From Lachnospiraceae bacterium 28-4 (GTDB taxonomy: Bacteria; Bacillota; Clostridia; Lachnospirales; Lachnospiraceae), in contig KE159598.1 of NCBI GenBank assembly GCA_000403275.2, forward strand, positions 1,473,722-1,537,721: DNA of 64,000 nucleotides, given 5' to 3'. Below are positions 1-64,000 of the stretch, piece after piece. How positions within the stretch are numbered: position 1 is the first letter of the stretch; each line of letters begins with the position of its first letter. Position numbers and translations under genes: made by a program. The notes under the pieces were generated by a model that was given only the letters and a program-made list of their open reading frames with translations, was not told the origin of the DNA and made no database searches.

Positions 1-845
1 TTGCACCCTCCGGTGATCTCCAGTTCATCGATAATATTCAATGCCGCGCTTCTTAGCATCTGGTATTCCTTGTCCATCAGCGTCTGGGAAGGCGCCACTA
101 CGATGCTGTCACCGGTATGGACTCCTACCGGATCCATATTTTCCATATTGCAGACGGTAATACAGTTGCCCGCGCTGTCCCGCATCACTTCATATTCGAT
201 TTCCTTCCATCCCGCAATGCACCTTTCCACCAATACCTGCCCTACCCGGGAAAGGCGCAGCCCGTTCTCCAGAATTTCCTCCAGTTCCATCCGGTTATGG
301 GCGATACCGCCCCCTGAGCCTCCCAGCGTATAAGCCGGACGAAGCACTACCGGATAGCCTATCTTTCCTGCGAAATCCGCCCCGTCCCGCACGTTTTCCA
401 CCACCAGGGAGGCCGCGCAGGGTTCCCCGATTTTTTCCATCGTCTCCTTAAACTCCAGGCGGTCTTCCGCTTTTCTTATCGTCCTGGCGGTAGTTCCGAG
501 AAGAGTCACATTATGTTTGTTCAAAAAACCTGATTCATCCAGCTCCATGCCCAGGTTTAACCCCGCTTGTCCGCCCAACGTAGGCAGCACGCTATCCGGC
601 TTCTCCTTTTCGATAATCTGTTCCAGAACCTTTACCGTCAAAGGCTCTATATATACTTTATCCGCAATATCCCTGTCGGTCATGATGGTAGCCGGATTGG
701 AATTGACTAATATAACTTCGATTCCTTCTTCCTTCAGCGAGCGGCACGCCTGGGTACCCGCATAATCGAATTCTGCCGCCTGTCCGATCACGATCGGCCC
801 TGATCCAATGACCAGCACTTTTTTTATATTAGGATTTTTTGGCAT
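1..845 (-). CDS. carB: Carbamoyl-phosphate synthase large subunit, N-terminal part (cut by window edge)
   Basis: The reading frame opens at the ATG complementary to 843-845 and runs off the left edge, giving about 281 residues. The N-terminus reads [20 protein letters not shown], the usual CarB opening, followed by the [17 protein letters not shown] segment, SNPATIMTD, the [10 protein letters not shown] motif and the ATP-grasp segment [16 protein letters not shown]. CarB uses two ATP, bicarbonate and ammonia delivered by CarA to make carbamoyl phosphate for pyrimidines and arginine. It lies 19 nt downstream of carA, with GAGGAGAGG before the ATG, so the two are co-transcribed. Only the first carboxyphosphate half is visible, so intactness of the rest cannot be judged. 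Confidence 0.96.
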
Positions 846-864
846 CTTTTTTCCTCTCCTCACA

Positions 865-1935
865 TCAGTTTAACATCTCTATAAAACGATCGAACAAATA
901 TGCCGAATCCTGCGGCCCCGGACAAGCCTCCGGATGAAACTGCACCGTAAAAATTTTTTTACCCGTATAAGCCAGCCCTTCGTTTGTACCATCGTTTACA
1001 TTTATAAAAGCCGGCACAGCTACATTTGGATCCAGCTTATCCATGTCCACCACATACCCGTGGTTCTGGGAAGAAATGTATACCCTTCCCGTACGCAGAT
1101 CCTTAACCGGATGGTTCCCGCCCCGGTGGCCATACTTCATTTTAAAAGTATCCGCCCCGGTGGCCAGCGCCATCAACTGATGCCCAAGGCAGATGGCAAA
1201 CACCGGAATATCCGTCTCATATAATTTCCCGATCTCTTTTATAATCGATGTGCATTCTTTCGGATCGCCGGGGCCGTTGCTTAACATGATGCCGTCCGGT
1301 CTGTCCGCTAAAATCTCCTCTGCCTTAGTAAATGCCGGATATACCGTCACATCACAGCCCCGCCTCGTCAAAGACCTTGCTATATTTTCTTTTGCCCCGA
1401 GATCCAGCAGCGCCACTTTCTTTCCCTCTCCGGAACCTCTCTGCACATACTTTTGTCCGCATGTTGCCTTTTCCACTACTTTGCCGGTAGTATACGCCTT
1501 TAACCGGGGGAGTATCTTCTCCAGGGAATACGCCTCATCCGTTGTAATCATGCCGTTCATCGTCCCTTTTTCGCGAAGTATCTTTGTCAATGCCCTCGTA
1601 TCGATTCCGGCGATTCCCGGCACATCAAATTCCTCAAGAAACCGGCCCAGATCCACATCCTTACGGAAATTGCTTCCTCTCCGGGCCAATTCCCTTATGA
1701 TCAACCCGTCCACCCATGGCCTTGACGATTCCATATCCTCTCTGCATACCCCGTAATTCCCAATCATGGGATATGTCATGCAGACCGCCTGGCCCGCATA
1801 AGAAGGATCCGTCAATACTTCCGGATAGCCCGCCATAGATGTATTAAAAACAATTTCGCTGATGATTTCTTTTTCGGCACCGATACGTATTCCTTCCAAT
1901 ACGGTACCGTCCTCCAAAATTAAAAATGCCCGCAT
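865..1935 (-). CDS. carA: Carbamoyl-phosphate synthase small (glutaminase) subunit
   Basis: 356 residues, normal for CarA. The N-terminal half is the CarA-specific domain. The C-terminal half is a class I glutamine amidotransferase with the nucleophile in FAICLGHQ (Cys249) and the His/Glu pair in [10 protein letters not shown] (His334, Glu336). The LSNGPGDP oxyanion segment is also present. It hydrolyses glutamine and channels ammonia to CarB. The start has GGAG six bases upstream. It lies directly upstream of carB and 56 bp downstream of a membrane protein gene. I see no PyrR-type attenuator or arginine operator in the short leader, so regulation is not apparent from the sequence. Confidence 0.97.
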
Positions 1936-1991
1936 TTTTCTACTCCATTCCTCTTTTCCGACTTATCGAAAACCGTTCCAAAACCAGTTCC

Positions 1992-3461
1992 TTAAAAAAT
2001 CATCCAATACGCCGTATCCCCGATAATCACCAACTGTTCGGAAGCATCGAAATAATCCCAGTTCTGATCCCCAAAATAGGTTTGGTACACGGTTTCATCC
2101 ATCGGTACCTTTTCAAACTCCCTTCCGCTCGCGATATTCACCATTGTGTTTGATACGGTACCCAACGCTCTTTCATTGATCTGATCTGTTTTATAATAGA
2201 CATTATTATAGCTGAAAGGGCAATCGATATCGTTGGCAACAGCAAGCTTTTTCACTTCCTGTCCTGTCTCCTCTTCGTATTCCACAATCTTTTCATATAC
2301 CATCATGGCATACGTTTTATCCAGCGTATTGCTTACCATGTGGTTTGTAACGATAATATTGCAGAACAGGATCTGAACCAGCAAATAAGCGCCGCATATA
2401 TAACAAAGAACCTCTTTTCCTTTCTTCGTCATGAGCCAAAAAGCGATTAGGAAAAGCATCGCCTGCATTGAATAAAATGTCCAAATAATTCTGGGATACG
2501 TCCTCGTGTCAGGCTGCAGCATAGGAAGAAGATAAACCATGGCGAGCATGCCGACAACCAGCAAAATATAATATATGATGGCATATAATTTTTTTTCTTT
2601 CCAGAATTTCCAAATAACAATCCCCATAGCAATACATAACACCATGAACGGCAGACCGACTTTCGGAAGCAGCCCTCTGCTGTTTAACAATACCTGTCCA
2701 AGATCCGTCATGCATTTAGCCGCTTTTTGAACCCAATCATGGACATCGGCCGACCGTGCCGCTTCCTTCACCACTCCCAGCCTTGCCAACAGGCTCAAAC
2801 TTAGCATATTCAGCACGCCCGCCCCTATCGTTATGACACCGCAGACAATTTCCAAAATTACTGTCTTCACCGTGATCCGGCACTCACTGTCTATAAAAAT
2901 CCATGCCGAAAGCACGATTGCCGCATAAATCACTGCCGTCTGGTATTCCAGCGTCGAGAGGATAAAAAATAAAAATGCCAGCCCATATTTTCTTCGGGTA
3001 AACGCCCAGATTCCCAAGGCTGCCAATAGATATGCTATCCCGAACATCAGAGCGCATTCTCCAAACATAAAAGACTCCGCAAATAATACGTTGGTAAAAA
3101 CCAACGAAAAGATAGCCGTCCATGCCAACTGCTCATAAATGCCGGAAGGCTTTCCTATCTTCTCCTCAAAACAACTCTGCAGGATACAGACCGCAAATGC
3201 CAATAGCGCCACTTCCACCATCGCCGTTATTCCAGTATGGCTTGCCGTGGATAATCCCATCTGGTACAGCAGCCAGTCCTGGAAGGCCGACAAGTATCTT
3301 CCATGCGTCATTCTATGCTCAATGTCTCCCCATGCGTTCGCCATGTGTGCCAGGGTATCGCAATTAAAAGCCCTCCTAAACATTCCTCCCCAGGCTATCA
3401 CAAGGATTATTGCATTTACTATATAACGGTTCACAGTCTCTCTCCATCTGCTCAAATTCAT
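1992..3461 (-). CDS. GtrII-like polytopic membrane glucosyltransferase
   Basis: 489 residues with about ten strongly hydrophobic segments and a soluble C-terminal tail of about 90 residues. Near the N-terminus it has NCDTLAHM after the first membrane segment, an acidic motif placed as in the GtrII (Glucos_trans_II) family, which transfers glucose from a lipid carrier to surface polysaccharide. The match is by general architecture, not a decisive motif, so the substrate is unknown. AAGGAG lies nine bases upstream of the ATG. It sits between purL and carA on the same strand, an odd neighbour for nucleotide genes. It could be any polyprenyl-phosphate-sugar-dependent transferase. Confidence 0.6.
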   Translation of the reverse strand: MNLSRWRETVNRYIVNAIILVIAWGGMFRRAFNCDTLAHMANAWGDIEHRMTHGRYLSAFQDWLLYQMGLSTASHTGITAMVEVALLAFAVCILQSCFEEKIGKPSGIYEQLAWTAIFSLVFTNVLFAESFMFGECALMFGIAYLLAALGIWAFTRRKYGLAFLFFILSTLEYQTAVIYAAIVLSAWIFIDSECRITVKTVILEIVCGVITIGAGVLNMLSLSLLARLGVVKEAARSADVHDWVQKAAKCMTDLGQVLLNSRGLLPKVGLPFMVLCIAMGIVIWKFWKEKKLYAIIYYILLVVGMLAMVYLLPMLQPDTRTYPRIIWTFYSMQAMLFLIAFWLMTKKGKEVLCYICGAYLLVQILFCNIIVTNHMVSNTLDKTYAMMVYEKIVEYEEETGQEVKKLAVANDIDCPFSYNNVYYKTDQINERALGTVSNTMVNIASGREFEKVPMDETVYQTYFGDQNWDYFDASEQLVIIGDTAYWMIF

Positions 3462-3571
3462 ATTTTTTTACTCCTTCTGCCAATATTATCTTTAACCGTG
3501 AAATACCGCTTTACAACCGCCCCGTTTTACGGAAGCGGCTGATAAAGCGGCTTTGCTCACCCGATCAATCA

Positions 3572-6500
3572 TCAGTAAAAATAACGGACACCGGAACGGA
3601 ACACACCCATATCCTGATTTCCGTAAATATTCATTGCCACGGACTTCCCGCAACGTTCCACATGGGCCATCTTGCCAAAACATCTGCCGTCCATGGAAGT
3701 AATACCCTCGATAGATGCATAGGAACCGTTCACATTCCATTCTTCATCCATAGTCACATTTCCATCGATATCCGCATATTGAGTAGCCACCTGGCCATTC
3801 GCAAACAATTGGTCAATCCACTCCTTCGACGCGACAAAACGGCCCTCCCCATGGGATGCCGGAGTCACATACACCCCGCCCAGTTCCGCCTCTTGCAGCC
3901 ATGGCGATTTATTGGAAACCACCTTCGTATAAACCATTCTGGATATATGGCGGTTAATCGTATTAAAAGTCAATGTAGGAGACTGCTCATTCTGTCCGGT
4001 AATATCGCCGGAAGGAACCAGCCCGAGCTTGATCAGCGCCTGGAAACCATTGCAAATTCCCAAAGCAAGCCCGTCTCTTTCGGAAAGCAGCCTCATTACC
4101 GCCTCTTTTATCCTTGCGTTCTGAAAAGCGGTAGCAAAAAATTTGGCGCTGCCGTCCGGCTCATCACCGGCCGAAAAGCCTCCGGGGAACATAATGATCT
4201 GTGCCTCGCTAATCCCCTTTTCAAACACATCCACCGATTCCCTGATATCCTCTGCCGTCCGGTTTTTAAACACTCTCGTAACCACTTTCGCCCCGGCCAG
4301 CTCGAATGCCTTCGCGCTGTCATACTCGCAGTTGGTACCCGGGAACACCGGTATAAATACTGTGGGCCTCGCCACTTTTTCCTTGCACACATAGATCTTA
4401 TCCGCACTGTACAACGGCGATTCCACCAGTGAAATGTTCCTAGCCGCTTTAGTGGGAAATACCTTCTCCAATCTGGAAGTCCAGGCTTCTTGCGCCTCTT
4501 CCATCGGGATAAACATATCTTTATATGCAAATCCAGCCTTTTCCGTTACTTCCCCTATCATCCGGCAGTTGTCAATACCCTCCAGCCGTTCCAGTTTACC
4601 GGCCTCCACTTCCGCGACAATATCTCCCAGGCCATTTTCAAACAATTCTTTGGCAGAAAGTTCTCCCGAAATCTCTATGCCCATTTTATTTCCAAATGCC
4701 ATCTTGCTAAGAGCCGCTGCGATTCCCTTCGCATCTACCGCATAAGCGGAAACTACGGTTCCATCGTCGATCAATGCCGTTATCTGGCAGTATAGCTTTA
4801 AGACCTCCTCGTATACCGGAATATCATATTCATCCTTTTCAATCCAGAACTGCACCAGCTTATTTCCGGCTTTTTTCAATTCCGGGGTAATCATATTGCT
4901 TCCCTTTGCCACATCCACGGCAAAGGAAACAAGGGTCGGCGGAACGTCAATGTCATTAAATGTTCCCGACATACTGTCTTTACCGCCGATCGACGGCAGA
5001 CCATACCCGATCTGCGCATCATATGCCCCAAGAAGAGCGGCAAAAGGCTGGCTCCATCGTTCGGGGTCTGCCGTCATCCGCCTGAAATATTCCTGGAATG
5101 TAAAGCGTATATTCCTGCAATCACCCCCGCTGGCAACAATCTTCGCCATGGATTCCGTCACCGCATAGATCGCCCCGTGATAAGGGCTCCAGGAAGACAG
5201 GCAAGGATCAAAGCCATAGCTCATCATCGTCACCGTATCCGTTTTTCCTTTCAGCGCCGGAAGCTTGGCAACCATCGTCTGCGTCTCCGTCATCTGGTAT
5301 TTTCCGCCGTAAGGCATGAAAACCGACGCCGCGCCGATCGATGAATCAAACATTTCCACAAGCCCTTTTTGGGAGCATACGTTCAAATCGTTCAACAAAG
5401 CAAGCCATGCCGCCTTCACATCCTCTTTTTCCAACAGTCCTGCCACAGCCGGCACTGCTATCCGGTTCAGATAATTATCTTCTTTTTCCGGGATATCGAC
5501 CTTCACATCCGTTTCCTGATGCGCGCCGTTGGTATCCAAAAAGGAACGTTTGATATTGACGATTTCCTTTCCCCGCCATTTCAGTACCAGCCTTGCCTCC
5601 TCCGTCACTTCCGCAACCGGCAAAGCCTCCAGATTTTCCTCTGCCGCATAATCCAGAAATGCATCTGCATTTTCCGGTGAAACCACGACCGCCATCCTTT
5701 CCTGTGATTCGGAAATCGCCAGTTCCGTGCCGTCCAGTCCCTCGTATTTTTTCGGAACCTTATCCAAATCCACTACCAGCCCGGCCGCCAGTTCGCCAAT
5801 GGCAACCGACACGCCGCCGGCTCCGAAATCGTTGCACTTTTTGATCAGCCGGCTGACTTCCTTCCGCCTGAAAAGCCTTTGTATTTTACGCTCTGTCGGC
5901 GCATTTCCCTTCTGTACCTCCGCGCCGCAAGTCTCGATCGAACTCTCCGTATGCACTTTGGAAGAACCGGTCGCTCCGCCGCAGCCGTCCCTTCCGGTTC
6001 TTCCGCCCAATAAGATAATCATATCCCCCGGATCGGAGTTTTCCCGGATCACATTGCTTCTCGGAGCAGCTCCCATTACCGCGCCGATTTCCATTCTCTT
6101 TGCTACATAATCGGGATGATAAATCTCTTTTACGTAACCGGTAGCCAGGCCGATCTGGTTTCCATAAGAGGAATAACCGCTGGCTGCCCCGCGTACCAGT
6201 TTCTTCTGGGACAGCTTTCCCCGCAGCGTATCTTCTATCGGCGTTGTAGGGTCAGCCGCTCCTGTCACACGCATTGCCTGATATACATATCCCCGGCCGG
6301 AAAGCGGATCTCTGATCGCCCCGCCAAGGCAAGTCGCCGCACCGCCGAAAGGTTCTATTTCCGTAGGGTGGTTATGAGTCTCGTTTTTAAAGAATACCAG
6401 CCATTCTTCCGTCACCGGCCCGTCGCCATAATCCATTTCCACCGGAACGACAATGGAACAGGCATTGATCTCATCGGACTCTTCCATATCTTCTAATTTA

Positions 6501-7369
6501 CCGTCTTTCCTTAACTTGCGCATAGCCATCAGCGCCAGATCCATCAGGCAGACAAATTTGTCTTTTCGTCCGCCGAACATCTCTTCCCTCGTGTCGAGAT
6601 AACTCTGATACGTCGTCTCAATGGGCGACCGGTAATACCCCTCGCCAAACTCCACATGTTTCAATTCCGTAGAAAACGTGGTATGGCGGCAATGGTCTGA
6701 CCAGTATGTATCCAACACTCTTATCTCCGTTACCGTGGGATCTCTGTCTTCCTCCCCGTTAAAATAATTCCGGATATGCCGGAAGTCTCTGAAAGTCATC
6801 GCCAATCCAAGAGAATCGTACAATTCTCTCAGCCTGTCCTCTGCCATCTTTCGAAAACCTTCAAAAACAGCTACATCTTCCGGTTCCTTAAACTCCGTCT
6901 TCAGCGTATCCGGTTTCTCCATTCCTGTCTCCCTGGAATCCACCGGATTGATGCAATACCCTTTTATTCTGTCAAATTCATCATCGGAAATATCTCCTAT
7001 TACCAAATAGGTTACCGCTGTTCGGATCACAGGCTGCTCATCTTCTTTCAAAAACCGGACGCATTGTACGGCGGAATCTGCCCGCTGGTCAAACTGTCCC
7101 GGGAGAAATTCCACGCTGAATACTCTCCCTCCCTGCGGTATGTCAAAATTCTCTCTATACAAAATATCTACCGGCGGTTCGGAAAACACAATCCTGCAAG
7201 CCGCCTCGAAGATATCCTCCGACAAGTTTTCCACGTCATAGCGGATCAATACTCTCACATCTTCCACACCGGCAATATTCAGGTAGCTTTGTATCTCCTC
7301 TTTCAATTCCCGCGCCTTGACCGCAAACGGTTCCTTCTTTTCCACATAAATGCGCTTCACATTTTCCAT
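3572..7369 (-). CDS. purL: Phosphoribosylformylglycinamidine synthase, large single-chain form
   Basis: 1265 residues from the chosen start (MENVKRIYVEKK). This is the fused form that carries synthetase and glutaminase in one chain and makes FGAM from FGAR, glutamine and ATP in purine synthesis. The central synthetase half holds FKNETHNHPTEIEPFGGAAT. The C-terminal glutaminase has FPGGFSAGDEPDGSAKF, the nucleophile in ALGICNGFQAL and the SHGEGRF histidine. The frame stays open to 7429, right up to the TetR stop. I prefer the ATG at 7369 because it matches the family N-terminus, although GGAGG is 14 nt away. An ATG at 7390 is the alternative. No purS or purQ is needed with this form. Confidence 0.95.
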   Translation of the reverse strand: MENVKRIYVEKKEPFAVKARELKEEIQSYLNIAGVEDVRVLIRYDVENLSEDIFEAACRIVFSEPPVDILYRENFDIPQGGRVFSVEFLPGQFDQRADSAVQCVRFLKEDEQPVIRTAVTYLVIGDISDDEFDRIKGYCINPVDSRETGMEKPDTLKTEFKEPEDVAVFEGFRKMAEDRLRELYDSLGLAMTFRDFRHIRNYFNGEEDRDPTVTEIRVLDTYWSDHCRHTTFSTELKHVEFGEGYYRSPIETTYQSYLDTREEMFGGRKDKFVCLMDLALMAMRKLRKDGKLEDMEESDEINACSIVVPVEMDYGDGPVTEEWLVFFKNETHNHPTEIEPFGGAATCLGGAIRDPLSGRGYVYQAMRVTGAADPTTPIEDTLRGKLSQKKLVRGAASGYSSYGNQIGLATGYVKEIYHPDYVAKRMEIGAVMGAAPRSNVIRENSDPGDMIILLGGRTGRDGCGGATGSSKVHTESSIETCGAEVQKGNAPTERKIQRLFRRKEVSRLIKKCNDFGAGGVSVAIGELAAGLVVDLDKVPKKYEGLDGTELAISESQERMAVVVSPENADAFLDYAAEENLEALPVAEVTEEARLVLKWRGKEIVNIKRSFLDTNGAHQETDVKVDIPEKEDNYLNRIAVPAVAGLLEKEDVKAAWLALLNDLNVCSQKGLVEMFDSSIGAASVFMPYGGKYQMTETQTMVAKLPALKGKTDTVTMMSYGFDPCLSSWSPYHGAIYAVTESMAKIVASGGDCRNIRFTFQEYFRRMTADPERWSQPFAALLGAYDAQIGYGLPSIGGKDSMSGTFNDIDVPPTLVSFAVDVAKGSNMITPELKKAGNKLVQFWIEKDEYDIPVYEEVLKLYCQITALIDDGTVVSAYAVDAKGIAAALSKMAFGNKMGIEISGELSAKELFENGLGDIVAEVEAGKLERLEGIDNCRMIGEVTEKAGFAYKDMFIPMEEAQEAWTSRLEKVFPTKAARNISLVESPLYSADKIYVCKEKVARPTVFIPVFPGTNCEYDSAKAFELAGAKVVTRVFKNRTAEDIRESVDVFEKGISEAQIIMFPGGFSAGDEPDGSAKFFATAFQNARIKEAVMRLLSERDGLALGICNGFQALIKLGLVPSGDITGQNEQSPTLTFNTINRHISRMVYTKVVSNKSPWLQEAELGGVYVTPASHGEGRFVASKEWIDQLFANGQVATQYADIDGNVTMDEEWNVNGSYASIEGITSMDGRCFGKMAHVERCGKSVAMNIYGNQDMGVFRSGVRYFY

Positions 7370-7429
7370 GATGAATCTATCGTCCTCCATTTTTTTATTA
7401 TCGCCGTTTCCAGGCCGGCAATGCCTCAT

Positions 7430-8017
7430 TTATTCCTCATCAATGATAAGTCCCTGCATGATATACAGCACTTCGCGGTCCACCATTTCTTCCGTAATAC
7501 CCCGCGTTTGGGCGGCAATCTTGAGTCCTTCCAGAACATACATAATGTTTCTCGCTGCTCCTTTCGCATCCTCGCAGTAGAACTCTCCCGCTTCCACCCC
7601 TGCCTCTATCAGCCTTTCTATGATCCGAACCGCCGCATCGAACTGCTGCTTCAACGGATTTTCTTTTTTAGGAACCTTATTTTGAAAAAAATATTCATAA
7701 ACTGCCATCGACAAATTATTCCTGCTGTGGAGCAGTTCCCGTTTCTGTTCTTTTAAAAACAACGCGAGAATATCGGAAGGAGTCGCATCCTGCCCCACTT
7801 TTCCGGCAAATACATCGTCTGCTTCCTCCGCTTCCATTTTCAGGACATCCATAAACAGTTCATCCGTACCCGAAAAGTATAAATACAGGCCGCCCCGGCT
7901 AATCCCGCAGGCTTCCACAATATCTTTCATGGTAACGTTCTTATATCCCTTCTCCGTAAAAACTCCTCTTGCCGTTTCCACTATATACTTTTTCTTCTGC
8001 GCTGATTTCTCGCTCAT
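7430..8017 (-). CDS. TetR/AcrR family transcriptional regulator
   Basis: 195 residues. The N-terminal DNA-binding domain is typical: KKKYIVETARGVFTEKGYKN, then VTMKDIVEACGISRGGLYLYF, with the helix-turn-helix in residues 30-50. The remainder is an all-helical ligand or dimerisation domain with no recognisable ligand signature. It is followed immediately by purL on the same strand with no gap to the longest purL frame. I cannot tell whether it controls purL or the upstream small gene. TetR proteins are usually repressors released by a small molecule. Confidence 0.88.
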   Translation of the reverse strand: MSEKSAQKKKYIVETARGVFTEKGYKNVTMKDIVEACGISRGGLYLYFSGTDELFMDVLKMEAEEADDVFAGKVGQDATPSDILALFLKEQKRELLHSRNNLSMAVYEYFFQNKVPKKENPLKQQFDAAVRIIERLIEAGVEAGEFYCEDAKGAARNIMYVLEGLKIAAQTRGITEEMVDREVLYIMQGLIIDEE

Positions 8018-8062
8018 CTGTGTAACCCCTTCATTTTTCTTCCGTTCCCTCGACCGGTTCTC

Positions 8063-8554
8063 CTACAACTGGAACCACATCTTTTCCGGCCCTGCATGAA
8101 TTGGCTTGTCCCAATATTCCAATATTTCCTTCATCTTAAGCAGCACTTTAAGAATGGAACCGTTGCTTACCCCTTCCGACCATACTTGCCCCTTCGTCAT
8201 CCCTCCCAAGATATATTTGGACAATATGCCCTTCAGCGTATCCATATCCTGTATCGTCGCCCGTTCTATCAGGCGCTGCTCGTCCTCAACCGTGCGGATC
8301 CTGTGCCGCGAATACACATATGCATAATTGCGATCCAGCAGCTGTGTTCTCTTCGCATCTTTCACAAGGTTCATCAAAGTGCCGTCATATACTGGAAAAG
8401 GTATGGAATGTTCCTCAATTCCGTTTCCCTGGTATAAATTTGATATCGTATTCCCTACCTTTGACTCCAGCCATGGTATATACCGGATCATTCTTTCCAC
8501 ATCCGGGCGGTATCCGTTCGCAACCTCATGCATATATAACATGTCTTTCTCCAT
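8063..8554 (-). CDS. Conserved protein of unknown function
   Basis: I do not recognise a domain. The protein begins MEKDMLYMHEVANGYRPDVE and is 163 residues from the ATG at 8554, which has GAGAGAGG six bases upstream. The frame is open to 8653, but no good ribosome site supports those starts. It is rich in Tyr, Arg and Met, has no signal peptide or membrane segment, and is predicted largely helical with a basic middle (DAKRTQLLDRNYAYVYSRHR). It is divergent from the large cyclic-nucleotide-domain gene at 8738 and lies 45 bp upstream of the TetR gene. Confidence 0.75.
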   Translation of the reverse strand: MEKDMLYMHEVANGYRPDVERMIRYIPWLESKVGNTISNLYQGNGIEEHSIPFPVYDGTLMNLVKDAKRTQLLDRNYAYVYSRHRIRTVEDEQRLIERATIQDMDTLKGILSKYILGGMTKGQVWSEGVSNGSILKVLLKMKEILEYWDKPIHAGPEKMWFQL

Positions 8555-8661
8555 CGCGTCCTCTCTCTCCCTTATAGTTCCTGCTAAAAGTTGATTAAAA
8601 TTTGTTCCTTTGATGTTAAGTATATCATAAAATGGAAAAATGTACAGCAGCACTTTCTCTA

Positions 8662-8690
8662 TTGTATTTCCCCGGAAGAATCTGTATAAT
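8662..8690 (+). promoter_or_regulatory. Sigma-A-type promoter for the cyclic-nucleotide-domain gene
   Basis: TTGTAT and TATAAT are separated by 17 bp, and the gene starts 48 bp after the -10 box. The -10 is consensus; the -35 matches at three to four positions. On the other strand a TATACT box at 8619-8624 could serve the divergent gene. Confidence 0.65.
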
Positions 8691-8737
8691 AAATATGTAC
8701 GTTATTTTTTTATCATTATTACTTTCAGGAGGGTACC

Positions 8738-11002
8738 ATGACGAAAGAAATACAAAAAGGAACCGTTATCTGCCAGAGCGGACAGCCAGCGGATTCCATA
8801 CATATGATCATTAAGGGAACGGTACGCGCGATCTATCAGGGCGGCGAATATCTTCTGGAAAAAGGAGATGTAATTGGCCTTTTCGATATCTATCGGGAAA
8901 ATTATATCTTTACTTATACCGCTTTGGACGACGTGGCTATCGCTTCTTTTCCATGTAAAAAGGGTGGAATTTCCGCATTATTCAGCAAAAAACCTGATTT
9001 TGCCATGATTGCCGCAAAATCCTGTTTTAAACAGATACTCAACATTCTGGAAGTTTACGAATTCATCAAATACGACTGCAGCAATCTTTACCACTATATT
9101 ACGGACAGTTACGGCGAATATTGCCGCCTGTGCGAATGCCACCGCATATCGCCCCGGCTCCTGCCGGATCTGGAAGAAATAAAGCCATTGGAATTAGACG
9201 ACGACATTCCCCAATGGCTCGGCAGTTATTATGAAAATATGGCTGCTGTCCTCACCCAGACGCTTCCTCTTTCCAAAATTCCTTATTCCGGCTTTCTGAA
9301 CGGCCTTCTCCTGAAAACGGGTCAAGATGTTTCGGATATTGTTTCCGTATGCCATATTATGGATTATTATAAATCGGATATTGCCCAGATCCTGATGAAT
9401 AAAAACCGTCTGGATCTGTTCGACCTGTATGTCAGCCTCCTCTTCCGGCTCGGACCGGACGAAGAAGACGCCACCCCTGTCAGCGGAGATATCGGCCGTA
9501 TGATGCTCTATCTGGAAGGAATCCATTCTATCGACAGGGATCTGTACAAAAGCCGGGTAGATGAATATAAGAAAAAACTGGCCTCCATGGAAGAACAGGG
9601 CGCCAACCCCTCGGAGAAGAAAGCTGCCGGACACGATAATGATCTTCAGGGATCGCTTCATACGATTCTGCAATATTCCGGATGTGAAAAAGATGTCTGC
9701 AACGAATTTATGAAATGTGTGGATGATTACAAAGCGCAGATCGATAAAAACTCTACCGATGACAGCAGCAGGAAGTTACGCCTTCATCTGACAAAACTGT
9801 TTTATAAGATATATGAAGCCGCCTTTGAGAAAAGCCTCCAGGACGACGATATTCCTATTGTCCTGAAAATGTTTTTCCAATTCGGCTATGTGGACGAAGA
9901 ACTTGCGGGAGCGGAAAATGCTTCCTATCTCTCATCCATTGCCGAGCATTTTCCTTCCAACCCGGAACAACATATTTATACGGCATACGAATGGCTGAAA
10001 GCCGTTTATAACGGTGAAAAAGAACCCAGCCGGAACGAATTCGACGCCGATTTCCCCGCTTATGTCCATGAACTAAAGACAAGCGGAAAGATCACTGCGG
10101 CTATGGAAAAAGAAATGGTCGATGACAATCGTGAAAAAGTTTTATTTGAGCTGAACAACATGTTCCCTCTTGTCAACAAAATGACCTTTGGCCGTATTAC
10201 CACCTTCTGTCCGCTTTTTTCCGAGCATAATGTATTGAAAGAACTGGACAAGAGCCTTGTTACGGCAAGTAAGATGACTGCCGCCGTAGATAAGATCCGT
10301 TCCGTGGATTTCGGGGCATATTACCGTGAAACCGTTTACGTTAATACTGCTGCCGGCATCCAACGGGAATATGTCAGTGTTGAGATTCTGCCGGACGTTA
10401 TCCTTATGCCCAATATCGGTACCCGCGGCGTTATGTGGCAGGAAATCGAAGGGAAACGCCGTACTACCCCTTCCCGCATGATGGTTTCCATCTTCCAGAT
10501 GGAAGATCTGGAAGCTACAATGACGAGGCTTACCGGCGAATTCCGCTGGGAAATGTGCCGAAGGGTACAGGGTCCGAGGTGGAACGATGTCTCCGAGCCA
10601 TCCCTTACCAGCGAATATTTCGATTATATTCAGTTTTATAAAAAGAATCACGAACTTACGGCAGATGCCAAGGACAAAATCAAATCCGCCATGCAGAAAG
10701 CCAAAAACAGTTACAAAGAAATGTTTGTCCGCGACTACATCACCTGGATCCTATACGAAGGCAATAGTTCGCCCCGCTTAAACAAAGTGGCCAGAACTAT
10801 CATCGCAGCTTACTGCCCGTTTTCCAAAGCGATTCGTGATAAGCTGAAAAGCAATCCTATGTATAAGGAGATGCTGGAAAAGTACGACTTGAAGCAGTCA
10901 CAAAAAATACATCATATTGACAATTTGTGCCAGAAACTGAATCATACAAACATTACGATTCCTGAAGAAATCCTGAACCAGAAAAAGTTCCTGGAAAGCT
11001 AA
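8738..11002 (+). CDS. Large protein with N-terminal cyclic-nucleotide-binding-like domain
   Basis: 754 residues, start supported by AGGAGGG four bases before the ATG. Residues about 5-110 read like a Crp/Fnr cNMP-binding beta-roll (KGTVICQSGQPADSIHMIIKG, then LEKGDVIGLFDIYRENY). I do not see the phosphate-binding Arg motif of true cAMP sensors, and there is no C-terminal winged helix. The rest, about 640 residues, is soluble and mostly helical, with Cys pairs in EYCRLCECH and a basic, aromatic C-terminal third. It is not a normal Crp-type regulator. I cannot assign a function; a cytosolic sensor or scaffold is possible. It stands alone with its own promoter. Confidence 0.75.
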   Translation: MTKEIQKGTVICQSGQPADSIHMIIKGTVRAIYQGGEYLLEKGDVIGLFDIYRENYIFTYTALDDVAIASFPCKKGGISALFSKKPDFAMIAAKSCFKQILNILEVYEFIKYDCSNLYHYITDSYGEYCRLCECHRISPRLLPDLEEIKPLELDDDIPQWLGSYYENMAAVLTQTLPLSKIPYSGFLNGLLLKTGQDVSDIVSVCHIMDYYKSDIAQILMNKNRLDLFDLYVSLLFRLGPDEEDATPVSGDIGRMMLYLEGIHSIDRDLYKSRVDEYKKKLASMEEQGANPSEKKAAGHDNDLQGSLHTILQYSGCEKDVCNEFMKCVDDYKAQIDKNSTDDSSRKLRLHLTKLFYKIYEAAFEKSLQDDDIPIVLKMFFQFGYVDEELAGAENASYLSSIAEHFPSNPEQHIYTAYEWLKAVYNGEKEPSRNEFDADFPAYVHELKTSGKITAAMEKEMVDDNREKVLFELNNMFPLVNKMTFGRITTFCPLFSEHNVLKELDKSLVTASKMTAAVDKIRSVDFGAYYRETVYVNTAAGIQREYVSVEILPDVILMPNIGTRGVMWQEIEGKRRTTPSRMMVSIFQMEDLEATMTRLTGEFRWEMCRRVQGPRWNDVSEPSLTSEYFDYIQFYKKNHELTADAKDKIKSAMQKAKNSYKEMFVRDYITWILYEGNSSPRLNKVARTIIAAYCPFSKAIRDKLKSNPMYKEMLEKYDLKQSQKIHHIDNLCQKLNHTNITIPEEILNQKKFLES

Positions 11003-11033
11003 AAAACGACTGCGGAAAACCGGCTTTTTCTAC

Positions 11034-11061
11034 TTGAAATAAATATTTGTCGATGTATAAT
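11034..11061 (+). promoter_or_regulatory. Promoter for the OFA-family transporter
   Basis: TTGAAA, a 16-bp spacer and a consensus TATAAT lie 48 bp upstream of the MFS start codon. Confidence 0.6.
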
Positions 11062-11109
11062 AGAGTGAGTGGGTTTTTCAATATTACATACAGAAAGTGA
11101 GAAAAAAAT

Positions 11110-12315
11110 ATGAAAGGTTTACCAAACAACAAATGGGTAAGGGCCGCGATCCCCGCTCTTCTGCTCCATTGCAGTATCGGTACGGTATATTGCTGGTCCC
11201 TGTTAAAAAGTGACATTGCCGAATATCTCGGCCGTTCCAAAGGAGAGGTGGAATGGGCGTTCAGTATCGCCATCTTCTTTTTGGGCATGTCCGCCGCTTT
11301 TGCCGGACGCATTGTGGAAAAAAATATCCACAAATCTTCCCTGATCGCTACGATCTGTTTTGCAGCAGGTTTTGCGGGAACTGGTCTTTGCGTTCATTTT
11401 AAATCTTTACTTGGAATTTATATCTGCTATGGCGTTATTATGGGTATCGGCCTCGGCCTTGGCTACCTGTCACCGGTCAAAACTCTTATGCTCTGGTTCA
11501 GCGACCAGAAGGGCCTGGCTACCGGTCTTGCAGTTGCGGGCTTCGGCCTTGCAAAAGTAATCGCAAGCCCTGTTATGACCGCTCTCATCGGCGCAGTAGG
11601 CATTATCAATATGTTCTATGTGCTTGCTATTGCTTATTTCATTATGATGTTCATCGGCCATCTTTTATTGAAGAAACCGGACGGCTGGGCGGAAGACCAG
11701 GGGAAATCCGCTACCAAAGTATCGGATATTTTCAAAAATCCTACTTTTATCGGTACCTGGCTTATGTTCTATATTAATATTACCTGCGGTCTTGCCCTCA
11801 TTTCCCAGGAAAAAGATATCCTGACCAATATGGGCGTCTCTGCCGCTACCATCGGTATTGTTTCTTCCCTGACCGCCGTTTTCAACGCGGGCGGAAGGCT
11901 TGGCTTCTCGGCAGCAGCCGACAAGCTGAAAGACAGAAATACGATCTACAAACTAATTTTCATTCTGTCGATCGCATTCTCCGGCCTTATGATCGTGACA
12001 AACGGTATCAACAACGGAATTGTTTTCCTCGCTATTATCCTTCTTTGTGTAATCAACGCAGGATATGGCGGCGGGTTCAGCAATCTTCCTACCTTGCTGT
12101 CAGACCGGTTTGGTATGAAGAGCATCAGCCAGATCCACGGCCTCGCTCTTTCCGCATGGGCTTTTGCAGGACTCTCCGGCAACCAGCTCAGTTCCTATAT
12201 TGTCAGCAAAACCGGTTCTTTCAATAACGTATTATATGTGACTACCGTTCTCTACGTAGTGGCGCTCGTTATTTCCTTTGTACTGGTAAAACCTTCCCAG
12301 ACTCCTGTGGACTAA
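11110..12315 (+). CDS. MFS transporter, oxalate/formate antiporter (OFA) family
   Basis: 401 residues with 12 predicted membrane helices. It begins near NNKWVRAAIPALLLH and has IGTVYCWSLL in helix 1 and the long Gly-rich helix YGVIMGIGLGLGYLSPV, then LMLWFSDQKGLATGLAVAGF. That combination is characteristic of the OFA family (oxalate/formate, lactate or related monocarboxylate transport). The exact substrate cannot be read from sequence; a monocarboxylate such as lactate is the likeliest guess. AGAAAGTGAG precedes the ATG. It is a single-gene unit bounded by its own promoter and a strong hairpin terminator. Confidence 0.85.
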   Translation: MKGLPNNKWVRAAIPALLLHCSIGTVYCWSLLKSDIAEYLGRSKGEVEWAFSIAIFFLGMSAAFAGRIVEKNIHKSSLIATICFAAGFAGTGLCVHFKSLLGIYICYGVIMGIGLGLGYLSPVKTLMLWFSDQKGLATGLAVAGFGLAKVIASPVMTALIGAVGIINMFYVLAIAYFIMMFIGHLLLKKPDGWAEDQGKSATKVSDIFKNPTFIGTWLMFYINITCGLALISQEKDILTNMGVSAATIGIVSSLTAVFNAGGRLGFSAAADKLKDRNTIYKLIFILSIAFSGLMIVTNGINNGIVFLAIILLCVINAGYGGGFSNLPTLLSDRFGMKSISQIHGLALSAWAFAGLSGNQLSSYIVSKTGSFNNVLYVTTVLYVVALVISFVLVKPSQTPVD

Positions 12316-12389
12316 ACGCGTAGCAATTATAACAATTATGAAGAAAGCATAAAATTTAAGGAAATCTACTTGCATGACAAAATAAAAAG

Positions 12390-12428
12390 CGTATACTCCA
12401 TAGTAAACTCTATGGAGTATACGTTTTT
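12390..12428. terminator. Rho-independent terminator after the MFS gene
   Basis: A perfect 14-bp stem (CGTATACTCCATAG with its complement, loop of 6 nt) is followed on the plus strand by TTTTT. AAAAA on the other side makes it able to work in both directions. It starts 74 bp after the MFS stop. Confidence 0.85.
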
Positions 12429-12567
12429 GCTTTAAGAGACTCAACGGAATGTCCCGTGCATCAGAGTGCGTCAACGCATCCTGTCCCTGCTCGGAAGCGC
12501 ATATCTCTGAACCGCATTTCCTCTATTTTCATTACTCCTATTTTTATAGAGAGAAAGGATATCGATT

Positions 12568-13098
12568 ATGAAATATATATTATTGTTTATAAAAAAGACA
12601 TTACGCTTTGTTTTAAAGCCGCTTTCCTTTGTTCCGGCAATTTTTGTCATGTATATGATCTTCCGTCTTTCTGCCCAGGACGGCGTTACCAGCAGCCAGC
12701 TCAGTCTGAAGGTCAGCCATAAAATTGTAGTAACAGCAGACAAATTATTGAAAAAAGATCTTACGGAAGAACAAGTGGAGCATTATGTCAAAAAAATCCA
12801 TTATTATGTCCGCAAGCTGGGGCATGTTACGGAATATTTTATTCTGGCAGTATCCGTCGCCTTTCCGCTTTATGTCTATGGCTTAAGAGGCATCCCCCTT
12901 ATGCTCGTAGCAGGATTGTTCTGTGTCGGTTTCGCCGCCTTCGATGAGTATCATCAATCCTTTGTCAAAGGCAGAGGGCCGTCGAAAAAAGATGTGGCGA
13001 TCGACAGCATCGGCATCTTTATCGGCATTATCCTCGTGCGGATCGTGGGATGGACAGGGCGAATGACCATATTCCGCCCTCTTTCCCGAAAAAGATAG
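12568..13098 (+). CDS. VanZ-like membrane protein
   Basis: 176 residues with four membrane segments. The VanZ-family pattern is clear: FRLSAQDG in the first extracytoplasmic loop, HYVRKLGHVTEYFILAV in the centre, and FAAFDEYHQSFVKGRGPSKK followed by DVAIDSIGIFIG near the end. VanZ relatives are linked to low-level teicoplanin resistance in enterococci and to envelope functions; the biochemical role is not established. GAGAAAGGA lies upstream of the ATG. It stands between the MFS gene and a LacI regulator, with no sign of an operon with either. Confidence 0.85.
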   Translation: MKYILLFIKKTLRFVLKPLSFVPAIFVMYMIFRLSAQDGVTSSQLSLKVSHKIVVTADKLLKKDLTEEQVEHYVKKIHYYVRKLGHVTEYFILAVSVAFPLYVYGLRGIPLMLVAGLFCVGFAAFDEYHQSFVKGRGPSKKDVAIDSIGIFIGIILVRIVGWTGRMTIFRPLSRKR

Positions 13099-13143
13099 CT
13101 TTTATCCTGCGAAAATGTATCTTTATGTTTTAACATTACTCTC

Positions 13144-13172
13144 TTGCAATCCGTCCTTTTTGCCTATATACT
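13144..13172 (+). promoter_or_regulatory. Promoter for the LacI-family regulator
   Basis: TTGCAA, 17 bp, then TATACT. The LacI-family start codon is 40 bp beyond the -10 box. Confidence 0.65.
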
Positions 13173-13211
13173 AAATGAGATAAAATTGAAATTACAGGAA
13201 AGAGATCGAAA

Positions 13212-14222
13212 ATGGCTACAATTAAGGATATTGCGGATAAACTTGGTATTTCCGTCGGAACTGTGTCGAAAGGATTGAACGGTGCAAGCGACATCAGCGA
13301 CACGCTCCGCCAAACAGTGCTGGACACGGCGGTGGAAATGGGCTATACCACAAAAAAAATGAAAAAGGAAGAACATAAAAAATTATGTATCTTCATGGAA
13401 AATATGGATTATGAGTCCAGCAATCAGTTTGGTTACGAGATTATTCTCGGTTTCCGGCAGGCTGCATACAGGGATAAATGGGATGTCATTGTCTCCCCCG
13501 TCAATCCTGCTTTTCAAATAGAAGAAAAATACGACACATTTATGTTAAAAAACGGCTATAGCGGCGCTTTTCTCGTAGGTTTTACCCTTCAGGATAACTG
13601 GATGGCGCAGTTAAATACTACTACTATTCCAACAGTATTATTCGATAATTATATTAAGAAAAATCCTAATGTGGCCTATGTAGGCACAGACAGTTTCGAA
13701 GGAATCGATTCCGCCATCGAACATCTTGCCGCCCTCGGCCACAAACGGATTGCCTTTCTTAACGGTTCGCCGAACTCCATGGTTTCCGACCAGCGCTTAC
13801 AGGCCTATATCGACAGCCTTGCCTCTCATACCCTGGAATACAACGAAAAATTGACGGCTTACAGCTATTATGTAGTAGAAAATGCCAAATACCATGTACC
13901 TGTCTTCTTGGAAGAAGGCGCCACAGCTATTTTATGCAGCAACGACTATCTCGCTTCGGGAGTCATAGCGGAATGCAAGCTGCGCGGCCTCCGGGTACCG
14001 GAAGATATCAGCGTTATCGGTTTCGACGACCTGCCCGTTTCCACTGAAATCGATCCTCCCTTGACGACAATACGCCAGGACCGCATCGAACTTGGCAAAT
14101 GCGCCTACTTTGCCATGAACTGCCTGATCAACCACGTATCGATCAGCAGAACCATGCTAAGGGCCCAATACATCGAAAGATCTTCCACGGCTCCGCCGAA
14201 AATCAACAAAAATATGCTATAA
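13212..14222 (+). CDS. LacI/GalR family transcriptional regulator
   Basis: 336 residues. The N-terminal headpiece is textbook: MATIKDIADKLGISVGTVSK followed by the minor-groove hinge helix region near residue 50. The rest is a periplasmic-binding-protein-like effector domain with VAYVGTDSFEGIDSAIEHL, ALGHKRIAFLNGS and ISVIGFDDLPVSTEIDPPLT. Such proteins usually sense a sugar and repress catabolic genes. No sugar genes lie next to it, so the effector and targets are unknown. A long inverted repeat begins 8 nt after its stop codon. Confidence 0.93.
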   Translation: MATIKDIADKLGISVGTVSKGLNGASDISDTLRQTVLDTAVEMGYTTKKMKKEEHKKLCIFMENMDYESSNQFGYEIILGFRQAAYRDKWDVIVSPVNPAFQIEEKYDTFMLKNGYSGAFLVGFTLQDNWMAQLNTTTIPTVLFDNYIKKNPNVAYVGTDSFEGIDSAIEHLAALGHKRIAFLNGSPNSMVSDQRLQAYIDSLASHTLEYNEKLTAYSYYVVENAKYHVPVFLEEGATAILCSNDYLASGVIAECKLRGLRVPEDISVIGFDDLPVSTEIDPPLTTIRQDRIELGKCAYFAMNCLINHVSISRTMLRAQYIERSSTAPPKINKNML

Positions 14223-14230
14223 CCATATGA

Positions 14231-14591
14231 AATCCAGGAATCGCTTTTTCCAGACAGTACGACCCTCCCAAACGGGGATGGAAAACGGAAAGGACTGGGG
14301 CAGGACGGAAGGGGATAACATTTTCCGCTGGAGCTTTCCATTAGATTTCACTAATGAAATGGTAAAAGTGAATCAAACCAGTCGGGACGGAAGCAACGGA
14401 CATCCTGTCCATGCTTCCTAAATTGCCATCCATGGCAATTTCCCTTTAGGTTTTTGACCATTTCATAAGTGAAATTACTAATGGAAAGCAACAGCGGAAA
14501 ATGTTATCCCCTTCCGTCCTGCCCCAGCCCTTTCCGTTTTCCATCCCCGTTTGGGAGGGTCGTACTGTCTGGAAAAAGCGATTCCTGGATT
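14231..14591. repeat. Very long inverted repeat with structured centre (LIR-1)
   Basis: The 100-bp arms 14231-14330 and 14492-14591 are complementary with one mismatch. Pairing then continues imperfectly inward for about 30 bp. The centre holds three hairpins: TGGT (14360-14363) with ACCA (14377-14380) around AAAAGTGAATCAA; GGAAGCA (14389-14395) with TGCTTCC (14412-14418) and inner GGACA/TGTCC; and a 10-bp stem 14420-14429/14432-14441 with loop CC. No open frame of note lies inside. It begins 8 nt after the LacI stop and ends 82 nt before tRNA-Trp. It shares core features with LIR-2. Confidence 0.95.
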
Positions 14592-14614
14592 CCACTCTTT
14601 ATAGAAAATATTTC

Positions 14615-14643
14615 TTGCTATCTTCTCACCTTTATGCTATAAT
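14615..14643 (+). promoter_or_regulatory. Promoter for tRNA-Trp
   Basis: TTGCTA, a 17-bp spacer and TATAAT end 30 bp before the tRNA. It separates the tRNA unit from the long inverted repeat upstream. Confidence 0.7.
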
Positions 14644-14673
14644 AATTTTCGGCGGTTGAGAACTGTCATAAAT

Positions 14674-14744
14674 AGGGGCATAGTTCAAAGGTAGAACAGT
14701 GGTCTCCAAAACCATCGATGTGGGTTCGATTCCTACTGCCCCTG
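14674..14744 (+). tRNA. tRNA-Trp (anticodon CCA)
   Basis: A full cloverleaf can be drawn. The acceptor stem AGGGGCA pairs with TGCCCCT, the D stem GTTC with GAAC, and the anticodon stem GTGGT with ACCAT around loop CTCCAAA (anticodon CCA at 14706-14708). The T arm contains GTTCGAT. The discriminator is G, as expected for tRNA-Trp. The 3' CCA is not encoded (CTTCTT follows) and must be added after transcription. Confidence 0.97.
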
Positions 14745-14764
14745 CTTCTTAAATAAGGCAAAAG

Positions 14765-14797
14765 GCGCTGATAATTGATTTGTCAGTGCTTTTTTTA
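14765..14797 (+). terminator. Terminator after tRNA-Trp
   Basis: The stem GCGCTGA / TCAGTGC (7 bp, one G-U) is followed by seven or eight T. It lies about 20 nt after the tRNA. Confidence 0.75.
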
Positions 14798-14860
14798 TAA
14801 ATGTGTTCTTTCCCTGTAAGGACGCGCCGGGAAATTTTCTGTTCTAAAGGAGACTGGCTT

Positions 14861-15373
14861 ATGAAAAAAATATATAAAAAGATATATCCCATTATCATTG
14901 TATTCTTGTTGATCTTTCTGGATCAGGCTGCCAAACTATCAGCCGCTGACCGTTTGAAAGGGCAGCCGGACTATCCTCTTCTTTCCGGTATTCTTGAATT
15001 TTCCTATCTGGAAAATACAGGAGCCGCTTTCAGTTCTTTTATGGGGAAGCAGGGCTTCCTGATTACGTTGACAACATGCGCCATGCTTTTTCTCATCGTT
15101 AAGTACTGGCAGATCCCGAAAGCCGAAAATAACCGGTATCTGCCGATGCAAGCGTCCATGCTCCTCATTATCGCCGGAGGAATCGGAAATCTGATCGACC
15201 GGATCGCAAATGGGTACGTCATAGACTTTATTTACTTCGTACCCATTGATTTCCCCAAATTCAACATTGCCGACTGCTATGTCTGTATCGGAATGGCCGC
15301 ATTTGCCTATATCAGCTTTTTTTACTATAAAGAAGAGGAACTGGACTTCCTCTTTACTTTGAAAGGGAAGTAA
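14861..15373 (+). CDS. lspA: Lipoprotein signal peptidase (signal peptidase II)
   Basis: 170 residues from the ATG at 14861, which has AAAGGAGA upstream; earlier in-frame starts add a non-conserved leader. It has four membrane helices. The aspartyl protease signature is present: FLDQAAK near the N-terminus, LENTGAAFS, GGIGNLIDRI and NIADCYVCIG. The catalytic Asp pair is in NLIDRI and NIAD. It cleaves the signal peptide of prolipoproteins at the modified Cys. Lipoprotein substrates encoded in this window include the TPR lipoprotein, PotD and the DUF4430 protein. It converges with the ABC exporter genes, with only 6 bp between stop codons. Confidence 0.95.
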   Translation: MKKIYKKIYPIIIVFLLIFLDQAAKLSAADRLKGQPDYPLLSGILEFSYLENTGAAFSSFMGKQGFLITLTTCAMLFLIVKYWQIPKAENNRYLPMQASMLLIIAGGIGNLIDRIANGYVIDFIYFVPIDFPKFNIADCYVCIGMAAFAYISFFYYKEEELDFLFTLKGK

Positions 15374-15379
15374 ACAGCA

Positions 15380-17128
15380 TTATACCGCAAACTGGCTGTG
15401 GTACAGTTCCGCATAAAAGCCTCCCTTTTCCAGCAGCGACTCATGATTTCCCTGTTCTATGATATTTCCATCCTTCATCACCAGTATAATATCCGCCTCC
15501 TGTATTGTAGAAAGCCTGTGGGCGACGATAAAACTGGTTCTTCCTTCCATCAGCTTTGCAAAAGCATTCTGTATTTTCAGCTCCGTCCTCGTATCGATGG
15601 ATGACGTCGCTTCATCCAGAATCAGCATATCCGGCTGGCAAAGCATTACTCTTGTAATACATAAAAGCTGCTTCTGCCCTTGGGATAGATTGCCCCCATC
15701 TTCTGCAACTACCGTATCATATCCTTCCGGCAGACGCTTGATAAAACTATGGGCATGAGCAGCCTTAGCCGCCTCAATAATTTCTTCTTCTGTCGCATCC
15801 GGCCTTCCCATCGCAATATTTTCCCGTATAGTCCCCGTTTTCAACCATGTCTCCTGTAATACCATGCCATAGGCGGTACGCAGACTCTTTCTCGTTACAT
15901 CCCGTATATCTGTTCCTTCCACCCGTATGCTTCCTTCATCCACATCGTAAAACCGCATCAAAAGATTAATAATCGTTGTCTTGCCGCATCCGGTAGGGCC
16001 GACAATCGCTACCCTCTGTCCCGGTTTTACAGACAAATTAAATCCCCGGATCAGCTTTTTATCCGGCACATAGGAAAAAGAAACATTTTCCAATGTTACA
16101 TTTCCTCTCACATCTTTCAGTTCCAGGGCGTCCTCCGCATCCGGTATCTGAGGCTCCTCTTCCATCAGTTCAAAAATCCTCCCCGCACATGCAAGAGCAT
16201 TCTGCAGCTCCGTAATTACGCCGGATATTTCGTTAAAAGGCTTCGTATACTGGTTCGCATAAGTCAGCAGGCAGGAAAGCATCCCAACGCTGATCCCTCC
16301 CCGAATGGCAAACAAAGCCCCCGTAATACCCACTCCCGTATAAACCAGGCTGTTGACAAAACGAGTAGCCGGATTGGTAATGGAAGAAAAGAAAATAGCC
16401 TGTAACGAACATTTCTGCAATCTTTCATTGATTTCATCAAAACGTTCCATCGCATTCTCTTCATATCCGAAAGCCTGTACCACTCTCTGCCCGCCTACCA
16501 TTTCATCGATCAGCGCCGTCTGCTCCGCCCTCGTCTCGGACTGCCGCCGGAACATATGGAAGGTTTTCTTCGCAATAAAATTCGCTACCAGAAAAGATAC
16601 CGGGGTAATGCAGACTACCACCGCCGTGATCCCTATGTTGATCGTCAGCATAATCGCCAGAGTACCAAGAATCGTAACAACTCCGGTAAATAACTGGGTA
16701 AATCCCATCAAAAGCCCGTCGGCAAACTGATCCACATCTGCAATAACCCGGCTGACCACCTCTCCGTAAGAATTGGAATCAATATATTTCAAAGGCAGCT
16801 TCTCTATTTTTCGGAAAGCCTCATTTCTGATATCCCGGACAATTCCATAGGTCATCTTATTATTGCATACGTTCATCAACCACTGGGCAGCGGCCGTCAC
16901 ACCAATCGCTATGGCCATTTTTTCCAAAATAACCATGATCCCCTGAAAATCCACCAATCCTTTTCCAATGATCAAGTCAATGGCATCTCCCGTCAGGATA
17001 GGGAGATACAATGTCAACGCCACCGTAAGCGCCGCCATCAGGATAGATACTCCCAGATAAATCCAATATCTTCTGATATATCCCATCACTTGAAACAGAA
17101 TATCCTTCTGACTTTTTCTGCCCTTCAT
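15380..17128 (-). CDS. ABC exporter half-transporter (catalytically competent Walker B partner)
   Basis: 582 residues: six-helix transmembrane domain (about 1-310) followed by a nucleotide-binding domain. Walker A is GPTGCGKTT, Walker B MLILDEATSSID with the catalytic Glu, and the H-loop FIVAHRLSTI. The C-loop is NLSQGQKQ rather than LSGGQ. With the upstream partner this forms a heterodimeric exporter of the BmrCD/LmrCD kind. These move drugs, lipids or peptides outward; the cargo is not evident. Its ATG overlaps the partner's TGA (ATGA), which implies translational coupling. Confidence 0.93.
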   Translation of the reverse strand: MKGRKSQKDILFQVMGYIRRYWIYLGVSILMAALTVALTLYLPILTGDAIDLIIGKGLVDFQGIMVILEKMAIAIGVTAAAQWLMNVCNNKMTYGIVRDIRNEAFRKIEKLPLKYIDSNSYGEVVSRVIADVDQFADGLLMGFTQLFTGVVTILGTLAIMLTINIGITAVVVCITPVSFLVANFIAKKTFHMFRRQSETRAEQTALIDEMVGGQRVVQAFGYEENAMERFDEINERLQKCSLQAIFFSSITNPATRFVNSLVYTGVGITGALFAIRGGISVGMLSCLLTYANQYTKPFNEISGVITELQNALACAGRIFELMEEEPQIPDAEDALELKDVRGNVTLENVSFSYVPDKKLIRGFNLSVKPGQRVAIVGPTGCGKTTIINLLMRFYDVDEGSIRVEGTDIRDVTRKSLRTAYGMVLQETWLKTGTIRENIAMGRPDATEEEIIEAAKAAHAHSFIKRLPEGYDTVVAEDGGNLSQGQKQLLCITRVMLCQPDMLILDEATSSIDTRTELKIQNAFAKLMEGRTSFIVAHRLSTIQEADIILVMKDGNIIEQGNHESLLEKGGFYAELYHSQFAV

Positions 17129-18879
17129 CGCGCCTTTCCCTCCTTCTTGAACTGGGAATCATAAATCTCCCTGTAGACTCCGCAGCTTTGCAGCAGTTCC
17201 CCATGGGTTCCCATACCAGCCACTTCTCCGTCGTCCATCACGATAATAAAATCCGCATACTGTATGGAAGAAGCTCTTTGGGATACGATAAACACCGTAA
17301 TCTCTTCATCCATCTCCCGAATTGCCTTCCTGAGCCTGGCATCCGTAGCAAAGTCAAGGGCCGATGCACTATCGTCCAAAATGAGGATTTCCGGTTTACG
17401 AATCAGCGCCCGGGCGATCGTCAGCCTTTGCTTCTGGCCTCCGGAAAGGTTCTTTCCTCCTTGGGCAACCTGTGCTTCCAGTCCTCCCTCCTTCGTTTCC
17501 ACAAACTCCTTTGCCTGTGAAATCTCCAATGCACGCCACATTTCCTCCTCCGTGGCATCTTCCTTCCCCCATAGCAAATTTTCCCTGATCGTTCCTTTAA
17601 AAAGAACTGCTTTCTGCATAACCATGCCGATTTTTCCGCGCAATTCCTCCAGCGGATATTCCTTCACATCGATCCCGTTTATTTTCACGCTCCCCCTTGT
17701 CGCATCATAAAACCGTGGAATCAGATGGACAATGGAAGATTTTCCCGAGCCCGTTCCGCCTATAATGCCGATGGTCTGCCCCTTACGCACCCGGAAGCTG
17801 ATATCTGTCAGGGATTCCGCTCCCGCATTTTTATAAGTAAGGCCTACGTGTTCAAAGCTAACCGCCTCTGCCTTATCATTTTCCATGTTTCCTTTTTCAT
17901 CCGCTCTTTTTACCGGCTGTCCGGCATCCCCAATCCCCGGTTTTGTTTCAAAGATATCCTGAATGCGGTTGGCACAGGCAAAGGCTTTTGTCACCGTAAT
18001 GATCAAGTTCGCCAGCTTGATCAGTTCCACCAATATCTGAGACATATAATTGACCAGCGCAACGACTTCGCCCTGGGTAATATAGCCCTGATCCACCTGC
18101 CATGCGCCTGTTTGGATGAGGACGATCACCGCCCCGTTAATAATAATATAAGTCAAAGGATTCATCAGAGCAGATATCCGTCCTACAAACATCTGCATTT
18201 TCGTCAGATCCCTGTTGCCTTCTTCAAAGCCGCGAATCTCCGTTTCTTCTTTATTGAAAGCGCGCACCACTCTGGCTCCGGTCAGATTTTCCCTCGTGAT
18301 TTTCAGTATTCTGTCCAGACCTGCCTGGACTTTCTTATACAGCGGCATACTGATCAGCATAATCCCAAATACTACTACACACAGCAAGGGAATCGTCACC
18401 GTAAAGACCATTGCTGATTTCACATCGATAGTAAATGCCATCACCATCGCTCCTGCCACGATAAAGGGCGAACGGAGGAAAAGGCGCAAGATCAGGTTTA
18501 CGCCGGACTGTACCTGGTTTACATCGCTCGTCATTCTGGTAATCAGCGTGGATGCTCCGATCTCATCCATTTCCGAAAAAGACAACGACTGGATATGGGC
18601 AAACAGGGAATGTTTCAACTGCGCCGAAAATCCCACAGCCGCCTTTGCCGCAAAATATTGGGCGGTAATCGAACAGACGAGGCCGATAATGCCCAATGTT
18701 ATCATAATGAGACTCATTCGAAAAATAAATCCTCCGTCCGCCCCGGCAATTCCCCTGTCGATGATCTGCACCATCACAAGTGGAACCAGCAGTTCGAAGG
18801 AGGCCTCCAGCATTTTAAAAAGAGGCGCCAGCACTGTCTCCTTTTTGTAGCCTTTTAAATATACCATTAACTTTCCCAT
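17125..18879 (-). CDS. ABC exporter half-transporter (degenerate nucleotide site partner)
   Basis: 584 residues from the ATG at 18879 (MGKLMVYLKGYKKETVLAPL). GAGGAG is nine bases upstream, overlapping the radA stop. The frame extends to 18993 without support. It has a six-helix transmembrane domain, then Walker A GGTGSGKSS, C-loop NLSGGQKQRL, Walker B ILILDDSASALD with Asp in place of the catalytic Glu, and FIVSQRASSI with Gln in place of the H-loop His. Both losses mark the degenerate site of heterodimeric exporters. It pairs with the following gene, whose ATG overlaps its stop. Confidence 0.93.
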   Translation of the reverse strand: MGKLMVYLKGYKKETVLAPLFKMLEASFELLVPLVMVQIIDRGIAGADGGFIFRMSLIMITLGIIGLVCSITAQYFAAKAAVGFSAQLKHSLFAHIQSLSFSEMDEIGASTLITRMTSDVNQVQSGVNLILRLFLRSPFIVAGAMVMAFTIDVKSAMVFTVTIPLLCVVVFGIMLISMPLYKKVQAGLDRILKITRENLTGARVVRAFNKEETEIRGFEEGNRDLTKMQMFVGRISALMNPLTYIIINGAVIVLIQTGAWQVDQGYITQGEVVALVNYMSQILVELIKLANLIITVTKAFACANRIQDIFETKPGIGDAGQPVKRADEKGNMENDKAEAVSFEHVGLTYKNAGAESLTDISFRVRKGQTIGIIGGTGSGKSSIVHLIPRFYDATRGSVKINGIDVKEYPLEELRGKIGMVMQKAVLFKGTIRENLLWGKEDATEEEMWRALEISQAKEFVETKEGGLEAQVAQGGKNLSGGQKQRLTIARALIRKPEILILDDSASALDFATDARLRKAIREMDEEITVFIVSQRASSIQYADFIIVMDDGEVAGMGTHGELLQSCGVYREIYDSQFKKEGKAR

Positions 18880-18893
18880 CTCATTCCGCTCCT

Positions 18894-20300
18894 CTATATC
18901 AGATCGATGGCATCCCGTACCGATTTCACACCGATTATTTTTATCCCCTCTTGATTTTTTATTCCTTTCAGACAAACCGCCGGCACCACGCACGAATGAA
19001 ATCCCAGCTTCTTAGCTTCCAGCACTCTTTGCTCCGCCATGCTCACCGCCCGCACTTCCCCGCTCAGTCCTACCTCTCCGAATACAATCATTTTATCGTC
19101 CACCGCACGGTTCTTAAAGCTGGAAACTACCGCCATCACGATTCCCAGATCGATAGCCGGTTCCATAATTTTGATGCCTCCGGCAAGATTCACATAAGCA
19201 TCACAACCCGACAGCTGCAATCCCGCCCTCTTTTCCAGCACCGCCATTAAAAGGTTGACCCTGTTAAAATCCGTGCCTGTCGCCTGCCTTCTCGGAATCC
19301 CAAAATTGCTGCCGCATACAAGAGCCTGTATCTCGATCAATATGGGCCTTGTGCCCTCCATAGAACACGCCACTATGGATCCGCTGGCTCCCTCCGGCCT
19401 TCCCTCCAGCATAAATTCCGACGGGTTTTTTACCTCTGTCAGACCTTCTTCCCGCATCTCGAACACACCGATCTCATTCGTCGATCCAAACCTGTTCTTC
19501 ACCCCTCTGAGAATGCGGTAAGAAGCGTGCCTGTCTCCTTCAAAATAAAGCACGGCATCCACCATATGCTCCAAGACTCTAGGCCCCGCCACCGTTCCTT
19601 CCTTCGTCACGTGCCCTACGATGAAAATGGACACGTTCATTCCCTTGGCAAGCTGTAAAAAGACTCCAGTAGCCTCCCTTACCTGGGACACGCTTCCCGG
19701 TGCCGCAGATATTTCTTCGCTGTACATCGTCTGTATGGAATCGATCACCACCATACAGGGGCAGATATGCAATATCGCTTCTTCGATAATATCCAGATTG
19801 GTTTCGCAAAGCAGCAGCAAATCATCGCCGAACTCCCCGATCCGTTCCGCCCTTATTTTTATCTGCTTTAAGGATTCCTCTCCTGATATATATAATACTT
19901 TCTGCCCCTTATTTACCAATTTTTGGCATACTTGCAGCAACAGAGTGGATTTTCCTATGCCGGGATCCCCTCCTACCAGCGTCAGGGAACCAGGAACGAT
20001 CCCGCCTCCCAACACTCTGTCCAGTTCTTCCATTCCCGTACCGATTCTTTCCCCGTCGTCCATGACAACCTCGGAAAGCCTGGATGCCTCCCCTGCCCGG
20101 CCTGATCCTATCGCTCCGGTTCTAACCGGCCCTACCGCTCCAGCCCTAACCGGCACTCCGTTTCTTTTGCTTCTAATACTCATTTTTTCTTCTACAAAAG
20201 AATTCCACGTTTTACAACCCGGGCATTGCCCCATCCATTTTACCGATTCATATCCACATTCCTGACAAAAAAATACGGCTGTATTTTTAGCCTTTGCCAT
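18894..20300 (-). CDS. radA: DNA repair protein RadA (Sms)
   Basis: 468 residues. It has an N-terminal four-Cys zinc finger (Cys12, Cys15, Cys26, Cys29), a RecA-like ATPase with GGDPGIGKST, the RadA-specific GVKNRFGSTNEIG motif and a C-terminal Lon-like domain (VNLAGGIK, DLGIVMAV, FGEVGLSGEVR). RadA is a DnaB-like helicase that helps branch migration in recombination and repair. The linker after the zinc finger holds an unusual short repeat rich in Gly, Ala, Val and Arg (VRAGAVGPVRTGAIG). The start has GGAGGAGGA upstream. Its position downstream of clpC resembles the Bacillus clpC-radA order. Confidence 0.96.
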   Translation of the reverse strand: MAKAKNTAVFFCQECGYESVKWMGQCPGCKTWNSFVEEKMSIRSKRNGVPVRAGAVGPVRTGAIGSGRAGEASRLSEVVMDDGERIGTGMEELDRVLGGGIVPGSLTLVGGDPGIGKSTLLLQVCQKLVNKGQKVLYISGEESLKQIKIRAERIGEFGDDLLLLCETNLDIIEEAILHICPCMVVIDSIQTMYSEEISAAPGSVSQVREATGVFLQLAKGMNVSIFIVGHVTKEGTVAGPRVLEHMVDAVLYFEGDRHASYRILRGVKNRFGSTNEIGVFEMREEGLTEVKNPSEFMLEGRPEGASGSIVACSMEGTRPILIEIQALVCGSNFGIPRRQATGTDFNRVNLLMAVLEKRAGLQLSGCDAYVNLAGGIKIMEPAIDLGIVMAVVSSFKNRAVDDKMIVFGEVGLSGEVRAVSMAEQRVLEAKKLGFHSCVVPAVCLKGIKNQEGIKIIGVKSVRDAIDLI

Positions 20301-20335
20301 TCCTTCCTCCTCCTCTTACTATTGGCCTGGCGCAA

Positions 20336-20376
20336 GGAAAACGGGACTTTCATATATTGATGACCGTCCCGTTTCC
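20336..20376 (-). terminator. Hairpin between radA and the small beta-rich gene, possible terminator
   Basis: GGAAAACGGGAC pairs with GTCCCGTTTCC across an 18-nt loop. There is no long T tract immediately after it in the minus direction, so it may only partly stop transcription or may protect the 3' end. Confidence 0.45.
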
Positions 20377-20435
20377 ATAAAAAACACTTTTTTACCCAAA
20401 GCAGCTCTTTGTCGAAAGCACACTTTCAAAGTCTA

Positions 20436-20846
20436 TTATTTTTCCACTCTGACGTTCACTTCCCCGTCTCCGCTGAGTTCCACGCTTAAGTTCAGTTTCC
20501 CTCCCAAATTCGTACGCATCTTGCCAATGCTTTCGTTATTTATAAATACTTCATATTCCGTTTCATCCTGCAGTCCTACGGTAATCTGCGCATCCTCGCT
20601 GCCCTCCACCGTAAAGCTGATGCCATCCTGCGTCTCCTGAAAACAGTTTACGCTCGTGCCCGGCACCGACTCATAAACGAACATTCCGTTCTTTTCAAGC
20701 TTTGTCATCGTCTTATAAGTCTTTACCTTCCAAAGATCTCCACCGAATTCAAAGTCAACCAATTTCGCTTTTTCCTCCAGTTTGTGATTGCCAAAACTGA
20801 TTGCGCCCCCGTCCTCTCCGCGGAGTAATTCTTCCACCACTGCCAT
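20436..20846 (-). CDS. Small beta-rich conserved protein (sometimes labelled endosialidase)
   Basis: 136 residues, beginning MAVVEELLRGEDGGAISFGN. Conserved-looking blocks are NGMFVYESVPGTSVNCF, a run of beta strands with ISFTVEGSEDAQITVGL, and a C-terminal MRTNLGGKLNLSVEL. There is no signal peptide or membrane segment. From memory, relatives in Lachnospiraceae carry the automatic name endosialidase; I see no catalytic motif supporting that activity and would treat the function as unknown. AGGAGG lies upstream of the ATG. It lies between clpC and radA on the same strand and may be co-transcribed with clpC. Confidence 0.8.
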   Translation of the reverse strand: MAVVEELLRGEDGGAISFGNHKLEEKAKLVDFEFGGDLWKVKTYKTMTKLEKNGMFVYESVPGTSVNCFQETQDGISFTVEGSEDAQITVGLQDETEYEVFINNESIGKMRTNLGGKLNLSVELSGDGEVNVRVEK

Positions 20847-20921
20847 TTCTTATGTCCTCCTAAAACTCTTATATGCTTTCCTTTGCGCATTCTATAGTAC
20901 AGTATAATATATTTTCCCAGT

Positions 20922-23381
20922 TTAATCCACTAATTTTTTGTTATGGAAAACCACTTTTTTATCCCTTACTCCTGCACTTACATGGTCTCCCTGTTTTATC
21001 TTTCCCGCCAATATCTCTTCTGCCAGAGCATCTTCTATAACAGTCTGGATGGCCCGTTTCAAAGGCCTTGCCCCCATCTTGGCATCGGAATGCTCCTCAA
21101 TAATATACTCTTTTAAAGATGAAGTCAGCGTCAGATCGATATCCATTTGTTCCTTGCACCGTTTTGTCAGATTTTTAGCAAGCAATGTGACAATCTGCTT
21201 CATATCCTCTTTCTGCAACGGATGGAATACCATAATCTCGTCGATACGGTTAATAAATTCCGGCTTAAAGAGCCTCTTTACTTCCTCCATCACCCCGGAT
21301 TTCATCTTGTCATAATTCTTCTTTTCATCGGACATAACGGCAAAACCAAGATTTTTCGGATCCACGATCCTCTGTGCCCCTGCATTGGACGTCATAATCA
21401 ATATTGTATTCTTAAAATTAACCTTACGCCCCTTGGAGTCCGTAATATGTCCGTCATCCAATACCTGGAGCAGAATATTAAATACATCGGGATGAGCTTT
21501 TTCAATTTCATCGAAAAGAACGACCGAATAAGGATTCCTCCTTACTTTTTCGCTCAACTGCCCTCCTTCGTCAAATCCCACATAGCCCGGAGGCGATCCT
21601 ATCATTTTCGATACGGAATGCCCTTCCATATATTCCGACATATCCACGCGTATCAGGGCATTTTCCGAACCAAACATCGCCTCTGCCAGCGCCTTGCTCA
21701 ACTCCGTTTTTCCCACTCCGGTAGGGCCGAGAAAAAGGAAGGAACCGATGGGACGATTAGGATCCTGCAATCCCACTCTTCCCCTGCGCATGGCCCTTGC
21801 CACAGCCGATACCGCTTCTTCCTGGCCAATGACCCTTTTATGGAGTATGGATTCCAGCTTCAGAAGGCGTTCGCTTTCCTTTTCCGCCAGTTTCTTTAAC
21901 GGTATTTTCGTCCACATAGCCACTACTTCCGCGATTTCATTTTCACCGACCACATATTTACGTTCTCTCTGGTTTTTATCAAAGCGCTGTTTCATCTTAT
22001 CATATTTCTTTATGAGTACATCCTGGTTTCGTTTCAACTCCCCGGCCTGGGAAAATGCTTCCATCCGAATAGAGCGCTCAATCTGCACATCAATTTTTGC
22101 GATCTGCTCCGCCAATTCTTTCATTTTATCCGGCATATGCATCGTCTTAAGGCGCAATGCGGCAGCGGCTTCATCGATCAGGTCGATGGCTTTATCCGGC
22201 AGATTTCTGTCATTGATATAGCGGACGGACAGTTTGACCGCCGCCTCAATCGCATCCTCCTGTATCCGGACATGGTGATGCTCCTCATATTTTCCCGCCA
22301 CTCCTTTTAAAATACGGATCGCTTCCTCTTCGGTAGGTTCTTCCACATTGACCGGTTGGAAACGGCGTTCCAGAGCCGCATCTTTTTCTACATATTTCCT
22401 GTATTCAGAGATCGTCGTGGCTCCGATCAGCTGGATCTCTCCTCTTGCCAGGGACGGCTTTAATATATTGGAAGCATCGATAGCCCCTTCCGCCCCTCCA
22501 GCACCGATAATCGTATGCATTTCATCAATAAAAAGGATCACATTGCCGCTGGCAATCACCTCTTTGATTACTTTTTTAATTCTCTCCTCAAACTCTCCCC
22601 GATACTTGCTCCCGGCAACCATCCCCGATAAATCAAGGGTCATTACCCGTTTATCCTGCACCGTAAACGGCACCTCTCCGGCTACAATCCGAAGGGCCAG
22701 GCCTTCCACTACCGCAGTTTTTCCAACGCCAGGTTCTCCGATCAGACAGGGATTATTCTTTGTTCTCCTGCTCAATATCTGGATTACTCTGCCGATTTCA
22801 TCTTCCCGCCCGATAACCGGATCCAATTCTCCTTTTCTGGCAAGGGCGGTCAGATCGCGGCTGTATTGCTCCAGCACGGAAGCTCCCCCTTTTTTCCTTC
22901 CGCCCTGTTTTTTCGCCAAGTCTTCTTTGTATAACGCGCCATCCTGCCCCATGGCTATCAGCGTATCCACATAGACCTTTTGTAAAGATATTCCCATCGT
23001 ATTCAGCAATCTGACTGCCACGTTCTCCCCCTCTTTTACAAGAGCCAGCAGAATATGCTCCGTTCCCGTACATCCCGTTTCAAAACGTTCCGCCTGGCGA
23101 TGCGCCTCTTCCAGCACTTTCATTGCCCTGGGGGAATATCCGTCTCTATCTTTTGCAAGCACTCCTGTATCCGGCGTAATCAGTTCCCGGATCATTTCCA
23201 AAAGCTGCTTTTCCTCTACTCCGTTCTCCACGAGCACTTTTGCGGCGACTCCCGTCCCTTCCTTTAAAAGCCCTGCCAGAATATGTTCGGTTCCTACATA
23301 TCCCTGCCTCAGGCCCGCCGCCGTTTTCTCTGCCAGCATCAACGCTGTCTTTGCCTTTTCCGTGAACTTTGGCTGCATCAA
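20922..23381 (-). CDS. clpC: ATP-dependent Clp protease ATP-binding subunit ClpC
   Basis: 819 residues, the normal ClpC length. It has an N-terminal double Clp_N repeat (about 1-145), a first AAA module with GEPGVGKT and ILFIDEMHT, a short middle coiled coil (EQIAKIDVQIERSIRMEAF) of ClpC rather than ClpB size, and a second AAA module with GPTGVGKTE and VVLFDEIEKAH. It ends with an arginine-rich ClpC-type domain. It unfolds substrates for ClpP. The ATG overlaps the stop of a GntR regulator gene (ATGA). The usual ctsR-mcsA-mcsB genes are not present upstream. Confidence 0.97.
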   Translation of the reverse strand: MMQPKFTEKAKTALMLAEKTAAGLRQGYVGTEHILAGLLKEGTGVAAKVLVENGVEEKQLLEMIRELITPDTGVLAKDRDGYSPRAMKVLEEAHRQAERFETGCTGTEHILLALVKEGENVAVRLLNTMGISLQKVYVDTLIAMGQDGALYKEDLAKKQGGRKKGGASVLEQYSRDLTALARKGELDPVIGREDEIGRVIQILSRRTKNNPCLIGEPGVGKTAVVEGLALRIVAGEVPFTVQDKRVMTLDLSGMVAGSKYRGEFEERIKKVIKEVIASGNVILFIDEMHTIIGAGGAEGAIDASNILKPSLARGEIQLIGATTISEYRKYVEKDAALERRFQPVNVEEPTEEEAIRILKGVAGKYEEHHHVRIQEDAIEAAVKLSVRYINDRNLPDKAIDLIDEAAAALRLKTMHMPDKMKELAEQIAKIDVQIERSIRMEAFSQAGELKRNQDVLIKKYDKMKQRFDKNQRERKYVVGENEIAEVVAMWTKIPLKKLAEKESERLLKLESILHKRVIGQEEAVSAVARAMRRGRVGLQDPNRPIGSFLFLGPTGVGKTELSKALAEAMFGSENALIRVDMSEYMEGHSVSKMIGSPPGYVGFDEGGQLSEKVRRNPYSVVLFDEIEKAHPDVFNILLQVLDDGHITDSKGRKVNFKNTILIMTSNAGAQRIVDPKNLGFAVMSDEKKNYDKMKSGVMEEVKRLFKPEFINRIDEIMVFHPLQKEDMKQIVTLLAKNLTKRCKEQMDIDLTLTSSLKEYIIEEHSDAKMGARPLKRAIQTVIEDALAEEILAGKIKQGDHVSAGVRDKKVVFHNKKLVD

Positions 23382-23755
23382 TCGATTCCTCCATAATCTT
23401 CATATATTTCATCAATAAGAGCATGTACTTCTTCTCTGGAAATATTCTTACAGCTTACTTTTGCAAGAATAACTTTTAATTCCTTCCGAAGTTCTCTTAT
23501 TGTTTCCGCGCGGTCCGTGTCAATAGCGATCACTGCACCCCTGCGCCGGTCTACCTTTACAAACCCCTCCTGTTTTAGAACGGCATACGCCTTATTCACC
23601 GTATGCATATTAATGCCGATATCCCCTGCTAACTGTCTCACTGAGGGCAATTCATCTCCTTCTCTGATCCTGGCCGTCGCGATCCCGAGAATAATCTGGT
23701 TTCTAAGCTGTAAGTACAAGGCTTCATCGCTGTTAAAATCAATTTCTATTATCAT
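23378..23755 (-). CDS. Short GntR-family (YtrA-like) transcriptional regulator
   Basis: 125 residues. The N-terminal winged helix is clear: IEIDFNSDEALYLQLRNQII, REGDELPSVRQLAGDIGINM, HTVNKAYAVLKQEGFVKVDR, then RRGAVIA. The C-terminal tail is only about 50 residues, the size of YtrA-subfamily effector domains. It overlaps clpC by four bases, so both come from one message. It sits where CtsR sits in Bacillus and could be an autoregulator of clpC. Upstream, a TATAAT around 23814-23819 (minus) with nearby repeats CTGTATACC and CTGTATC may be promoter and operator. Confidence 0.9.
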   Translation of the reverse strand: MIIEIDFNSDEALYLQLRNQIILGIATARIREGDELPSVRQLAGDIGINMHTVNKAYAVLKQEGFVKVDRRRGAVIAIDTDRAETIRELRKELKVILAKVSCKNISREEVHALIDEIYEDYGGID

Positions 23756-23886
23756 ATACCGATATCCGCTTTCCTTCCCTCAGGCATTCCACTGTTCCAT
23801 ATATTAACTATATAATTATAACAGATACAGGGTATACAGGCTTTCCCATATACCCCATTCCTTTATCCGGCCTTTTCGTAAAGGCA

Positions 23887-25329
23887 TCAATTTCTGTCAT
23901 CCATATTCAGAAACTCAAACTCGAATTCATCATCGTCAATCAGAAAATTTTTCGCTTTTCTTTTTGTCTGTGGCTTCGATACGACAGGTCTTCCCGGTTC
24001 AAAAGGCTCTTCTTCCGGAATATATTCCACATTCTTAATCGTGATTCCCTTTTCCTTTTCCCGGGCAATCTTTGCGGAACCAGCATTATTTACCGCTTTC
24101 AGACTATCCGCCATAGATCTTTTACGAGGTTTTTTCTTTTCTTTCTCTTCTTCCTCATCATCTTCCTCGTCATCGTCTTCCTCATCATCGTCATCATCTT
24201 CTTCGTCATCGTCATCGTCATCATCATCGTCATACTCATCGTCATTCAGATCTTTGATTTTGAACAAAAGAAGCACGATTACGATCACGAGAATTGCCAC
24301 TGCCGCCCCTAAAGCAATAATAATAATTTTCTGGACGGAAAGTTCTTCTTCATCCGCATCCCCTCTGTTTGCCCCGGCTTCCGCCGCAGCCTGGAGATTG
24401 GACAGCGCCTGTCTTGTACCGTTAATATTATCATATAAAAACCATTCTTCCACTCCCTGGTCATTCTGAGTAAATACCATTTCATAATCGGGTTTTGCCT
24501 GAGGTTCCGCAGGGGCCGGATCTTCTGCGGGGGCTTCTGCCGGAGCTTCAGTGGGAGCCTCTTCGCTTCCATCCGGGGGAGCCTCTTCCCCTTCCGGCGC
24601 TTCCGTTCCTTCTCCTCCTTCTCCTGCCCCGGCTTCCGCGCCTTCTTCCGGTGCGGGTTCCGCCGGCTCATCCGCAGGAGCTTCCGGTGCTGCAGCCGCA
24701 GCCGGCGGGTCTCCTACCGTCAGCAGATCCGCCCTTACAAAGCCGATTACTTCCCTGCCCGATTGGTTGGTATAACGGATTTGATACCATTTTCTTCCAT
24801 TTGCCCCGTTTGCTTCCCCGGTAATAATCACAGACGTATTTTCCGTCACAGATCCCATCACCTCATGATCCGTAGAAGCCCCCTGGCGCACGACAACGCT
24901 TTTATAATTAACATATGCTTTTGTCTCCGCAATCGGAGTCGCCGTAGTCGCCGCCGGCTTGCTTCCTGCCGTAATAACCGGTACGGTCTGGGTCGTAGTC
25001 TGAACGGTATTCGGCGTACTCACCGTCGCCTTGATCAGCAAATCAGAACGTATATAACCTGTATTCCCCTCGAACGTTACTTTATACCATTTTGATCCCG
25101 CACTATCCGTCACCTCATCCGTCACCGTAACGCTGCTGCCCTTCAATACGCTTCCAACCACATCGCTTGATGTATTTGGCTCTTTTCTTACCTTCGCTGC
25201 GGCCGCTGATACAATTCCCACCGTAGGCTGATAGGCCATAACTTCCGCAGGCGTATTGATAAACATGGCGGCTGCCAAAATAATGCCCGACATAATTGTA
25301 ACAATTTTTCTTCCTAATGTTGTCCTCAT
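23887..25329 (-). CDS. Surface SH3-domain protein with Pro/Ala/Glu linker, membrane anchor and acidic tail
   Basis: 480 residues. It has a signal peptide (residues 1-32, ending near VMA), then two bacterial SH3 domains (about 38-105 and 135-205, each with the V-x-VR-x-GAS/EPNTSSDVVGSV pattern). A low-complexity Pro/Ala/Glu/Gly linker (about 207-275) is followed by a short domain, a single membrane helix (IIIIALGAAVAILVIVIVLL), a run of Asp/Glu of about 35 residues, a Lys/Arg patch and a cytosolic tail. SH3 repeats of this type usually bind peptidoglycan. The acidic run in the cytosol is unusual. GAGAGG precedes the ATG. Role unknown; perhaps a wall-sensing or anchoring protein. Confidence 0.88.
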   Translation of the reverse strand: MRTTLGRKIVTIMSGIILAAAMFINTPAEVMAYQPTVGIVSAAAAKVRKEPNTSSDVVGSVLKGSSVTVTDEVTDSAGSKWYKVTFEGNTGYIRSDLLIKATVSTPNTVQTTTQTVPVITAGSKPAATTATPIAETKAYVNYKSVVVRQGASTDHEVMGSVTENTSVIITGEANGANGRKWYQIRYTNQSGREVIGFVRADLLTVGDPPAAAAAPEAPADEPAEPAPEEGAEAGAGEGGEGTEAPEGEEAPPDGSEEAPTEAPAEAPAEDPAPAEPQAKPDYEMVFTQNDQGVEEWFLYDNINGTRQALSNLQAAAEAGANRGDADEEELSVQKIIIIALGAAVAILVIVIVLLLFKIKDLNDDEYDDDDDDDDDEEDDDDDEEDDDEEDDEEEEKEKKKPRKRSMADSLKAVNNAGSAKIAREKEKGITIKNVEYIPEEEPFEPGRPVVSKPQTKRKAKNFLIDDDEFEFEFLNMDDRN

Positions 25330-25410
25330 CCGTATTTCCTCTCTGATCCGTATTTCCAGGAAAGTGTTTTTTCAGGAAAGTATTTCCAAAAATGTACTTT
25401 CAGGAAAATG
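25328..25410. repeat. Short direct repeats in the leader of the SH3 protein gene
   Basis: On the plus strand ATCCGTATTTCC occurs twice (25328-25339 and 25346-25357) and CAGGAAA(G/A)T three times (25357, 25373, 25401). In the mRNA the latter become ACTTTCCTG-type blocks, which could pair with the AGAGGAAAT ribosome site. Role is inferred only. Confidence 0.5.
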
Positions 25411-25414
25411 TTTC

Positions 25415-25897
25415 CTACTCGTCGCGAAGGAAGCGTTTTTCGCCTTTCTGGCGTTCCCTTCTTTCTTCTTCGTTTTCCAATCCAAATCCTTTTAATTTTT
25501 CCCTCATTTGCTTTTCTTTTTCCTTATGATAAGAAGCCTCGCATTTGGGGCAGAATCTGCCCGAACGAATATTCACCCCGCAGATCTCGCATCTCATAAA
25601 TGCTACGGAATCAGCGGTGATCTCAAGTTTGGATTCCTTTAACATCTGCCGAATCGATTTCTGCGTTACTCCGGTTTTCGATTCGATTTCCGCCGCGTTC
25701 GCCCCCCTGTGAAGCTCAATATAATTCCTTACCTTGCCATAGTCATCAAACCCCTTCGTATGGCAGTCTTCGCATTCGTATTCGCCGCACCCTTTAAACT
25801 CCATGAGTCCGCCGCAATTATCGCATACATACGGCCTGTTATAGTTGGTGATACCCAATGCTTCCATCCTGAGCGCTTCTTTATCCGTGATACCCAT
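25415..25897 (-). CDS. Zinc-ribbon protein with helix-turn-helix-like centre (YvyF-like)
   Basis: 160 residues. It has an N-terminal four-Cys zinc ribbon (CDNCGG...CEDCHTKG), a central segment that reads like a small winged helix (RNYIELHRGANAAEIESKTGVTQKSIRQML) and a second Cys knuckle (CEICGVNIRSGRFCPKCE). It ends in a charged helical tail. The layout resembles the flagellar-operon protein family that includes YvyF, but there are no flagellar genes near. The ribosome site GGAGG overlaps the purD stop, so it is probably expressed as the last gene of the pur operon. A regulatory or RNA-binding role is possible. Confidence 0.75.
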   Translation of the reverse strand: MGITDKEALRMEALGITNYNRPYVCDNCGGLMEFKGCGEYECEDCHTKGFDDYGKVRNYIELHRGANAAEIESKTGVTQKSIRQMLKESKLEITADSVAFMRCEICGVNIRSGRFCPKCEASYHKEKEKQMREKLKGFGLENEEERRERQKGEKRFLRDE

Positions 25898-25902
25898 ACC
25901 CC

Positions 25903-27174
25903 TTATACCTCCTCAATCGCTTTTCCTATATCATTGCGCATGTACTTATTTTCAAAAGTAACCCATTGCACAGCCCGATAGGCGTTTTCCCTGGCTTCCT
26001 TCAACTCCCTTCCCTTTGCTGTAATACCCAGGACCCTTCCGCCGTTCGTCACGATTCCTTCCTCTGTTTTCTTTGTTCCGGCATGAAAACAATAATAACC
26101 GTCTTTTCCTTCAAAGCTTTCCAACCCCTGTATCAAATAACCCTTTTCGTATGCTACCGGATATCCTTCGGAAGCAAGAACTACACAGACTGCCGCATTG
26201 TCCTCAAATTGCAGATCTATTTCATCCAATTTCCCGTCAATGCATGCCTCAATTACCTCTATCATATCGTTTTTCATTCTGGGCAGCACTACCTGTGCTT
26301 CCGGATCGCCGAAGCGGGCATTATATTCCAGCACTTTCGGTCCCTTTTCCGTCAGCATCAGGCCAAAGAAAATCACTCCCTTAAATTCCCTTCCCTCGGC
26401 CGCCATGGCATCTACCGTAGGCTGGTAAATATATTTCATACAAAACTCATCGATTTCTTTCGTATAAAACGGACTCGGAGAAAAAGTCCCCATTCCGCCC
26501 GTATTCAAGCCCATATCCCCGTCCATGGCTCTTTTATGATCCTGGGCCGAAGTCATGGTCTTAATCGTCTTCCCGTCTACAAAAGAAAGCACCGATACTT
26601 CCCGGCCGGTCATAAATTCTTCAATTACCATCCGACTGCCGGCCGAGCCGAATTTCTTATCCAGCATAATAGATTTTACGCCTTCCTTTGCTTCTTCCAA
26701 ATTCTCGCAGATCAATACCCCTTTTCCCAAAGCAAGCCCGTCTGCTTTCAGCACCACGGGAAACCGTGCGTTTTCCAGATAAGCCTCCGCCGCCTCTGCA
26801 TCGTCAAAATTTTCATATTCCGCCGTAGGAATATGGTACTTTTTCATCAGATCTTTGGAAAATGCCTTACTTCCTTCCAATATCGCCGCATTTTTCCTCG
26901 GTCCAAAGGCTCTTAACCCTGCCTTCTCCAGTTCGTCTACCAAGCCTCCCACCAAAGGATCATCCATACCCACGATCGTCAGATCAATCTCTTTTTCCTT
27001 TGCAAAGGCTACAATTTTATCGAATTCCATGGCTCCAATCGGAACACACTGCGCCAGCCCGCCGATACCGGCATTCCCGGGGGCACAGTATATTTGATCC
27101 ACTTTCGGGCTTTTGGCCACGCTCAAAGCGATCGCGTGTTCTCTTCCGCCGCTCCCGACGATTAAAACTTTCAT
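25903..27174 (-). CDS. purD: Phosphoribosylamine-glycine ligase
   Basis: 423 residues. It begins [20 protein letters not shown], the PurD signature, with the ATP-grasp domain around VVLKADGLALGKGVLIC, then DHKRAMDGDMGLNTGGMGTFSPS and LEYNARFGDPEAQVVLP. It joins glycine to phosphoribosylamine to give GAR. The ATG overlaps the purN TGA by four bases. It belongs to a purE-purM-purN-purD run on the minus strand. PurF, PurC, PurB and PurH are not in the window. Confidence 0.97.
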   Translation of the reverse strand: MKVLIVGSGGREHAIALSVAKSPKVDQIYCAPGNAGIGGLAQCVPIGAMEFDKIVAFAKEKEIDLTIVGMDDPLVGGLVDELEKAGLRAFGPRKNAAILEGSKAFSKDLMKKYHIPTAEYENFDDAEAAEAYLENARFPVVLKADGLALGKGVLICENLEEAKEGVKSIMLDKKFGSAGSRMVIEEFMTGREVSVLSFVDGKTIKTMTSAQDHKRAMDGDMGLNTGGMGTFSPSPFYTKEIDEFCMKYIYQPTVDAMAAEGREFKGVIFFGLMLTEKGPKVLEYNARFGDPEAQVVLPRMKNDMIEVIEACIDGKLDEIDLQFEDNAAVCVVLASEGYPVAYEKGYLIQGLESFEGKDGYYCFHAGTKKTEEGIVTNGGRVLGITAKGRELKEARENAYRAVQWVTFENKYMRNDIGKAIEEV

Positions 27175-27821
27175 GAAACACCACTATCCTTTCTGTTTTT
27201 TAAGATTCTGCACCTGTTATCCTTTATTTCCACCCGGCCATTCGCTATCGCATCGACAGCCTCCGGCAACAGTATCCATTCAGCCTCTTCCATAACCCGC
27301 CTCTGCAATATTTCCGGCGTATCGCCTTCCATGATTTCCACCGGTTTCTGCAGCAGAATCGGACCGGTATCCGTGCCTTCATCTACAAAATGCACCGTCG
27401 CCCCGGTGATTTTTACACCTCGGTTCAGCGCGCCTTCGTGCACCTTCATCCCGTAATATCCTGTCCCACAAAAAGACGGGATCAGCGAAGGATGTATATT
27501 AATAATTTTATTCGTGTATTCCGCAATCATTTCCTTCGGAATCACCACAAGGAATCCTGCCAGCACGATAAGATCCGGTTCCGCCTCCCTTACGGCTTCC
27601 AACAGCGCCTTATGGAATGCCTCCCTGTCCGCATAATCCTTCGGAGAGATACATACTCCCGGAATATGATTTTCCTCTGCCCGTTTTAACGCATAAGCGT
27701 CTCTGTTGTTGCTGATCACCCGTACAATTCCGGCATTGTTGATACGGCCCTCTTTTATACCGTCGATCATTGCCTGGAGATTTGTTCCGCCGCCGGAGAC
27801 GCACACGACTACTCTCAGCAT
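27171..27821 (-). CDS. purN: Phosphoribosylglycinamide formyltransferase (folate dependent)
   Basis: 216 residues. It has [18 protein letters not shown] at the start, and the catalytic and folate regions [12 protein letters not shown] and [22 protein letters not shown] with the essential Asn/His/Asp set (N-I-HPSL, and D in VDEGTD). It transfers a formyl group from 10-formyl-THF to GAR. It overlaps purM by 7 bp and purD by 4 bp, which implies translational coupling. GGGGTAG lies upstream of its ATG. Confidence 0.97.
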
Positions 27822-28840
27822 AAAACTACCCCTTTTTCGCCGGACTCGGCATACCCTATCCTGTATGGACTTTCCCCGGCCCTGCGAACTGCCTCCATCA
27901 CCTGTTCCGCCTGGCTTTCTTCTACGGCTAATACCATACCGATTCCCATATTATATGTATTATACATCATTTTTTCTTCCAAACCGCCTTTTTCCTGCAA
28001 CAGCCGGAAAATAGCCGGCACCTCGTAACTGTCCTTCCTGATAACGGCCCGCATTCCCTCCGGCAGCATCCTTGGAATATTTTCATAAAAGCCTCCGCCC
28101 GTGATATGGCTGCAGCCTTTTATCCTGATGCCGGCGTCCCTTATCTCTTTCAATGCCTTCACATATATTTTGGTAGGCTCGATCAACGCCTCGCCCAATG
28201 TTTTTCCCAGCACATCATAATAGGTATCCAGACTTTCCTTCGTCATATCGAATACTTTTCTGACCAGGGAAAAACCATTGCTGTGTACGCCGGAAGACGC
28301 AATGCCGATGAGAACATCGCCCTGCCCGATATCCTGTCCGGTAATCAAATCTTTTTCATCCACCACGCCTACTGCAAACCCGGCCAGATCATATTCGTCC
28401 TCCGGATAAAAGCCCGGCATCTCCGCCGTCTCTCCGCCGATCAGCGCCGCGCCTGACTGTTTGCATCCTTCCGCCACGCCTTTTACGATCGTCGCGATCT
28501 TCTCCGGATAATTCTTGCCGCACGCTATGTAATCGAGAAAAAATAAAGGCTCTCCGCCCGCACATGCGATGTCATTCACACACATGGCAACACAGTCAAT
28601 TCCTACCGTATCGTGTTTATCCATCAAAAATGCCAGTTTCAGTTTGGTGCCTACACCGTCCGTTCCCGACACAAGAGTAGGCTTTTCCATATTTTTAATC
28701 GATGAAAGGGAAAATGCCCCGGAAAAACCGCCCAAACCGCCAAGCACCTCCGGACGCATCGTTTCTTTCACATATTTTTTCATTAATTCTACCGATTGGT
28801 ACCCAGCCTCAATGTCTACACCGGCCTTCTTATAGTCCAT
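27815..28840 (-). CDS. purM: Phosphoribosylformylglycinamidine cyclo-ligase
   Basis: 341 residues, standard length. It has [12 protein letters not shown] at the start, the glycine-rich [16 protein letters not shown] and [25 protein letters not shown], then [24 protein letters not shown] and [16 protein letters not shown]. It closes the imidazole ring of FGAM using ATP, directly after PurL in the pathway. GGAGG precedes the ATG. It lies 23 bp downstream of purE. Confidence 0.97.
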
Positions 28841-28863
28841 TCCTTTTTCCTCCGCCCGCTTCT

Positions 28864-29370
28864 TTATTTCATATAACCTTTATAGCCCAATTCCTGAAGT
28901 TTTTCATCTTTTGCCTGTACGCTATCTTTCAAAGAACTGCTGTAATCCTTCAGCTTTTTCAACAACTCCTCATCGGAAACGGCGAGTATCTTCGCTGCCA
29001 GAATACCCGCGTTGGCTCCGCCGTTAATCGCCACCGTCGCTACCGGAATCCCTGACGGCATCTGAACGATGGAATAAAGGGAATCCCTACCTCCTAAAGA
29101 AGTGGTATGCATTGGAATACCGATCACCGGCATGGGAAAAATTGCCGCGCACATGCCCGGCAGATGGGCCGCCATGCCCGCTCCCGCGATAATTACCTTA
29201 AATCCCTTTTCTTCCGCCATATTCGCATATTCAAAAAACACATCCGGCTCTCTGTGAGCCGAAATAATCCTCATTTCATAAGAAATCCCCAATTCATCCA
29301 AAACCTGGGCGGCCTTTGCCATAACCGGCATATCCGAATCGCTTCCCATTACAATCCCAACCCTTGCCAT
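28864..29370 (-). CDS. purE: N5-carboxyaminoimidazole ribonucleotide mutase
   Basis: 168 residues from the ATG at 29370 ([17 protein letters not shown]), with AAAGGAG upstream; the open frame to 29406 is not family-like. [23 protein letters not shown] and the [15 protein letters not shown] block fit PurE. No purK is beside it, so I cannot say whether it acts as the bacterial class I mutase or in a PurK-independent way. First gene of the purEMND run. The 90-bp gap upstream holds no purine riboswitch that I can see. Confidence 0.95.
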
Positions 29371-29460
29371 AACCGTTTTATCTCCTTTAAACATATATTG
29401 TTCCATTTCTTAGTTTACTAAAAAATGTTTTCACACGCAACCCATATTTTCGCATATTTT

Positions 29461-31530
29461 CTATTCATCCAGCGGGCGGTTCAAGGCTTCGCATCCTTTC
29501 AGGACAAAACGTCCTTCCCTGATAATCGCTTCCTTCTTTCCGTCCCTGTCCACCGCTGCCAATTCTCCCAGTTCATCATAAGGGATTGTAATATCCGTAT
29601 GGCAGTTAAAATAAGCCTTTCCCTTGTTCGTATGGCGCAGCGCCGACACTTCGTTTTCTTTGGCAGCCATCGCCTTTCCGTCCGGATTGTAAGTAACCAG
29701 CTCTTCTTCATGGGAATAACAGGTATCCCCTACCGCAAAGTGCGGCCCCATCTTCTCTGCAATCAATATGGGCAGTTTATCCCCGATCCCGTATTTTTTC
29801 GCCATAACATAGGCAGCCGTATTGGTTCCAATGGCAAACTCACCCATAGGCAGCGTGTCATGCCGGAACAGAACATGATCCTTGATATATTTTTTGTTTT
29901 CCTCTTCCGACGCAAAATTTCCGCAGCGATAACTGCTTATCATTCCATCGGTAAAAGTCATTTCCAGGTCTCTGTATTCCAATCCGTTTAAAAAGACCCG
30001 ACTTACATGGAGCAGACCTTCCGTTCCTTTTAAAAGCGGGGAGGTAAATACTTCGCCCACCGGAATATTCACATCCGCCACACAGTTTTCAAAGTTTGTT
30101 TCTTTATCCGGGTCGTTCAGTTCATGAAGTTTTATTTTCAAATCCGTCCTGTTTTTTCCCATCCCCTTTATTGTCACATGATCCGCTCTGTCCAATGCCT
30201 CGATCATCGTCTGCTGGATCTCCCGGTAAAGGTTATAGTCCAACGTATTGATCCTGACGGTCTCATCAAAGATTTCTTCATATTTTTCCCCGATCGAAGG
30301 AACCGGAAAAGCAATGATTGTATAGCTCCGTTCTTCCCCTCTGATATATTCATTTCTCAGTTCTCCCGCTGCTGCCATGGCATCCACTTCCAGTTTTTGC
30401 TGCTTTTCGGAAAGTTTTAAAGCCTCCTCCTTTACCTCCGGCACAAAGGGCTCTTCCCCAAACACTTCCACTACCGCAGGTCCGCCAAGCAATGCCGCTT
30501 CTTCTTTGAGAGCCTCAAAAGCCTCTTTCATTACTTCCAGTCTGCGGTTGGTATACTGTCTGTCCAAATACAGCGCCTGATCCTCTTTATGATCATACTC
30601 ATACTGCCTGTTGGCGATAGCCCCGTAAAACCCATTTTTACGAATGCTTTTTCCCCACAGGACGCTTTCCCTTGCCCTGTATATGGCGGGACTCAGTCCC
30701 ATTTTTGCAAAATTTTCCACCGCCGCCCTTATCATCCGTTCAAACCCAAGGCAATAGAGAATATTCACGGTTTTCTTTTTCGAAATATCCTTTTCATACA
30801 CTTCAAAACCGATCCGGTATCCTTCGGTGTAGGTATCGGCCATCCGCCTGATCTCTTCCGGCCTCATTCCATTCAAATGCTTTGCTGTTTCCAGTTCTTC
30901 CTCCGTAATATATTCTCCAAAATAATACAGATACCGTATATCCTCCAAATCGCTGTCCATAATAATCCTCAACGCAAAATCTTCCTCCGGGCAAAGCTGT
31001 TCCCGAAGGCGCTTTTTCGCTGACAATTCCGAATAATCGCTGACAAACCAATAAATGATCTGCCTGATCTCCTCATAATCCGGTGCTTCTTTTCCCTCTT
31101 CCTCCGCACAGGTAAAAGCGCTGTATATTTCGAGGAACAATTCCATCCGAATCGTCATTTCAAACAGATTCGTTTCATAAGCAAAAGCGATCAGGCTCCT
31201 TAACTCCGTATAAAGAAAAGAAAGAAGCTGTCCGTAGCCATCTCCCAATTTTTTTACGGCATAAGATGGATTTCCATAACTTCCGTCATAATTCCCGGGC
31301 AGGATGTCCCTGTACAGTCTCCGGTTTCTTTCCTGCAATTCTTCCAAAGATGCCTCATACAGCTTTCCGCTGTCCACATAATCATAGGCATCTGTCATTT
31401 CTCCTACAAAGGCCGCCGTTTTTCGGAAATATATGCCGTATTCCCCCCGGACGCCGTCCTCCTCCAAAACTTCCAAAATACGTTCCTTTGCCAGTTCATA
31501 TCTTTCTTTTACATTTTCTGCCATATCCAT
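29461..31530 (-). CDS. M29-like aminopeptidase with long N-terminal extension
   Basis: 689 residues from the ATG at 31530, which has AGGAG 12 nt upstream; a GTG at 31554 is possible. The C-terminal 350 residues match the thermophilic aminopeptidase (M29) fold: GMGKNRTDLKIKL, NIPVGEVFTSPL with TEGLLHVSRVFLNG, ERD-like metal residues, EKMGPHFAVGDTCYSHEEE and NCHTDITI near the end. These supply the Glu, Tyr, His and Asp metal ligands. The N-terminal half of about 330 residues is helical and not part of classic M29. It is cytosolic (no signal peptide) and releases N-terminal residues from peptides. It lies between pyr and pur genes. Confidence 0.8.
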   Translation of the reverse strand: MDMAENVKERYELAKERILEVLEEDGVRGEYGIYFRKTAAFVGEMTDAYDYVDSGKLYEASLEELQERNRRLYRDILPGNYDGSYGNPSYAVKKLGDGYGQLLSFLYTELRSLIAFAYETNLFEMTIRMELFLEIYSAFTCAEEEGKEAPDYEEIRQIIYWFVSDYSELSAKKRLREQLCPEEDFALRIIMDSDLEDIRYLYYFGEYITEEELETAKHLNGMRPEEIRRMADTYTEGYRIGFEVYEKDISKKKTVNILYCLGFERMIRAAVENFAKMGLSPAIYRARESVLWGKSIRKNGFYGAIANRQYEYDHKEDQALYLDRQYTNRRLEVMKEAFEALKEEAALLGGPAVVEVFGEEPFVPEVKEEALKLSEKQQKLEVDAMAAAGELRNEYIRGEERSYTIIAFPVPSIGEKYEEIFDETVRINTLDYNLYREIQQTMIEALDRADHVTIKGMGKNRTDLKIKLHELNDPDKETNFENCVADVNIPVGEVFTSPLLKGTEGLLHVSRVFLNGLEYRDLEMTFTDGMISSYRCGNFASEEENKKYIKDHVLFRHDTLPMGEFAIGTNTAAYVMAKKYGIGDKLPILIAEKMGPHFAVGDTCYSHEEELVTYNPDGKAMAAKENEVSALRHTNKGKAYFNCHTDITIPYDELGELAAVDRDGKKEAIIREGRFVLKGCEALNRPLDE

Positions 31531-31554
31531 ACCGCTGTTCCGCTCCTGTTCCAC

Positions 31555-31893
31555 TTATATTCCGGCATATAAAATAAAACTAATCATCGCAAGGCAAAGC
31601 ACGTTCAGCCCTATGCCCAAATGGGGAAACAAATAATAGTTATCCTTCTCTATTCTGGACAATATGCCGAGTACCAACCCTGCTATGGAAAAAAGAGTGA
31701 CAAGAAATACGGCGGCCCCATACTGCGGCAGCGCATCCCCTCCGTTCCTGTATGCCAGATAGACTGCGGCTCCCACCGAAAGAATCGAAAGCGTGCCCAA
31801 AATCGTTGACATAATTCCCTTTTCCGGGTGCTTCCGTACCGTAAATATATAACCGCTTCTCTTTTTTCCCTTGCGGCCTTTTTTCTGAACCAT
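31555..31893 (-). CDS. Small membrane protein (DUF6142-like)
   Basis: 112 residues from the ATG at 31893, chosen because GGAGG lies 13 nt upstream. An ATG at 31905 sits too close to the same site, and the frame is open to 31959. A basic N-terminus (QKKGRKGKKRSG) is followed by three membrane helices (STILGTLSILSVGAAVYLAY, AAVFLVTLFSIAGLVLGIL, GIGLNVLCLAMISFILYAG). It resembles what I recall as DUF6142, but that name is uncertain. No catalytic residues are evident. It sits between a tiny membrane protein gene and the aminopeptidase. Confidence 0.7.
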   Translation of the reverse strand: MVQKKGRKGKKRSGYIFTVRKHPEKGIMSTILGTLSILSVGAAVYLAYRNGGDALPQYGAAVFLVTLFSIAGLVLGILSRIEKDNYYLFPHLGIGLNVLCLAMISFILYAGI

Positions 31894-31964
31894 TTTAACA
31901 GCCATGCCTCCATTATCGTTTAATCTCCGAATGGGCATTCCTTTTCCGGAAATGCCCACCCTTG

Positions 31965-32117
31965 CTAAAACAGTATCTTTGATTTGCTCGAAAGCAGCTT
32001 CGCTCCGCTTATAATCAGAAGAACTCCTCCTGTAATCCCGGCCACCAGGGTGACTACTCCCACTACAATATTCAAAGCTCCCGAGCCGCTCATGGTCTTA
32101 TATATTTTTTCTTCCAT
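31965..32117 (-). CDS. Small hydrophobic membrane protein, 50 residues
   Basis: Opens at the ATG complementary to 32115-32117 with an excellent ribosome site (GGAGGAAGGG) and ends at TAG (31965-31967). The sequence starts MEEKIYKTMSGSGALNIVVG and has one or two hydrophobic stretches (IVVGVVTLVAGITGGVLLII), then a Ser/Lys tail. It lies between pyrE and the next small membrane protein gene on the same strand. No function can be assigned. The strong start signal and the fit into the gene spacing make it likely to be real. Confidence 0.75.
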   Translation of the reverse strand: MEEKIYKTMSGSGALNIVVGVVTLVAGITGGVLLIISGAKLLSSKSKILF

Positions 32118-32141
32118 GCCCTTCCTCCATTCCTGTTTTCC

Positions 32142-32819
32142 TTATTCTCTTGCGCCGTATTGCTTATAGTATGCGTCGATCGACGCCTTACATTCATCAT
32201 CAATATATATTGTACCATGATACGGTCTGCCATACAAATATTCCACTACCTCTCCCATCGTTACGATGGCATTAGCATCAAATCCGTATTTTTCCTTGAT
32301 TTCCTGCAGCGCGCTCATTTCTCCCTGTCCCTTTTCCATACGGTTCAAGGATACCATAAGCCCTTTGATCTCCACGTCCGCCTGTGCCTTCAATATAGGA
32401 AACGTTTCTTCAATCGACTTGCCAGAGGTAGTCACATCCTCTATGATTACGACCCTGTCTCCATCCTTTAATTTGCTTCCTAAAAGAATGCCGGTATCGC
32501 CATGGTCTTTCTCTTCCTTCCGGTTAGAACAATATTTTACATCTTTGCCGTATAACTCACTGATCGCCATAGCCGTTGCCACACTGAGCGGAATTCCCTT
32601 ATATGCGGGGCCGAACAGTACATCGAAATCCAAACCGTAGTTGTCATGAATCGCCCTGGCATAATATTCTCCCAGTTTCCTTAACTGCGTTCCCGTCACA
32701 TATCCCCCGGCATTCATAAAAAAAGGGGATTTGCGCCCGCTTTTCAAAGTAAACTCTCCGAATTTCAGCACCTGGCTGTCTACCATAAATCGAATAAATT
32801 CCTCTTTATACTGTTCCAT
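32142..32819 (-). CDS. pyrE: Orotate phosphoribosyltransferase
   Basis: 225 residues from the ATG at 32819 (MEQYKEEFIRFMVDSQVLKF) with GGAGG eleven bases upstream; an in-frame ATG at 32861 lacks support. Family motifs are FTLKSGRKSPFFMNAG, FGPAYKGIPLS, YCSNRKEEKDHG (flexible loop) and the PRPP-binding VVIIEDVTTSGKS. It makes OMP from orotate and PRPP, the substrate of PyrF encoded just upstream. Confidence 0.96.
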   Translation of the reverse strand: MEQYKEEFIRFMVDSQVLKFGEFTLKSGRKSPFFMNAGGYVTGTQLRKLGEYYARAIHDNYGLDFDVLFGPAYKGIPLSVATAMAISELYGKDVKYCSNRKEEKDHGDTGILLGSKLKDGDRVVIIEDVTTSGKSIEETFPILKAQADVEIKGLMVSLNRMEKGQGEMSALQEIKEKYGFDANAIVTMGEVVEYLYGRPYHGTIYIDDECKASIDAYYKQYGARE

Positions 32820-32950
32820 ATATCCGTAATCCTCCGCGTCACAGGTTTTATCTATTATCATTTATCATTCCATTGCGAAATATTTCCCCAATTTTACCAT
32901 ATTTACTATTAGGGTGCAACCGTTATGCATCCCGTTACAACCTGTTATAT

Positions 32951-33880
32951 TCACCCTCTCCGGTTCAAAGCAGACATAATGTCGTCTCTCATATCTTCCA
33001 CCGCCGCGCGGGCCGCTTCTCCAAAATGCTGCGCTCCGAACTTCGCGTATTTTTCCTGCTGATAAGCCGCAATAATTCCTCTGGAAGAATTGACAATAGC
33101 TCCCAGACCGTCTTCATGGAAGAAATCCACAAGATCCTCTCCTTTTCCCCCCTGAGCGCCATAGCCGGGTACGAGAATATATGCCTTAGGCATGATCCGG
33201 CGCAATACTCTTCCCATCTCCGGATAAGTCGCGCCTACCACTGCACCCACATAGCTGTAGGAATCCCCCATGCAGGATTCGCCCCATTCAGCCACCTTTT
33301 CTCCGACAATCTCATACAAAGGCCGTCCATCCGCCAAACGATCCTGAAATTCGCCGCTGCTTGGATTAGACGTCTTCACCAAAATGAAAACCCCCTTCTT
33401 TTCCTGTTTGCACACATCGATAAAAGGCTTTATGCCGTCTGTGCCGAAATAAGGATTTACCGTGGCAAAATCTTCATCAAAACCTGCATAAGATTTCCCC
33501 CCGACCTGGACTCTTCCCAGATGCCCGACCGCGTAGGCTTTGGAAGTGGAGCCGATATCGCCCCTTTTGATGTCTCCGATCACGACAAGATCTTTTTCCT
33601 TGCAATAATCCAACGTTTTCTTAAAAACCTTAAGCCCTTCCAGGCCAAACTGTTCATACATCGCAATCTGAGGCTTCACTGCCGGAATCAAATCCCAGAT
33701 ATGATCAATGATTTCCTTATTAAACTGCCAGACAGCCTCCGCTGCCCCCTCCAACGTCTCGCCAAACTCCTGATACGCCTTCCGGGCAATATGTTCCGGG
33801 ATATAATCCAGCATAGGATCCAGTCCCACCACCACAGGGGCTTTCGTTTTTTTAATTTTTTCCGTCAGTTTTTGAATCAT
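32951..33880 (-). CDS. pyrF: Orotidine 5'-phosphate decarboxylase, long (type 2) form
   Basis: 309 residues, the length of the type 2 PyrF group. It contains VVVGLDPMLDYIPEHI, KPQIAMYEQFGLEGL, LVIGDIKRGDIGSTSKAYA (catalytic Asp-x-Lys-x-x-Asp) and VPGYGAQGGKGEDL with a phosphate-binding SSRGI near the C-terminus. It converts OMP to UMP. GAGGAG lies upstream of the ATG. It follows the Nudix-like gene by 21 bp and precedes pyrE by about 130 bp. Confidence 0.96.
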   Translation of the reverse strand: MIQKLTEKIKKTKAPVVVGLDPMLDYIPEHIARKAYQEFGETLEGAAEAVWQFNKEIIDHIWDLIPAVKPQIAMYEQFGLEGLKVFKKTLDYCKEKDLVVIGDIKRGDIGSTSKAYAVGHLGRVQVGGKSYAGFDEDFATVNPYFGTDGIKPFIDVCKQEKKGVFILVKTSNPSSGEFQDRLADGRPLYEIVGEKVAEWGESCMGDSYSYVGAVVGATYPEMGRVLRRIMPKAYILVPGYGAQGGKGEDLVDFFHEDGLGAIVNSSRGIIAAYQQEKYAKFGAQHFGEAARAAVEDMRDDIMSALNRRG

Positions 33881-33901
33881 TCCTTTTCTCCTCTTATCCC
33901 T

Positions 33902-34300
33902 CTATAGTTCCAAACCTTCCAAATCATTCAGCACATATTTATTCTCAATATACTCCGGAAACTGGTCTCTTTCCACCCATTCCCATTCCCCATATTCTTC
34001 TCCAAGTATAATGCTGCTGTCATCTTCCAGAGAGCAGATATAAGCGATTCCCACGCATTGGGAATCTCCGATCATATTGGACCATGTATAAACAATGCGT
34101 TCTATTCTTCCTTCCACCGAAAGAATTTCCTCAATCGCCCTGATGACAGCCTCGTCAGGCGCCTCCCCGTAGTTCACTTCCGCATCCACGAACTCCCATA
34201 AAAACGGATCCGGGATCCTGTCGTCCACCCATCTTTTGATCAAAAGATATTTGTCATCCTGCTTAATGATGCCTTTTACCCTTAAATAAATATTTTCCAT
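33902..34300 (-). CDS. Nudix-like protein with degenerate Nudix box
   Basis: 132 residues. The fold pattern fits Nudix: a first strand LRVKGIIKQDDKYLLIKRW, then FLWEFVDAEVNYGEAPDEAV and IRAIEEILS at the box position, and WEWVERDQFPEY near the end. The canonical G-x5-E-x7-REUXEE is altered: the first Gly is replaced, RE reads RA, and the EE pair reads EI. Metal binding may be weak or lost. AAAGGAG precedes the ATG by eleven bases. It lies between nrdD and pyrF on the same strand, so a nucleotide-linked role is tempting but unproven. Confidence 0.75.
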   Translation of the reverse strand: MENIYLRVKGIIKQDDKYLLIKRWVDDRIPDPFLWEFVDAEVNYGEAPDEAVIRAIEEILSVEGRIERIVYTWSNMIGDSQCVGIAYICSLEDDSSIILGEEYGEWEWVERDQFPEYIENKYVLNDLEGLEL

Positions 34301-34337
34301 CTCTTTTCGTACTCCTTTCCCCTGATCTGAATTTGAT

Positions 34338-36731
34338 TTATGAAATAGAAGATTGTACTACAGCATCCATATACTTCCTTATGTTTGAAACATTAACGTA
34401 CTTTTTAAAATCGTCTCCGTTTACAACTACCAGCGTAGGCGCCTGCATGACTCCATACCTGTACGCCAGCTCCGTATTTTCTTCTGCATCTATCGTCACA
34501 TACTGTTCCCCCTGCAAATATTCCTTTGCCAGCTTACAGTTGGGACATGTTTTTGTCGTAAAGAGATACTTTATATTTTCCGGCCGTTTTATCTTTACAT
34601 CCGCCCTTTCAGCCTTCCCTGACAGCGTCACAAGGCTCGCCGACGGCCGCTTCAGGCAGGAATTCTCCGCGTCGTATTCCTTGCGGTTTGCATATTCCTG
34701 GAGTTTTCCATCGTTCCAGTTCTGTACCGGCCGGTAATATCCGGTAATACGGCTGTATACCTCCGTCGCCTTGCCGCAATGCGGGCATATTTTTTTCTCC
34801 CCTGCCAGGTATCCGTGCTGCCGGCAGATCGAATAAGTCGGCGACATCGTATAATAGGGCAGCCTGTAATTCTCGGCAATCGTTCTGACCAGACCCGCCG
34901 CCGCCTTCCAGTCCGGCAGTTTTTCGCCCAAAAAAGCGTGGAACACCGTACCCGATGTATATAGAGTCTGAAGTTCGTCCTGAATATCCAGCGCATCAAA
35001 AATATCCGCCGTATAATTCACCGGAAGATGGGAGGAATTGGTATAGTAAGGCGTATCCCCCTCGCTTCCCGCCGTCTGAATACCGGGCCATCTTTTTTTA
35101 TCATGCTTCGCCAGACGATAAGCCGTGCTTTCTGCCGGAGTAGCCTCCAGATTATACAAATCCCCGTACATTTCCTGATAATCGGAAAGCCGGTTCCTCA
35201 TATGGTTCAATACTTCTTTTACAAACTCCTGGGTCTTCCCGTCGCTCAAATCCGCCCTGAGCCAGTTGGCATTCAGGCCCGCTTCGTTCATCCCCACCAG
35301 TCCGATCGTTGAAAAATGATTATTAAAATTCCCCAGATAACGCTTCGTGTAAGGATAGAGCCCTTCTTCCAGAAGCTTCGTTATCACTCCCCTCTTGATT
35401 TTCAGGGAGCGGGCGGCAATATCCATCATCCGGTTCAACCGTCTGTAAAAATCATCCTTATTCGCGGACAGATACGCCAGACGCGGCATATTGATCGTTA
35501 CTACGCCTACGCTTCCGGTGCTTTCGCCGGAACCGAAGAAGCCTCCCGTCTTTTTTCTCAATTCTCTCAAATCCAGCCGCAGTCTGCAGCACATGCTGCG
35601 CACATCCCCTGGTTCCATATCCGAATTAATATAGTTGGAAAAATATGGAGTTCCGTATTTTGCTGTCATTTCAAACAGCAGCCGGTTGTTTTCGTTGTCC
35701 GACCAGTCAAAATCCCTGGTAATGGAATAGGTAGGAATAGGATATTGAAATCCCCTTCCATTGGCGTCCCCGTCTATCATCGTTTCGATAAACGCCTTAT
35801 TTACCATATCCATTTCTTTTTTACAGTCTTTATATTTAAAATCCATCTCCCTGCCGCCCACGATCGCCGGCAGTTCCGCCAGATCATCCGGCACGGTCCA
35901 ATCCAGGGTAATATTGGAAAAAGGAGCCTGTGTCCCCCACCGGCTGGGCGTATTCACGCCATAAATAAAAGATTCAATACATTTTTTCACTTCCGGGTAA
36001 GCCAGGCCATCCACCTTAACAAAAGGAGCCAGATAGGTGTCAAAAGAAGAAAATGCCTGTGCGCCCGCCCATTCATTCTGCATAATCCCAAGAAAGTTTA
36101 CCATCTGATTGCATAAAACGGAAAGATGCGCCGCCGGAGCGGATGTGATCTTGCCTGTAATGCCGCCCAGCCCTTCCTGTATTAACTGCTTCAGCGACCA
36201 GCCGGCGCAATAACCGGTCAGCATGGAAAGATCGTGAATATGGATATCCGCGTTCCTGTGCGCCTCCGCAATCTCGTTATCATAGATTTCCGAAAGCCAG
36301 TAATTCGCCGTAACCGCCCCGGAGTTGCTCAGGATCAGCCCCCCGACCGAATACGTTACCGTGGAATTTTCTTTTACCCGCCAGTCCTCTACCTTTACAT
36401 AGCTGTTCACCACGTCTTTATAATCGAGGATCGTAGATTTCATATTGCGCATCTTCTCCCTCTGTTTGCGATAAAGGATAAATGCTTTTGCCGTCTCCGC
36501 GTACCCCGCCTGTTCCAGCACCTTTTCCACGCTGTCCTGAATGTCTTCCACATGGACTCTCCCATCCCTTACTTTGCCTTGGAATTCCGCCGTTACACGC
36601 AGCGCCAATAAATCCACGATATCGTTCGTATATTGCATATCCGTCGCCTGAAAGGCTTTTATAATGGCATCGTTGATTTTAACCAACGTAAAATCCGCAA
36701 CTTCGCCATCTCTTTTAATTACATGAAACAT
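34338..36731 (-). CDS. nrdD: Anaerobic (class III) ribonucleoside-triphosphate reductase with fused glutaredoxin-like domain
   Basis: 797 residues from the ATG at 36731 (MFHVIKRDGEVADF) with GGGAGG five bases upstream. It has an N-terminal ATP-cone (about 1-95), the glycyl-radical catalytic domain with TNSSHLPVNY, a C-terminal zinc site (CRQHGYL...CPHCG) and the radical-bearing RITGYYRP. After this, residues about 720-797 form an extra glutaredoxin/thioredoxin-like domain with a CPNC redox motif (Cys729, Cys732) and the cis-Pro segment QAPTLVVV. NrdD makes dNTPs without oxygen; the fused domain may supply reducing equivalents. The activase gene nrdG is not adjacent. Confidence 0.95.
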   Translation of the reverse strand: MFHVIKRDGEVADFTLVKINDAIIKAFQATDMQYTNDIVDLLALRVTAEFQGKVRDGRVHVEDIQDSVEKVLEQAGYAETAKAFILYRKQREKMRNMKSTILDYKDVVNSYVKVEDWRVKENSTVTYSVGGLILSNSGAVTANYWLSEIYDNEIAEAHRNADIHIHDLSMLTGYCAGWSLKQLIQEGLGGITGKITSAPAAHLSVLCNQMVNFLGIMQNEWAGAQAFSSFDTYLAPFVKVDGLAYPEVKKCIESFIYGVNTPSRWGTQAPFSNITLDWTVPDDLAELPAIVGGREMDFKYKDCKKEMDMVNKAFIETMIDGDANGRGFQYPIPTYSITRDFDWSDNENNRLLFEMTAKYGTPYFSNYINSDMEPGDVRSMCCRLRLDLRELRKKTGGFFGSGESTGSVGVVTINMPRLAYLSANKDDFYRRLNRMMDIAARSLKIKRGVITKLLEEGLYPYTKRYLGNFNNHFSTIGLVGMNEAGLNANWLRADLSDGKTQEFVKEVLNHMRNRLSDYQEMYGDLYNLEATPAESTAYRLAKHDKKRWPGIQTAGSEGDTPYYTNSSHLPVNYTADIFDALDIQDELQTLYTSGTVFHAFLGEKLPDWKAAAGLVRTIAENYRLPYYTMSPTYSICRQHGYLAGEKKICPHCGKATEVYSRITGYYRPVQNWNDGKLQEYANRKEYDAENSCLKRPSASLVTLSGKAERADVKIKRPENIKYLFTTKTCPNCKLAKEYLQGEQYVTIDAEENTELAYRYGVMQAPTLVVVNGDDFKKYVNVSNIRKYMDAVVQSSIS

Positions 36732-36821
36732 CCTGACCTCCCTGGTACCTATAAAACAACCTTTGCCGTGATCGCAAATTGCCAATGCAAATTAGAAGTT
36801 CTTCTCGCACCACATATGGGA

Positions 36822-36850
36822 ATTGTATCATCCGCCCAATCAAAAGTCAA
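36822..36850 (-). promoter_or_regulatory. nrdD promoter
   Basis: On the minus strand TTGACT and TACAAT are separated by 17 bp, about 90 bp before the nrdD start. Two NrdR-like boxes lie directly upstream. Confidence 0.75.
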
Positions 36851-36856
36851 CAAAAT

Positions 36857-36904
36857 GCACAAGATATCCCGTCAACATTTTTATGCAGACACAACATCTT
36901 GTGC
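36857..36904 (-). promoter_or_regulatory. Pair of NrdR-like boxes upstream of nrdD
   Basis: ACACAACATCTTGTGC (36889-36904) matches the known NrdR box ACACWATATATWGTGT at 13 of 16 positions. A weaker copy, GCACAAGATATCCCGT, lies at 36857-36872. Their starts are 32 bp apart, three helical turns, as in known tandem NrdR boxes. This predicts NrdR repression of nrdD. Confidence 0.6.
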
Positions 36905-36912
36905 TATCTCTA

Positions 36913-37962
36913 TTACCGTGTTTTTAAAAATGTATACTCCCTCTGTGCCGCCGCATCATCGGGATACGTGGACAAATAACTGTTCATCAGGCTCGCCGCC
37001 GTCTGGTACTGCCCCAGTCTTTCATAAGTGACGATTTCGTTAAATTTCAGTGTCTGCATGATCGTACAGTTTTCCACATTCATTCCTGCCTGGAATGCCA
37101 TAAGAGCTTCGTCATATGCTTTCAGCTCCATTTTACACAGGCCAAGGCGGTTATATACGCTGGCATTCGTCTGGTCGCCTTCTATAAAGCTGCTATAGAC
37201 GCTGATCGCATAATTAAGGTCGCCGAGTTCTTCATAGGTCTGCCCCAATAAAAGAACCGCCTCAACCCCTTCCGACTTCCTGGCTTTTTCCAAATAATTC
37301 CTGGCATTATCGTAATCTTCCAGATAATAATAGATCCTGCCCCTCTGATAATCGGTCATAGTCTTCGTATCGCTGGCAAGAGCCGTCTGAAAATACTCCT
37401 GTCCCGCCTCTTTATAACCGTTCCTTTCCAACACCAGATAGATATCGATCAGCTGGTCGTAATCCTCCGCTGCCAAAGAAATCGCCTTGTCAAAATCCGC
37501 CTTTGCCTTCTCATAATCGTCGGCAATCCTCACGCTTCCCCTCAGGCGGTAAGCCAGCCTGTCCTTCGGGTTCATGGCTATAATCGCATTGTATGCGCCA
37601 ATACTGCTATTGCTATCCCCCATCTTGTAATATGCAACGGCTAAATAATAATTGATATCATAATCGATCTCATCCACCCGCCCGCTGCCGGAACCGAGCG
37701 CTTTCCCAAAAGCTTCCACCGCCTTATCGTATTGGGTCAGCCCCATATAAGCAAGCCCCTGGCCTCTATATAAAAGCCGCAGATCTTCTCCGTCCACCAT
37801 CGCCTTATCAAAGCATTGCAGCGCCCCCACATAATCGAGAGCCGCCACTGCCGCCATTCCCTCATCAATGGAAGGCGTCTTGCTTCCTCCGCATCCGCCC
37901 AGCATGACCGCAGCCAAAAGCGCCGCTAAGACAACCGTATTTTTTCCTTTTCGTCCTCTCAT
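36913..37962 (-). CDS. TPR-repeat lipoprotein
   Basis: 349 residues from the ATG at 37962, which has AGAGG upstream and is followed at once by a lipoprotein signal (VVLAALLAAVMLGGC, lipid-modified Cys24). The longer frame to 38070 has no signal at its start. The mature part is a series of about eight tetratricopeptide repeats (for example LGDLNYAISVYSSFIEGDQ, LKAYDEALMAFQAGMNVE). Such proteins hold complexes together on the outer face of the membrane. Partner unknown. It stands alone between nrdD and a long inverted repeat. Confidence 0.88.
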   Translation of the reverse strand: MRGRKGKNTVVLAALLAAVMLGGCGGSKTPSIDEGMAAVAALDYVGALQCFDKAMVDGEDLRLLYRGQGLAYMGLTQYDKAVEAFGKALGSGSGRVDEIDYDINYYLAVAYYKMGDSNSSIGAYNAIIAMNPKDRLAYRLRGSVRIADDYEKAKADFDKAISLAAEDYDQLIDIYLVLERNGYKEAGQEYFQTALASDTKTMTDYQRGRIYYYLEDYDNARNYLEKARKSEGVEAVLLLGQTYEELGDLNYAISVYSSFIEGDQTNASVYNRLGLCKMELKAYDEALMAFQAGMNVENCTIMQTLKFNEIVTYERLGQYQTAASLMNSYLSTYPDDAAAQREYTFLKTR

Positions 37963-38046
37963 CCTCTGTCCTCTTCCCGCTATCCCTATCTCCCGCCAGT
38001 TCCCCTTACCAAATATACTACTATATTTTATGTATCCAGACAAGCC

Positions 38047-38470
38047 CTCTTCCTGAAGAACGGGAATCAATTTTGGCAGCCTGGGCAGCAGACAGAAGGG
38101 AGCGGGAAGAGAGCGGCAAAGAACGGGCAGAAGGCCGCCGGGCTGGGGGCTTGGCAGGTATATTTTCGCAGCTGCTTTGTGCAGGGAAATGAGATTTTCT
38201 TAATATTCCGTTCAGAGAGCAGCAATTTGGTGACACGGATGTCACTAAAAGCCCGCAATGAGCCCGGACGGCGAATAGCGGGCGGTTGCGTCCGGTTGAT
38301 ACCACTTTACCGGAATATTTAGAAAATCCATTTTCCGAAGCCAGCACAAGAAAATATACCTGCCAAGCCCCCAGCCCGGCGGCCTTCTGCCCATTCTTTG
38401 CCATTCTCTTCCCGCTCCCTTCTGTCTGCTGCCCAGGCTGTCAAAATTGATTCCCGTTCTTCAGGAAGAG
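38047..38470. repeat. Very long inverted repeat with structured centre (LIR-2)
   Basis: The 121-bp arms 38047-38167 and 38350-38470 are complementary with four mismatches. A second imperfect stem (GATTTTCT-AATATTCCG and partner) continues inward. Read on the minus strand, the centre has hairpin TCCGGT / ACCGGA around AAAGTGGTATCA (38291-38314), a GCCCGC / GCGGGC stem with a competing CCGGACG / CGTCCGG, and hairpin GTGACA-TCCG-TGTCAC (38230-38245). No coding frame is evident. It starts 21 nt after the rubrerythrin stop. The whole non-coding gap 37963-38491 is mostly this element. Confidence 0.95.
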
Positions 38471-38491
38471 ACCCTTGCCGTTTTACCCACT

Positions 38492-39100
38492 TTACCTCGT
38501 ATACTTGTTTTCATAAGGCGACAGCTCGAACCGGATAAAATATCCTCTGTCATGATCGCATACCGGACATTTCCCGGGAACTTTCTCCCCTTCGAAAACG
38601 TAACCGCAGTTCAGGCATATCCATGTCGTTTTTACATCCGATACAAACAGTTTATTCTGCTCCAGCAATTCCGCCAGCCGTCCAAAGCGATCCCCATGGA
38701 TCTTTTCGATCTCCGCAATCCTGTAAAAAGAAGAAGCCACATCCAAAAATCCTTCCGCTTTGGCTTTATCTCCAAACTCCTTATATACCGGATCATGTTC
38801 TTCATATTCGTTATGCTGGGCCATGCGCAGAAGCTTCGCCACGTCGTCCGCCAGATCCACCGGATAGCCTCCGTCCACCTGTATCGTTTCTCCGGCCAGC
38901 TTCTTCAAATGATTGTAGAATACTTCCGCATGTTCCTTTTCCTGATCCGCCGTATAACGAAATACCGCGCTGACCACATAAAGATTTTCCTTTTTCGCCT
39001 GTCCGGCAGCAAAGGTATACCGGTTCCTCGCCTGGCTTTCCCCTGCAAAAGCCCTCATCAAATTGTCCTTTGTTTCACTGTTCTTAAAATCCATTCCCAT
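38492..39100 (-). CDS. rbr: Rubrerythrin
   Basis: 202 residues. The four-helix diiron domain has AFAGESQARNRYTFAA, FRYTADQEKEHAEVF and SSFYRIAEIEKIHGDRF, which supply the Glu and His ligands. The C-terminal rubredoxin-like domain has WICLNCGYVFEGEKVPGKCPVCD with four Cys. It reduces hydrogen peroxide in anaerobes. The start is preceded by AGGAGG. It is a single gene; the long inverted repeat LIR-2 lies right behind its stop. Confidence 0.97.
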   Translation of the reverse strand: MGMDFKNSETKDNLMRAFAGESQARNRYTFAAGQAKKENLYVVSAVFRYTADQEKEHAEVFYNHLKKLAGETIQVDGGYPVDLADDVAKLLRMAQHNEYEEHDPVYKEFGDKAKAEGFLDVASSFYRIAEIEKIHGDRFGRLAELLEQNKLFVSDVKTTWICLNCGYVFEGEKVPGKCPVCDHDRGYFIRFELSPYENKYTR

Positions 39101-39168
39101 TCTGAACCTCCTGTATCCTTCCTAAACTTTTTCGCTTCCGGTATACAGTCTGTCCATTTTTCGCTGTC

Positions 39169-39600
39169 TTAATCCACGGAATCCTCTTCGTTTTTCCAGC
39201 CGATCTTCAATACGTTGTCCAGCTCCGGGAACTGCTTCCTGAGAGCGATGGGACTCCCGTCCCGGCTCAGAAAGCAATGCCTGGACTCTCCCAGCGCGAC
39301 AATATTTTCCGTATAGATATCCCTCATCACATACTTCAACGTCAGTTTGATGCCGTTATACCCCTCTACTTCCATCTCGATCCGAATGCGGTCGTTAAAA
39401 GTAGTGCTTTTTTTATAATCGCATTCCACGCCGATCACCGGGGAAATGATCCCGCAGTCTTCCATCTTGTCATAGCCCCATCCGATTTGTTCCATAAAAT
39501 CCACCCTGGCCTCTTCCATCCATCGTATATAATTGGAATGGTGGGTGATCCCCATCTTGTCCGTTTCATAATATTGCACCTTATGAATATATGGTTTCAT
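39169..39600 (-). CDS. Acyl-CoA thioesterase, hotdog fold (YbgC/FadM-like)
   Basis: 143 residues. The N-terminal MKPYIHKVQYYETDKMGITH and HHSNYIRWMEEARVDFMEQIG match the 4-hydroxybenzoyl-CoA thioesterase family. The active-site Asp position (Y-Y-E-T-D) and the HxNY segment are present. It hydrolyses acyl-CoA thioesters; chain length is unknown. It lies between the alpha-galactosidase and rubrerythrin genes, all on the minus strand. Confidence 0.88.
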   Translation of the reverse strand: MKPYIHKVQYYETDKMGITHHSNYIRWMEEARVDFMEQIGWGYDKMEDCGIISPVIGVECDYKKSTTFNDRIRIEMEVEGYNGIKLTLKYVMRDIYTENIVALGESRHCFLSRDGSPIALRKQFPELDNVLKIGWKNEEDSVD

Positions 39601-39667
39601 TCCAAACTCCTTTTCTTCTTTTTTTTATTTATATCCTCACTTCCGGCCGAAAGCACCGCCGCTCCTT

Positions 39668-41899
39668 TTACTGCTCCATGCCCTTTGCCGCAAGTACAAA
39701 AATTCCGGAATCAAAATCCCCCTTGTATAATTCCCCTTCTGCCCCCTCCCCGGAAGCGTAATCCGTCGTTATCAGCCCGAGATTCATCAGTTCATTTCCA
39801 AAATACCATCCTTCCCGCCCGGCAATCTCATAGCGGTATTCATCTTTCAGCCCTTGCAGCTTTATTCTCGTAAAGGGCATATTCACCCCGCACAAAACCC
39901 GATACCAGCCTACAAGAGCCAGCGTCCGTTTCTCATTGACAACCATCCAGGCCGTTACATTGCCGTCAAAAGGGCTTTTTAAACGGTAAAAATCTCCGAA
40001 CTGCAATACCTCTCTGTATTTTTTCATGAAACGGATCTGTTCCTTCACCTGCTCCTGCTCTCTGTCCGAAAGTTTGTTCAAATCCAGCTCATATCCGAAA
40101 GTGCCAAAATATGCCACATTTGCCCGCGTATGCAAAGGAGTATTACGGTATACCTGATGATTCGGCGCCATTGAAACATGGCTTCCAATACTGCTGACAG
40201 GATAGCAGAAGGAAGTGCCATACTGGATCTTCAGTCTTTCCACTGCATCCGAATCGTCGCTCGCCCATCCCTGAGGCGCATAATAAAGGATGCCTGGATC
40301 AAACCTCCCCCCGCCGCTGGCGCAGGACTCGAACAACACTTTTGGAAATCTGGAAGTCAGCCTGTCGTACAGGTCATAAACCCCGAGAATATACCGGTGG
40401 AACACTTCTCCCTGCCGGTCTGCCGGAAGAGCGCTGGAATAACATTCCGTAATGCTGCGGTTCATATCCCATTTCACATAAGAGACTTTCGCACCGCCGA
40501 GTATTTTTTCCATCATTTCATAAATCTTGTCCACCACTTCCTTTCGGGAAAAATCGAGTACATATTGAAACCGGCCATGGGAGCTATGGCGTTCCGGCGT
40601 TTCGATAATCCAGTCGGGATGTTCCCTGTAAAGGTCGGAATCTTTATTTACCATCTCCGGTTCAAACCAAAGCCCGAACTGCATGCCAAGCCCTTCGATC
40701 TCTTCCGCCAGCCCTTCGATACCATCTGCCAGACGTTCCGGATTGGCCACCCAGTCTCCGAGCCCCGCCCGCTCATGGCCTCGCTGTCCGAACCATCCGT
40801 CATCCAGCACGAACAGTTCGACTCCGCACTCTTTTGCTTTTTTTGCTATTTCTATCAGGCGTTCTTTCGTAAAATCAAAATAAGTAGCCTCCCAGTTATT
40901 GAGCAGAACCGGTCTGGCCCTGTCCCTCCAATATCCCCTTGCCAGGCGTTTGCCATATAATTTATGGAAAATCCGGCTCATGCCGTTCAGCCCTTCCGTA
41001 GAATAGACCATTACCGCTTCCGGCGTCTGAAAGCTTTCCCCTGCATCCAGCTTCCAGTCGAACCAGGACGGATGGATTCCCATCAAGATCCTTGTAGTAT
41101 CATGCGTATCCACCTGGGCCTGTGCCAGAAAATTGCCGCTGTAAACCAGGCTGAAACCGATCGCTTCCCCCTGAAACTCATCTGCGGCAGGTCGTTTTAA
41201 AGCAATAAAAGGATTGTGTTCATGAGAGGAATGCCCCCTCATGCTGTCCACCGCCTGGATTCCCTGCTCCAGCTTTCTTACTTTTACATGCCTTTCCCTT
41301 GCCCATGCGCCGGAAAGCTGTACCCATTCATAATCGCTGTCCGGCAGATCCATGCAAAGACTCATGGCAGTCAGCAAATGCACCGGCCCTTCCCCGTCGT
41401 TCACGATTTTCGCACTCCGCGCAAGAGCGCCTGTCTCGAAAATCGTATACAACAGTTCCAGGCGGATATGCGTCACCTCATCCTCCAAAAAAACAGTTAA
41501 AGTCATCCCTTCCTCCGGCGCTTCCGTATACGTTGCAGGAAGTCCTGAAAGTTCCGGTTTACCATGTGTGATGGAAAAATCCTGAAACCGGAAATCCGAA
41601 ATCCTGCTTCCATTCCCCTGAAGAATCTCGATCGCCGGGCTGCGAAAATCCGTGCTGCCATATACCCCATACTCCTGCCTCACATGAGCCAGCGAAAACA
41701 TCTTCTCATCATCAAATACATAAGAAGACATTGCGCGGGGCATCATCTCTAGCAGATAGGAGTAGTCCTTCTCCACCCCGATCCTTTTTCCAAAGTACAG
41801 CTGCCCCAAATGACCGTTGGGCAGCACCATCATAAGATAACTGATCTCATCGTTATATAAATGAAAAATTCTTCTTTCTTCCTGATAAATAATGTCCAT
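39668..41899 (-). CDS. Alpha-galactosidase, glycoside hydrolase family 36
   Basis: 743 residues, typical of GH36 clan D. It has an N-terminal beta-sandwich (about 1-320), then a TIM barrel with NNWEATYFDF, FVLDDGWFGQR, GLWFEPEMVN and the nucleophile motif KWDMNRS (Asp478). The acid/base region is SCASGGGRFDPGILYY followed by WASDDSDA (Asp548). It releases terminal alpha-galactose from raffinose-family sugars or melibiose. With no signal peptide it is cytosolic. No sugar transporter gene is adjacent; the minus-strand leader holds TATAAT at about 41948-41953 but a poor -35, which suggests activator control. Confidence 0.95.
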   Translation of the reverse strand: MDIIYQEERRIFHLYNDEISYLMMVLPNGHLGQLYFGKRIGVEKDYSYLLEMMPRAMSSYVFDDEKMFSLAHVRQEYGVYGSTDFRSPAIEILQGNGSRISDFRFQDFSITHGKPELSGLPATYTEAPEEGMTLTVFLEDEVTHIRLELLYTIFETGALARSAKIVNDGEGPVHLLTAMSLCMDLPDSDYEWVQLSGAWARERHVKVRKLEQGIQAVDSMRGHSSHEHNPFIALKRPAADEFQGEAIGFSLVYSGNFLAQAQVDTHDTTRILMGIHPSWFDWKLDAGESFQTPEAVMVYSTEGLNGMSRIFHKLYGKRLARGYWRDRARPVLLNNWEATYFDFTKERLIEIAKKAKECGVELFVLDDGWFGQRGHERAGLGDWVANPERLADGIEGLAEEIEGLGMQFGLWFEPEMVNKDSDLYREHPDWIIETPERHSSHGRFQYVLDFSRKEVVDKIYEMMEKILGGAKVSYVKWDMNRSITECYSSALPADRQGEVFHRYILGVYDLYDRLTSRFPKVLFESCASGGGRFDPGILYYAPQGWASDDSDAVERLKIQYGTSFCYPVSSIGSHVSMAPNHQVYRNTPLHTRANVAYFGTFGYELDLNKLSDREQEQVKEQIRFMKKYREVLQFGDFYRLKSPFDGNVTAWMVVNEKRTLALVGWYRVLCGVNMPFTRIKLQGLKDEYRYEIAGREGWYFGNELMNLGLITTDYASGEGAEGELYKGDFDSGIFVLAAKGMEQ

Positions 41900-42077
41900 A
41901 GTCTATTCCTCCGTCTTATTTCCTGTCTTTGCTTTGTTTAATATGCCATTATAAAGAAACTCGCGAAGGATTCCCAGCGTCCCTTGTTTAAAAAAACAGT
42001 CAAAATGTTAAATAATTGCCTTGTCTTTTGCATATACTGTTCCTACGACGCAGCGCAGCTGCAGTATGGAGGTTAGC

Positions 42078-42602
42078 GTGCAAAATAAATTATTCTTTTA
42101 TACTTTGACCGGTATCATTTTTACCATTCTCATAGGAACACTTTCCCACTTTTTTTATGAGTGGAGCAGATACAATACGTATATCGGACTGGTCGTTCCT
42201 GTCAACGAATCCGTATGGGAACATATAAAAATAATTTTTTTCCCTATGTTTCTATTTTGCAGCGTGGAGAATATCCTGCTCCAAAAAGAGTATCCCCGGA
42301 TTTACAAGGCAAATGCTTGTGCGATTTACACCGGCGCTTTTTCCATTCCCGTCATTTTTTTCACTTATACCGGAATTCTCGGTAAAAATTATCTGGCCTG
42401 TGACATTGCCGTATTCTGCCTGAGCGTTGTTCTTGCCTTCTGCTTCGGTTACAAACTGGCAAAAAACGTCCCTCCCTCGTCCTGCAAAACAAAAAGCAAA
42501 ATCGCTGCCTGTTATTATGCAGCGGTCTTGCCTCTTTTCCTTTGTTTTGTCCTATTCACTCTATATCCGCCTACGAATATCGGGCTCTTCCAAACGCCCT
42601 GA
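42078..42602 (+). CDS. Polytopic membrane protein (DUF6512-like)
   Basis: 174 residues, best start GTG at 42078 because GGAGG lies exactly five bases upstream; an ATG at 42066 overlaps that site. Five or six membrane helices. It has NESVWEHIKIIFFPMFLF in the second third, with the conserved-looking Glu/Trp/Glu/His set, which fits what I recall as DUF6512. Function unknown. It is divergent from the alpha-galactosidase gene and followed by a convergent small gene. Confidence 0.75.
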   Translation: MQNKLFFYTLTGIIFTILIGTLSHFFYEWSRYNTYIGLVVPVNESVWEHIKIIFFPMFLFCSVENILLQKEYPRIYKANACAIYTGAFSIPVIFFTYTGILGKNYLACDIAVFCLSVVLAFCFGYKLAKNVPPSSCKTKSKIAACYYAAVLPLFLCFVLFTLYPPTNIGLFQTP

Positions 42603-42623
42603 ATCATTATGCCCCATGCTCCC

Positions 42624-42863
42624 TTAAGCAGCTCCATCCCCCGCATTTTCTACATGCTGCCTTAAAATCTCCGCTACTTCTTCCAGGCTGAGATTGGAAT
42701 CGTCGATCAATTCCCCGAGGCTTTCTAATCTGGCCATCCTCTGTTCATGGATCAGCTCCTGAAGCTCCTCCTTCTCCTTCCGAACTCTCTCTTCCAATGC
42801 CTCGATCACTTCCTGCTTATCGGCGATTTTCTCTTCTATCGATTTCCTGACGCCTCTTGCCAT
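42624..42863 (-). CDS. Small coiled-coil protein
   Basis: 79 residues, start supported by AAAGGGG. A basic N-terminus (MARGVRKSIEEKIADKQE) runs into a charged coiled coil (VIEALEERVRKEKEELQELI) and ends with a small helix pair (NLSLEEVAEILRQ). No membrane segment and no known domain. It may be a small DNA- or protein-binding dimer. It converges with the DUF6512-like gene, 21 bp between stops. Confidence 0.65.
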   Translation of the reverse strand: MARGVRKSIEEKIADKQEVIEALEERVRKEKEELQELIHEQRMARLESLGELIDDSNLSLEEVAEILRQHVENAGDGAA

Positions 42864-42976
42864 AATTCACCCCTTTTCTGCCATTCCAGCATTTTTACCG
42901 TGCTTCATCTTTTCCGCTTTTCTTCTCTCCAAGCAGAATTAGTATATTATATGGACAAGATTGGAATTTTATTCCT

Positions 42977-43023
42977 AAAAAGTGCAAAGTCCTGAATACT
43001 TTCACAGGCTTTGCACTTTTTTT
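42977..43023 (-). terminator. Terminator after the heptad-repeat protein gene
   Basis: AAAAAGTGCAAAG pairs with CTTTGCACTTTTT, with a further CCTG/CAGG inside. It lies 13 bp after the stop at 43036 and reads into T on the minus strand; it may act both ways. Confidence 0.8.
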
Positions 43024-43035
43024 GCAATATATATT

Positions 43036-43347
43036 TTATGCCAGCTTCGCTTTTAACTCTTTTACATCCGTTTCCAGCATTCTTACTTTGATCGCCAACA
43101 TCTCCACTTCATTACTGGGTCTCATGGCCTCATGCAGATTTCTCGATAAATCCAGATGCCCTTCTGCAACCCGCTGGATATTTACACGAATTTCATTTTC
43201 AAGAATCAACTTAATATCTTTTACATCTGCCTTAACATTTTTTACATTCGTCTCCATAATATCCATTTTAGTTTCCATGGTATCCATTTTGGTTTCCATA
43301 GCATTTATTTTTTCAAGTAACAAATCAAGTTTTTCGCTGTCTGTCAT
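43036..43347 (-). CDS. Heptad-repeat (coiled-coil) protein
   Basis: 103 residues, nearly all coiled coil. A seven-residue unit is repeated near the N-terminus (METKMDT, METKMDI, METNVKN), followed by VKADVKDIKLILENE and a C-terminal MLETDVKELKAKLA. AAGGGAGG precedes the ATG. There is no signal peptide. Such short proteins often trimerise or bind a partner coil. It has its own promoter and terminator, so it is a single-gene unit. Confidence 0.7.
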   Translation of the reverse strand: MTDSEKLDLLLEKINAMETKMDTMETKMDIMETNVKNVKADVKDIKLILENEIRVNIQRVAEGHLDLSRNLHEAMRPSNEVEMLAIKVRMLETDVKELKAKLA

Positions 43348-43389
43348 ATTTCCTCCCTTCTCTCATTTTCAAAACTAATTGTTGATTAC

Positions 43390-43418
43390 AGTATATCACT
43401 CCCCGGGCATAAAGTCTA
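43390..43418 (-). promoter_or_regulatory. Promoter for the heptad-repeat protein
   Basis: On the minus strand TAGACT, 17 bp and TATACT lie about 43 bp upstream of the start codon at 43347. Confidence 0.55.
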
Positions 43419-43491
43419 TTCCATTGTTAAAAAAAGACCGCCAAAGTTCTTTTTTATCACTTACCACAAAGCAAAATACATTATTTCGCCC

Positions 43492-43522
43492 AAAAAAATG
43501 CCCAAGCCATACGCCCGGGCAT
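43492..43522 (-). terminator. Terminator after the secreted protein gene
   Basis: ATGCCCGGGC pairs with GCTTGGGCAT (10 bp, two G-U) and is followed by TTTTTTT on the minus strand, about 25 bp after the stop at 43547. Confidence 0.88.
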
Positions 43523-43546
43523 CTTTTCCTATTCTTCTATCATATA

Positions 43547-44698
43547 TTACGGATTAATCACTACTGCGTACGTCCCAAAAGCCGTTGCATTGATCGTAAT
43601 TGTCGCATTGTTCGTATCAATATCTTCGAAGAGAGCTGGTGTCCCGTCCGGGTTCAGGCACAGGATGGAATAACTATGTCCTGCGTTTGCCAGTGAACCG
43701 GGCAAACCAAAGGTTATCGTAACCGGCGCTGCCGTATTGCGGACATTCGTAATTACACCGGCTTTTGTAATCGTGTATAAATCAACATTGAGATATGCCA
43801 CAACGCTTCTGCCGCCTGTCTCTGCAACTGCTTTCAAAGCATCCTTCATCTCTCTGTCGCGGCTGTCGCAAATATACGTTCTTACGTTCGCACCAGCTGC
43901 CACGTCTGCTTCGCTGAGCCCTGCTGCTGCCGCCACTGTTGCAAGCGGAGACGTTACTGCAACATTGTTCATGGATGTCGCCGTGTAAATACCGCCTACC
44001 GTAGAAGCTCCTGCATTTCCAGCTGCTCCGCCATTGCCAGCAGGTGCTGCCGCTCCACCGCCGCCACCTCCTGCTGCCGGTGCGGGATTGGACGAACCGC
44101 CGGAAGAACTGGAACCGTTATTGGAATTGCCGCCGGAGCCTTCATTGGAATCACCGCCGCCAGGGTTAGTAGATGGGCCAGTAGGTCTCTCTGCTATCGG
44201 CGTAGTCAATGATTCTTTCTTGCTAAACTCGAAGGATTGTTTTTTTTCTTCGTATCCTACTACATTGGGGTCATTGGCGCTAACGCTGATATTATAGTAA
44301 GCAAGACCATTTACCACTTCGCATGAAGGCATATAATTTGCATCAAAGCATGGCTCAACTGTAAACGTTCCTGTATATTCCATTTGATTTTCTAAGGAAA
44401 TATTGGAAACCCCTTCAAATCCATCAATATAAATATCCGCTGAAAACATATCTATACTTTCAAGACCTACCGGTGTTCCCTCTTCATTTTTTGGCGTTAA
44501 AGTCACTTTGATAGTTACCTGGTCTCCTGCGTTTACATTAGTAACTGGATTTCCCGCAGCATCAAAAAACTGAATCGCCACATCGACGGTAGCACCTTCC
44601 GACGCATTCGCGCTTGCAACCTTCATAATCACAGGTATGCAGACAGCCAGCGTCAATACTGTCATCAAAACTTTTTTTATAAAACTTTTCAATTCCAT
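43547..44698 (-). CDS. Secreted low-complexity protein of unknown function
   Basis: 383 residues from the ATG at 44698, which has GGAGGAG six bases upstream and a signal peptide (MELKSFIKKVLMTVLTLAVC to about ANA-S at residue 33). Residues about 35-160 look like a beta-sandwich surface domain (VDVAIQFFDAAGNPVTNVNA, VTIKVTLTPKNEEG). A flexible Gly/Ser/Asn/Ala linker follows, then a C-terminal domain of about 140 residues with strands such as VRTYICDSRDREMKDALKAV and TFGLPGSLANAGHSYSI. There is no sortase motif or membrane anchor, so it is probably released or held non-covalently. It has a long, complex leader. Confidence 0.8.
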   Translation of the reverse strand: MELKSFIKKVLMTVLTLAVCIPVIMKVASANASEGATVDVAIQFFDAAGNPVTNVNAGDQVTIKVTLTPKNEEGTPVGLESIDMFSADIYIDGFEGVSNISLENQMEYTGTFTVEPCFDANYMPSCEVVNGLAYYNISVSANDPNVVGYEEKKQSFEFSKKESLTTPIAERPTGPSTNPGGGDSNEGSGGNSNNGSSSSGGSSNPAPAAGGGGGGAAAPAGNGGAAGNAGASTVGGIYTATSMNNVAVTSPLATVAAAAGLSEADVAAGANVRTYICDSRDREMKDALKAVAETGGRSVVAYLNVDLYTITKAGVITNVRNTAAPVTITFGLPGSLANAGHSYSILCLNPDGTPALFEDIDTNNATITINATAFGTYAVVINP

Positions 44699-44753
44699 CT
44701 TTATCTCCTCCTTACCTATTAAGTAATCGCTCAATACAGTTTCATCCATTTCA

Positions 44754-44777
44754 CCCCCCCCCGATAAAAAATCGGGG
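44754..44777 (-). promoter_or_regulatory. G-tract and hairpin in the leader of the secreted protein gene
   Basis: In mRNA sense the sequence is a stem CCCCGAT / ATCGGGG with a T-rich loop, running directly into a tract of nine G. It lies about 56 nt before the start codon. The G9 tract is the longest G/C homopolymer I saw here and could slip during replication or affect translation. Confidence 0.5.
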
Positions 44778-44825
44778 CAAATGAACCTAACGGAAAATCG
44801 ATAAAATTAAAAAGTAAATTCCCTG

Positions 44826-44879
44826 CTACTTCTTTCCTTTTATCCTCTCATCCTTAGGAAAAAACTCTTTTTCGCGCAT
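44826..44879 (-). CDS. Possible leader peptide, 17 residues
   Basis: Sequence MREKEFFPKDERIKGKK followed by TAG. AAGGAGG touches the ATG with no spacer, which makes initiation doubtful. It lies downstream of the TTGCAG-TAAATT promoter and upstream of the G-tract hairpin. I list it because leader peptides in such positions can control attenuation, but conservation is untested. Confidence 0.3.
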   Translation of the reverse strand: MREKEFFPKDERIKGKK

Positions 44880-44960
44880 CCTCCTTCCTTAATATTAGGG
44901 AGTGATAAACCTGTCAGAATATTGAATTCATCTGTTTTCTGTAAGATTACCTTTGTAAAT

Positions 44961-44989
44961 AATTTACCATATGCTGATATTCCCTGCAA
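44961..44989 (-). promoter_or_regulatory. Likely main promoter of the secreted protein gene
   Basis: On the minus strand TTGCAG, 17 bp and TAAATT lie about 260 bp upstream of the start codon, leaving a long 5' leader. Confidence 0.5.
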
Positions 44990-45050
44990 GTCCTATTTTG
45001 TAAGGGATTTCCATTTCACCTTCTATTTTGCCCTGTTAAATCATTGGTTC

Positions 45051-45107
45051 AAAAAAACGAAATACCAAATATAGTTCATTCACTGTCGTGGAATCTATAT
45101 CTGGTAT
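45051..45107 (-). terminator. Terminator-like hairpin upstream of the secreted protein gene
   Basis: A 13-bp stem (ATACCAGATATAG with CTATATTTGGTAT, one G-U) is followed within a few bases by TTTTTTT on the minus strand. It lies only about 33 bp below a -10 box at 45140-45145, so a transcript from there would be about 80 nt. Confidence 0.65.
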
Positions 45108-45120
45108 CCCAAAAACATTT

Positions 45121-45145
45121 TAAACGTTTACGTAAAATTATTATA
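45121..45145 (-). promoter_or_regulatory. -10 box with overlapping palindromic operator candidate
   Basis: A consensus TATAAT (minus, 45140-45145) is followed by two overlapping perfect palindromes, TTTACGTAAA (45127-45136) and TAAACGTTTA (45121-45130). The central ACGT and CG steps resemble LacI-family operators. The -35 region is weak. Confidence 0.45.
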
Positions 45146-45225
45146 CCATTTTTAAAAATATAATATAATGTAACTGGTCATACAAAATTTTTATATTACT
45201 TTGGCTGCCATCGGCAATAACCGCA

Positions 45226-45254
45226 TGGACTTCGCTTATAAGGTGTGGTACAAT
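45226..45254 (+). promoter_or_regulatory. Promoter for aroC
   Basis: TGGACT, 17 bp and TACAAT precede aroC by 69 bp. A short hairpin (TGCGC-TGAT-GCGCA) lies just after the -10, at the expected 5' end of the message; a similar module precedes the lactonase-like gene. Confidence 0.55.
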
Positions 45255-45323
45255 GAATTGCGCTGATGCGCAGACACAGCTATTTTGCAAATTCACCTAT
45301 TATAATATAGAAGGAGGCCATTT

Positions 45324-46424
45324 ATGTCCGGTTCCACATTCGGTACTTTTTTTAAAATATCTACCTGGGGCGAATCCCACGGGAAGGCGCTTGGCGTGGT
45401 AATTGACGGCTGTCCTGCGGGGCTTCCTCTTGTTGAGGAAGATATCCAGCAATATTTGGACAGGCGTAAGCCAGGGCAAACCAATATTTCTACTCCCCGG
45501 AAGGAGGATGACCTTGTGGAAATCCTCTCCGGTACGTTCGAAGGACTTACCACAGGTACGCCCATTTCCCTCATTGTCAGGAATACTTCCCAAAAATCCC
45601 GGGATTACAGCGAAATCGCTTCCTATTACCGTCCCGGCCACGCAGATTATACTTTTGACCGGAAATACGGCTTCCGCGACTACCGAGGGGGCGGACGCTC
45701 TTCGGGCAGGGAGACCATCGGAAGGGTTGCCGCAGGAGCAATCGCGGCCAAAGTTCTGAAAGAACTCGGAATACACATCCTAACCTATACAAAATCCATC
45801 GGCCCTATCCGCATCAATCCCGATGCCTTTGATCAAGAAGCCATCCGCAATACTTCCACCTGTATGCCCGATTATCAGGCAGATCAGGAAGCTAATGCAT
45901 ATCTGGCCTCCTGTATGGCGGACAAAGATTCGGCGGGCGGCGTCATTGAATGCCGTATCCAGGGAGTACCCGTCGGAATCGGAGATCCCGTCTTCGAAAA
46001 ACTGGATGCCAACCTGGCAAAAGCTATGATGTCTATCGGTGCGATAAAAGCTTTTGAAATCGGCGACGGTGTTCAGGTCAGTACAGCTAACGGTTCTTCC
46101 AACAACGATTTTTTCCTTTCCGAAAATGGGAAAATCGGAAAGAAAACCAACCATGCCGGCGGTATTTTAGGCGGTATCAGCGACGGCTCGGAAATCGTCC
46201 TGCGCGCCTATGTCAAGCCTACTCCTTCTATTTTCCAAGAGCAGGAAACCGTAAACCGGAACGGGGAAAATATCCATATCCAAATAAAAGGAAGACACGA
46301 TCCCATCATCGTCCCCCGCGCTGTCGTCGTCGTCGAAGCGATGACTGCCCTTACGCTGGCGGATGCCATGATAGGAAATATGTCTTCCCGTATTTCTTAC
46401 CTGAAAGATTTTTATAAAACTTGA
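45324..46424 (+). CDS. aroC: Chorismate synthase
   Basis: 366 residues. It has [20 protein letters not shown] at the start, [20 protein letters not shown] (FMN and substrate binding), the ISDGSEI and [13 protein letters not shown] regions, and ends with the helix [12 protein letters not shown]. It converts EPSP to chorismate, the last common step for aromatic amino acids and folate. AGAAGGAGG lies upstream of the ATG. No other aro gene is in the window. It converges with the lactonase-like gene. Confidence 0.97.
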
Positions 46425-46461
46425 AGCAAAAATACCAAGCATGTGCTTTTGCGAACGCGAA

Positions 46462-47517
46462 CTATATTTTATGGAATATAATACAATTCGGTTTATCCAC
46501 CTTAACTTCCGGCCCATTCATGACAAGAAGCCCTTTTTCCATATCCACATTGAAAAATGTCATCGTGTCTGATTCGTGATTCAAAGACACCAAATGCCTG
46601 TTGTCCGGGAAAAGGGCGGCATCCTTCGGATAATCGCCGCTGATCGGCAGACAAAGCACCTTCTTCAGCAGACCGCTCTCATGCCCTATCCGGTAAAGCA
46701 CCACGCTGTTATCTCCTGCGTTGGAACTTACCATATAATGGTAATCCGTAGAAAAATTAAGGGCGCTGGCCGCAGAACCGCTGGCATGATAATCGTTCAG
46801 CGTGGAAATATTCTGTAATTTTTCAAATTCCGGGTTATTGTTCACTTCCCGGTATCCGTATACGTCAATATAATTTTTCAATTCATGGACAATGTAAAGC
46901 AGCGTACCGTCCGGGGAAAATTTCAGGTGCCTGGGGGCTGATTCCTGTTCGCTCCTGATCACATCCGCCAGATGAAGGGTTCCTTTTTCATGGTTCAGCC
47001 TGTATACCTTTACATGATCCATACCAAGATCCGCCGCACAAAGATATTTGTTATCCCTCGTCATCTTTACGCAATTTACGTGGGGCCTGAAATTCCTCTC
47101 CGCAATGCTTCCCAGCCCTTTATGGAATATCTCATCCGTAATCTCTCCCGGCTTCCCATCTTCTCCCAGACGGAGTACCGTTATTTTTCCGTCATGATAT
47201 CCGGCCACGAAAAGGTATTTGTCTTCATAATCCGTCGATAAATAGCATCCTCTCATTCCGTTAATGGATGCATGGCCAAGCAGATCCAGTTCGCCATCCG
47301 GCAGTATTCGGTAAGACTCCACTCCAAAATCCGTAATAGAATAAAGATATTTTTTGTTATGGGAAATCGTTACATAAGAAGAATTCGTAATTTCTACCTG
47401 GTCTTTCTCAAGCAATCTCCCGTTTTCCATATCCACATCGTAAATCTTGATTCCATGGTTATCACCTTTCCCCATCGTGTAGGTTGAAACATACGCCACA
47501 TATTTTCCTTCACCCAT
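46462..47517 (-). CDS. Lactonase-family beta-propeller protein (6-phosphogluconolactonase-like)
   Basis: 351 residues, the length of a seven-bladed propeller of the Pgl/YbhE type. Typical repeats are AYVSTYTMGKGDNHGIKIYD at the start, KYLCAADLGMDHVKVYRL, APRHLKFSPDGTLLYIVHEL and FPDNRHLVSLNHESDTMTFF. These enzymes hydrolyse 6-phosphogluconolactone or related lactones. The catalytic residues of the family are less well marked here, so carbohydrate lactonase is a family-level call. There is no signal peptide. GGAGGG precedes the ATG. Confidence 0.82.
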   Translation of the reverse strand: MGEGKYVAYVSTYTMGKGDNHGIKIYDVDMENGRLLEKDQVEITNSSYVTISHNKKYLYSITDFGVESYRILPDGELDLLGHASINGMRGCYLSTDYEDKYLFVAGYHDGKITVLRLGEDGKPGEITDEIFHKGLGSIAERNFRPHVNCVKMTRDNKYLCAADLGMDHVKVYRLNHEKGTLHLADVIRSEQESAPRHLKFSPDGTLLYIVHELKNYIDVYGYREVNNNPEFEKLQNISTLNDYHASGSAASALNFSTDYHYMVSSNAGDNSVVLYRIGHESGLLKKVLCLPISGDYPKDAALFPDNRHLVSLNHESDTMTFFNVDMEKGLLVMNGPEVKVDKPNCIIFHKI

Positions 47518-47552
47518 CGGATCATCCCTCCATCTAAAATCAATCGCTTATT

Positions 47553-47637
47553 ACGCTTCAGCGCAATTTATTATATCTTGTCACCAATTTCCGCAGGAAA
47601 TTGATGACCTGCTTGCGCTTCAGCGCAATTCATTATA
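47553..47637 (-). repeat. Duplicated promoter-leader module upstream of the lactonase-like gene
   Basis: On the minus strand TATAATGAATTGCGCTGAAG (from 47637) and TATAATAAATTGCGCTGAAG (from 47575) are 62 bp apart. Each places a TTGCGC-TGAA-GCGCAA type hairpin just after a -10 box. A perfect CAATTTCC-GCA-GGAAATTG palindrome (47585-47603) lies between them. Confidence 0.6.
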
Positions 47638-47660
47638 CCACATTCCTACTTTTTTGTCAT
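47632..47660 (-). promoter_or_regulatory. Promoter for the lactonase-like gene
   Basis: On the minus strand ATGACA, 17 bp and TATAAT. It is divergent from the promoter of the XRE-cupin regulator, whose -35 begins 7 bp away. Confidence 0.7.
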
Positions 47661-47666
47661 TCCCTA

Positions 47667-47694
47667 TTGACATCCGTTCAACTCCTAGTATAAT
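47667..47694 (+). promoter_or_regulatory. Promoter for the XRE-cupin regulator (and perhaps pot genes)
   Basis: Consensus TTGACA and TATAAT with a 16-bp spacer, about 86 bp before the regulator start. Confidence 0.8.
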
Positions 47695-47708
47695 GGATAT
47701 CAGCGCTT

Positions 47709-47735
47709 GTTTAGTAAAAGTAAACTTTATGTTTA
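47709..47735 (+). promoter_or_regulatory. Operator candidate for the XRE-cupin regulator
   Basis: GTTTA, 7 bp, TAAAC, 5 bp, GTTTA: two overlapping inverted repeats that share the middle half-site. They lie 15-41 bp after the -10 box, a good position for self-repression. Confidence 0.45.
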
Positions 47736-47779
47736 TTATCATTTAATTCGCCGGTTATGGAAAGAACGTGGAGAGCTAT

Positions 47780-48322
47780 ATGAAAATAGGAAACAGACTA
47801 AAGGAACTGCGAATACAAAAAGGGCTTACCCAGGAGGAACTCGCTGACCGCTGCGAGCTGTCCAAGGGCTTTATTTCCCAGCTGGAACGGGATCTTACTT
47901 CTCCCTCCATTGCAACGCTGGTGGATATCCTCCAATGCCTGGGCACGGATATCCGGGAATTTTTTTCCGAAAGTCCCAAAGAAGAACAGATCGTTTTCCA
48001 CGATTCGGACTATTTTGAAAAAGTGGACGAGGAGCTGGGCAACACAGTGGAATGGATTATTCCAAATGCCCAGAAAAATATTATGGAACCGATACGGCTT
48101 ACTTTAAAGCCCGGCGGTTCCACCTATCCCGACAACCCCCATGAGGGGGAAGAATTCGGTTATGTTTTGTCGGGAAGTATCACGATTGTCGTGGGCAAAA
48201 AAACAATACGGGCTAAAAAGGGAGAGTCTTTTTACTTTATCCCTAATACCACCCATTACATAGAAGCAAGCCCCAAAACCGGAGCCGTCCTTTTATGGGT
48301 CAGCTCGCCACCCAGCTTTTGA
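47780..48322 (+). CDS. XRE-family regulator with C-terminal cupin domain
   Basis: 180 residues from the ATG at 47780 (GGAGAG upstream); a GTG at 47768 is an alternative. The N-terminal HTH is [40 protein letters not shown], then [15 protein letters not shown]. The C-terminal half is a cupin barrel with [35 protein letters not shown]. This is the PuuR-like architecture, which in E. coli controls putrescine genes. It lies 55 bp upstream of potA on the same strand and most likely regulates the pot operon, perhaps by sensing a polyamine or related ligand in the cupin. Confidence 0.92.
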
Positions 48323-48377
48323 TGGCTGCTGCGGCTATTTTTTACGTAAGAATATTCATATACCGGAGGTATTTGAA

Positions 48378-49451
48378 ATGAATAAAGAATTAATTAACCT
48401 TGTTGACATATCCAAAGCCTTTGACGGTGAAACGGTACTGGATGAATTGAACCTGAACATTCATGAAAATGAATTCCTTACTCTCCTGGGTCCCAGCGGC
48501 TGCGGTAAAACTACGACGCTGCGCATCCTGGGAGGCTTTGTCACCCCTGACAAGGGACGCGTTATTTTCGACGGCAAAGATATTACAAATCTTCCGCCGA
48601 ACAAACGCCAGCTCAATACCGTATTCCAAAAATATGCATTATTCTCGCATATGAATATCGCGGAAAATATTGCCTTCGGCCTGAAAATTAAAAACAAACC
48701 AAAAACTTACATAGACGACAAAATCAAATATGCTTTAAAACTGGTCAACCTGGAAGGCTTCGAAAAACGTATGCCAGATTCCCTGAGCGGCGGCCAGCAG
48801 CAGCGTATCGCTATCGCCAGGGCTATCGTAAACGAACCGAAAGTGCTTCTCCTGGACGAACCTCTCGGCGCCCTGGATCTGAAGCTGCGCCAGGATATGC
48901 AGTATGAATTGATCCGTCTGAAAAATCAACTGGGCATTACCTTTATCTATGTAACCCACGATCAGGAAGAAGCCCTTACCATGTCCGATACGATCGTTGT
49001 CATGAATCAAGGCTATATTCAGCAGATCGGAACGCCCGAAACAATATACAATGAACCGGAAAATGCTTTTGTCGCCGATTTTATCGGAGACAGCAATATT
49101 ATCGACGCCGTTATGCTGGAGGACCGCCTGGTTTCCATTCTCGATACCAGGTTCCACTGTGTGGATACCGGTTTCGGCCGCAATCAGCCGGTAGATGTTG
49201 TCATACGGCCGGAGGACGTGGAACTTACGGCTCCCGCCGACGGTATTTTAAAAGGAACCGTTACCCATCTTATTTTCAAGGGAGTCCATTACGAAATGGA
49301 AGTAACGGCAAACGGTTTTGAATGGCTGGTGCATTCTACAGGCATGTTCCCGGTGGGAACGGAAGTCGGGATCAAAGTGGATCCTTTTAACATTCAGATC
49401 ATGAACAAACCAGCATCGGAAGACGAGGAGGCAGCAGGAATTGAAGAATAG
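48378..49451 (+). CDS. potA: Spermidine/putrescine ABC transporter, ATP-binding subunit
   Basis: 357 residues. The nucleotide-binding domain has Walker [11 protein letters not shown]-loop [11 protein letters not shown]-loop [10 protein letters not shown], Walker [13 protein letters not shown] and H-loop YVTHDQEEA. The C-terminal TOBE-like domain has [12 protein letters not shown]. It drives polyamine import with PotB, PotC and PotD. CGGAGG precedes the ATG. Its 3' end overlaps potB by 11 bp, so expression is coupled. Confidence 0.95.
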
Positions 49452-50262
49452 CAGATTAAAATTACTTTCTTCACCTTATATCGTTTGGGCGGTCATTTTT
49501 ATTATCGTCCCTCTGGGAATGGTATTCTATTATGGCCTGACGGATAAAACGGGGGCCTTTACTTTGGACAATATTATGGCGATGATGAGCGAAGAACACG
49601 CCAAGGCTTTATGGATATCTCTTGGATTGTCCTTGCTCAGTACGGCGGTCTGCTTTTTTCTCGCCTATCCTTTGGCTATGATACTCGCCCATATGAATGT
49701 GAACCAGCATAGCTTTATCGTATTGATTTTCATCCTTCCCATGTGGATGAACTTTTTACTGCGTACTCTGGCATGGCAGACACTGTTGGAAAAAACAGGA
49801 GTAATCAACAACATCCTCTCCTTTTTTCATCTGCCCGCGCTGAATATTATCAACACGCCTTATGCGATCGTTCTCGGCATGGTATATAACTTTCTGCCCT
49901 TTATGGTGCTGCCGATTTATAACGCCCTTGTCAAGATCGATCCCAATGTAGTAAATGCCGCCAAAGACCTGGGGGCGAATAATATACAAACCTTTTTTAA
50001 AATCACGCTCCCGCTGTCCATCCCCGGCATCATCAGCGGCATCACCATGGTATTTATTCCTGCCCTCACTACCTTTGTCATCAGCAAATTGCTGGGCGGA
50101 AGCAAAATACTCCTGATCGGTAACGTGATCGAAGAAGAATTTACCCAAGCGGGCAACTGGCATCTGGGCAGCGGCCTTTCCATCGTATTGATGATTTTTA
50201 TCCTGATCAATATGGCGGCTTCCGCTATCTTCGATAAAGATGGGGAAGGAGGTCTTTTATGA
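49441..50262 (+). CDS. potB: Spermidine/putrescine ABC transporter permease
   Basis: 273 residues starting with TTG, with GAGGAGG upstream inside potA. Six membrane helices. The ABC permease EAA motif appears as [20 protein letters not shown] followed by LPLSIPGI. It forms the channel with PotC. The start overlaps potA and its stop overlaps the potC ATG by four bases. Confidence 0.94.
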
Positions 50263-51041
50263 TGAAAACCACGGCAAAAAAAATATATATCATACTGATC
50301 TTTATTTTTCTTTATGCGCCCATCGCGACTCTTATGGTATTTTCTTTTAATAAGAGCCGCACGCGGGCAAAATGGGGCGGATTTACCTTTCAATGGTATC
50401 TGTCGCTCCTGGGGAACAGGGAAATTATGAATGCCCTATGGAATACGCTTTTTATTGCCCTGGTTTCCTCTCTTTCCGCCGTCGTGATCGGCACAGTGGC
50501 ATGTATCGCGATCAACAATATGACGAAACGCAAGCGTACCGTTATCATGGGCATCACCAATATACCGATGCTGAATGCGGATATTGTCACGGGTATCTCG
50601 CTGATGCTCCTTTTCATCAGCCTTGGATTTAAGTTTGGTCTGGGAACAATTCTTCTGTCCCATATCACTTTTAATATCCCTTACGTTATCCTGTGCGTCA
50701 TGCCGCGGATGAGACAGCTCAATCCAAGCACATACGAAGCTGCCCTGGACCTTGGGGCCTCTCCCGTCCATGCCTTTTTCAAAGTGGTGTTTCCTGATAT
50801 TCTTCCCGGCGTACTGTCGGGCTTCCTGATGGCATTTACAATGTCCCTGGACGATTTTATCATCACCCATTTTACAAAAGGAGCCGGAGTGGACACTTTA
50901 TCCACCAAGATCTATACCGAAGTAAAAAAGGGCATTAAACCGGAAATGTACGCCCTTTCCACCATTATTTTTGTCACGGTGCTTCTTCTTCTGTTTCTTG
51001 TCAATAAGGCACCGAAGGAAAAAAACGAAAGGAGAATCTAA
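50259..51041 (+). CDS. potC: Spermidine/putrescine ABC transporter permease
   Basis: 260 residues, six membrane helices. The EAA loop reads TYEAALDLGASPVHAFFKVV followed by FPDILPGV, and SLDDFIITHFTKGAG near the C-terminus is typical of PotC. GGAAGGAGG lies six bases upstream of the ATG. It overlaps potB and ends 1 bp before potD. Confidence 0.95.
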   Translation: MMKTTAKKIYIILIFIFLYAPIATLMVFSFNKSRTRAKWGGFTFQWYLSLLGNREIMNALWNTLFIALVSSLSAVVIGTVACIAINNMTKRKRTVIMGITNIPMLNADIVTGISLMLLFISLGFKFGLGTILLSHITFNIPYVILCVMPRMRQLNPSTYEAALDLGASPVHAFFKVVFPDILPGVLSGFLMAFTMSLDDFIITHFTKGAGVDTLSTKIYTEVKKGIKPEMYALSTIIFVTVLLLLFLVNKAPKEKNERRI

Positions 51042-51042
51042 A

Positions 51043-52101
51043 ATGAAAAAAATATTTCTTTTATCTGTATGTTCCGCCATCCTTTTATCGCTGGCAGCCT
51101 GCGGCAACTCTTCTTCCGGTGAAAATGGAGAAGTTATCGTCTATAACTGGGGGGAATATCTTGATCCGGAAGCTATCGCCTTATTCGAAGAAGAAACGGG
51201 AATCAAAGTAATCTATGATGAATTTGAAACCAATGAGATCATGTATCCCAAGGTGGAAGCAGGGGCGACAGAATATGATGTCATCTGTCCTTCTGACTAC
51301 ATGATCCAGAAAATGTTGGAAAACGACTTGTTAGCCGAACTTAATTTTGACAACCTACCCAACGCAAAGGCCAACATCGGCGCGTCTTATTGGGAACAAT
51401 CCAAAGAATTTGATCCTGAAAATAAATACTCCGTTCCTTACTGCTGGGGAACCGTGGGAATCCTTTACAATAAAACTATGGTGGACGGAACGATCGACAG
51501 CTGGAGTGTTCTCTGGGATGAAAAATACAAAGACAATATTTTGATGCAGGACTCCGTCCGCGACGCTTTCATGGTCGGCTTAAAGCTGAACGGCTTTTCC
51601 ATGAACTCCGTTGATGCAGGGGAACTGGAAACGGCAAAAAATTCCCTGATCGAGCAAAAGCCTCTTGTTCAGGCATATGTTGTAGACCAAGTACGTGATA
51701 AAATGATCGGCAACGAAGCGGCTATCGGCGTCATCTATTCCGGCGAAGCCATTTATACCCAAAGGGAAAACCCTGATTTGGAATATGTAATCCCCAAAGA
51801 AGGCACCAACGTATGGATCGATTCCTGGGTCATCCCCAAAAACGCTCCTAACAAAGAAAACGGCGAAAAATTCATCGATTTCATGTGCCGCCCGGAAATT
51901 GCCCTTATGAACTTTGAGTATATCACCTACTCCACCCCCAACGACGCGGCCAGAGCATTAATTGAAGACGATGATATCCGCAACTCGACGATCGCCTTCC
52001 CCGACCTCTCCCAATACCAGAATCTGGAAACTTTCCAATACTTGGGGGAAGATGCTGACCGCCTCTATAACGATTTGTGGAAGGAAATAAAGTCTGAATA
52101 A
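51043..52101 (+). CDS. potD: Spermidine/putrescine-binding lipoprotein
   Basis: 352 residues from the ATG at 51043 (AAAGGAG upstream). The lipoprotein signal is FLLSVCSAILLSLAAC with Cys20 as the lipid site. The mature protein begins with the PotD-type VIVYNWGEYLDPEAI and has KVIYDEFETNEIMYPKV, DVICPSDYMIQKM and PYCWGTVGILYN. It captures polyamines outside the membrane for PotBC. It is the last gene of the operon; a long inverted repeat begins 11 nt after its stop. Confidence 0.95.
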   Translation: MKKIFLLSVCSAILLSLAACGNSSSGENGEVIVYNWGEYLDPEAIALFEEETGIKVIYDEFETNEIMYPKVEAGATEYDVICPSDYMIQKMLENDLLAELNFDNLPNAKANIGASYWEQSKEFDPENKYSVPYCWGTVGILYNKTMVDGTIDSWSVLWDEKYKDNILMQDSVRDAFMVGLKLNGFSMNSVDAGELETAKNSLIEQKPLVQAYVVDQVRDKMIGNEAAIGVIYSGEAIYTQRENPDLEYVIPKEGTNVWIDSWVIPKNAPNKENGEKFIDFMCRPEIALMNFEYITYSTPNDAARALIEDDDIRNSTIAFPDLSQYQNLETFQYLGEDADRLYNDLWKEIKSE

Positions 52102-52112
52102 GGGGATTAGGG

Positions 52113-52334
52113 AAAATAAAAGATAACGGCCCGGGCAGGAGTCCGGCGGACTGGTTTAAAAAAGATGGTGCAAAAGACTTTTGCACGATGGAGATGAGAC
52201 TTAAAATCGTGGAAGCCAATGCTGAACACGATTTCGCTTTCAAAGGCTCATCAGAATGTATCGTGCAGTGTCTTTGCACCACTTTTTTTAAACCAGTCCG
52301 CCGGACTCCTGCCCGGGCCGTTATCTTTTATTTT
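52113..52334. repeat. Long inverted repeat between potD and proA (LIR-3), likely giant terminator
   Basis: Perfect 51-bp arms (52113-52163 and 52284-52334) are followed inward by imperfect pairing including GGTGCAAA / TTTGCACC and an apical AAATCGTG / CACGATTT hairpin (52204-52234). On the plus strand the structure ends in TTTTATTTTTTTT. It lies between convergent genes, 11 nt after the potD stop and 41 nt from the proA stop. The central hairpins do not resemble those of LIR-1 and LIR-2. Confidence 0.92.
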
Positions 52335-52375
52335 TTTTCTGCCGGAGCATTATGTTTTGCTTTTGTATTCCTTCC

Positions 52376-53629
52376 TTACGGACGTATTTGTCCTGTTCCT
52401 TCTATGGTATATTTATAGGAGGTTAATTCCTTTAAGCCCATAGGGCCGCGGGCGTGCATTTTTTGGGTGCTGATTCCGATCTCGGCTCCAAAACCGAATT
52501 CAAAACCGTCGGTAAACCGGGTAGAGGCGTTGGCATAGACACAGGCCGCATCCACCTCATTTAAAAACTTCCGGGCATTCTCCTCATTTTTCGTGAGTAT
52601 GGCTTCGGAATGCCTCGTACTGTATTGGTTGATATGCGCAATGGCTTCGTCGATATTGCTCACTATTTTGATGGATAGAATATAATCCAGATATTCTTTT
52701 CCGTAGTCTTCTTCCGTAGCGGCCAACGCATCTCCGATCACGCCGCACACTTCTTCGTCCCCGCGCATTTCTACATTTTTTTCCCGCAAAGCCTGTGCCA
52801 GTTTTGAAAGAAAGCTGTCTTTCAGCGCCCGGTGGATCACCAGGGACTCACAGGCATTGCAAACGCCAATACGCTGCGTCTTGGCATTTATAATAATAGG
52901 AAGCGCCTGATCCAGATCGGCATATTCGTCCACATAAATATGGCAATTTCCTGTTCCTGTTTCGATAACGGGAATCGTGCTGTTTTCCACCACGCTGCGG
53001 ATCAGTCCCGCGCCGCCTCTCGGTATCAGCACATCCACATACTGGTTCAGCTTCATGAACTGGGAAGTAATTTCCCTGTCTGCGGTCTCTATCAGCTGGA
53101 CAGCATCCTCATTCACTCCGCACTCTTCCAATACCCTTCGAATCGAACCGGTAATCGCCTTATTTGACTGAAGCGCATCGCTTCCTCCCTTTAAAATCAC
53201 CGCATTGCCCGATTGGAAGCAAAGGCCGAAAGCATCAGCCGTCACATTGGGCCTCGATTCATAAATAATGCCGACCACTCCAAAAGGCACTCTCTTTTTC
53301 GTGATTTTCAGGCCATTCGGCCTGGTAAAAGTCTCCAATACTTCTCCTACAGGGTCTTCCAGCTCCGCTACCTGCCTCAATCCTTCTGCCATAGATCGTA
53401 TTCTCTCTTCTGTCAGCCGCAGACGGTCTATCATACCCGGATGCATTCCGTTTTCTTCTCCCCGTTCGATATCTTTTGCATTTTCTTTCAGAATTGTCTC
53501 CGCATCCGCGATCAATCCCTCCGCAACTGCCTCCAATACCTGGCGCTTTTTCAACGAAGCCAGTTTCTGCAGCTCATATTTCACTGATACCGCTTTTTTT
53601 CCCATCCTATTTAAGTCCACAAAGTTCAT
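52376..53629 (-). CDS. proA: Gamma-glutamyl phosphate reductase
   Basis: 417 residues from the ATG at 53629 ([20 protein letters not shown]), AAAGGGGG upstream. Family motifs are [33 protein letters not shown], the catalytic Cys in [14 protein letters not shown], and [19 protein letters not shown]. It reduces gamma-glutamyl phosphate to the semialdehyde for proline. The kinase gene proB, usually next to it, is not here. It follows the cyclo-ligase gene by 20 bp. Confidence 0.96.
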
Positions 53630-53649
53630 AACAGCCCCCTTTCTCAACT

Positions 53650-54246
53650 TTATCTTTCATAAATCCTCTTTTCCGTAACCACCATGTCCATTTTTCTATC
53701 GTATGCCTCCACAGGAATTCTTTCCTGCATCTGACATTCAAAACATATACCAACAGATCTGATTTTAAAAGTCAAGCCGGCATCTTTTTCGGATATCAAA
53801 TCAAGGTATTTATCATAGTAGCCTTTTCCATAACCCATTCGATTGCATTCCCTGTCAAAAGCACTGCCTGGTATGACCATCAGACAATAGTCGGAAAACG
53901 CTTCATGTACAGAAAAAAGGTTTTCCACTTTCGCCAAAGGCTCCATGATCCCTCCATATCCCTTTTCCAGATCATCCGGGGATAAAATGCGGTAAAAGTT
54001 CATCTTCTCGCCTTCCACCCTTGGGCAGTATACCTTTTTTCCATCCAGCAAAGCCTTTCTGAGCAGTTCTCCGGTATCCACTTCGCTTCGAAAATTCACA
54101 TAAGCCAGCACAATGCCAGCCTCGCGATACCAGTCAGACTGAAAAATCCTTTCCATAATGTCAGCACTTTTCCTGTCCCGCTCTTCTTTTGGCATCCTTT
54201 TCCTAAGCGTCAGAGCCTGCCGTCTAATGGGTTCTTTTTTTTCCAT
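53650..54246 (-). CDS. 5-formyltetrahydrofolate cyclo-ligase
   Basis: 198 residues from the ATG at 54246 ([18 protein letters not shown]), GGGAG six bases upstream; the frame is open to 54276. The motifs are [52 protein letters not shown] and [22 protein letters not shown]. It recycles 5-formyl-THF to 5,10-methenyl-THF, feeding folate one-carbon units to purine synthesis. It overlaps the DUF896 gene by 23 bp. Confidence 0.94.
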
Positions 54247-54463
54247 ATTTTTCTCCCAGATTAGTGATTGATCCATCCTTTTCCTGAATATCTATATGAT
54301 CCAGCTGTCCTCTGAGATTAGCTCGTACATTGGCAATATATTCGCTCCGCAAAGCCGCCTGTTCTTTTTTTTCTTCTTCCGTCAGGCCCTCCGCTTTTGA
54401 TTTGCGGTACAATTCATTGATCCTCGCTATCTTTTCGCCCATCTTATTTTCGTCATTCATCAT
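54224..54463 (-). CDS. DUF896 (YnzC-family) small protein
   Basis: 79 residues. ARINELYRKSKAEGLTEEEK and EQAALRSEYIANVRANLRGQ, with LDHIDIQEKDG at the end, match the DUF896 family (Bacillus YnzC), a small helical-hairpin protein of unknown function linked to the SOS region in Bacillus. GAGG precedes a double ATG (54463 and 54460). It overlaps the cyclo-ligase gene. Confidence 0.92.
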   Translation of the reverse strand: MMNDENKMGEKIARINELYRKSKAEGLTEEEKKEQAALRSEYIANVRANLRGQLDHIDIQEKDGSITNLGEKYGKKRTH

Positions 54464-54491
54464 TTTCCTCTTTTCTGAACTTCCACATTCT

Positions 54492-55013
54492 CTATACCGT
54501 ATCCGTTCCTTTTCTTTCCGCCATTCTCAATACCGAAATTATCGGTACAATTAGTATCCCGCAGAAAAAATTGCTGATACCGTGGATAAAATCCCAGGGC
54601 AGCCCCGCTATAATCCAGGCTATCATCCCTTGAAAGCTCAGTCCATAAAGGATTGCCTGTGCCGGCGCATATAAGGTTCCGAACAAAAAACCATGGGCTG
54701 CGCACAATATCATATATACCAAGGGTTTTAACCTCCCCGGTATATTCTGCGGCAGCATCATGGCCGCTCCCCAAAGAACTGCCCATATATATAAATACGG
54801 AATCCACCACGTCGCAAATCCATAAAAAATACCGTTCAATATGACATATGTATAAATCGGATACAATGCCTTTTTCCTGTAAACTACGGTATATGCGATC
54901 GTAAGCGCGCCGAGCAGATGAATGTTCGGGGCAAACTCCATCACGACCTTTGAAGCATACATAACGGCTCCGAGCATTGCAAATACAACGGTCTCTCTGG
55001 CAGTAAGCTTCAT
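54492..55013 (-). CDS. ECF transporter substrate-specificity (S) component
   Basis: 173 residues with five or six membrane helices. It begins MKLTARETVVFAMLGAVMYA, the usual ECF S-component opening, and has the AxxxA-rich first helix that contacts the T subunit. The segment AAHGFLFGTLYAP and the C-terminal GLPWDFIHGISNFFCGILIV fit the family. Substrate unknown; the neighbouring DUF4430 lipoprotein suggests a cobamide-like or other vitamin. The ATPase and T subunits are not in the window and are presumably shared. It starts 2 bp after the DUF4430 stop. Confidence 0.85.
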   Translation of the reverse strand: MKLTARETVVFAMLGAVMYASKVVMEFAPNIHLLGALTIAYTVVYRKKALYPIYTYVILNGIFYGFATWWIPYLYIWAVLWGAAMMLPQNIPGRLKPLVYMILCAAHGFLFGTLYAPAQAILYGLSFQGMIAWIIAGLPWDFIHGISNFFCGILIVPIISVLRMAERKGTDTV

Positions 55014-55015
55014 AT

Positions 55016-55468
55016 TTATTCCATTCTGAAGGAGTAACCTTCCCCTTCCTTTATTTCAGTGGCATCCACGCCGGTCTGGGCATATTCATCGTTAATATAA
55101 AATGCCCAATACTTTCCATCCGTATCATAATCCGCGGTTATACCGTTGACAGTCTTCACATAAAGCCCGTATTCGCTTTCTTCTCCGGCAATCAATCCAA
55201 CCTCTGTCAACGCTTCTCCCACCGTTCCCTTATCCGTATGGATCTCAAACTTCGTTTCATTGCCGTCCTGATCCATCACGGAAAAAGCAAATTCCTTACT
55301 TCCTTCTCCCAGAACCCCGCCATCCGACTGTACGGTTCCCGCCTGTTCCGCCGGCTTTGCCACTTCGTCTCCAGCTTGTTTCTGGCAACCCGTAATAAAG
55401 AATGTCATGGTAAATACCATACAAAGAATCAACAACGACGTCCTTTTTTTATACCTCTTCTGCATCAT
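55016..55468 (-). CDS. DUF4430-domain lipoprotein
   Basis: 150 residues. The lipoprotein signal ends FITGC (Cys28). The mature part is one DUF4430 domain: VGEALTEVGLIAGEESEYGL, VKTVNGITADYDTDGKYWAF, then YINDEYAQTGVDATEIKEG. This fold resembles the C-terminal domain of transcobalamin/intrinsic factor. Paired with an ECF S component it probably captures a ligand at the cell surface. GAGGAG lies six bases before the ATG. No cobalamin riboswitch is seen in its leader. Confidence 0.88.
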   Translation of the reverse strand: MMQKRYKKRTSLLILCMVFTMTFFITGCQKQAGDEVAKPAEQAGTVQSDGGVLGEGSKEFAFSVMDQDGNETKFEIHTDKGTVGEALTEVGLIAGEESEYGLYVKTVNGITADYDTDGKYWAFYINDEYAQTGVDATEIKEGEGYSFRME

Positions 55469-55522
55469 TCAACACTCCTCAATTTTCATTTTTATTCAAC
55501 AAATTACCCTCATACTTAAAAA

Positions 55523-55551
55523 AGTATAATATCTCTTACCCGTTCCGTCAA
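55523..55551 (-). promoter_or_regulatory. Promoter for the DUF4430/ECF operon
   Basis: On the minus strand TTGACG, 17 bp and TATACT, about 55 bp upstream of the lipoprotein start. Confidence 0.75.
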
Positions 55552-55573
55552 GATGGGAGTATAAATGAACTGT

Positions 55574-55604
55574 AAAAAAGGCCGGGCATTTCATCCCGGC
55601 CTTT
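55574..55604 (-). terminator. Terminator of the chemotaxis operon
   Basis: AAAGGCCGGG pairs with CCCGGCCTTT across an 8-nt loop and is followed by TTTTTT on the minus strand, about 18 bp after the stop of the last MCP gene. Confidence 0.9.
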
Positions 55605-55621
55605 CATCAAACTTTCATCAA

Positions 55622-57397
55622 TTAATATTTACCTAAATCGATATCCATTACTTCCATCGGTTCAGGAACCGAACTGGCAGCAAAACTTCCTGTATTTACG
55701 GATACATTGGCATATTCAGCACGAAGTCTGAACCTTGCAACGAGATCCTTAAGAATCTCCGCCTGATGCGAAAGTTCTGCACTGGCTGCAGCGCTTTCTT
55801 CCGATGTAGCCGAGTTGGTCTGTACAACGTCGGAAATCTGGTCTACGCCTACTGTAACCTGTTCTACGGCACCCGCCTGTTCCTCTGCTGCGTCCGCAAT
55901 CTTATCTACGGTAGCTGCAGCGACACGAACTTCCTCTACTACCTTGCTCAAGGATTCCGCAGTTGCACCGGCAAGATCCTTGCCACGCGCCACAGCTTCG
56001 AGAGATCCCTCAATCAAAGCAGCCGTATCATTGGAAGCCACTGAACTCTTATTTGCCAGGCTGCGTACTTCTTCTGCAACTACGGCAAAGCCCTTGCCCG
56101 CTTCTCCTGCGCGCGCTGCTTCTACAGCGGCGTTCAAAGCAAGAATATTGGTCTGGAAGGAAATATCTTCAATCGTTTTAATAATTTTTCCAATTTCATC
56201 GGAAGTACGGGTAATTTCTTCCATAGCAGCCATCATATCATGCATCTGACGGTTGCATTCTTCCACAACGTCTCCGGCCATGCTCGTCTGGTTCCTTGCA
56301 CTTCTTGCATTTTCTGCCGTATCTTTTACCTGCTGGGAAATACCTGCGATTGTTGCCGCCAGCTCTTCCACTGCTGCCGCCTGTTCCGTCGCACCCTGTG
56401 CCAGAGCCTGTGCACCGCTGGATACCTGGCCTGATCCTGAAGCCACCTGATCGGCGCTTGTATTGATCTGTCCCATTGTCGAACTCAAATCACGGTTTAA
56501 TTTCCTGATCGCCAATAACAATCCCTGCAATTTTCCTACGTAACGCGCTTCTGCCTGTGTTCTTACATCAAAGTTACCATCCGACATTTCCTGTAGAAGC
56601 CTGGAAGCATCGGCAATAACTTCTTCCAAAATAGAAGTCATATTCTTAAATGCATTCGCCAGACTTCCCAATTCATCTTTAGACTGGTAAGTCACCTCAA
56701 TATCAAAATCACCTTCTACAATCTGGCCCGCCGCTTTTTCTAATTGACGGATAGGACGTGTAATTGCCCTTGTCAAATAAATAGAAAGAATGATGGTAAT
56801 AATAAGCGCTCCTCCGGCAATCCCTAATTCTTCAAAAATCAACTGCCTCTGCATGGAAACCGTACTCAGATAATCGCTTTCCGCTTCGCTTTCCACTACA
56901 GCGCTGATATTGATCAAACTGTTTACTGCCCGTTCTACCAGAGGCTGGTATTCATCTAACAATTTTATTTCTGCTGCCGGCATATCCGTTTTCGCGAGTT
57001 CAAGAATCTCTTCCTGCACTGCTATCGCATTGGCAATATTCGTTTCGAACTCTTTCAGCAGCGCCGCATCCCCATTAAAATTCGAATGAAGCCATGTTGC
57101 GTTTTCGTTCATCAGATTTAATTCTTTTTCCATATCCGCCAGATATTCCGCGTTCTTCGCTTCATCAGTTTCAATCATCGTAAATGCGATATCCTTTACA
57201 ATCATCTGCAAGCCGCGGCGCATACTCATAACGCGGTTCGTCACCTGATAGCCGACATTATAAAATTCCGAATATTTATCCGCGTTCTGTCTCAGCCCTG
57301 TAATCGCCAGCACCACTGTGGCACAGAACATTATGATAATTATCATAAATGTCAATAATAATTTTTTCCAAATTTTCAAATTTTTCATTTTATCCAC
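55622..57397 (-). CDS. Methyl-accepting chemotaxis protein with extracellular four-helix sensor
   Basis: 591 residues. Membrane helices lie near 11-31 and 190-212, with an extracellular sensor of about 160 residues that looks like a four-helix bundle (4HB_MCP). A HAMP domain follows ([20 protein letters not shown]), then the signalling domain with hairpin tip [20 protein letters not shown] and [19 protein letters not shown]. It ends in DIDLGKY. There is no CheR-binding pentapeptide. It is the last gene of the che operon and passes signals to CheA/CheW. Confidence 0.95.
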
Positions 57398-57515
57398 ATT
57401 CCTTTCGCCCGGCCCGCATTATCAATGCACAAATATAATGCGCCGCCCGCTTTTTCATTTTCTTTTAAACTCCTTGCTATGTTCCGCCTGATCCCTTCAT
57501 CTTCATTTTAATCCT

Positions 57516-58871
57516 TTAATACTTTCCGAAACTATCTCCCAAGGAAATGATCTGTTCGTTATCATTGGCTGCCGGAGCTGCATAATCCATTGCTTTTGCT
57601 GAAGATATGCCGGAACCGGTTCCGAGGTTATAGCTGGAAAGAAGATCATGCATTCTCGCCGCCAGATTGGATAATTCTTCGCTGGCTGCCGCACACTCTT
57701 CGCTGGTAGCGGAAGTAGTCTGTACCACCTGGGATACCTGGTTGATCGCCTGATTGATCTGGGATACCGCAGTCGCCTGATAATTAGAAGACTCAGCGAT
57801 TCCGTTGATAATCATTTCACTCTGCTGTACTACGCCGGTAATCGTTTCCAAAGCCTTCGCCGTATCATTGGCAAGTCTGGAACCAGTGCTTACTTTATCG
57901 ATAGAATCTTCAATCAGTTCCGCTGTCTCGGAAGCCGCCGCCGCGCTCTTCGCCGCCAGGCTCCTTACCTCTTCGGCAACCACTGCAAAGCCTTTTCCTG
58001 CTTCCCCTGCCCTGGCTGCTTCTACCGCCGCATTCAAAGCAAGAATATTCGTCTGGAAAGCAATATCATCAATTACTTTAATGATCTTCGAAATGCTCTC
58101 CGAAGCCCTGTTAATATCCTCCATCGCAGTCATCATATCCTGCATCTGGGCATTGCCATACTTCACGTCCTTGATCGCCTGAACGACAAGTTCCGCAGCA
58201 GAGTTTGCTTCCTCTGCGTTTTGCCGTGTTTTTTCCGCGATCTCGTCAATAGATGCTGTAATCTGCTGGATCGCGCTCGCCTGTTCGGTCGAACCCTGCG
58301 CCAGAGACTGGCTTGCGCCCGCTACCTGTGAGGAGTTGGTCGTCACCTGATTCCCAACTTCTTTAATATTACTAAGTATATGAAAATTATCTTCTACAAG
58401 TTGCTTTAAGGAATTGCCGAGCAGATCTTCCGGGGATTTGGGATTCACTGTAATCGTCAGATTTCCGCGCGATACTTCTTCTGCAACCTTTGCCTGATAT
58501 TTAATGTTTTCAATCACTTCTTTGTATTCGTCAACCAATACGCCGAATTCATCATTGCGGTATTTTACGAGTTCCACATTGACATGCCCCTGAGCTATCT
58601 CTTTTGCCGCGTCGGAAAGCTGCTTTACTGATTTTTCAATAATCCTGATCAGCGCAACTGCAATCACCAGCGTTATTACAACAGAAAATACAGCTAAGGC
58701 AATCGTAAGAAGAGTGGAGAATAATTTAAACTCTTCTACCTTTACCGGATCCGTAATTGAAGCGGCTATCTTTGTCGTAACATTGCCTATAATAATATTG
58801 GCAAGCGTAATGAATATCGGAATTAAAAATCCTACAACCAACTTTGTTTTCATTTTCATATTCTGTATCAT
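57516..58871 (-). CDS. Methyl-accepting chemotaxis protein with minimal external loop
   Basis: 451 residues from the ATG at 58871 (AGGG upstream, overlapping the end of cheW). Two membrane helices (about 8-28 and 52-78) are separated by only about 25 external residues, so there is no periplasmic ligand domain. HAMP-like ([20 protein letters not shown]), a second linker, and the signalling tip [20 protein letters not shown] follow. It ends in DSFGKY, similar to the other MCP. It probably senses the membrane or cell interior. It lies between cheW and the first MCP gene. Confidence 0.94.
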
Positions 58872-58878
58872 TTTACCC

Positions 58879-59415
58879 TCACTCTCCCTCAACCATTAAT
58901 TCGTTTGTCTTTTCAGCCATCGGCTGCTCTTCGTCATTTAACAGTCTTTCCGGATCTAAAAGCAATTTGACCGTATCCCCTACTTTCCCGATCCCGTATA
59001 CATACTTATTCTGCCCTCTGTCAACCCTGCTGATCGACGGCGGCGGCAGGATATTCTCCTCCTGAATCTCCACTACCTCCGCAATTTTTTCCACGATCAG
59101 GCCGACTACCGTAGATTTCACATCTACTACAATAATACAGGTTCTGTCATCATACTCAAAAGGTTCCTGGTTAAAACGCCTGTGGACATCAATAACCGGT
59201 ATAATTTTCCCCCTCAGATTAATCAGACCCATGATATAATCTTCTGTTTCCGGCACAGGCGTAATCTCCTGAAATCCAATGATCTCATTTACATACTGAA
59301 TCTTCAGTCCGTAATATTCCTCTCCGGATTTAAATGTCATATACTTCCCTTTTTGGGTGTCGTGTTCATCCATCATGGCCACAGCCCCAACCTTAGGCTT
59401 GCTTATCTCATCCAT
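58879..59415 (-). CDS. cheW: Chemotaxis coupling protein CheW
   Basis: 178 residues. The CheW fold is clear: [58 protein letters not shown], and [20 protein letters not shown]. It links receptors to CheA. It sits between cheA and the receptor genes; its stop lies within the ribosome site of the next MCP gene. Confidence 0.96.
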
Positions 59416-59436
59416 AGGATACTCCTTTCCTCCATT

Positions 59437-61566
59437 CTATTCTATAAATCCACTAGGATCCAAGATCAGGGCAATGCTGCCGTCTCCTAGCTGCGTACAT
59501 CCCGATATTCCTTTTACCTTCTTGATGTAGGAAGGTATCGGTTTTACAACGATTTCCTGTTTGCCAACCAGTTTATCTACAAACATGCAAATGGTCTTGC
59601 CATCCAGTTCCAGCACAACCATCATCCCGTCTTCTACAGATTGCTGATAATCTTTCAAACCATACCAGTCGCCAAGGCGGAGTACCGGGAAACATTCACC
59701 GCGCAGCATTACGAATTCATCGCCGGTAGGCTCATGTATCATCATATCTTCCCTGACGCTTACAAATTCCTTCACCAGCCCTGTTTCTACAACGAAGGAA
59801 GAAGTTCCTGTTTCCAGAACAACGCCGTCAACAATCGCCAGCGTCAACGGGATCTTCAAATTCATCGTACTTCCTTCTCCGGGCGTACTTTCAATCTCCA
59901 GCATTCCGCCGATCGCCTGAATGTTCTGTACTACCACGTCCATGCCGACGCCGCGTCCCGAATATTCCGTAACCTGTTCATTGGTAGAAAATCCCGGCAA
60001 AGTAATAAACTGATATACTTCTTTATCCGTATAAGCGGAATCCGGCTTCCCTTCTTCCAAAATCCCCTGTTTCCTTGCTTTTGCCAGAATCTTATCTCTT
60101 TCCAGTCCTTTTCCGTTATCCGTAACGCTGATCCATACTTTTCCGGCTTCGGTCTTAGCCGCAAGCGTAACTTTTCCTTTTTCCCTCTTGCCCGTCGATT
60201 TCCGTTCTTCATCGGTTTCGATTCCGTGATCTACCGCATTGCGGACAAGATGCATCAGAGGATCGGAAATATGTTCGATAATGTTCTTATCTACTTCCGT
60301 ATTTTCCCCTACCATCTCGAAATCAATATCCTTTCCAAGCTTCCGCGATACATCGAACACGATTCGGTTCATCTTCTGGAAAGTATTCGTCAAAGGAACC
60401 ATTCTCATAGACATAATTACATTTTGCAGATCTGTGGAGATCTTTGCCATCTGAGACGCCGCTTTATTGAAATTCGTCAGATCCAGGCCGGGTACTTTCA
60501 AATCCGGATTTTGCATAACGACCGATTCCGATATCACCAGTTCTCCGATCAAATCCATCAGCATATCCATTTTGTTTACGTTTACGCTGATGAAAGTCGC
60601 CTTATCGGACTTCGCCTTATCCTTCGCAAGCTTTTTGGGTTTTCCGGGTTCCTTCGGCTTAATTACGAAATCGCCGGGAGCGATTGCGTTCTCTTTCTTT
60701 TCTCCCTTATCTGCTTCCTTCTTCGCCTCAATCTCTTCCACGCTGGACTCAAGGTCGATCGACGTTTCTGCGAAATCAAATCCCTGTAGGAACTCTTCCG
60801 CATGGCATTCATAAATATCCACTTTTTCAATATCATAACCCACACCGATTATATTCCTCACTTCTTCTTCCGATGCCTGTGCCTGCAAAAGGATACGGAA
60901 TCCTTTTTCAATAATCGTCTGCGCGCTGCTCTCGTCCGCGATAATATCCTCCGGTGAATAAAGGATGTCTTCCGCAATTTCCTTCAATGCGTAAACAACT
61001 TTATACGCATGTACATTCGCCATCTCCGTTTCCTGGAAAAAGATAATGTTAATCTTATAAAAGCGGCTGTCACTGCTTGCTACCGGAGCAATATAAAACT
61101 GCTTCGGCTCCTCATGCACATTCTGCGGCAGATCCTTCGTCTCATTTTCTTCTCCGCCGTTCTGAATCTTGTTCAAAAACTGATCCAAATTCGCGATGAT
61201 TCCGCTCGGATCCCCATCCGTCGCCTGGCCGCTCTTGATTTTTTCCATTTCTCCGGTAATGAAGTCTTCTACTTCCAGCACATGCTCCACCAGCTCCAAA
61301 TGCGGAACATTATCAGGATGCGACTCCCGCAAATAGAAAAATACATCTTCCAGCTTATGGGAAATAGCCGTTATATTATCAAACATCATAATGCCTGATG
61401 AACCTTTGATGGTATGCATCGTCCGGAATATTTCATTAATGCTGTCCTCATCAAAGCATTCTGCATCCTTCTGGTCCAGCACCATCTCCTGCAGCTGCTC
61501 GAGCAACTGTTCATTCTCAAACAAATACATGTCCAACATGCCTTCCGTGTTAAATTCGTCAGCCAT
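59437..61566 (-). CDS. cheA: Chemotaxis histidine kinase CheA
   Basis: 709 residues from the ATG at 61566 (AAGGAG upstream). It has an Hpt domain with the phospho-His in FRTMHTIKGSSGIMMF (His51), a CheY-binding-like P2 region (about 145-260), a Lys-rich linker, dimerisation helices (MDMLMDLIGELVISESVV), an ATPase domain with LMHLVRNAVDHGIE, DNGKG and GRGVGMDVV, and a C-terminal CheW-like domain. It phosphorylates the CheY-like regulator and CheB. It is upstream of cheW. Confidence 0.97.
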   Translation of the reverse strand: MADEFNTEGMLDMYLFENEQLLEQLQEMVLDQKDAECFDEDSINEIFRTMHTIKGSSGIMMFDNITAISHKLEDVFFYLRESHPDNVPHLELVEHVLEVEDFITGEMEKIKSGQATDGDPSGIIANLDQFLNKIQNGGEENETKDLPQNVHEEPKQFYIAPVASSDSRFYKINIIFFQETEMANVHAYKVVYALKEIAEDILYSPEDIIADESSAQTIIEKGFRILLQAQASEEEVRNIIGVGYDIEKVDIYECHAEEFLQGFDFAETSIDLESSVEEIEAKKEADKGEKKENAIAPGDFVIKPKEPGKPKKLAKDKAKSDKATFISVNVNKMDMLMDLIGELVISESVVMQNPDLKVPGLDLTNFNKAASQMAKISTDLQNVIMSMRMVPLTNTFQKMNRIVFDVSRKLGKDIDFEMVGENTEVDKNIIEHISDPLMHLVRNAVDHGIETDEERKSTGKREKGKVTLAAKTEAGKVWISVTDNGKGLERDKILAKARKQGILEEGKPDSAYTDKEVYQFITLPGFSTNEQVTEYSGRGVGMDVVVQNIQAIGGMLEIESTPGEGSTMNLKIPLTLAIVDGVVLETGTSSFVVETGLVKEFVSVREDMMIHEPTGDEFVMLRGECFPVLRLGDWYGLKDYQQSVEDGMMVVLELDGKTICMFVDKLVGKQEIVVKPIPSYIKKVKGISGCTQLGDGSIALILDPSGFIE

Positions 61567-61611
61567 ATGTTTCTCCTTCCTCATCTTATCTTGCTCTATA
61601 CTTTTTTATTT

Positions 61612-62004
61612 TCAAATCAGGTTAAGTTTCCTCAATGCCTGTTCAAAACGTCCCTGATCGATAGGCTTTCCGGAATATATGGTACAGCCAAGTTCAAAGG
61701 CCATTTTCACATTCCTTTCTTCATTCGGCGCCGTTGTCATAATTACTTTCACAGCTTTATCTTCCGGAATATTCTTTTCTTTTTCCAGATTGCGGATTCC
61801 TTTCAGCGCCTGATACCCGTCCATAACAGGCATCATAATATCAAGACATACCAAATCATATGGCTCTTCTTCTTCCAAGGCAAGCATAAATGCGTCTACC
61901 GCTTCCATGCCGTCTACCGTCACATCACATTCCCCATATTTGGATAAGAAGTTTGCCATAAATTTTCTTGTTACAAAATCGTCTTCTGCCAATAAAATTT
62001 TCAT
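61612..62004 (-). CDS. CheY-like single-domain response regulator
   Basis: 130 residues, one receiver domain. Acidic pocket Asp8/Asp9, phospho-acceptor Asp55 in LVCLDIMMP, Thr in VIMTTAP and Lys in GKPID. The 28-residue insertion-like stretch EKEKNIPEDKAVKV differs from motor CheY proteins. It lies between cheB and cheA, so it is the likely CheA target, but its output could be motor, pilus or other; I therefore do not name it cheY firmly. Confidence 0.92.
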   Translation of the reverse strand: MKILLAEDDFVTRKFMANFLSKYGECDVTVDGMEAVDAFMLALEEEEPYDLVCLDIMMPVMDGYQALKGIRNLEKEKNIPEDKAVKVIMTTAPNEERNVKMAFELGCTIYSGKPIDQGRFEQALRKLNLI

Positions 62005-62016
62005 CCTCTCTCTCCT

Positions 62017-63048
62017 CTACATTTTACTTAAAACGGTGTATGTTTTTTTTGCTATCTCATCAAGTCTTACTTGATATTTTACAGCGCCAATATCATACGC
62101 CACTTTCGGCATTCCATATACGACACAAGTGGACTCATCCTGTCCTATGGTCTGTGCCCCTGCTTTCTTCATAGCCAGAAGCCCTTTCGCTCCATCGCCC
62201 CCCATCCCTGTCAGGATGATACCGAGGGCATGAGGCCCCGCCGCGTTCGCCACGGAGTAGAACAGCTCATCTACCGACGGGCAGTGTCCGTTTACTTTTG
62301 GCCCCTGTCTGCATTCCACCTGGTAAACGCCGTTCACCTTTACCAGCCGCATATGTCTGTCGCCTCCGGGAGCAATCAATACCTGGCCTCTCATAACTCT
62401 GTCACCGGTACACGCCTCTTTTACTTTCACTCTGCACTGGCTATCCAGCCTTTTCGCATACATTTCCGTAAATCCCGGGGGCATATGCTGCACAATCACA
62501 ACACCGGGAATATCCTGGCCAAAGTCCTTGACCACAGAAAAAATAGCTTCTGTTCCGCCCGTGGACGCCCCGATTGCCACGATAAGATTATTATCTTTTA
62601 ACTGCGTCGGCTGTTGCGCCGTCTGCAGCATTGCCGTCTTTTTAATATTGCTCGTTTTTACGTTAGAGGCTATTTTTACCTTCTCACTCAGTTCATTATG
62701 GATGAAATCTTCTATTTGCGCTCGCCCCGTACTTACCGGCTTTGCAACAAAATCCACCGCTCCTGCGTTCAGCGCCTCAAAAACCTTGTCGCTCAATGCG
62801 CTGATCACTACTACCGGAATCGGATACTGCGGCATCAATTTCCGCAGAAATTCAATACCATTCATTCTTGGAAGCTCCACATCCAGCGTCATTACATCAG
62901 GACGGTATTTGAGAATCGCATCTCTTGCCTCAAAAGGATCCTTCGCCACCGCTACTACCTCAATAGCGGGATCTTTATTCAGATTCTGCACCAACAATTC
63001 CCGAAAAACCAAGGAATCTTCCACTACTAAAACTCTAATTGGACGCAT
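62017..63048 (-). CDS. cheB: Chemotaxis protein-glutamate methylesterase CheB
   Basis: 343 residues. An N-terminal receiver domain (Asp11, Asp56 in VMTLDVELP) and a linker precede the methylesterase domain. The catalytic Ser lies in IGASTGGTEAI, His in VVIVQHMPPGFT and Asp in GMGGDGAKGLL. It removes methyl groups from receptors and resets sensitivity, and is activated by CheA. It lies just downstream of cheR. Confidence 0.97.
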   Translation of the reverse strand: MRPIRVLVVEDSLVFRELLVQNLNKDPAIEVVAVAKDPFEARDAILKYRPDVMTLDVELPRMNGIEFLRKLMPQYPIPVVVISALSDKVFEALNAGAVDFVAKPVSTGRAQIEDFIHNELSEKVKIASNVKTSNIKKTAMLQTAQQPTQLKDNNLIVAIGASTGGTEAIFSVVKDFGQDIPGVVIVQHMPPGFTEMYAKRLDSQCRVKVKEACTGDRVMRGQVLIAPGGDRHMRLVKVNGVYQVECRQGPKVNGHCPSVDELFYSVANAAGPHALGIILTGMGGDGAKGLLAMKKAGAQTIGQDESTCVVYGMPKVAYDIGAVKYQVRLDEIAKKTYTVLSKM

Positions 63049-63063
63049 ACAATTATTACCCTC

Positions 63064-63870
63064 TTATTTTCTAAAGATTGAAGGACGGATGATCTGAAAA
63101 TCACTGCTGCCCCTGTCCAGCGTTTCCGTCGTACCGATAAACAAATATCCGCCTGGCTCCAGACAGTCATATACTTTTCGAACCAGCTCCTGTTTGGTCG
63201 GGCCGTCGAAATATATCATTACATTGCGCAGAAATACTACATGCATCTTCTTCTTAAAAGGAAACGGATTCATCAAATTGAACTGGCGGAAAAGCACTTC
63301 CTTTTTCAGTTCATCCGTCACCACATATTGATCCTGGCCAGGGAGTTTCTTTAAAAACTGGCGTTTCCATTTGTCCGGCAGCGAATCGATGCTTTCACTT
63401 CTGTAAACGCCCGCAATCGCTTTTTGCAATACTTTGGTGGAAATATCTGTTGCCAGCACTTTCGTATCCCAATTTTTATGATCGGGTCCAAAAAATTCTT
63501 TAAGAACCATTGCGATCATATAAGGCTCTTCTCCTGTGGAAGACGCCCCGCACCAGATACGAAGATCCTTGCGTGCCATTTCCTTATTTTTAAGATAAGG
63601 AAGCACCGTACTTTTAAAATATTCAAAATGTTCGAATTCCCGCATAAAAAAGGTATGATTCGTAGTCAAATGATCGATCAGCTCTTTTTCCAGCTTTCCC
63701 GACGGATCCTTCTGCAAGGCATCCATATAGTCGTTAAAGCTCTGCCAGCCCCCACGTCTCATATAGTTTTCGAGCCTACCATTCATTATAACCTTTTTCT
63801 GGCCCATATCAATACCGTAACGCTTTTTTAAATAATTTGCAATCCTAAAAAACTCCTCATCTGTAATCAA
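63064..63870 (-). CDS. cheR: Chemotaxis protein methyltransferase CheR
   Basis: 268 residues if it starts at the TTG at 63870, which has GGGGAGG nine bases upstream. ATG codons at 63924 and 63930 extend it in frame but have no ribosome site. It has an N-terminal helical domain (DEEFFRIANYLKKRYGIDMG), then the SAM domain with IWCGASSTGEEPYMIAM, VLATDISTKVLQKA and VFLRNVMIYFD, and ends in GTTETL. It methylates receptor glutamates. It is the first gene of the che run seen here. Confidence 0.94.
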   Translation of the reverse strand: MITDEEFFRIANYLKKRYGIDMGQKKVIMNGRLENYMRRGGWQSFNDYMDALQKDPSGKLEKELIDHLTTNHTFFMREFEHFEYFKSTVLPYLKNKEMARKDLRIWCGASSTGEEPYMIAMVLKEFFGPDHKNWDTKVLATDISTKVLQKAIAGVYRSESIDSLPDKWKRQFLKKLPGQDQYVVTDELKKEVLFRQFNLMNPFPFKKKMHVVFLRNVMIYFDGPTKQELVRKVYDCLEPGGYLFIGTTETLDRGSSDFQIIRPSIFRK

Positions 63871-64000
63871 ATGCCTCAACCTCCCCAGAGCGCCAGCCTT
63901 TTTTTTCCTTTCCCCGGCAGCCATTATCATTATAATATAAATTATAATATGAATAAAGTAACACGGATACCATCCGTCAATAACACCATTATTTATGATG

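Follow-up and report, generated by a model that had tools for sequence, protein, structure and literature searches.

What are the very long inverted repeats of this locus, and what keeps their arms matched? Two of them, LIR-1 and LIR-2, had been pointed out in a first-pass annotation of the window, the whole 64,000-nucleotide stretch of the Lachnospiraceae bacterium 28-4 genome that was analyzed here, as members of a structured family that it could not assign to a described class. Our analysis makes it likely that both belong to a non-autonomous, MITE-like transposable element, present in more than 60 copies, which is centred on the TwoAYGGAY motif and whose arms are probably re-matched by DNA copying.

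Long inverted repeats and their cores

The two very long inverted repeats proved to be real, with ungapped arms that were each approximately 97% complementary (Table 1). The inverted-repeat scores of the pair were 109 and 105, while a third long inverted repeat, LIR-3, which was absent from the first-pass annotation, scored 56, and the next best repeat in the whole window scored 16. Together with the folding z-scores of LIR-1 and LIR-2 (-31 and -30), these window-wide scores ruled out chance palindromes. As had been noticed, the arms of LIR-1 were unlike those of LIR-2, with no cross-match between them. At E<1e-4, the LIR-1 arms matched no other copy of their own genome, and the LIR-2 arms matched one other copy, which was not LIR-1. 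A plasmid origin was rejected, as LIR-1, the sole query, had no match in a plasmid collection. Matches of LIR-1 and LIR-3 to plant microRNA precursors were under the curated scores and reflected the long hairpins only.

Table 1. Positions in the window of the three long inverted repeats and their parts.
Feature	Position	Strand	Remark
LIR-1 outer arm, left	14231..14344	.	ungapped, 114 nt
LIR-1 core, TwoAYGGAY (RF01731)	14331..14491	-	71.5 bits; inner stem and two AYGGAY hairpins
LIR-1 outer arm, right	14478..14591	.	ungapped, 114 nt
LIR-2 arm, left	38047..38167	.	ungapped, 121 nt
LIR-2 flank outside left TIR	38047..38058	.	12 bp, exact reverse complement of 38459-38470
LIR-2 left terminal inverted repeat	38059..38074	+	2 mismatches to family TIR
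LIR-2 core, TwoAYGGAY (RF01731)	38177..38343	+	114.6 bits
LIR-2 arm, right	38350..38470	.	ungapped, 121 nt
LIR-2 right terminal inverted repeat	38443..38458	-	2 mismatches to family TIR
LIR-3 arm, left	52113..52174	.	repeat score 56; second element family, different core
LIR-3 core, limits approximate	52166..52270	.	matches elsewhere in own genome
LIR-3 arm, right	52273..52334	.	repeat score 56

The class that had been called undescribed is a catalogued one: both cores belong to Rfam family RF01731, TwoAYGGAY, and scored well above its curated gathering score of 43 bits, on the strands opposite to those first assigned. The prediction that further copies of the core exist was borne out by 62 covariance-model matches, that is, at least 62 copies in the own genome, and arms of at least 15 nt were present in 61 of the 62. 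The core alignments showed covarying stems capped by two terminal loops of the AYGGAY type. When 53 of the 62 copies were aligned, the conserved parts were the inner stem and both AYGGAY hairpins, and the segment AAAAGTGAATCAA or AAAGTGGTATCA, previously described as a conserved loop, ranked with the most variable parts of the core. The covariation check that had been proposed for the core stems found both sides changed in 19 of 24 predicted pairs in the same 53 copies.

LIR-3 had the same build as LIR-1 and LIR-2 around an unrelated core, which had seven additional matches elsewhere in the own genome, including a short one. Hammerhead ribozymes have a conserved CUGAUGA core. The identification of LIR-3 as a hammerhead was rejected, as the copy in the window was a weak match (E 0.067) and the core letters were not kept in most copies; most copies of the family carry CCGATGAG on the strand of the hammerhead match.

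Ends, target duplications and occupied sites

Mobility had not been considered before, and we found the unit to be an element with terminal inverted repeats (TIRs) and 9-bp target duplications. Most elements are approximately 250-460 bp long, and the typical one bears the TIRs CACGGAAATCAATTTT, a search for which yielded 93 matches versus 2 with the reversed control. Adjoining the TIRs, 5.92 of 9 bases were identical in 49 elements, compared with 2.34 +/- 0.21 after shuffling; at least 8 of the 9 bases were identical in 20 of these elements, with 6 exact, and fewer than 8 in the other 29. Lengths of 8 and 10 also exceeded the shuffles, by approximately 4 and 5 sd, whereas length 9 did so by 17 sd. 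This test, which superseded a count by free local match (7 copies versus 0.7 expected), took elements whose ends had at most 2 mismatches and whose terminal bases were complementary at 18 or more of 25 positions, and the diverged copies, including LIR-1 and LIR-2, fall outside the set. The CACGGAAATCAATTTT ends and the 9-bp duplication were demonstrated for the family; the ends of LIR-1 had diverged from the family TIR, and neither LIR-1 nor LIR-2 had a visible target duplication of its own.

The same two genes that neighbor LIR-2 were kept in 12 relatives, 11 of which had no core at this site, and the twelfth carried a separate insertion, flanked by an exact 9-bp duplication. At the LIR-1 site, the regulator gene adjoined the tRNA without a core in three relatives. 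Additionally, an insertion sequence of the PF01609 type was found at the tip of an AYGGAY hairpin in five of seven full copies, and the loop lay in the middle of its 10-bp duplications. Because the insertion sequence targets these tips, as observed, they are probably exposed as DNA hairpins.

The ends and the core did not always occur together. Six genomes (G005, G009, G010, G012, G014 and G015) contained TwoAYGGAY yet gave 0 or 1 TIR match each, which indicated that their copies use other ends, and approximately half of the TwoAYGGAY-bearing genomes of the genus were nearly devoid of CACGGAAATCAATTTT ends. Identical ends surrounded a different interior in one genome that yielded no TwoAYGGAY match, and small derivatives without the core were also present among the elements. 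No autonomous element with CACGGAAATCAATTTT ends was found at 30 of 32 PF01609 matches and 16 of 16 PF00872 matches in four genomes, and the transposase of the element may be lost. A candidate in G001 was rejected; its ends, 1.4 kb apart, enclose a second small element and a regulator ORF that looks ROK-type by eye.

Mismatches, paired changes and the case for RNA

The first-pass annotation had left the choice between a structured RNA and a single-stranded DNA family. A structured family was confirmed and the DNA alternative fits well, whereas the arm covariation does not point to RNA. In the core helices, the mismatches leaned to G.U (27 versus 15 A.C, p 0.088) when 61 of the 62 copies and only pairs predicted on both strands were counted. 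Three core pairs predicted on one strand only gave 12 G.U and 2 A.C, and adding them brought the lean to 39 versus 17 (p 0.005), with the reservation that these pairs stem from a fold that itself scores G.U as a pair. The core was also better conserved than the arms among orthologous copies. The G.U lean thus leaves room for an RNA role of the core beside the DNA reading.

A combined explanation, in which a mobile DNA element has central hairpins that act, once transcribed, as an mRNA-end stabiliser, terminator or protein sponge, deserves serious consideration, although we lean against it. It would account for core conservation above that of the arms, for the paired changes and the G.U lean, and for copies lying near genes (median 51-60 bp to the largest neighboring ORF). 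However, the copies had no orientation preference, the core would equally be expected to be conserved if it served, as DNA, for protein binding or transposition, and the one-strand part of the lean comes from the fold that counts G.U as a pair.

We consider it unlikely that the elements are a true structured RNA, whether cis-regulatory or small (for example, a CsrA sponge acting through the AYGGAY loops), with arms kept by selection on the transcript. The arm mismatches were 99 G.U versus 81 A.C in the own copies and 59 versus 61 in other copies; the latter count used 59 of 70 matches, some of them extra or truncated own-genome copies, after dropping 7 from six duplicate loci, 2 that scored below 30 bits and 2 lying at the end of a locus. 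As a control, ten tRNAs gave 15 G.U and 0 A.C mismatches. With no clear excess of G.U over A.C, the arm covariation does not establish an RNA. The copies were oriented to genes without bias (64 sense versus 60 antisense), and TIRs, target duplications and mirrored indels likewise argue against this explanation, as does the discovery table of the motif, which lists it as "probably not" cis-regulatory. On the other side, RF01731 is typed "Cis-reg" in Rfam, the core shows covariation and the G.U lean, and a CsrA role is proposed in PMC4333381. CsrA was present in 28 of 41 genomes, including the own genome, but the CsrA search had no match in element-bearing G003, G010 and G014 (drafts, 65-97% complete).

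The earlier view that the arms evolve freely yet are actively kept complementary fits the data well. Between orthologous copies, complementary double changes versus single changes numbered 17 versus 6 (K11/L162), 13 versus 2 (K53/L174) and 21 versus 1 (L201/L204), counts that are biased toward paired changes in that the positions sit in arms defined by complementarity. The fourth pair of this test, K58/L175, had only 4 comparable positions and was uninformative; K22/L171 and K47/L157, compared elsewhere, are outside these counts. Indels were mirrored between the two arms of a copy. The arms of 8 of the 62 copies were 100% complementary, as would be expected if arms were perfect solely through the youth of the copies, having been made by fold-back copying when the element inserted and never corrected since; this is quite improbable, as same-place copies in two species had diverged in both arms together. 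That the repeats are giant intrinsic terminators of upstream genes can be all but set aside, since the copies showed no preference for gene ends over gene starts (56 three-prime versus 68 five-prime) and LIR-1 and LIR-2 lack a T run, even though LIR-1 and LIR-3 begin 8 and 11 bp past a stop codon and a T run follows LIR-3.

Probable rewriting of the arms and comparison with known systems

Since the arm mismatches have no wobble bias, the orthologous changes are paired and the indels are mirrored, arm complementarity is probably kept at the DNA level. The palindrome of LIR-2 extends beyond the element end by 12 bp, and those at L072 (15 bp) and L201 (14 nt) also enter the flank. In the proposed MITE-like element, the long arms between the ends and the core change fast in every copy, and one arm is probably copied onto the other, either through conversion within the hairpin or when the replication fork switches template, a process deduced from its products. 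Such copying may sometimes overrun the element end and make host flank into new arm, as the three palindromes entering the flank suggest, provided that these extensions run outward. Tentatively, TwoAYGGAY may well be mainly a DNA device in these genomes: the hairpin centre of a transposon, extruded or single-stranded, with hypervariable arms that are rewritten by template switching and host flank that is captured as new arm.

If true, this would offer a likely identity for an RNA family of unknown function, and the same arm behavior around the unrelated LIR-3 core would indicate a general process in these genomes. Covariation alone could then mislead RNA discovery, compensatory changes by themselves being no proof of RNA, and the symmetry of G.U and A.C mismatches would be a simple test for telling selection on RNA apart from copying at the DNA level. 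Each genome offers dozens of natural replicates in which long palindromes diverge with their arms still matched, and with these the homogenisation of arms by template switching could be tested directly in bacteria.

MITEs are bacterial non-autonomous TIR elements. The present elements resemble them in being short, with TIRs, a fixed-length duplication, tens of copies beside genes and small core-less derivatives; unlike in MITEs, the long arms are hypervariable, each copy having its own re-matched pair, and no autonomous parent was found. REP and REPIN sequences are short tagged palindromes moved by the TnpA-REP (RAYT) enzyme, and the 9-bp duplication presumably speaks against this mode of movement. 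REP palindromes (PMC1525189) are likewise dispersed palindromic repeats and a hot spot for one insertion sequence; however, REPs are 20-40 bp long (PMC3733652), far from the size of most elements here, and the insertion sequence here is of another kind, PF01609 with loop-centred duplications.

The TwoAYGGAY RNA itself (RF01731; Weinberg et al. 2010, PMC2864571) shares the core sequence, the inner stem and the two AYGGAY hairpins. It is listed there as an RNA motif, whereas in the present genome it forms the middle of a longer element whose TIRs, duplications and long arms lie beyond the Rfam model; the literature passages on TwoAYGGAY that were compared mention neither mobility nor TIRs, target duplications or long arms. 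Finally, a 2022 PNAS study (PMC8794818) proposes that DNA replication can create stems and mend their pairing by multi-base changes. The hairpins in that study are RNA genes, whereas our case concerns the arms of mobile DNA, approximately 90 bp long and showing wobble symmetry, together with palindromes entering the flank.

Long inverted repeats with a catalogued core

LIR-1 and LIR-2, two long inverted repeats that share a structured core, were found where the first-pass annotation had placed them, with ungapped arms of 114 and 121 nt, respectively, and a complementarity of approximately 97% in each. An inverted-repeat scan of the whole window gave scores of 105 for LIR-1, 109 for LIR-2 and 56 for a third repeat, LIR-3, after which the next best score was 16; the folding z-scores of LIR-1 and LIR-2 against dinucleotide shuffles were -31 and -30. 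The Rfam 15 scan revealed that both cores belong to an already catalogued family, TwoAYGGAY (gathering score of 43), on the strands opposite to those previously assigned, and alignment of the copies showed that the loop described as conserved in fact varies among them. In a table of the 2010 discovery paper, TwoAYGGAY is listed as "probably" an RNA and "probably not" cis-regulatory (PMC2864571), and a later paper proposed that it binds CsrA (PMC4333381). Each side of the LIR-1 inner stem (ATTTCAnnnnTGAAAT) was itself a small palindrome, a form that a DNA-binding site might take.

Coordinates of the repeats in the window and their Rfam matches
Feature	Coordinates	Strand	Rfam match
LIR-1 core	14331-14491	-	TwoAYGGAY RF01731, 71.5 bits, E 4.7e-10
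LIR-1 inner-stem side	14345-14367
LIR-1 inner-stem side	14453-14475
LIR-2 core	38177-38343	+	TwoAYGGAY RF01731, 114.6 bits, E 7.7e-20
LIR-3	52113-52334		nothing at gathering score

A MITE-like element with the motif at its centre

The TwoAYGGAY unit is a transposable element of the MITE-like kind, with the motif at its centre. The genome of Lachnospiraceae bacterium 28-4 (4.28 Mb, 7 contigs) contained at least 62 matches, all above the cut-off, a count that rests on 150 of 166 candidates scored; further copies exist (e.g., L073, L076, L077, L080, L081, L085 and L086), as do truncated ones. Five close pairs in opposite orientation were present among the 62 (C3:653045/653430, C1:1195130/1195564, C2:131313/131680, C1:1031191/1031554 and C3:333495/333827). 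The family was found in 14 of 61 genomes including this one, namely 12 of 16 of the genus and two from other genera of the same family, in a survey whose stricter filters and limit of 38 scored candidates per genome make the per-genome counts low. Draft contigs C16, C29, C30, C75 and C96 of G004, the closest relative, start or stop at TwoAYGGAY elements; assembly therefore probably fails at the hairpins, which leaves their number underestimated.

The common outer end CACGGAAATCAATTTT had 93 matches at up to two mismatches in the genome, compared with two for the reversed pattern; at up to one mismatch, 12 of the 16 genomes of the genus contained it, and the reversed control gave 0 matches. Six genomes (G005, G009, G010, G012, G014 and G015) carry TwoAYGGAY, yet each had only 0 or 1 match at up to one mismatch, and their copies therefore end differently. 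The G015 copies (L183-L191) had shorter arms of about 26-33 nt and ends other than CACGGAAATC.

In the 49 separate elements whose two ends could both be recognised, the left and right 9-base flanks matched each other at 5.92 of 9 positions, compared with 2.34 (sd 0.21) for shuffled partners, a difference of about 17 sd; no other length from 6 to 12 exceeded about 5 sd, the value for length 10, and length 8 gave about 4 sd. Agreement was at least 8 of 9 in 20 elements and exact in six. The two neighbours of the LIR-2 site, a TPR protein and rubrerythrin, are retained in 12 relatives. No core was seen at this site in 11 of them, including G004; the remaining one (G001, L142) has an insertion of its own, with a perfect duplication of 9 bp, CCCTACTCG. 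At the LIR-1 site, the regulator gene adjoins the tRNA with no core in L124, L125 and L126.

Core-less elements of about 50-120 bp were bounded by the same ends; one of these, L282, was AT-rich inside and flanked by a GAATAGTT repeat, and its genome, G011, had no TwoAYGGAY match in the survey. The element at L072:1842-2224 had the same ends and similar arms around an unrelated centre. Among 30 of 32 PF01609 and 16 of 16 PF00872 transposase matches in four genomes, none was found between these ends.

Complementarity and mode of change of the arms

Outside the core, the arms of the 62 copies ranged from 0 to 150 bp with a median of 92.5 bp, and Watson-Crick pairing had a median of 95% (at least 90% in 53 copies and 100% in eight); the 5' arm was purine-rich, with a mean of 65%. 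Selection for pairing at the transcript level should let G.U pairs persist but not A.C mismatches, as in the small control of 10 tRNAs from the fetched sequences (197 Watson-Crick, 15 G.U and 0 A.C). The arms contained 5170 Watson-Crick, 99 G.U and 81 A.C pairs (p = 0.20), and those of 59 further matches contained 3368, 59 and 61 (p = 0.93). The TwoAYGGAY arms are thus probably kept complementary by a DNA-level process.

The G.U lean of the core helices is real enough that the core may nevertheless have an RNA role: pairs predicted on both strands in 61 of the 62 copies comprised 2594 Watson-Crick, 27 G.U and 15 A.C (p = 0.088), and the totals rose to 39 G.U against 17 A.C (p = 0.005) when three pairs predicted on a single strand were included, although the fold that supplied those pairs favours G.U by its own scoring. 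For the proposal that the RNA acts as a CsrA sponge, the distribution of CsrA was neutral, neither helping nor excluding it. CsrA was found in 28 of 41 genomes, including this one and element-free members of the genus (G007, G011 and G013), and was not found in the draft genomes of carriers G003, G010 and G014. Neighbouring genes of the TwoAYGGAY copies, assigned by a simple largest-ORF rule, gave no sign of cis-regulation in their orientation (64 sense and 60 antisense; 3' end facing the element in 56 and 5' end in 68).

Within one copy, the two arms had a median identity of 96.6% (61 copies whose arms reach 15 nt or more), compared with 81% for the best match in another copy (34 copies in which the match covers most of the arm); the arms of 21 of the 61 matched no other copy. 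Same-place copies in G000 and G004 shared 80-88% identity in the core and 50-78% in the arms, and their arms had mirrored gaps (e.g., 16 positions per arm in K53/L174). By BLAST, both flanks matched for K11/L162 and K22/L171, the right flank only for K53/L174, and the right flank plus a more distant left stretch for K58/L175. Complementary double changes numbered 13 in K53/L174, 17 in K11/L162 and 21 in L201/L204 (1.3, 2.1 and 3.4 expected with independent sides), and single changes numbered 2, 6 and 1 (22.1, 27.5 and 24.8 expected), counted at comparable positions of arms defined by complementarity, which favours the paired outcome.

In three cases the palindrome extended beyond the element into neighbouring DNA (LIR-2, 12 bp; L072, 15 bp; L201, 14 nt); the right side of L201 includes, in reverse complement, a piece of left flank that in L204 is present only on the left. 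Template switching that runs beyond the element end would leave such palindromes, with the polarity inferred, and it has been proposed as a source and upkeep of RNA hairpins (PMC8794818).

LIR-3 belongs to a second dispersed hairpin family, built in the same way, with a conserved core and near-perfect, copy-specific arms (L065 and L177-L182). Its core of about 105 nt is unlike TwoAYGGAY and had seven further matches in the genome, one of them short. In seven copies, 478 of 482 ungapped arm pairs were Watson-Crick, with two G.U and two A.C, and the 5' arms (38 to 99 nt) had no mutual likeness at E<1e-4. At gathering score, Rfam returned only a neighbouring TwoAYGGAY for six fetched copies.

An insertion sequence at the hairpin tip

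On this reading, a known Rfam motif forms the middle of a MITE-like element whose arms rewrite themselves; the reading offers a mechanism that can be tested and a reason for care in covariation-based RNA discovery. The genome also contained seven full, near-identical copies of a 1.59-kb insertion sequence encoding a 440-aa PF01609 transposase. Five of them (L288, L296, L299, L301 and L303) lay within a TwoAYGGAY element, at the tip of its first AYGGAY hairpin, and had loop-centred 10-bp duplications (CCATGGATGG, CCCTCCATGG twice, CCCTCCGTGG and CCATCCATGG); the other two were located elsewhere, and a truncated eighth started 14 bp from the K10 core. Since the insertion sequence targets these tips, the result suggests that they are exposed as DNA hairpins. 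Insertion at the AYGGAY tip is similar to that of the IS elements described as inserting into REP palindromes (PMC1525189).
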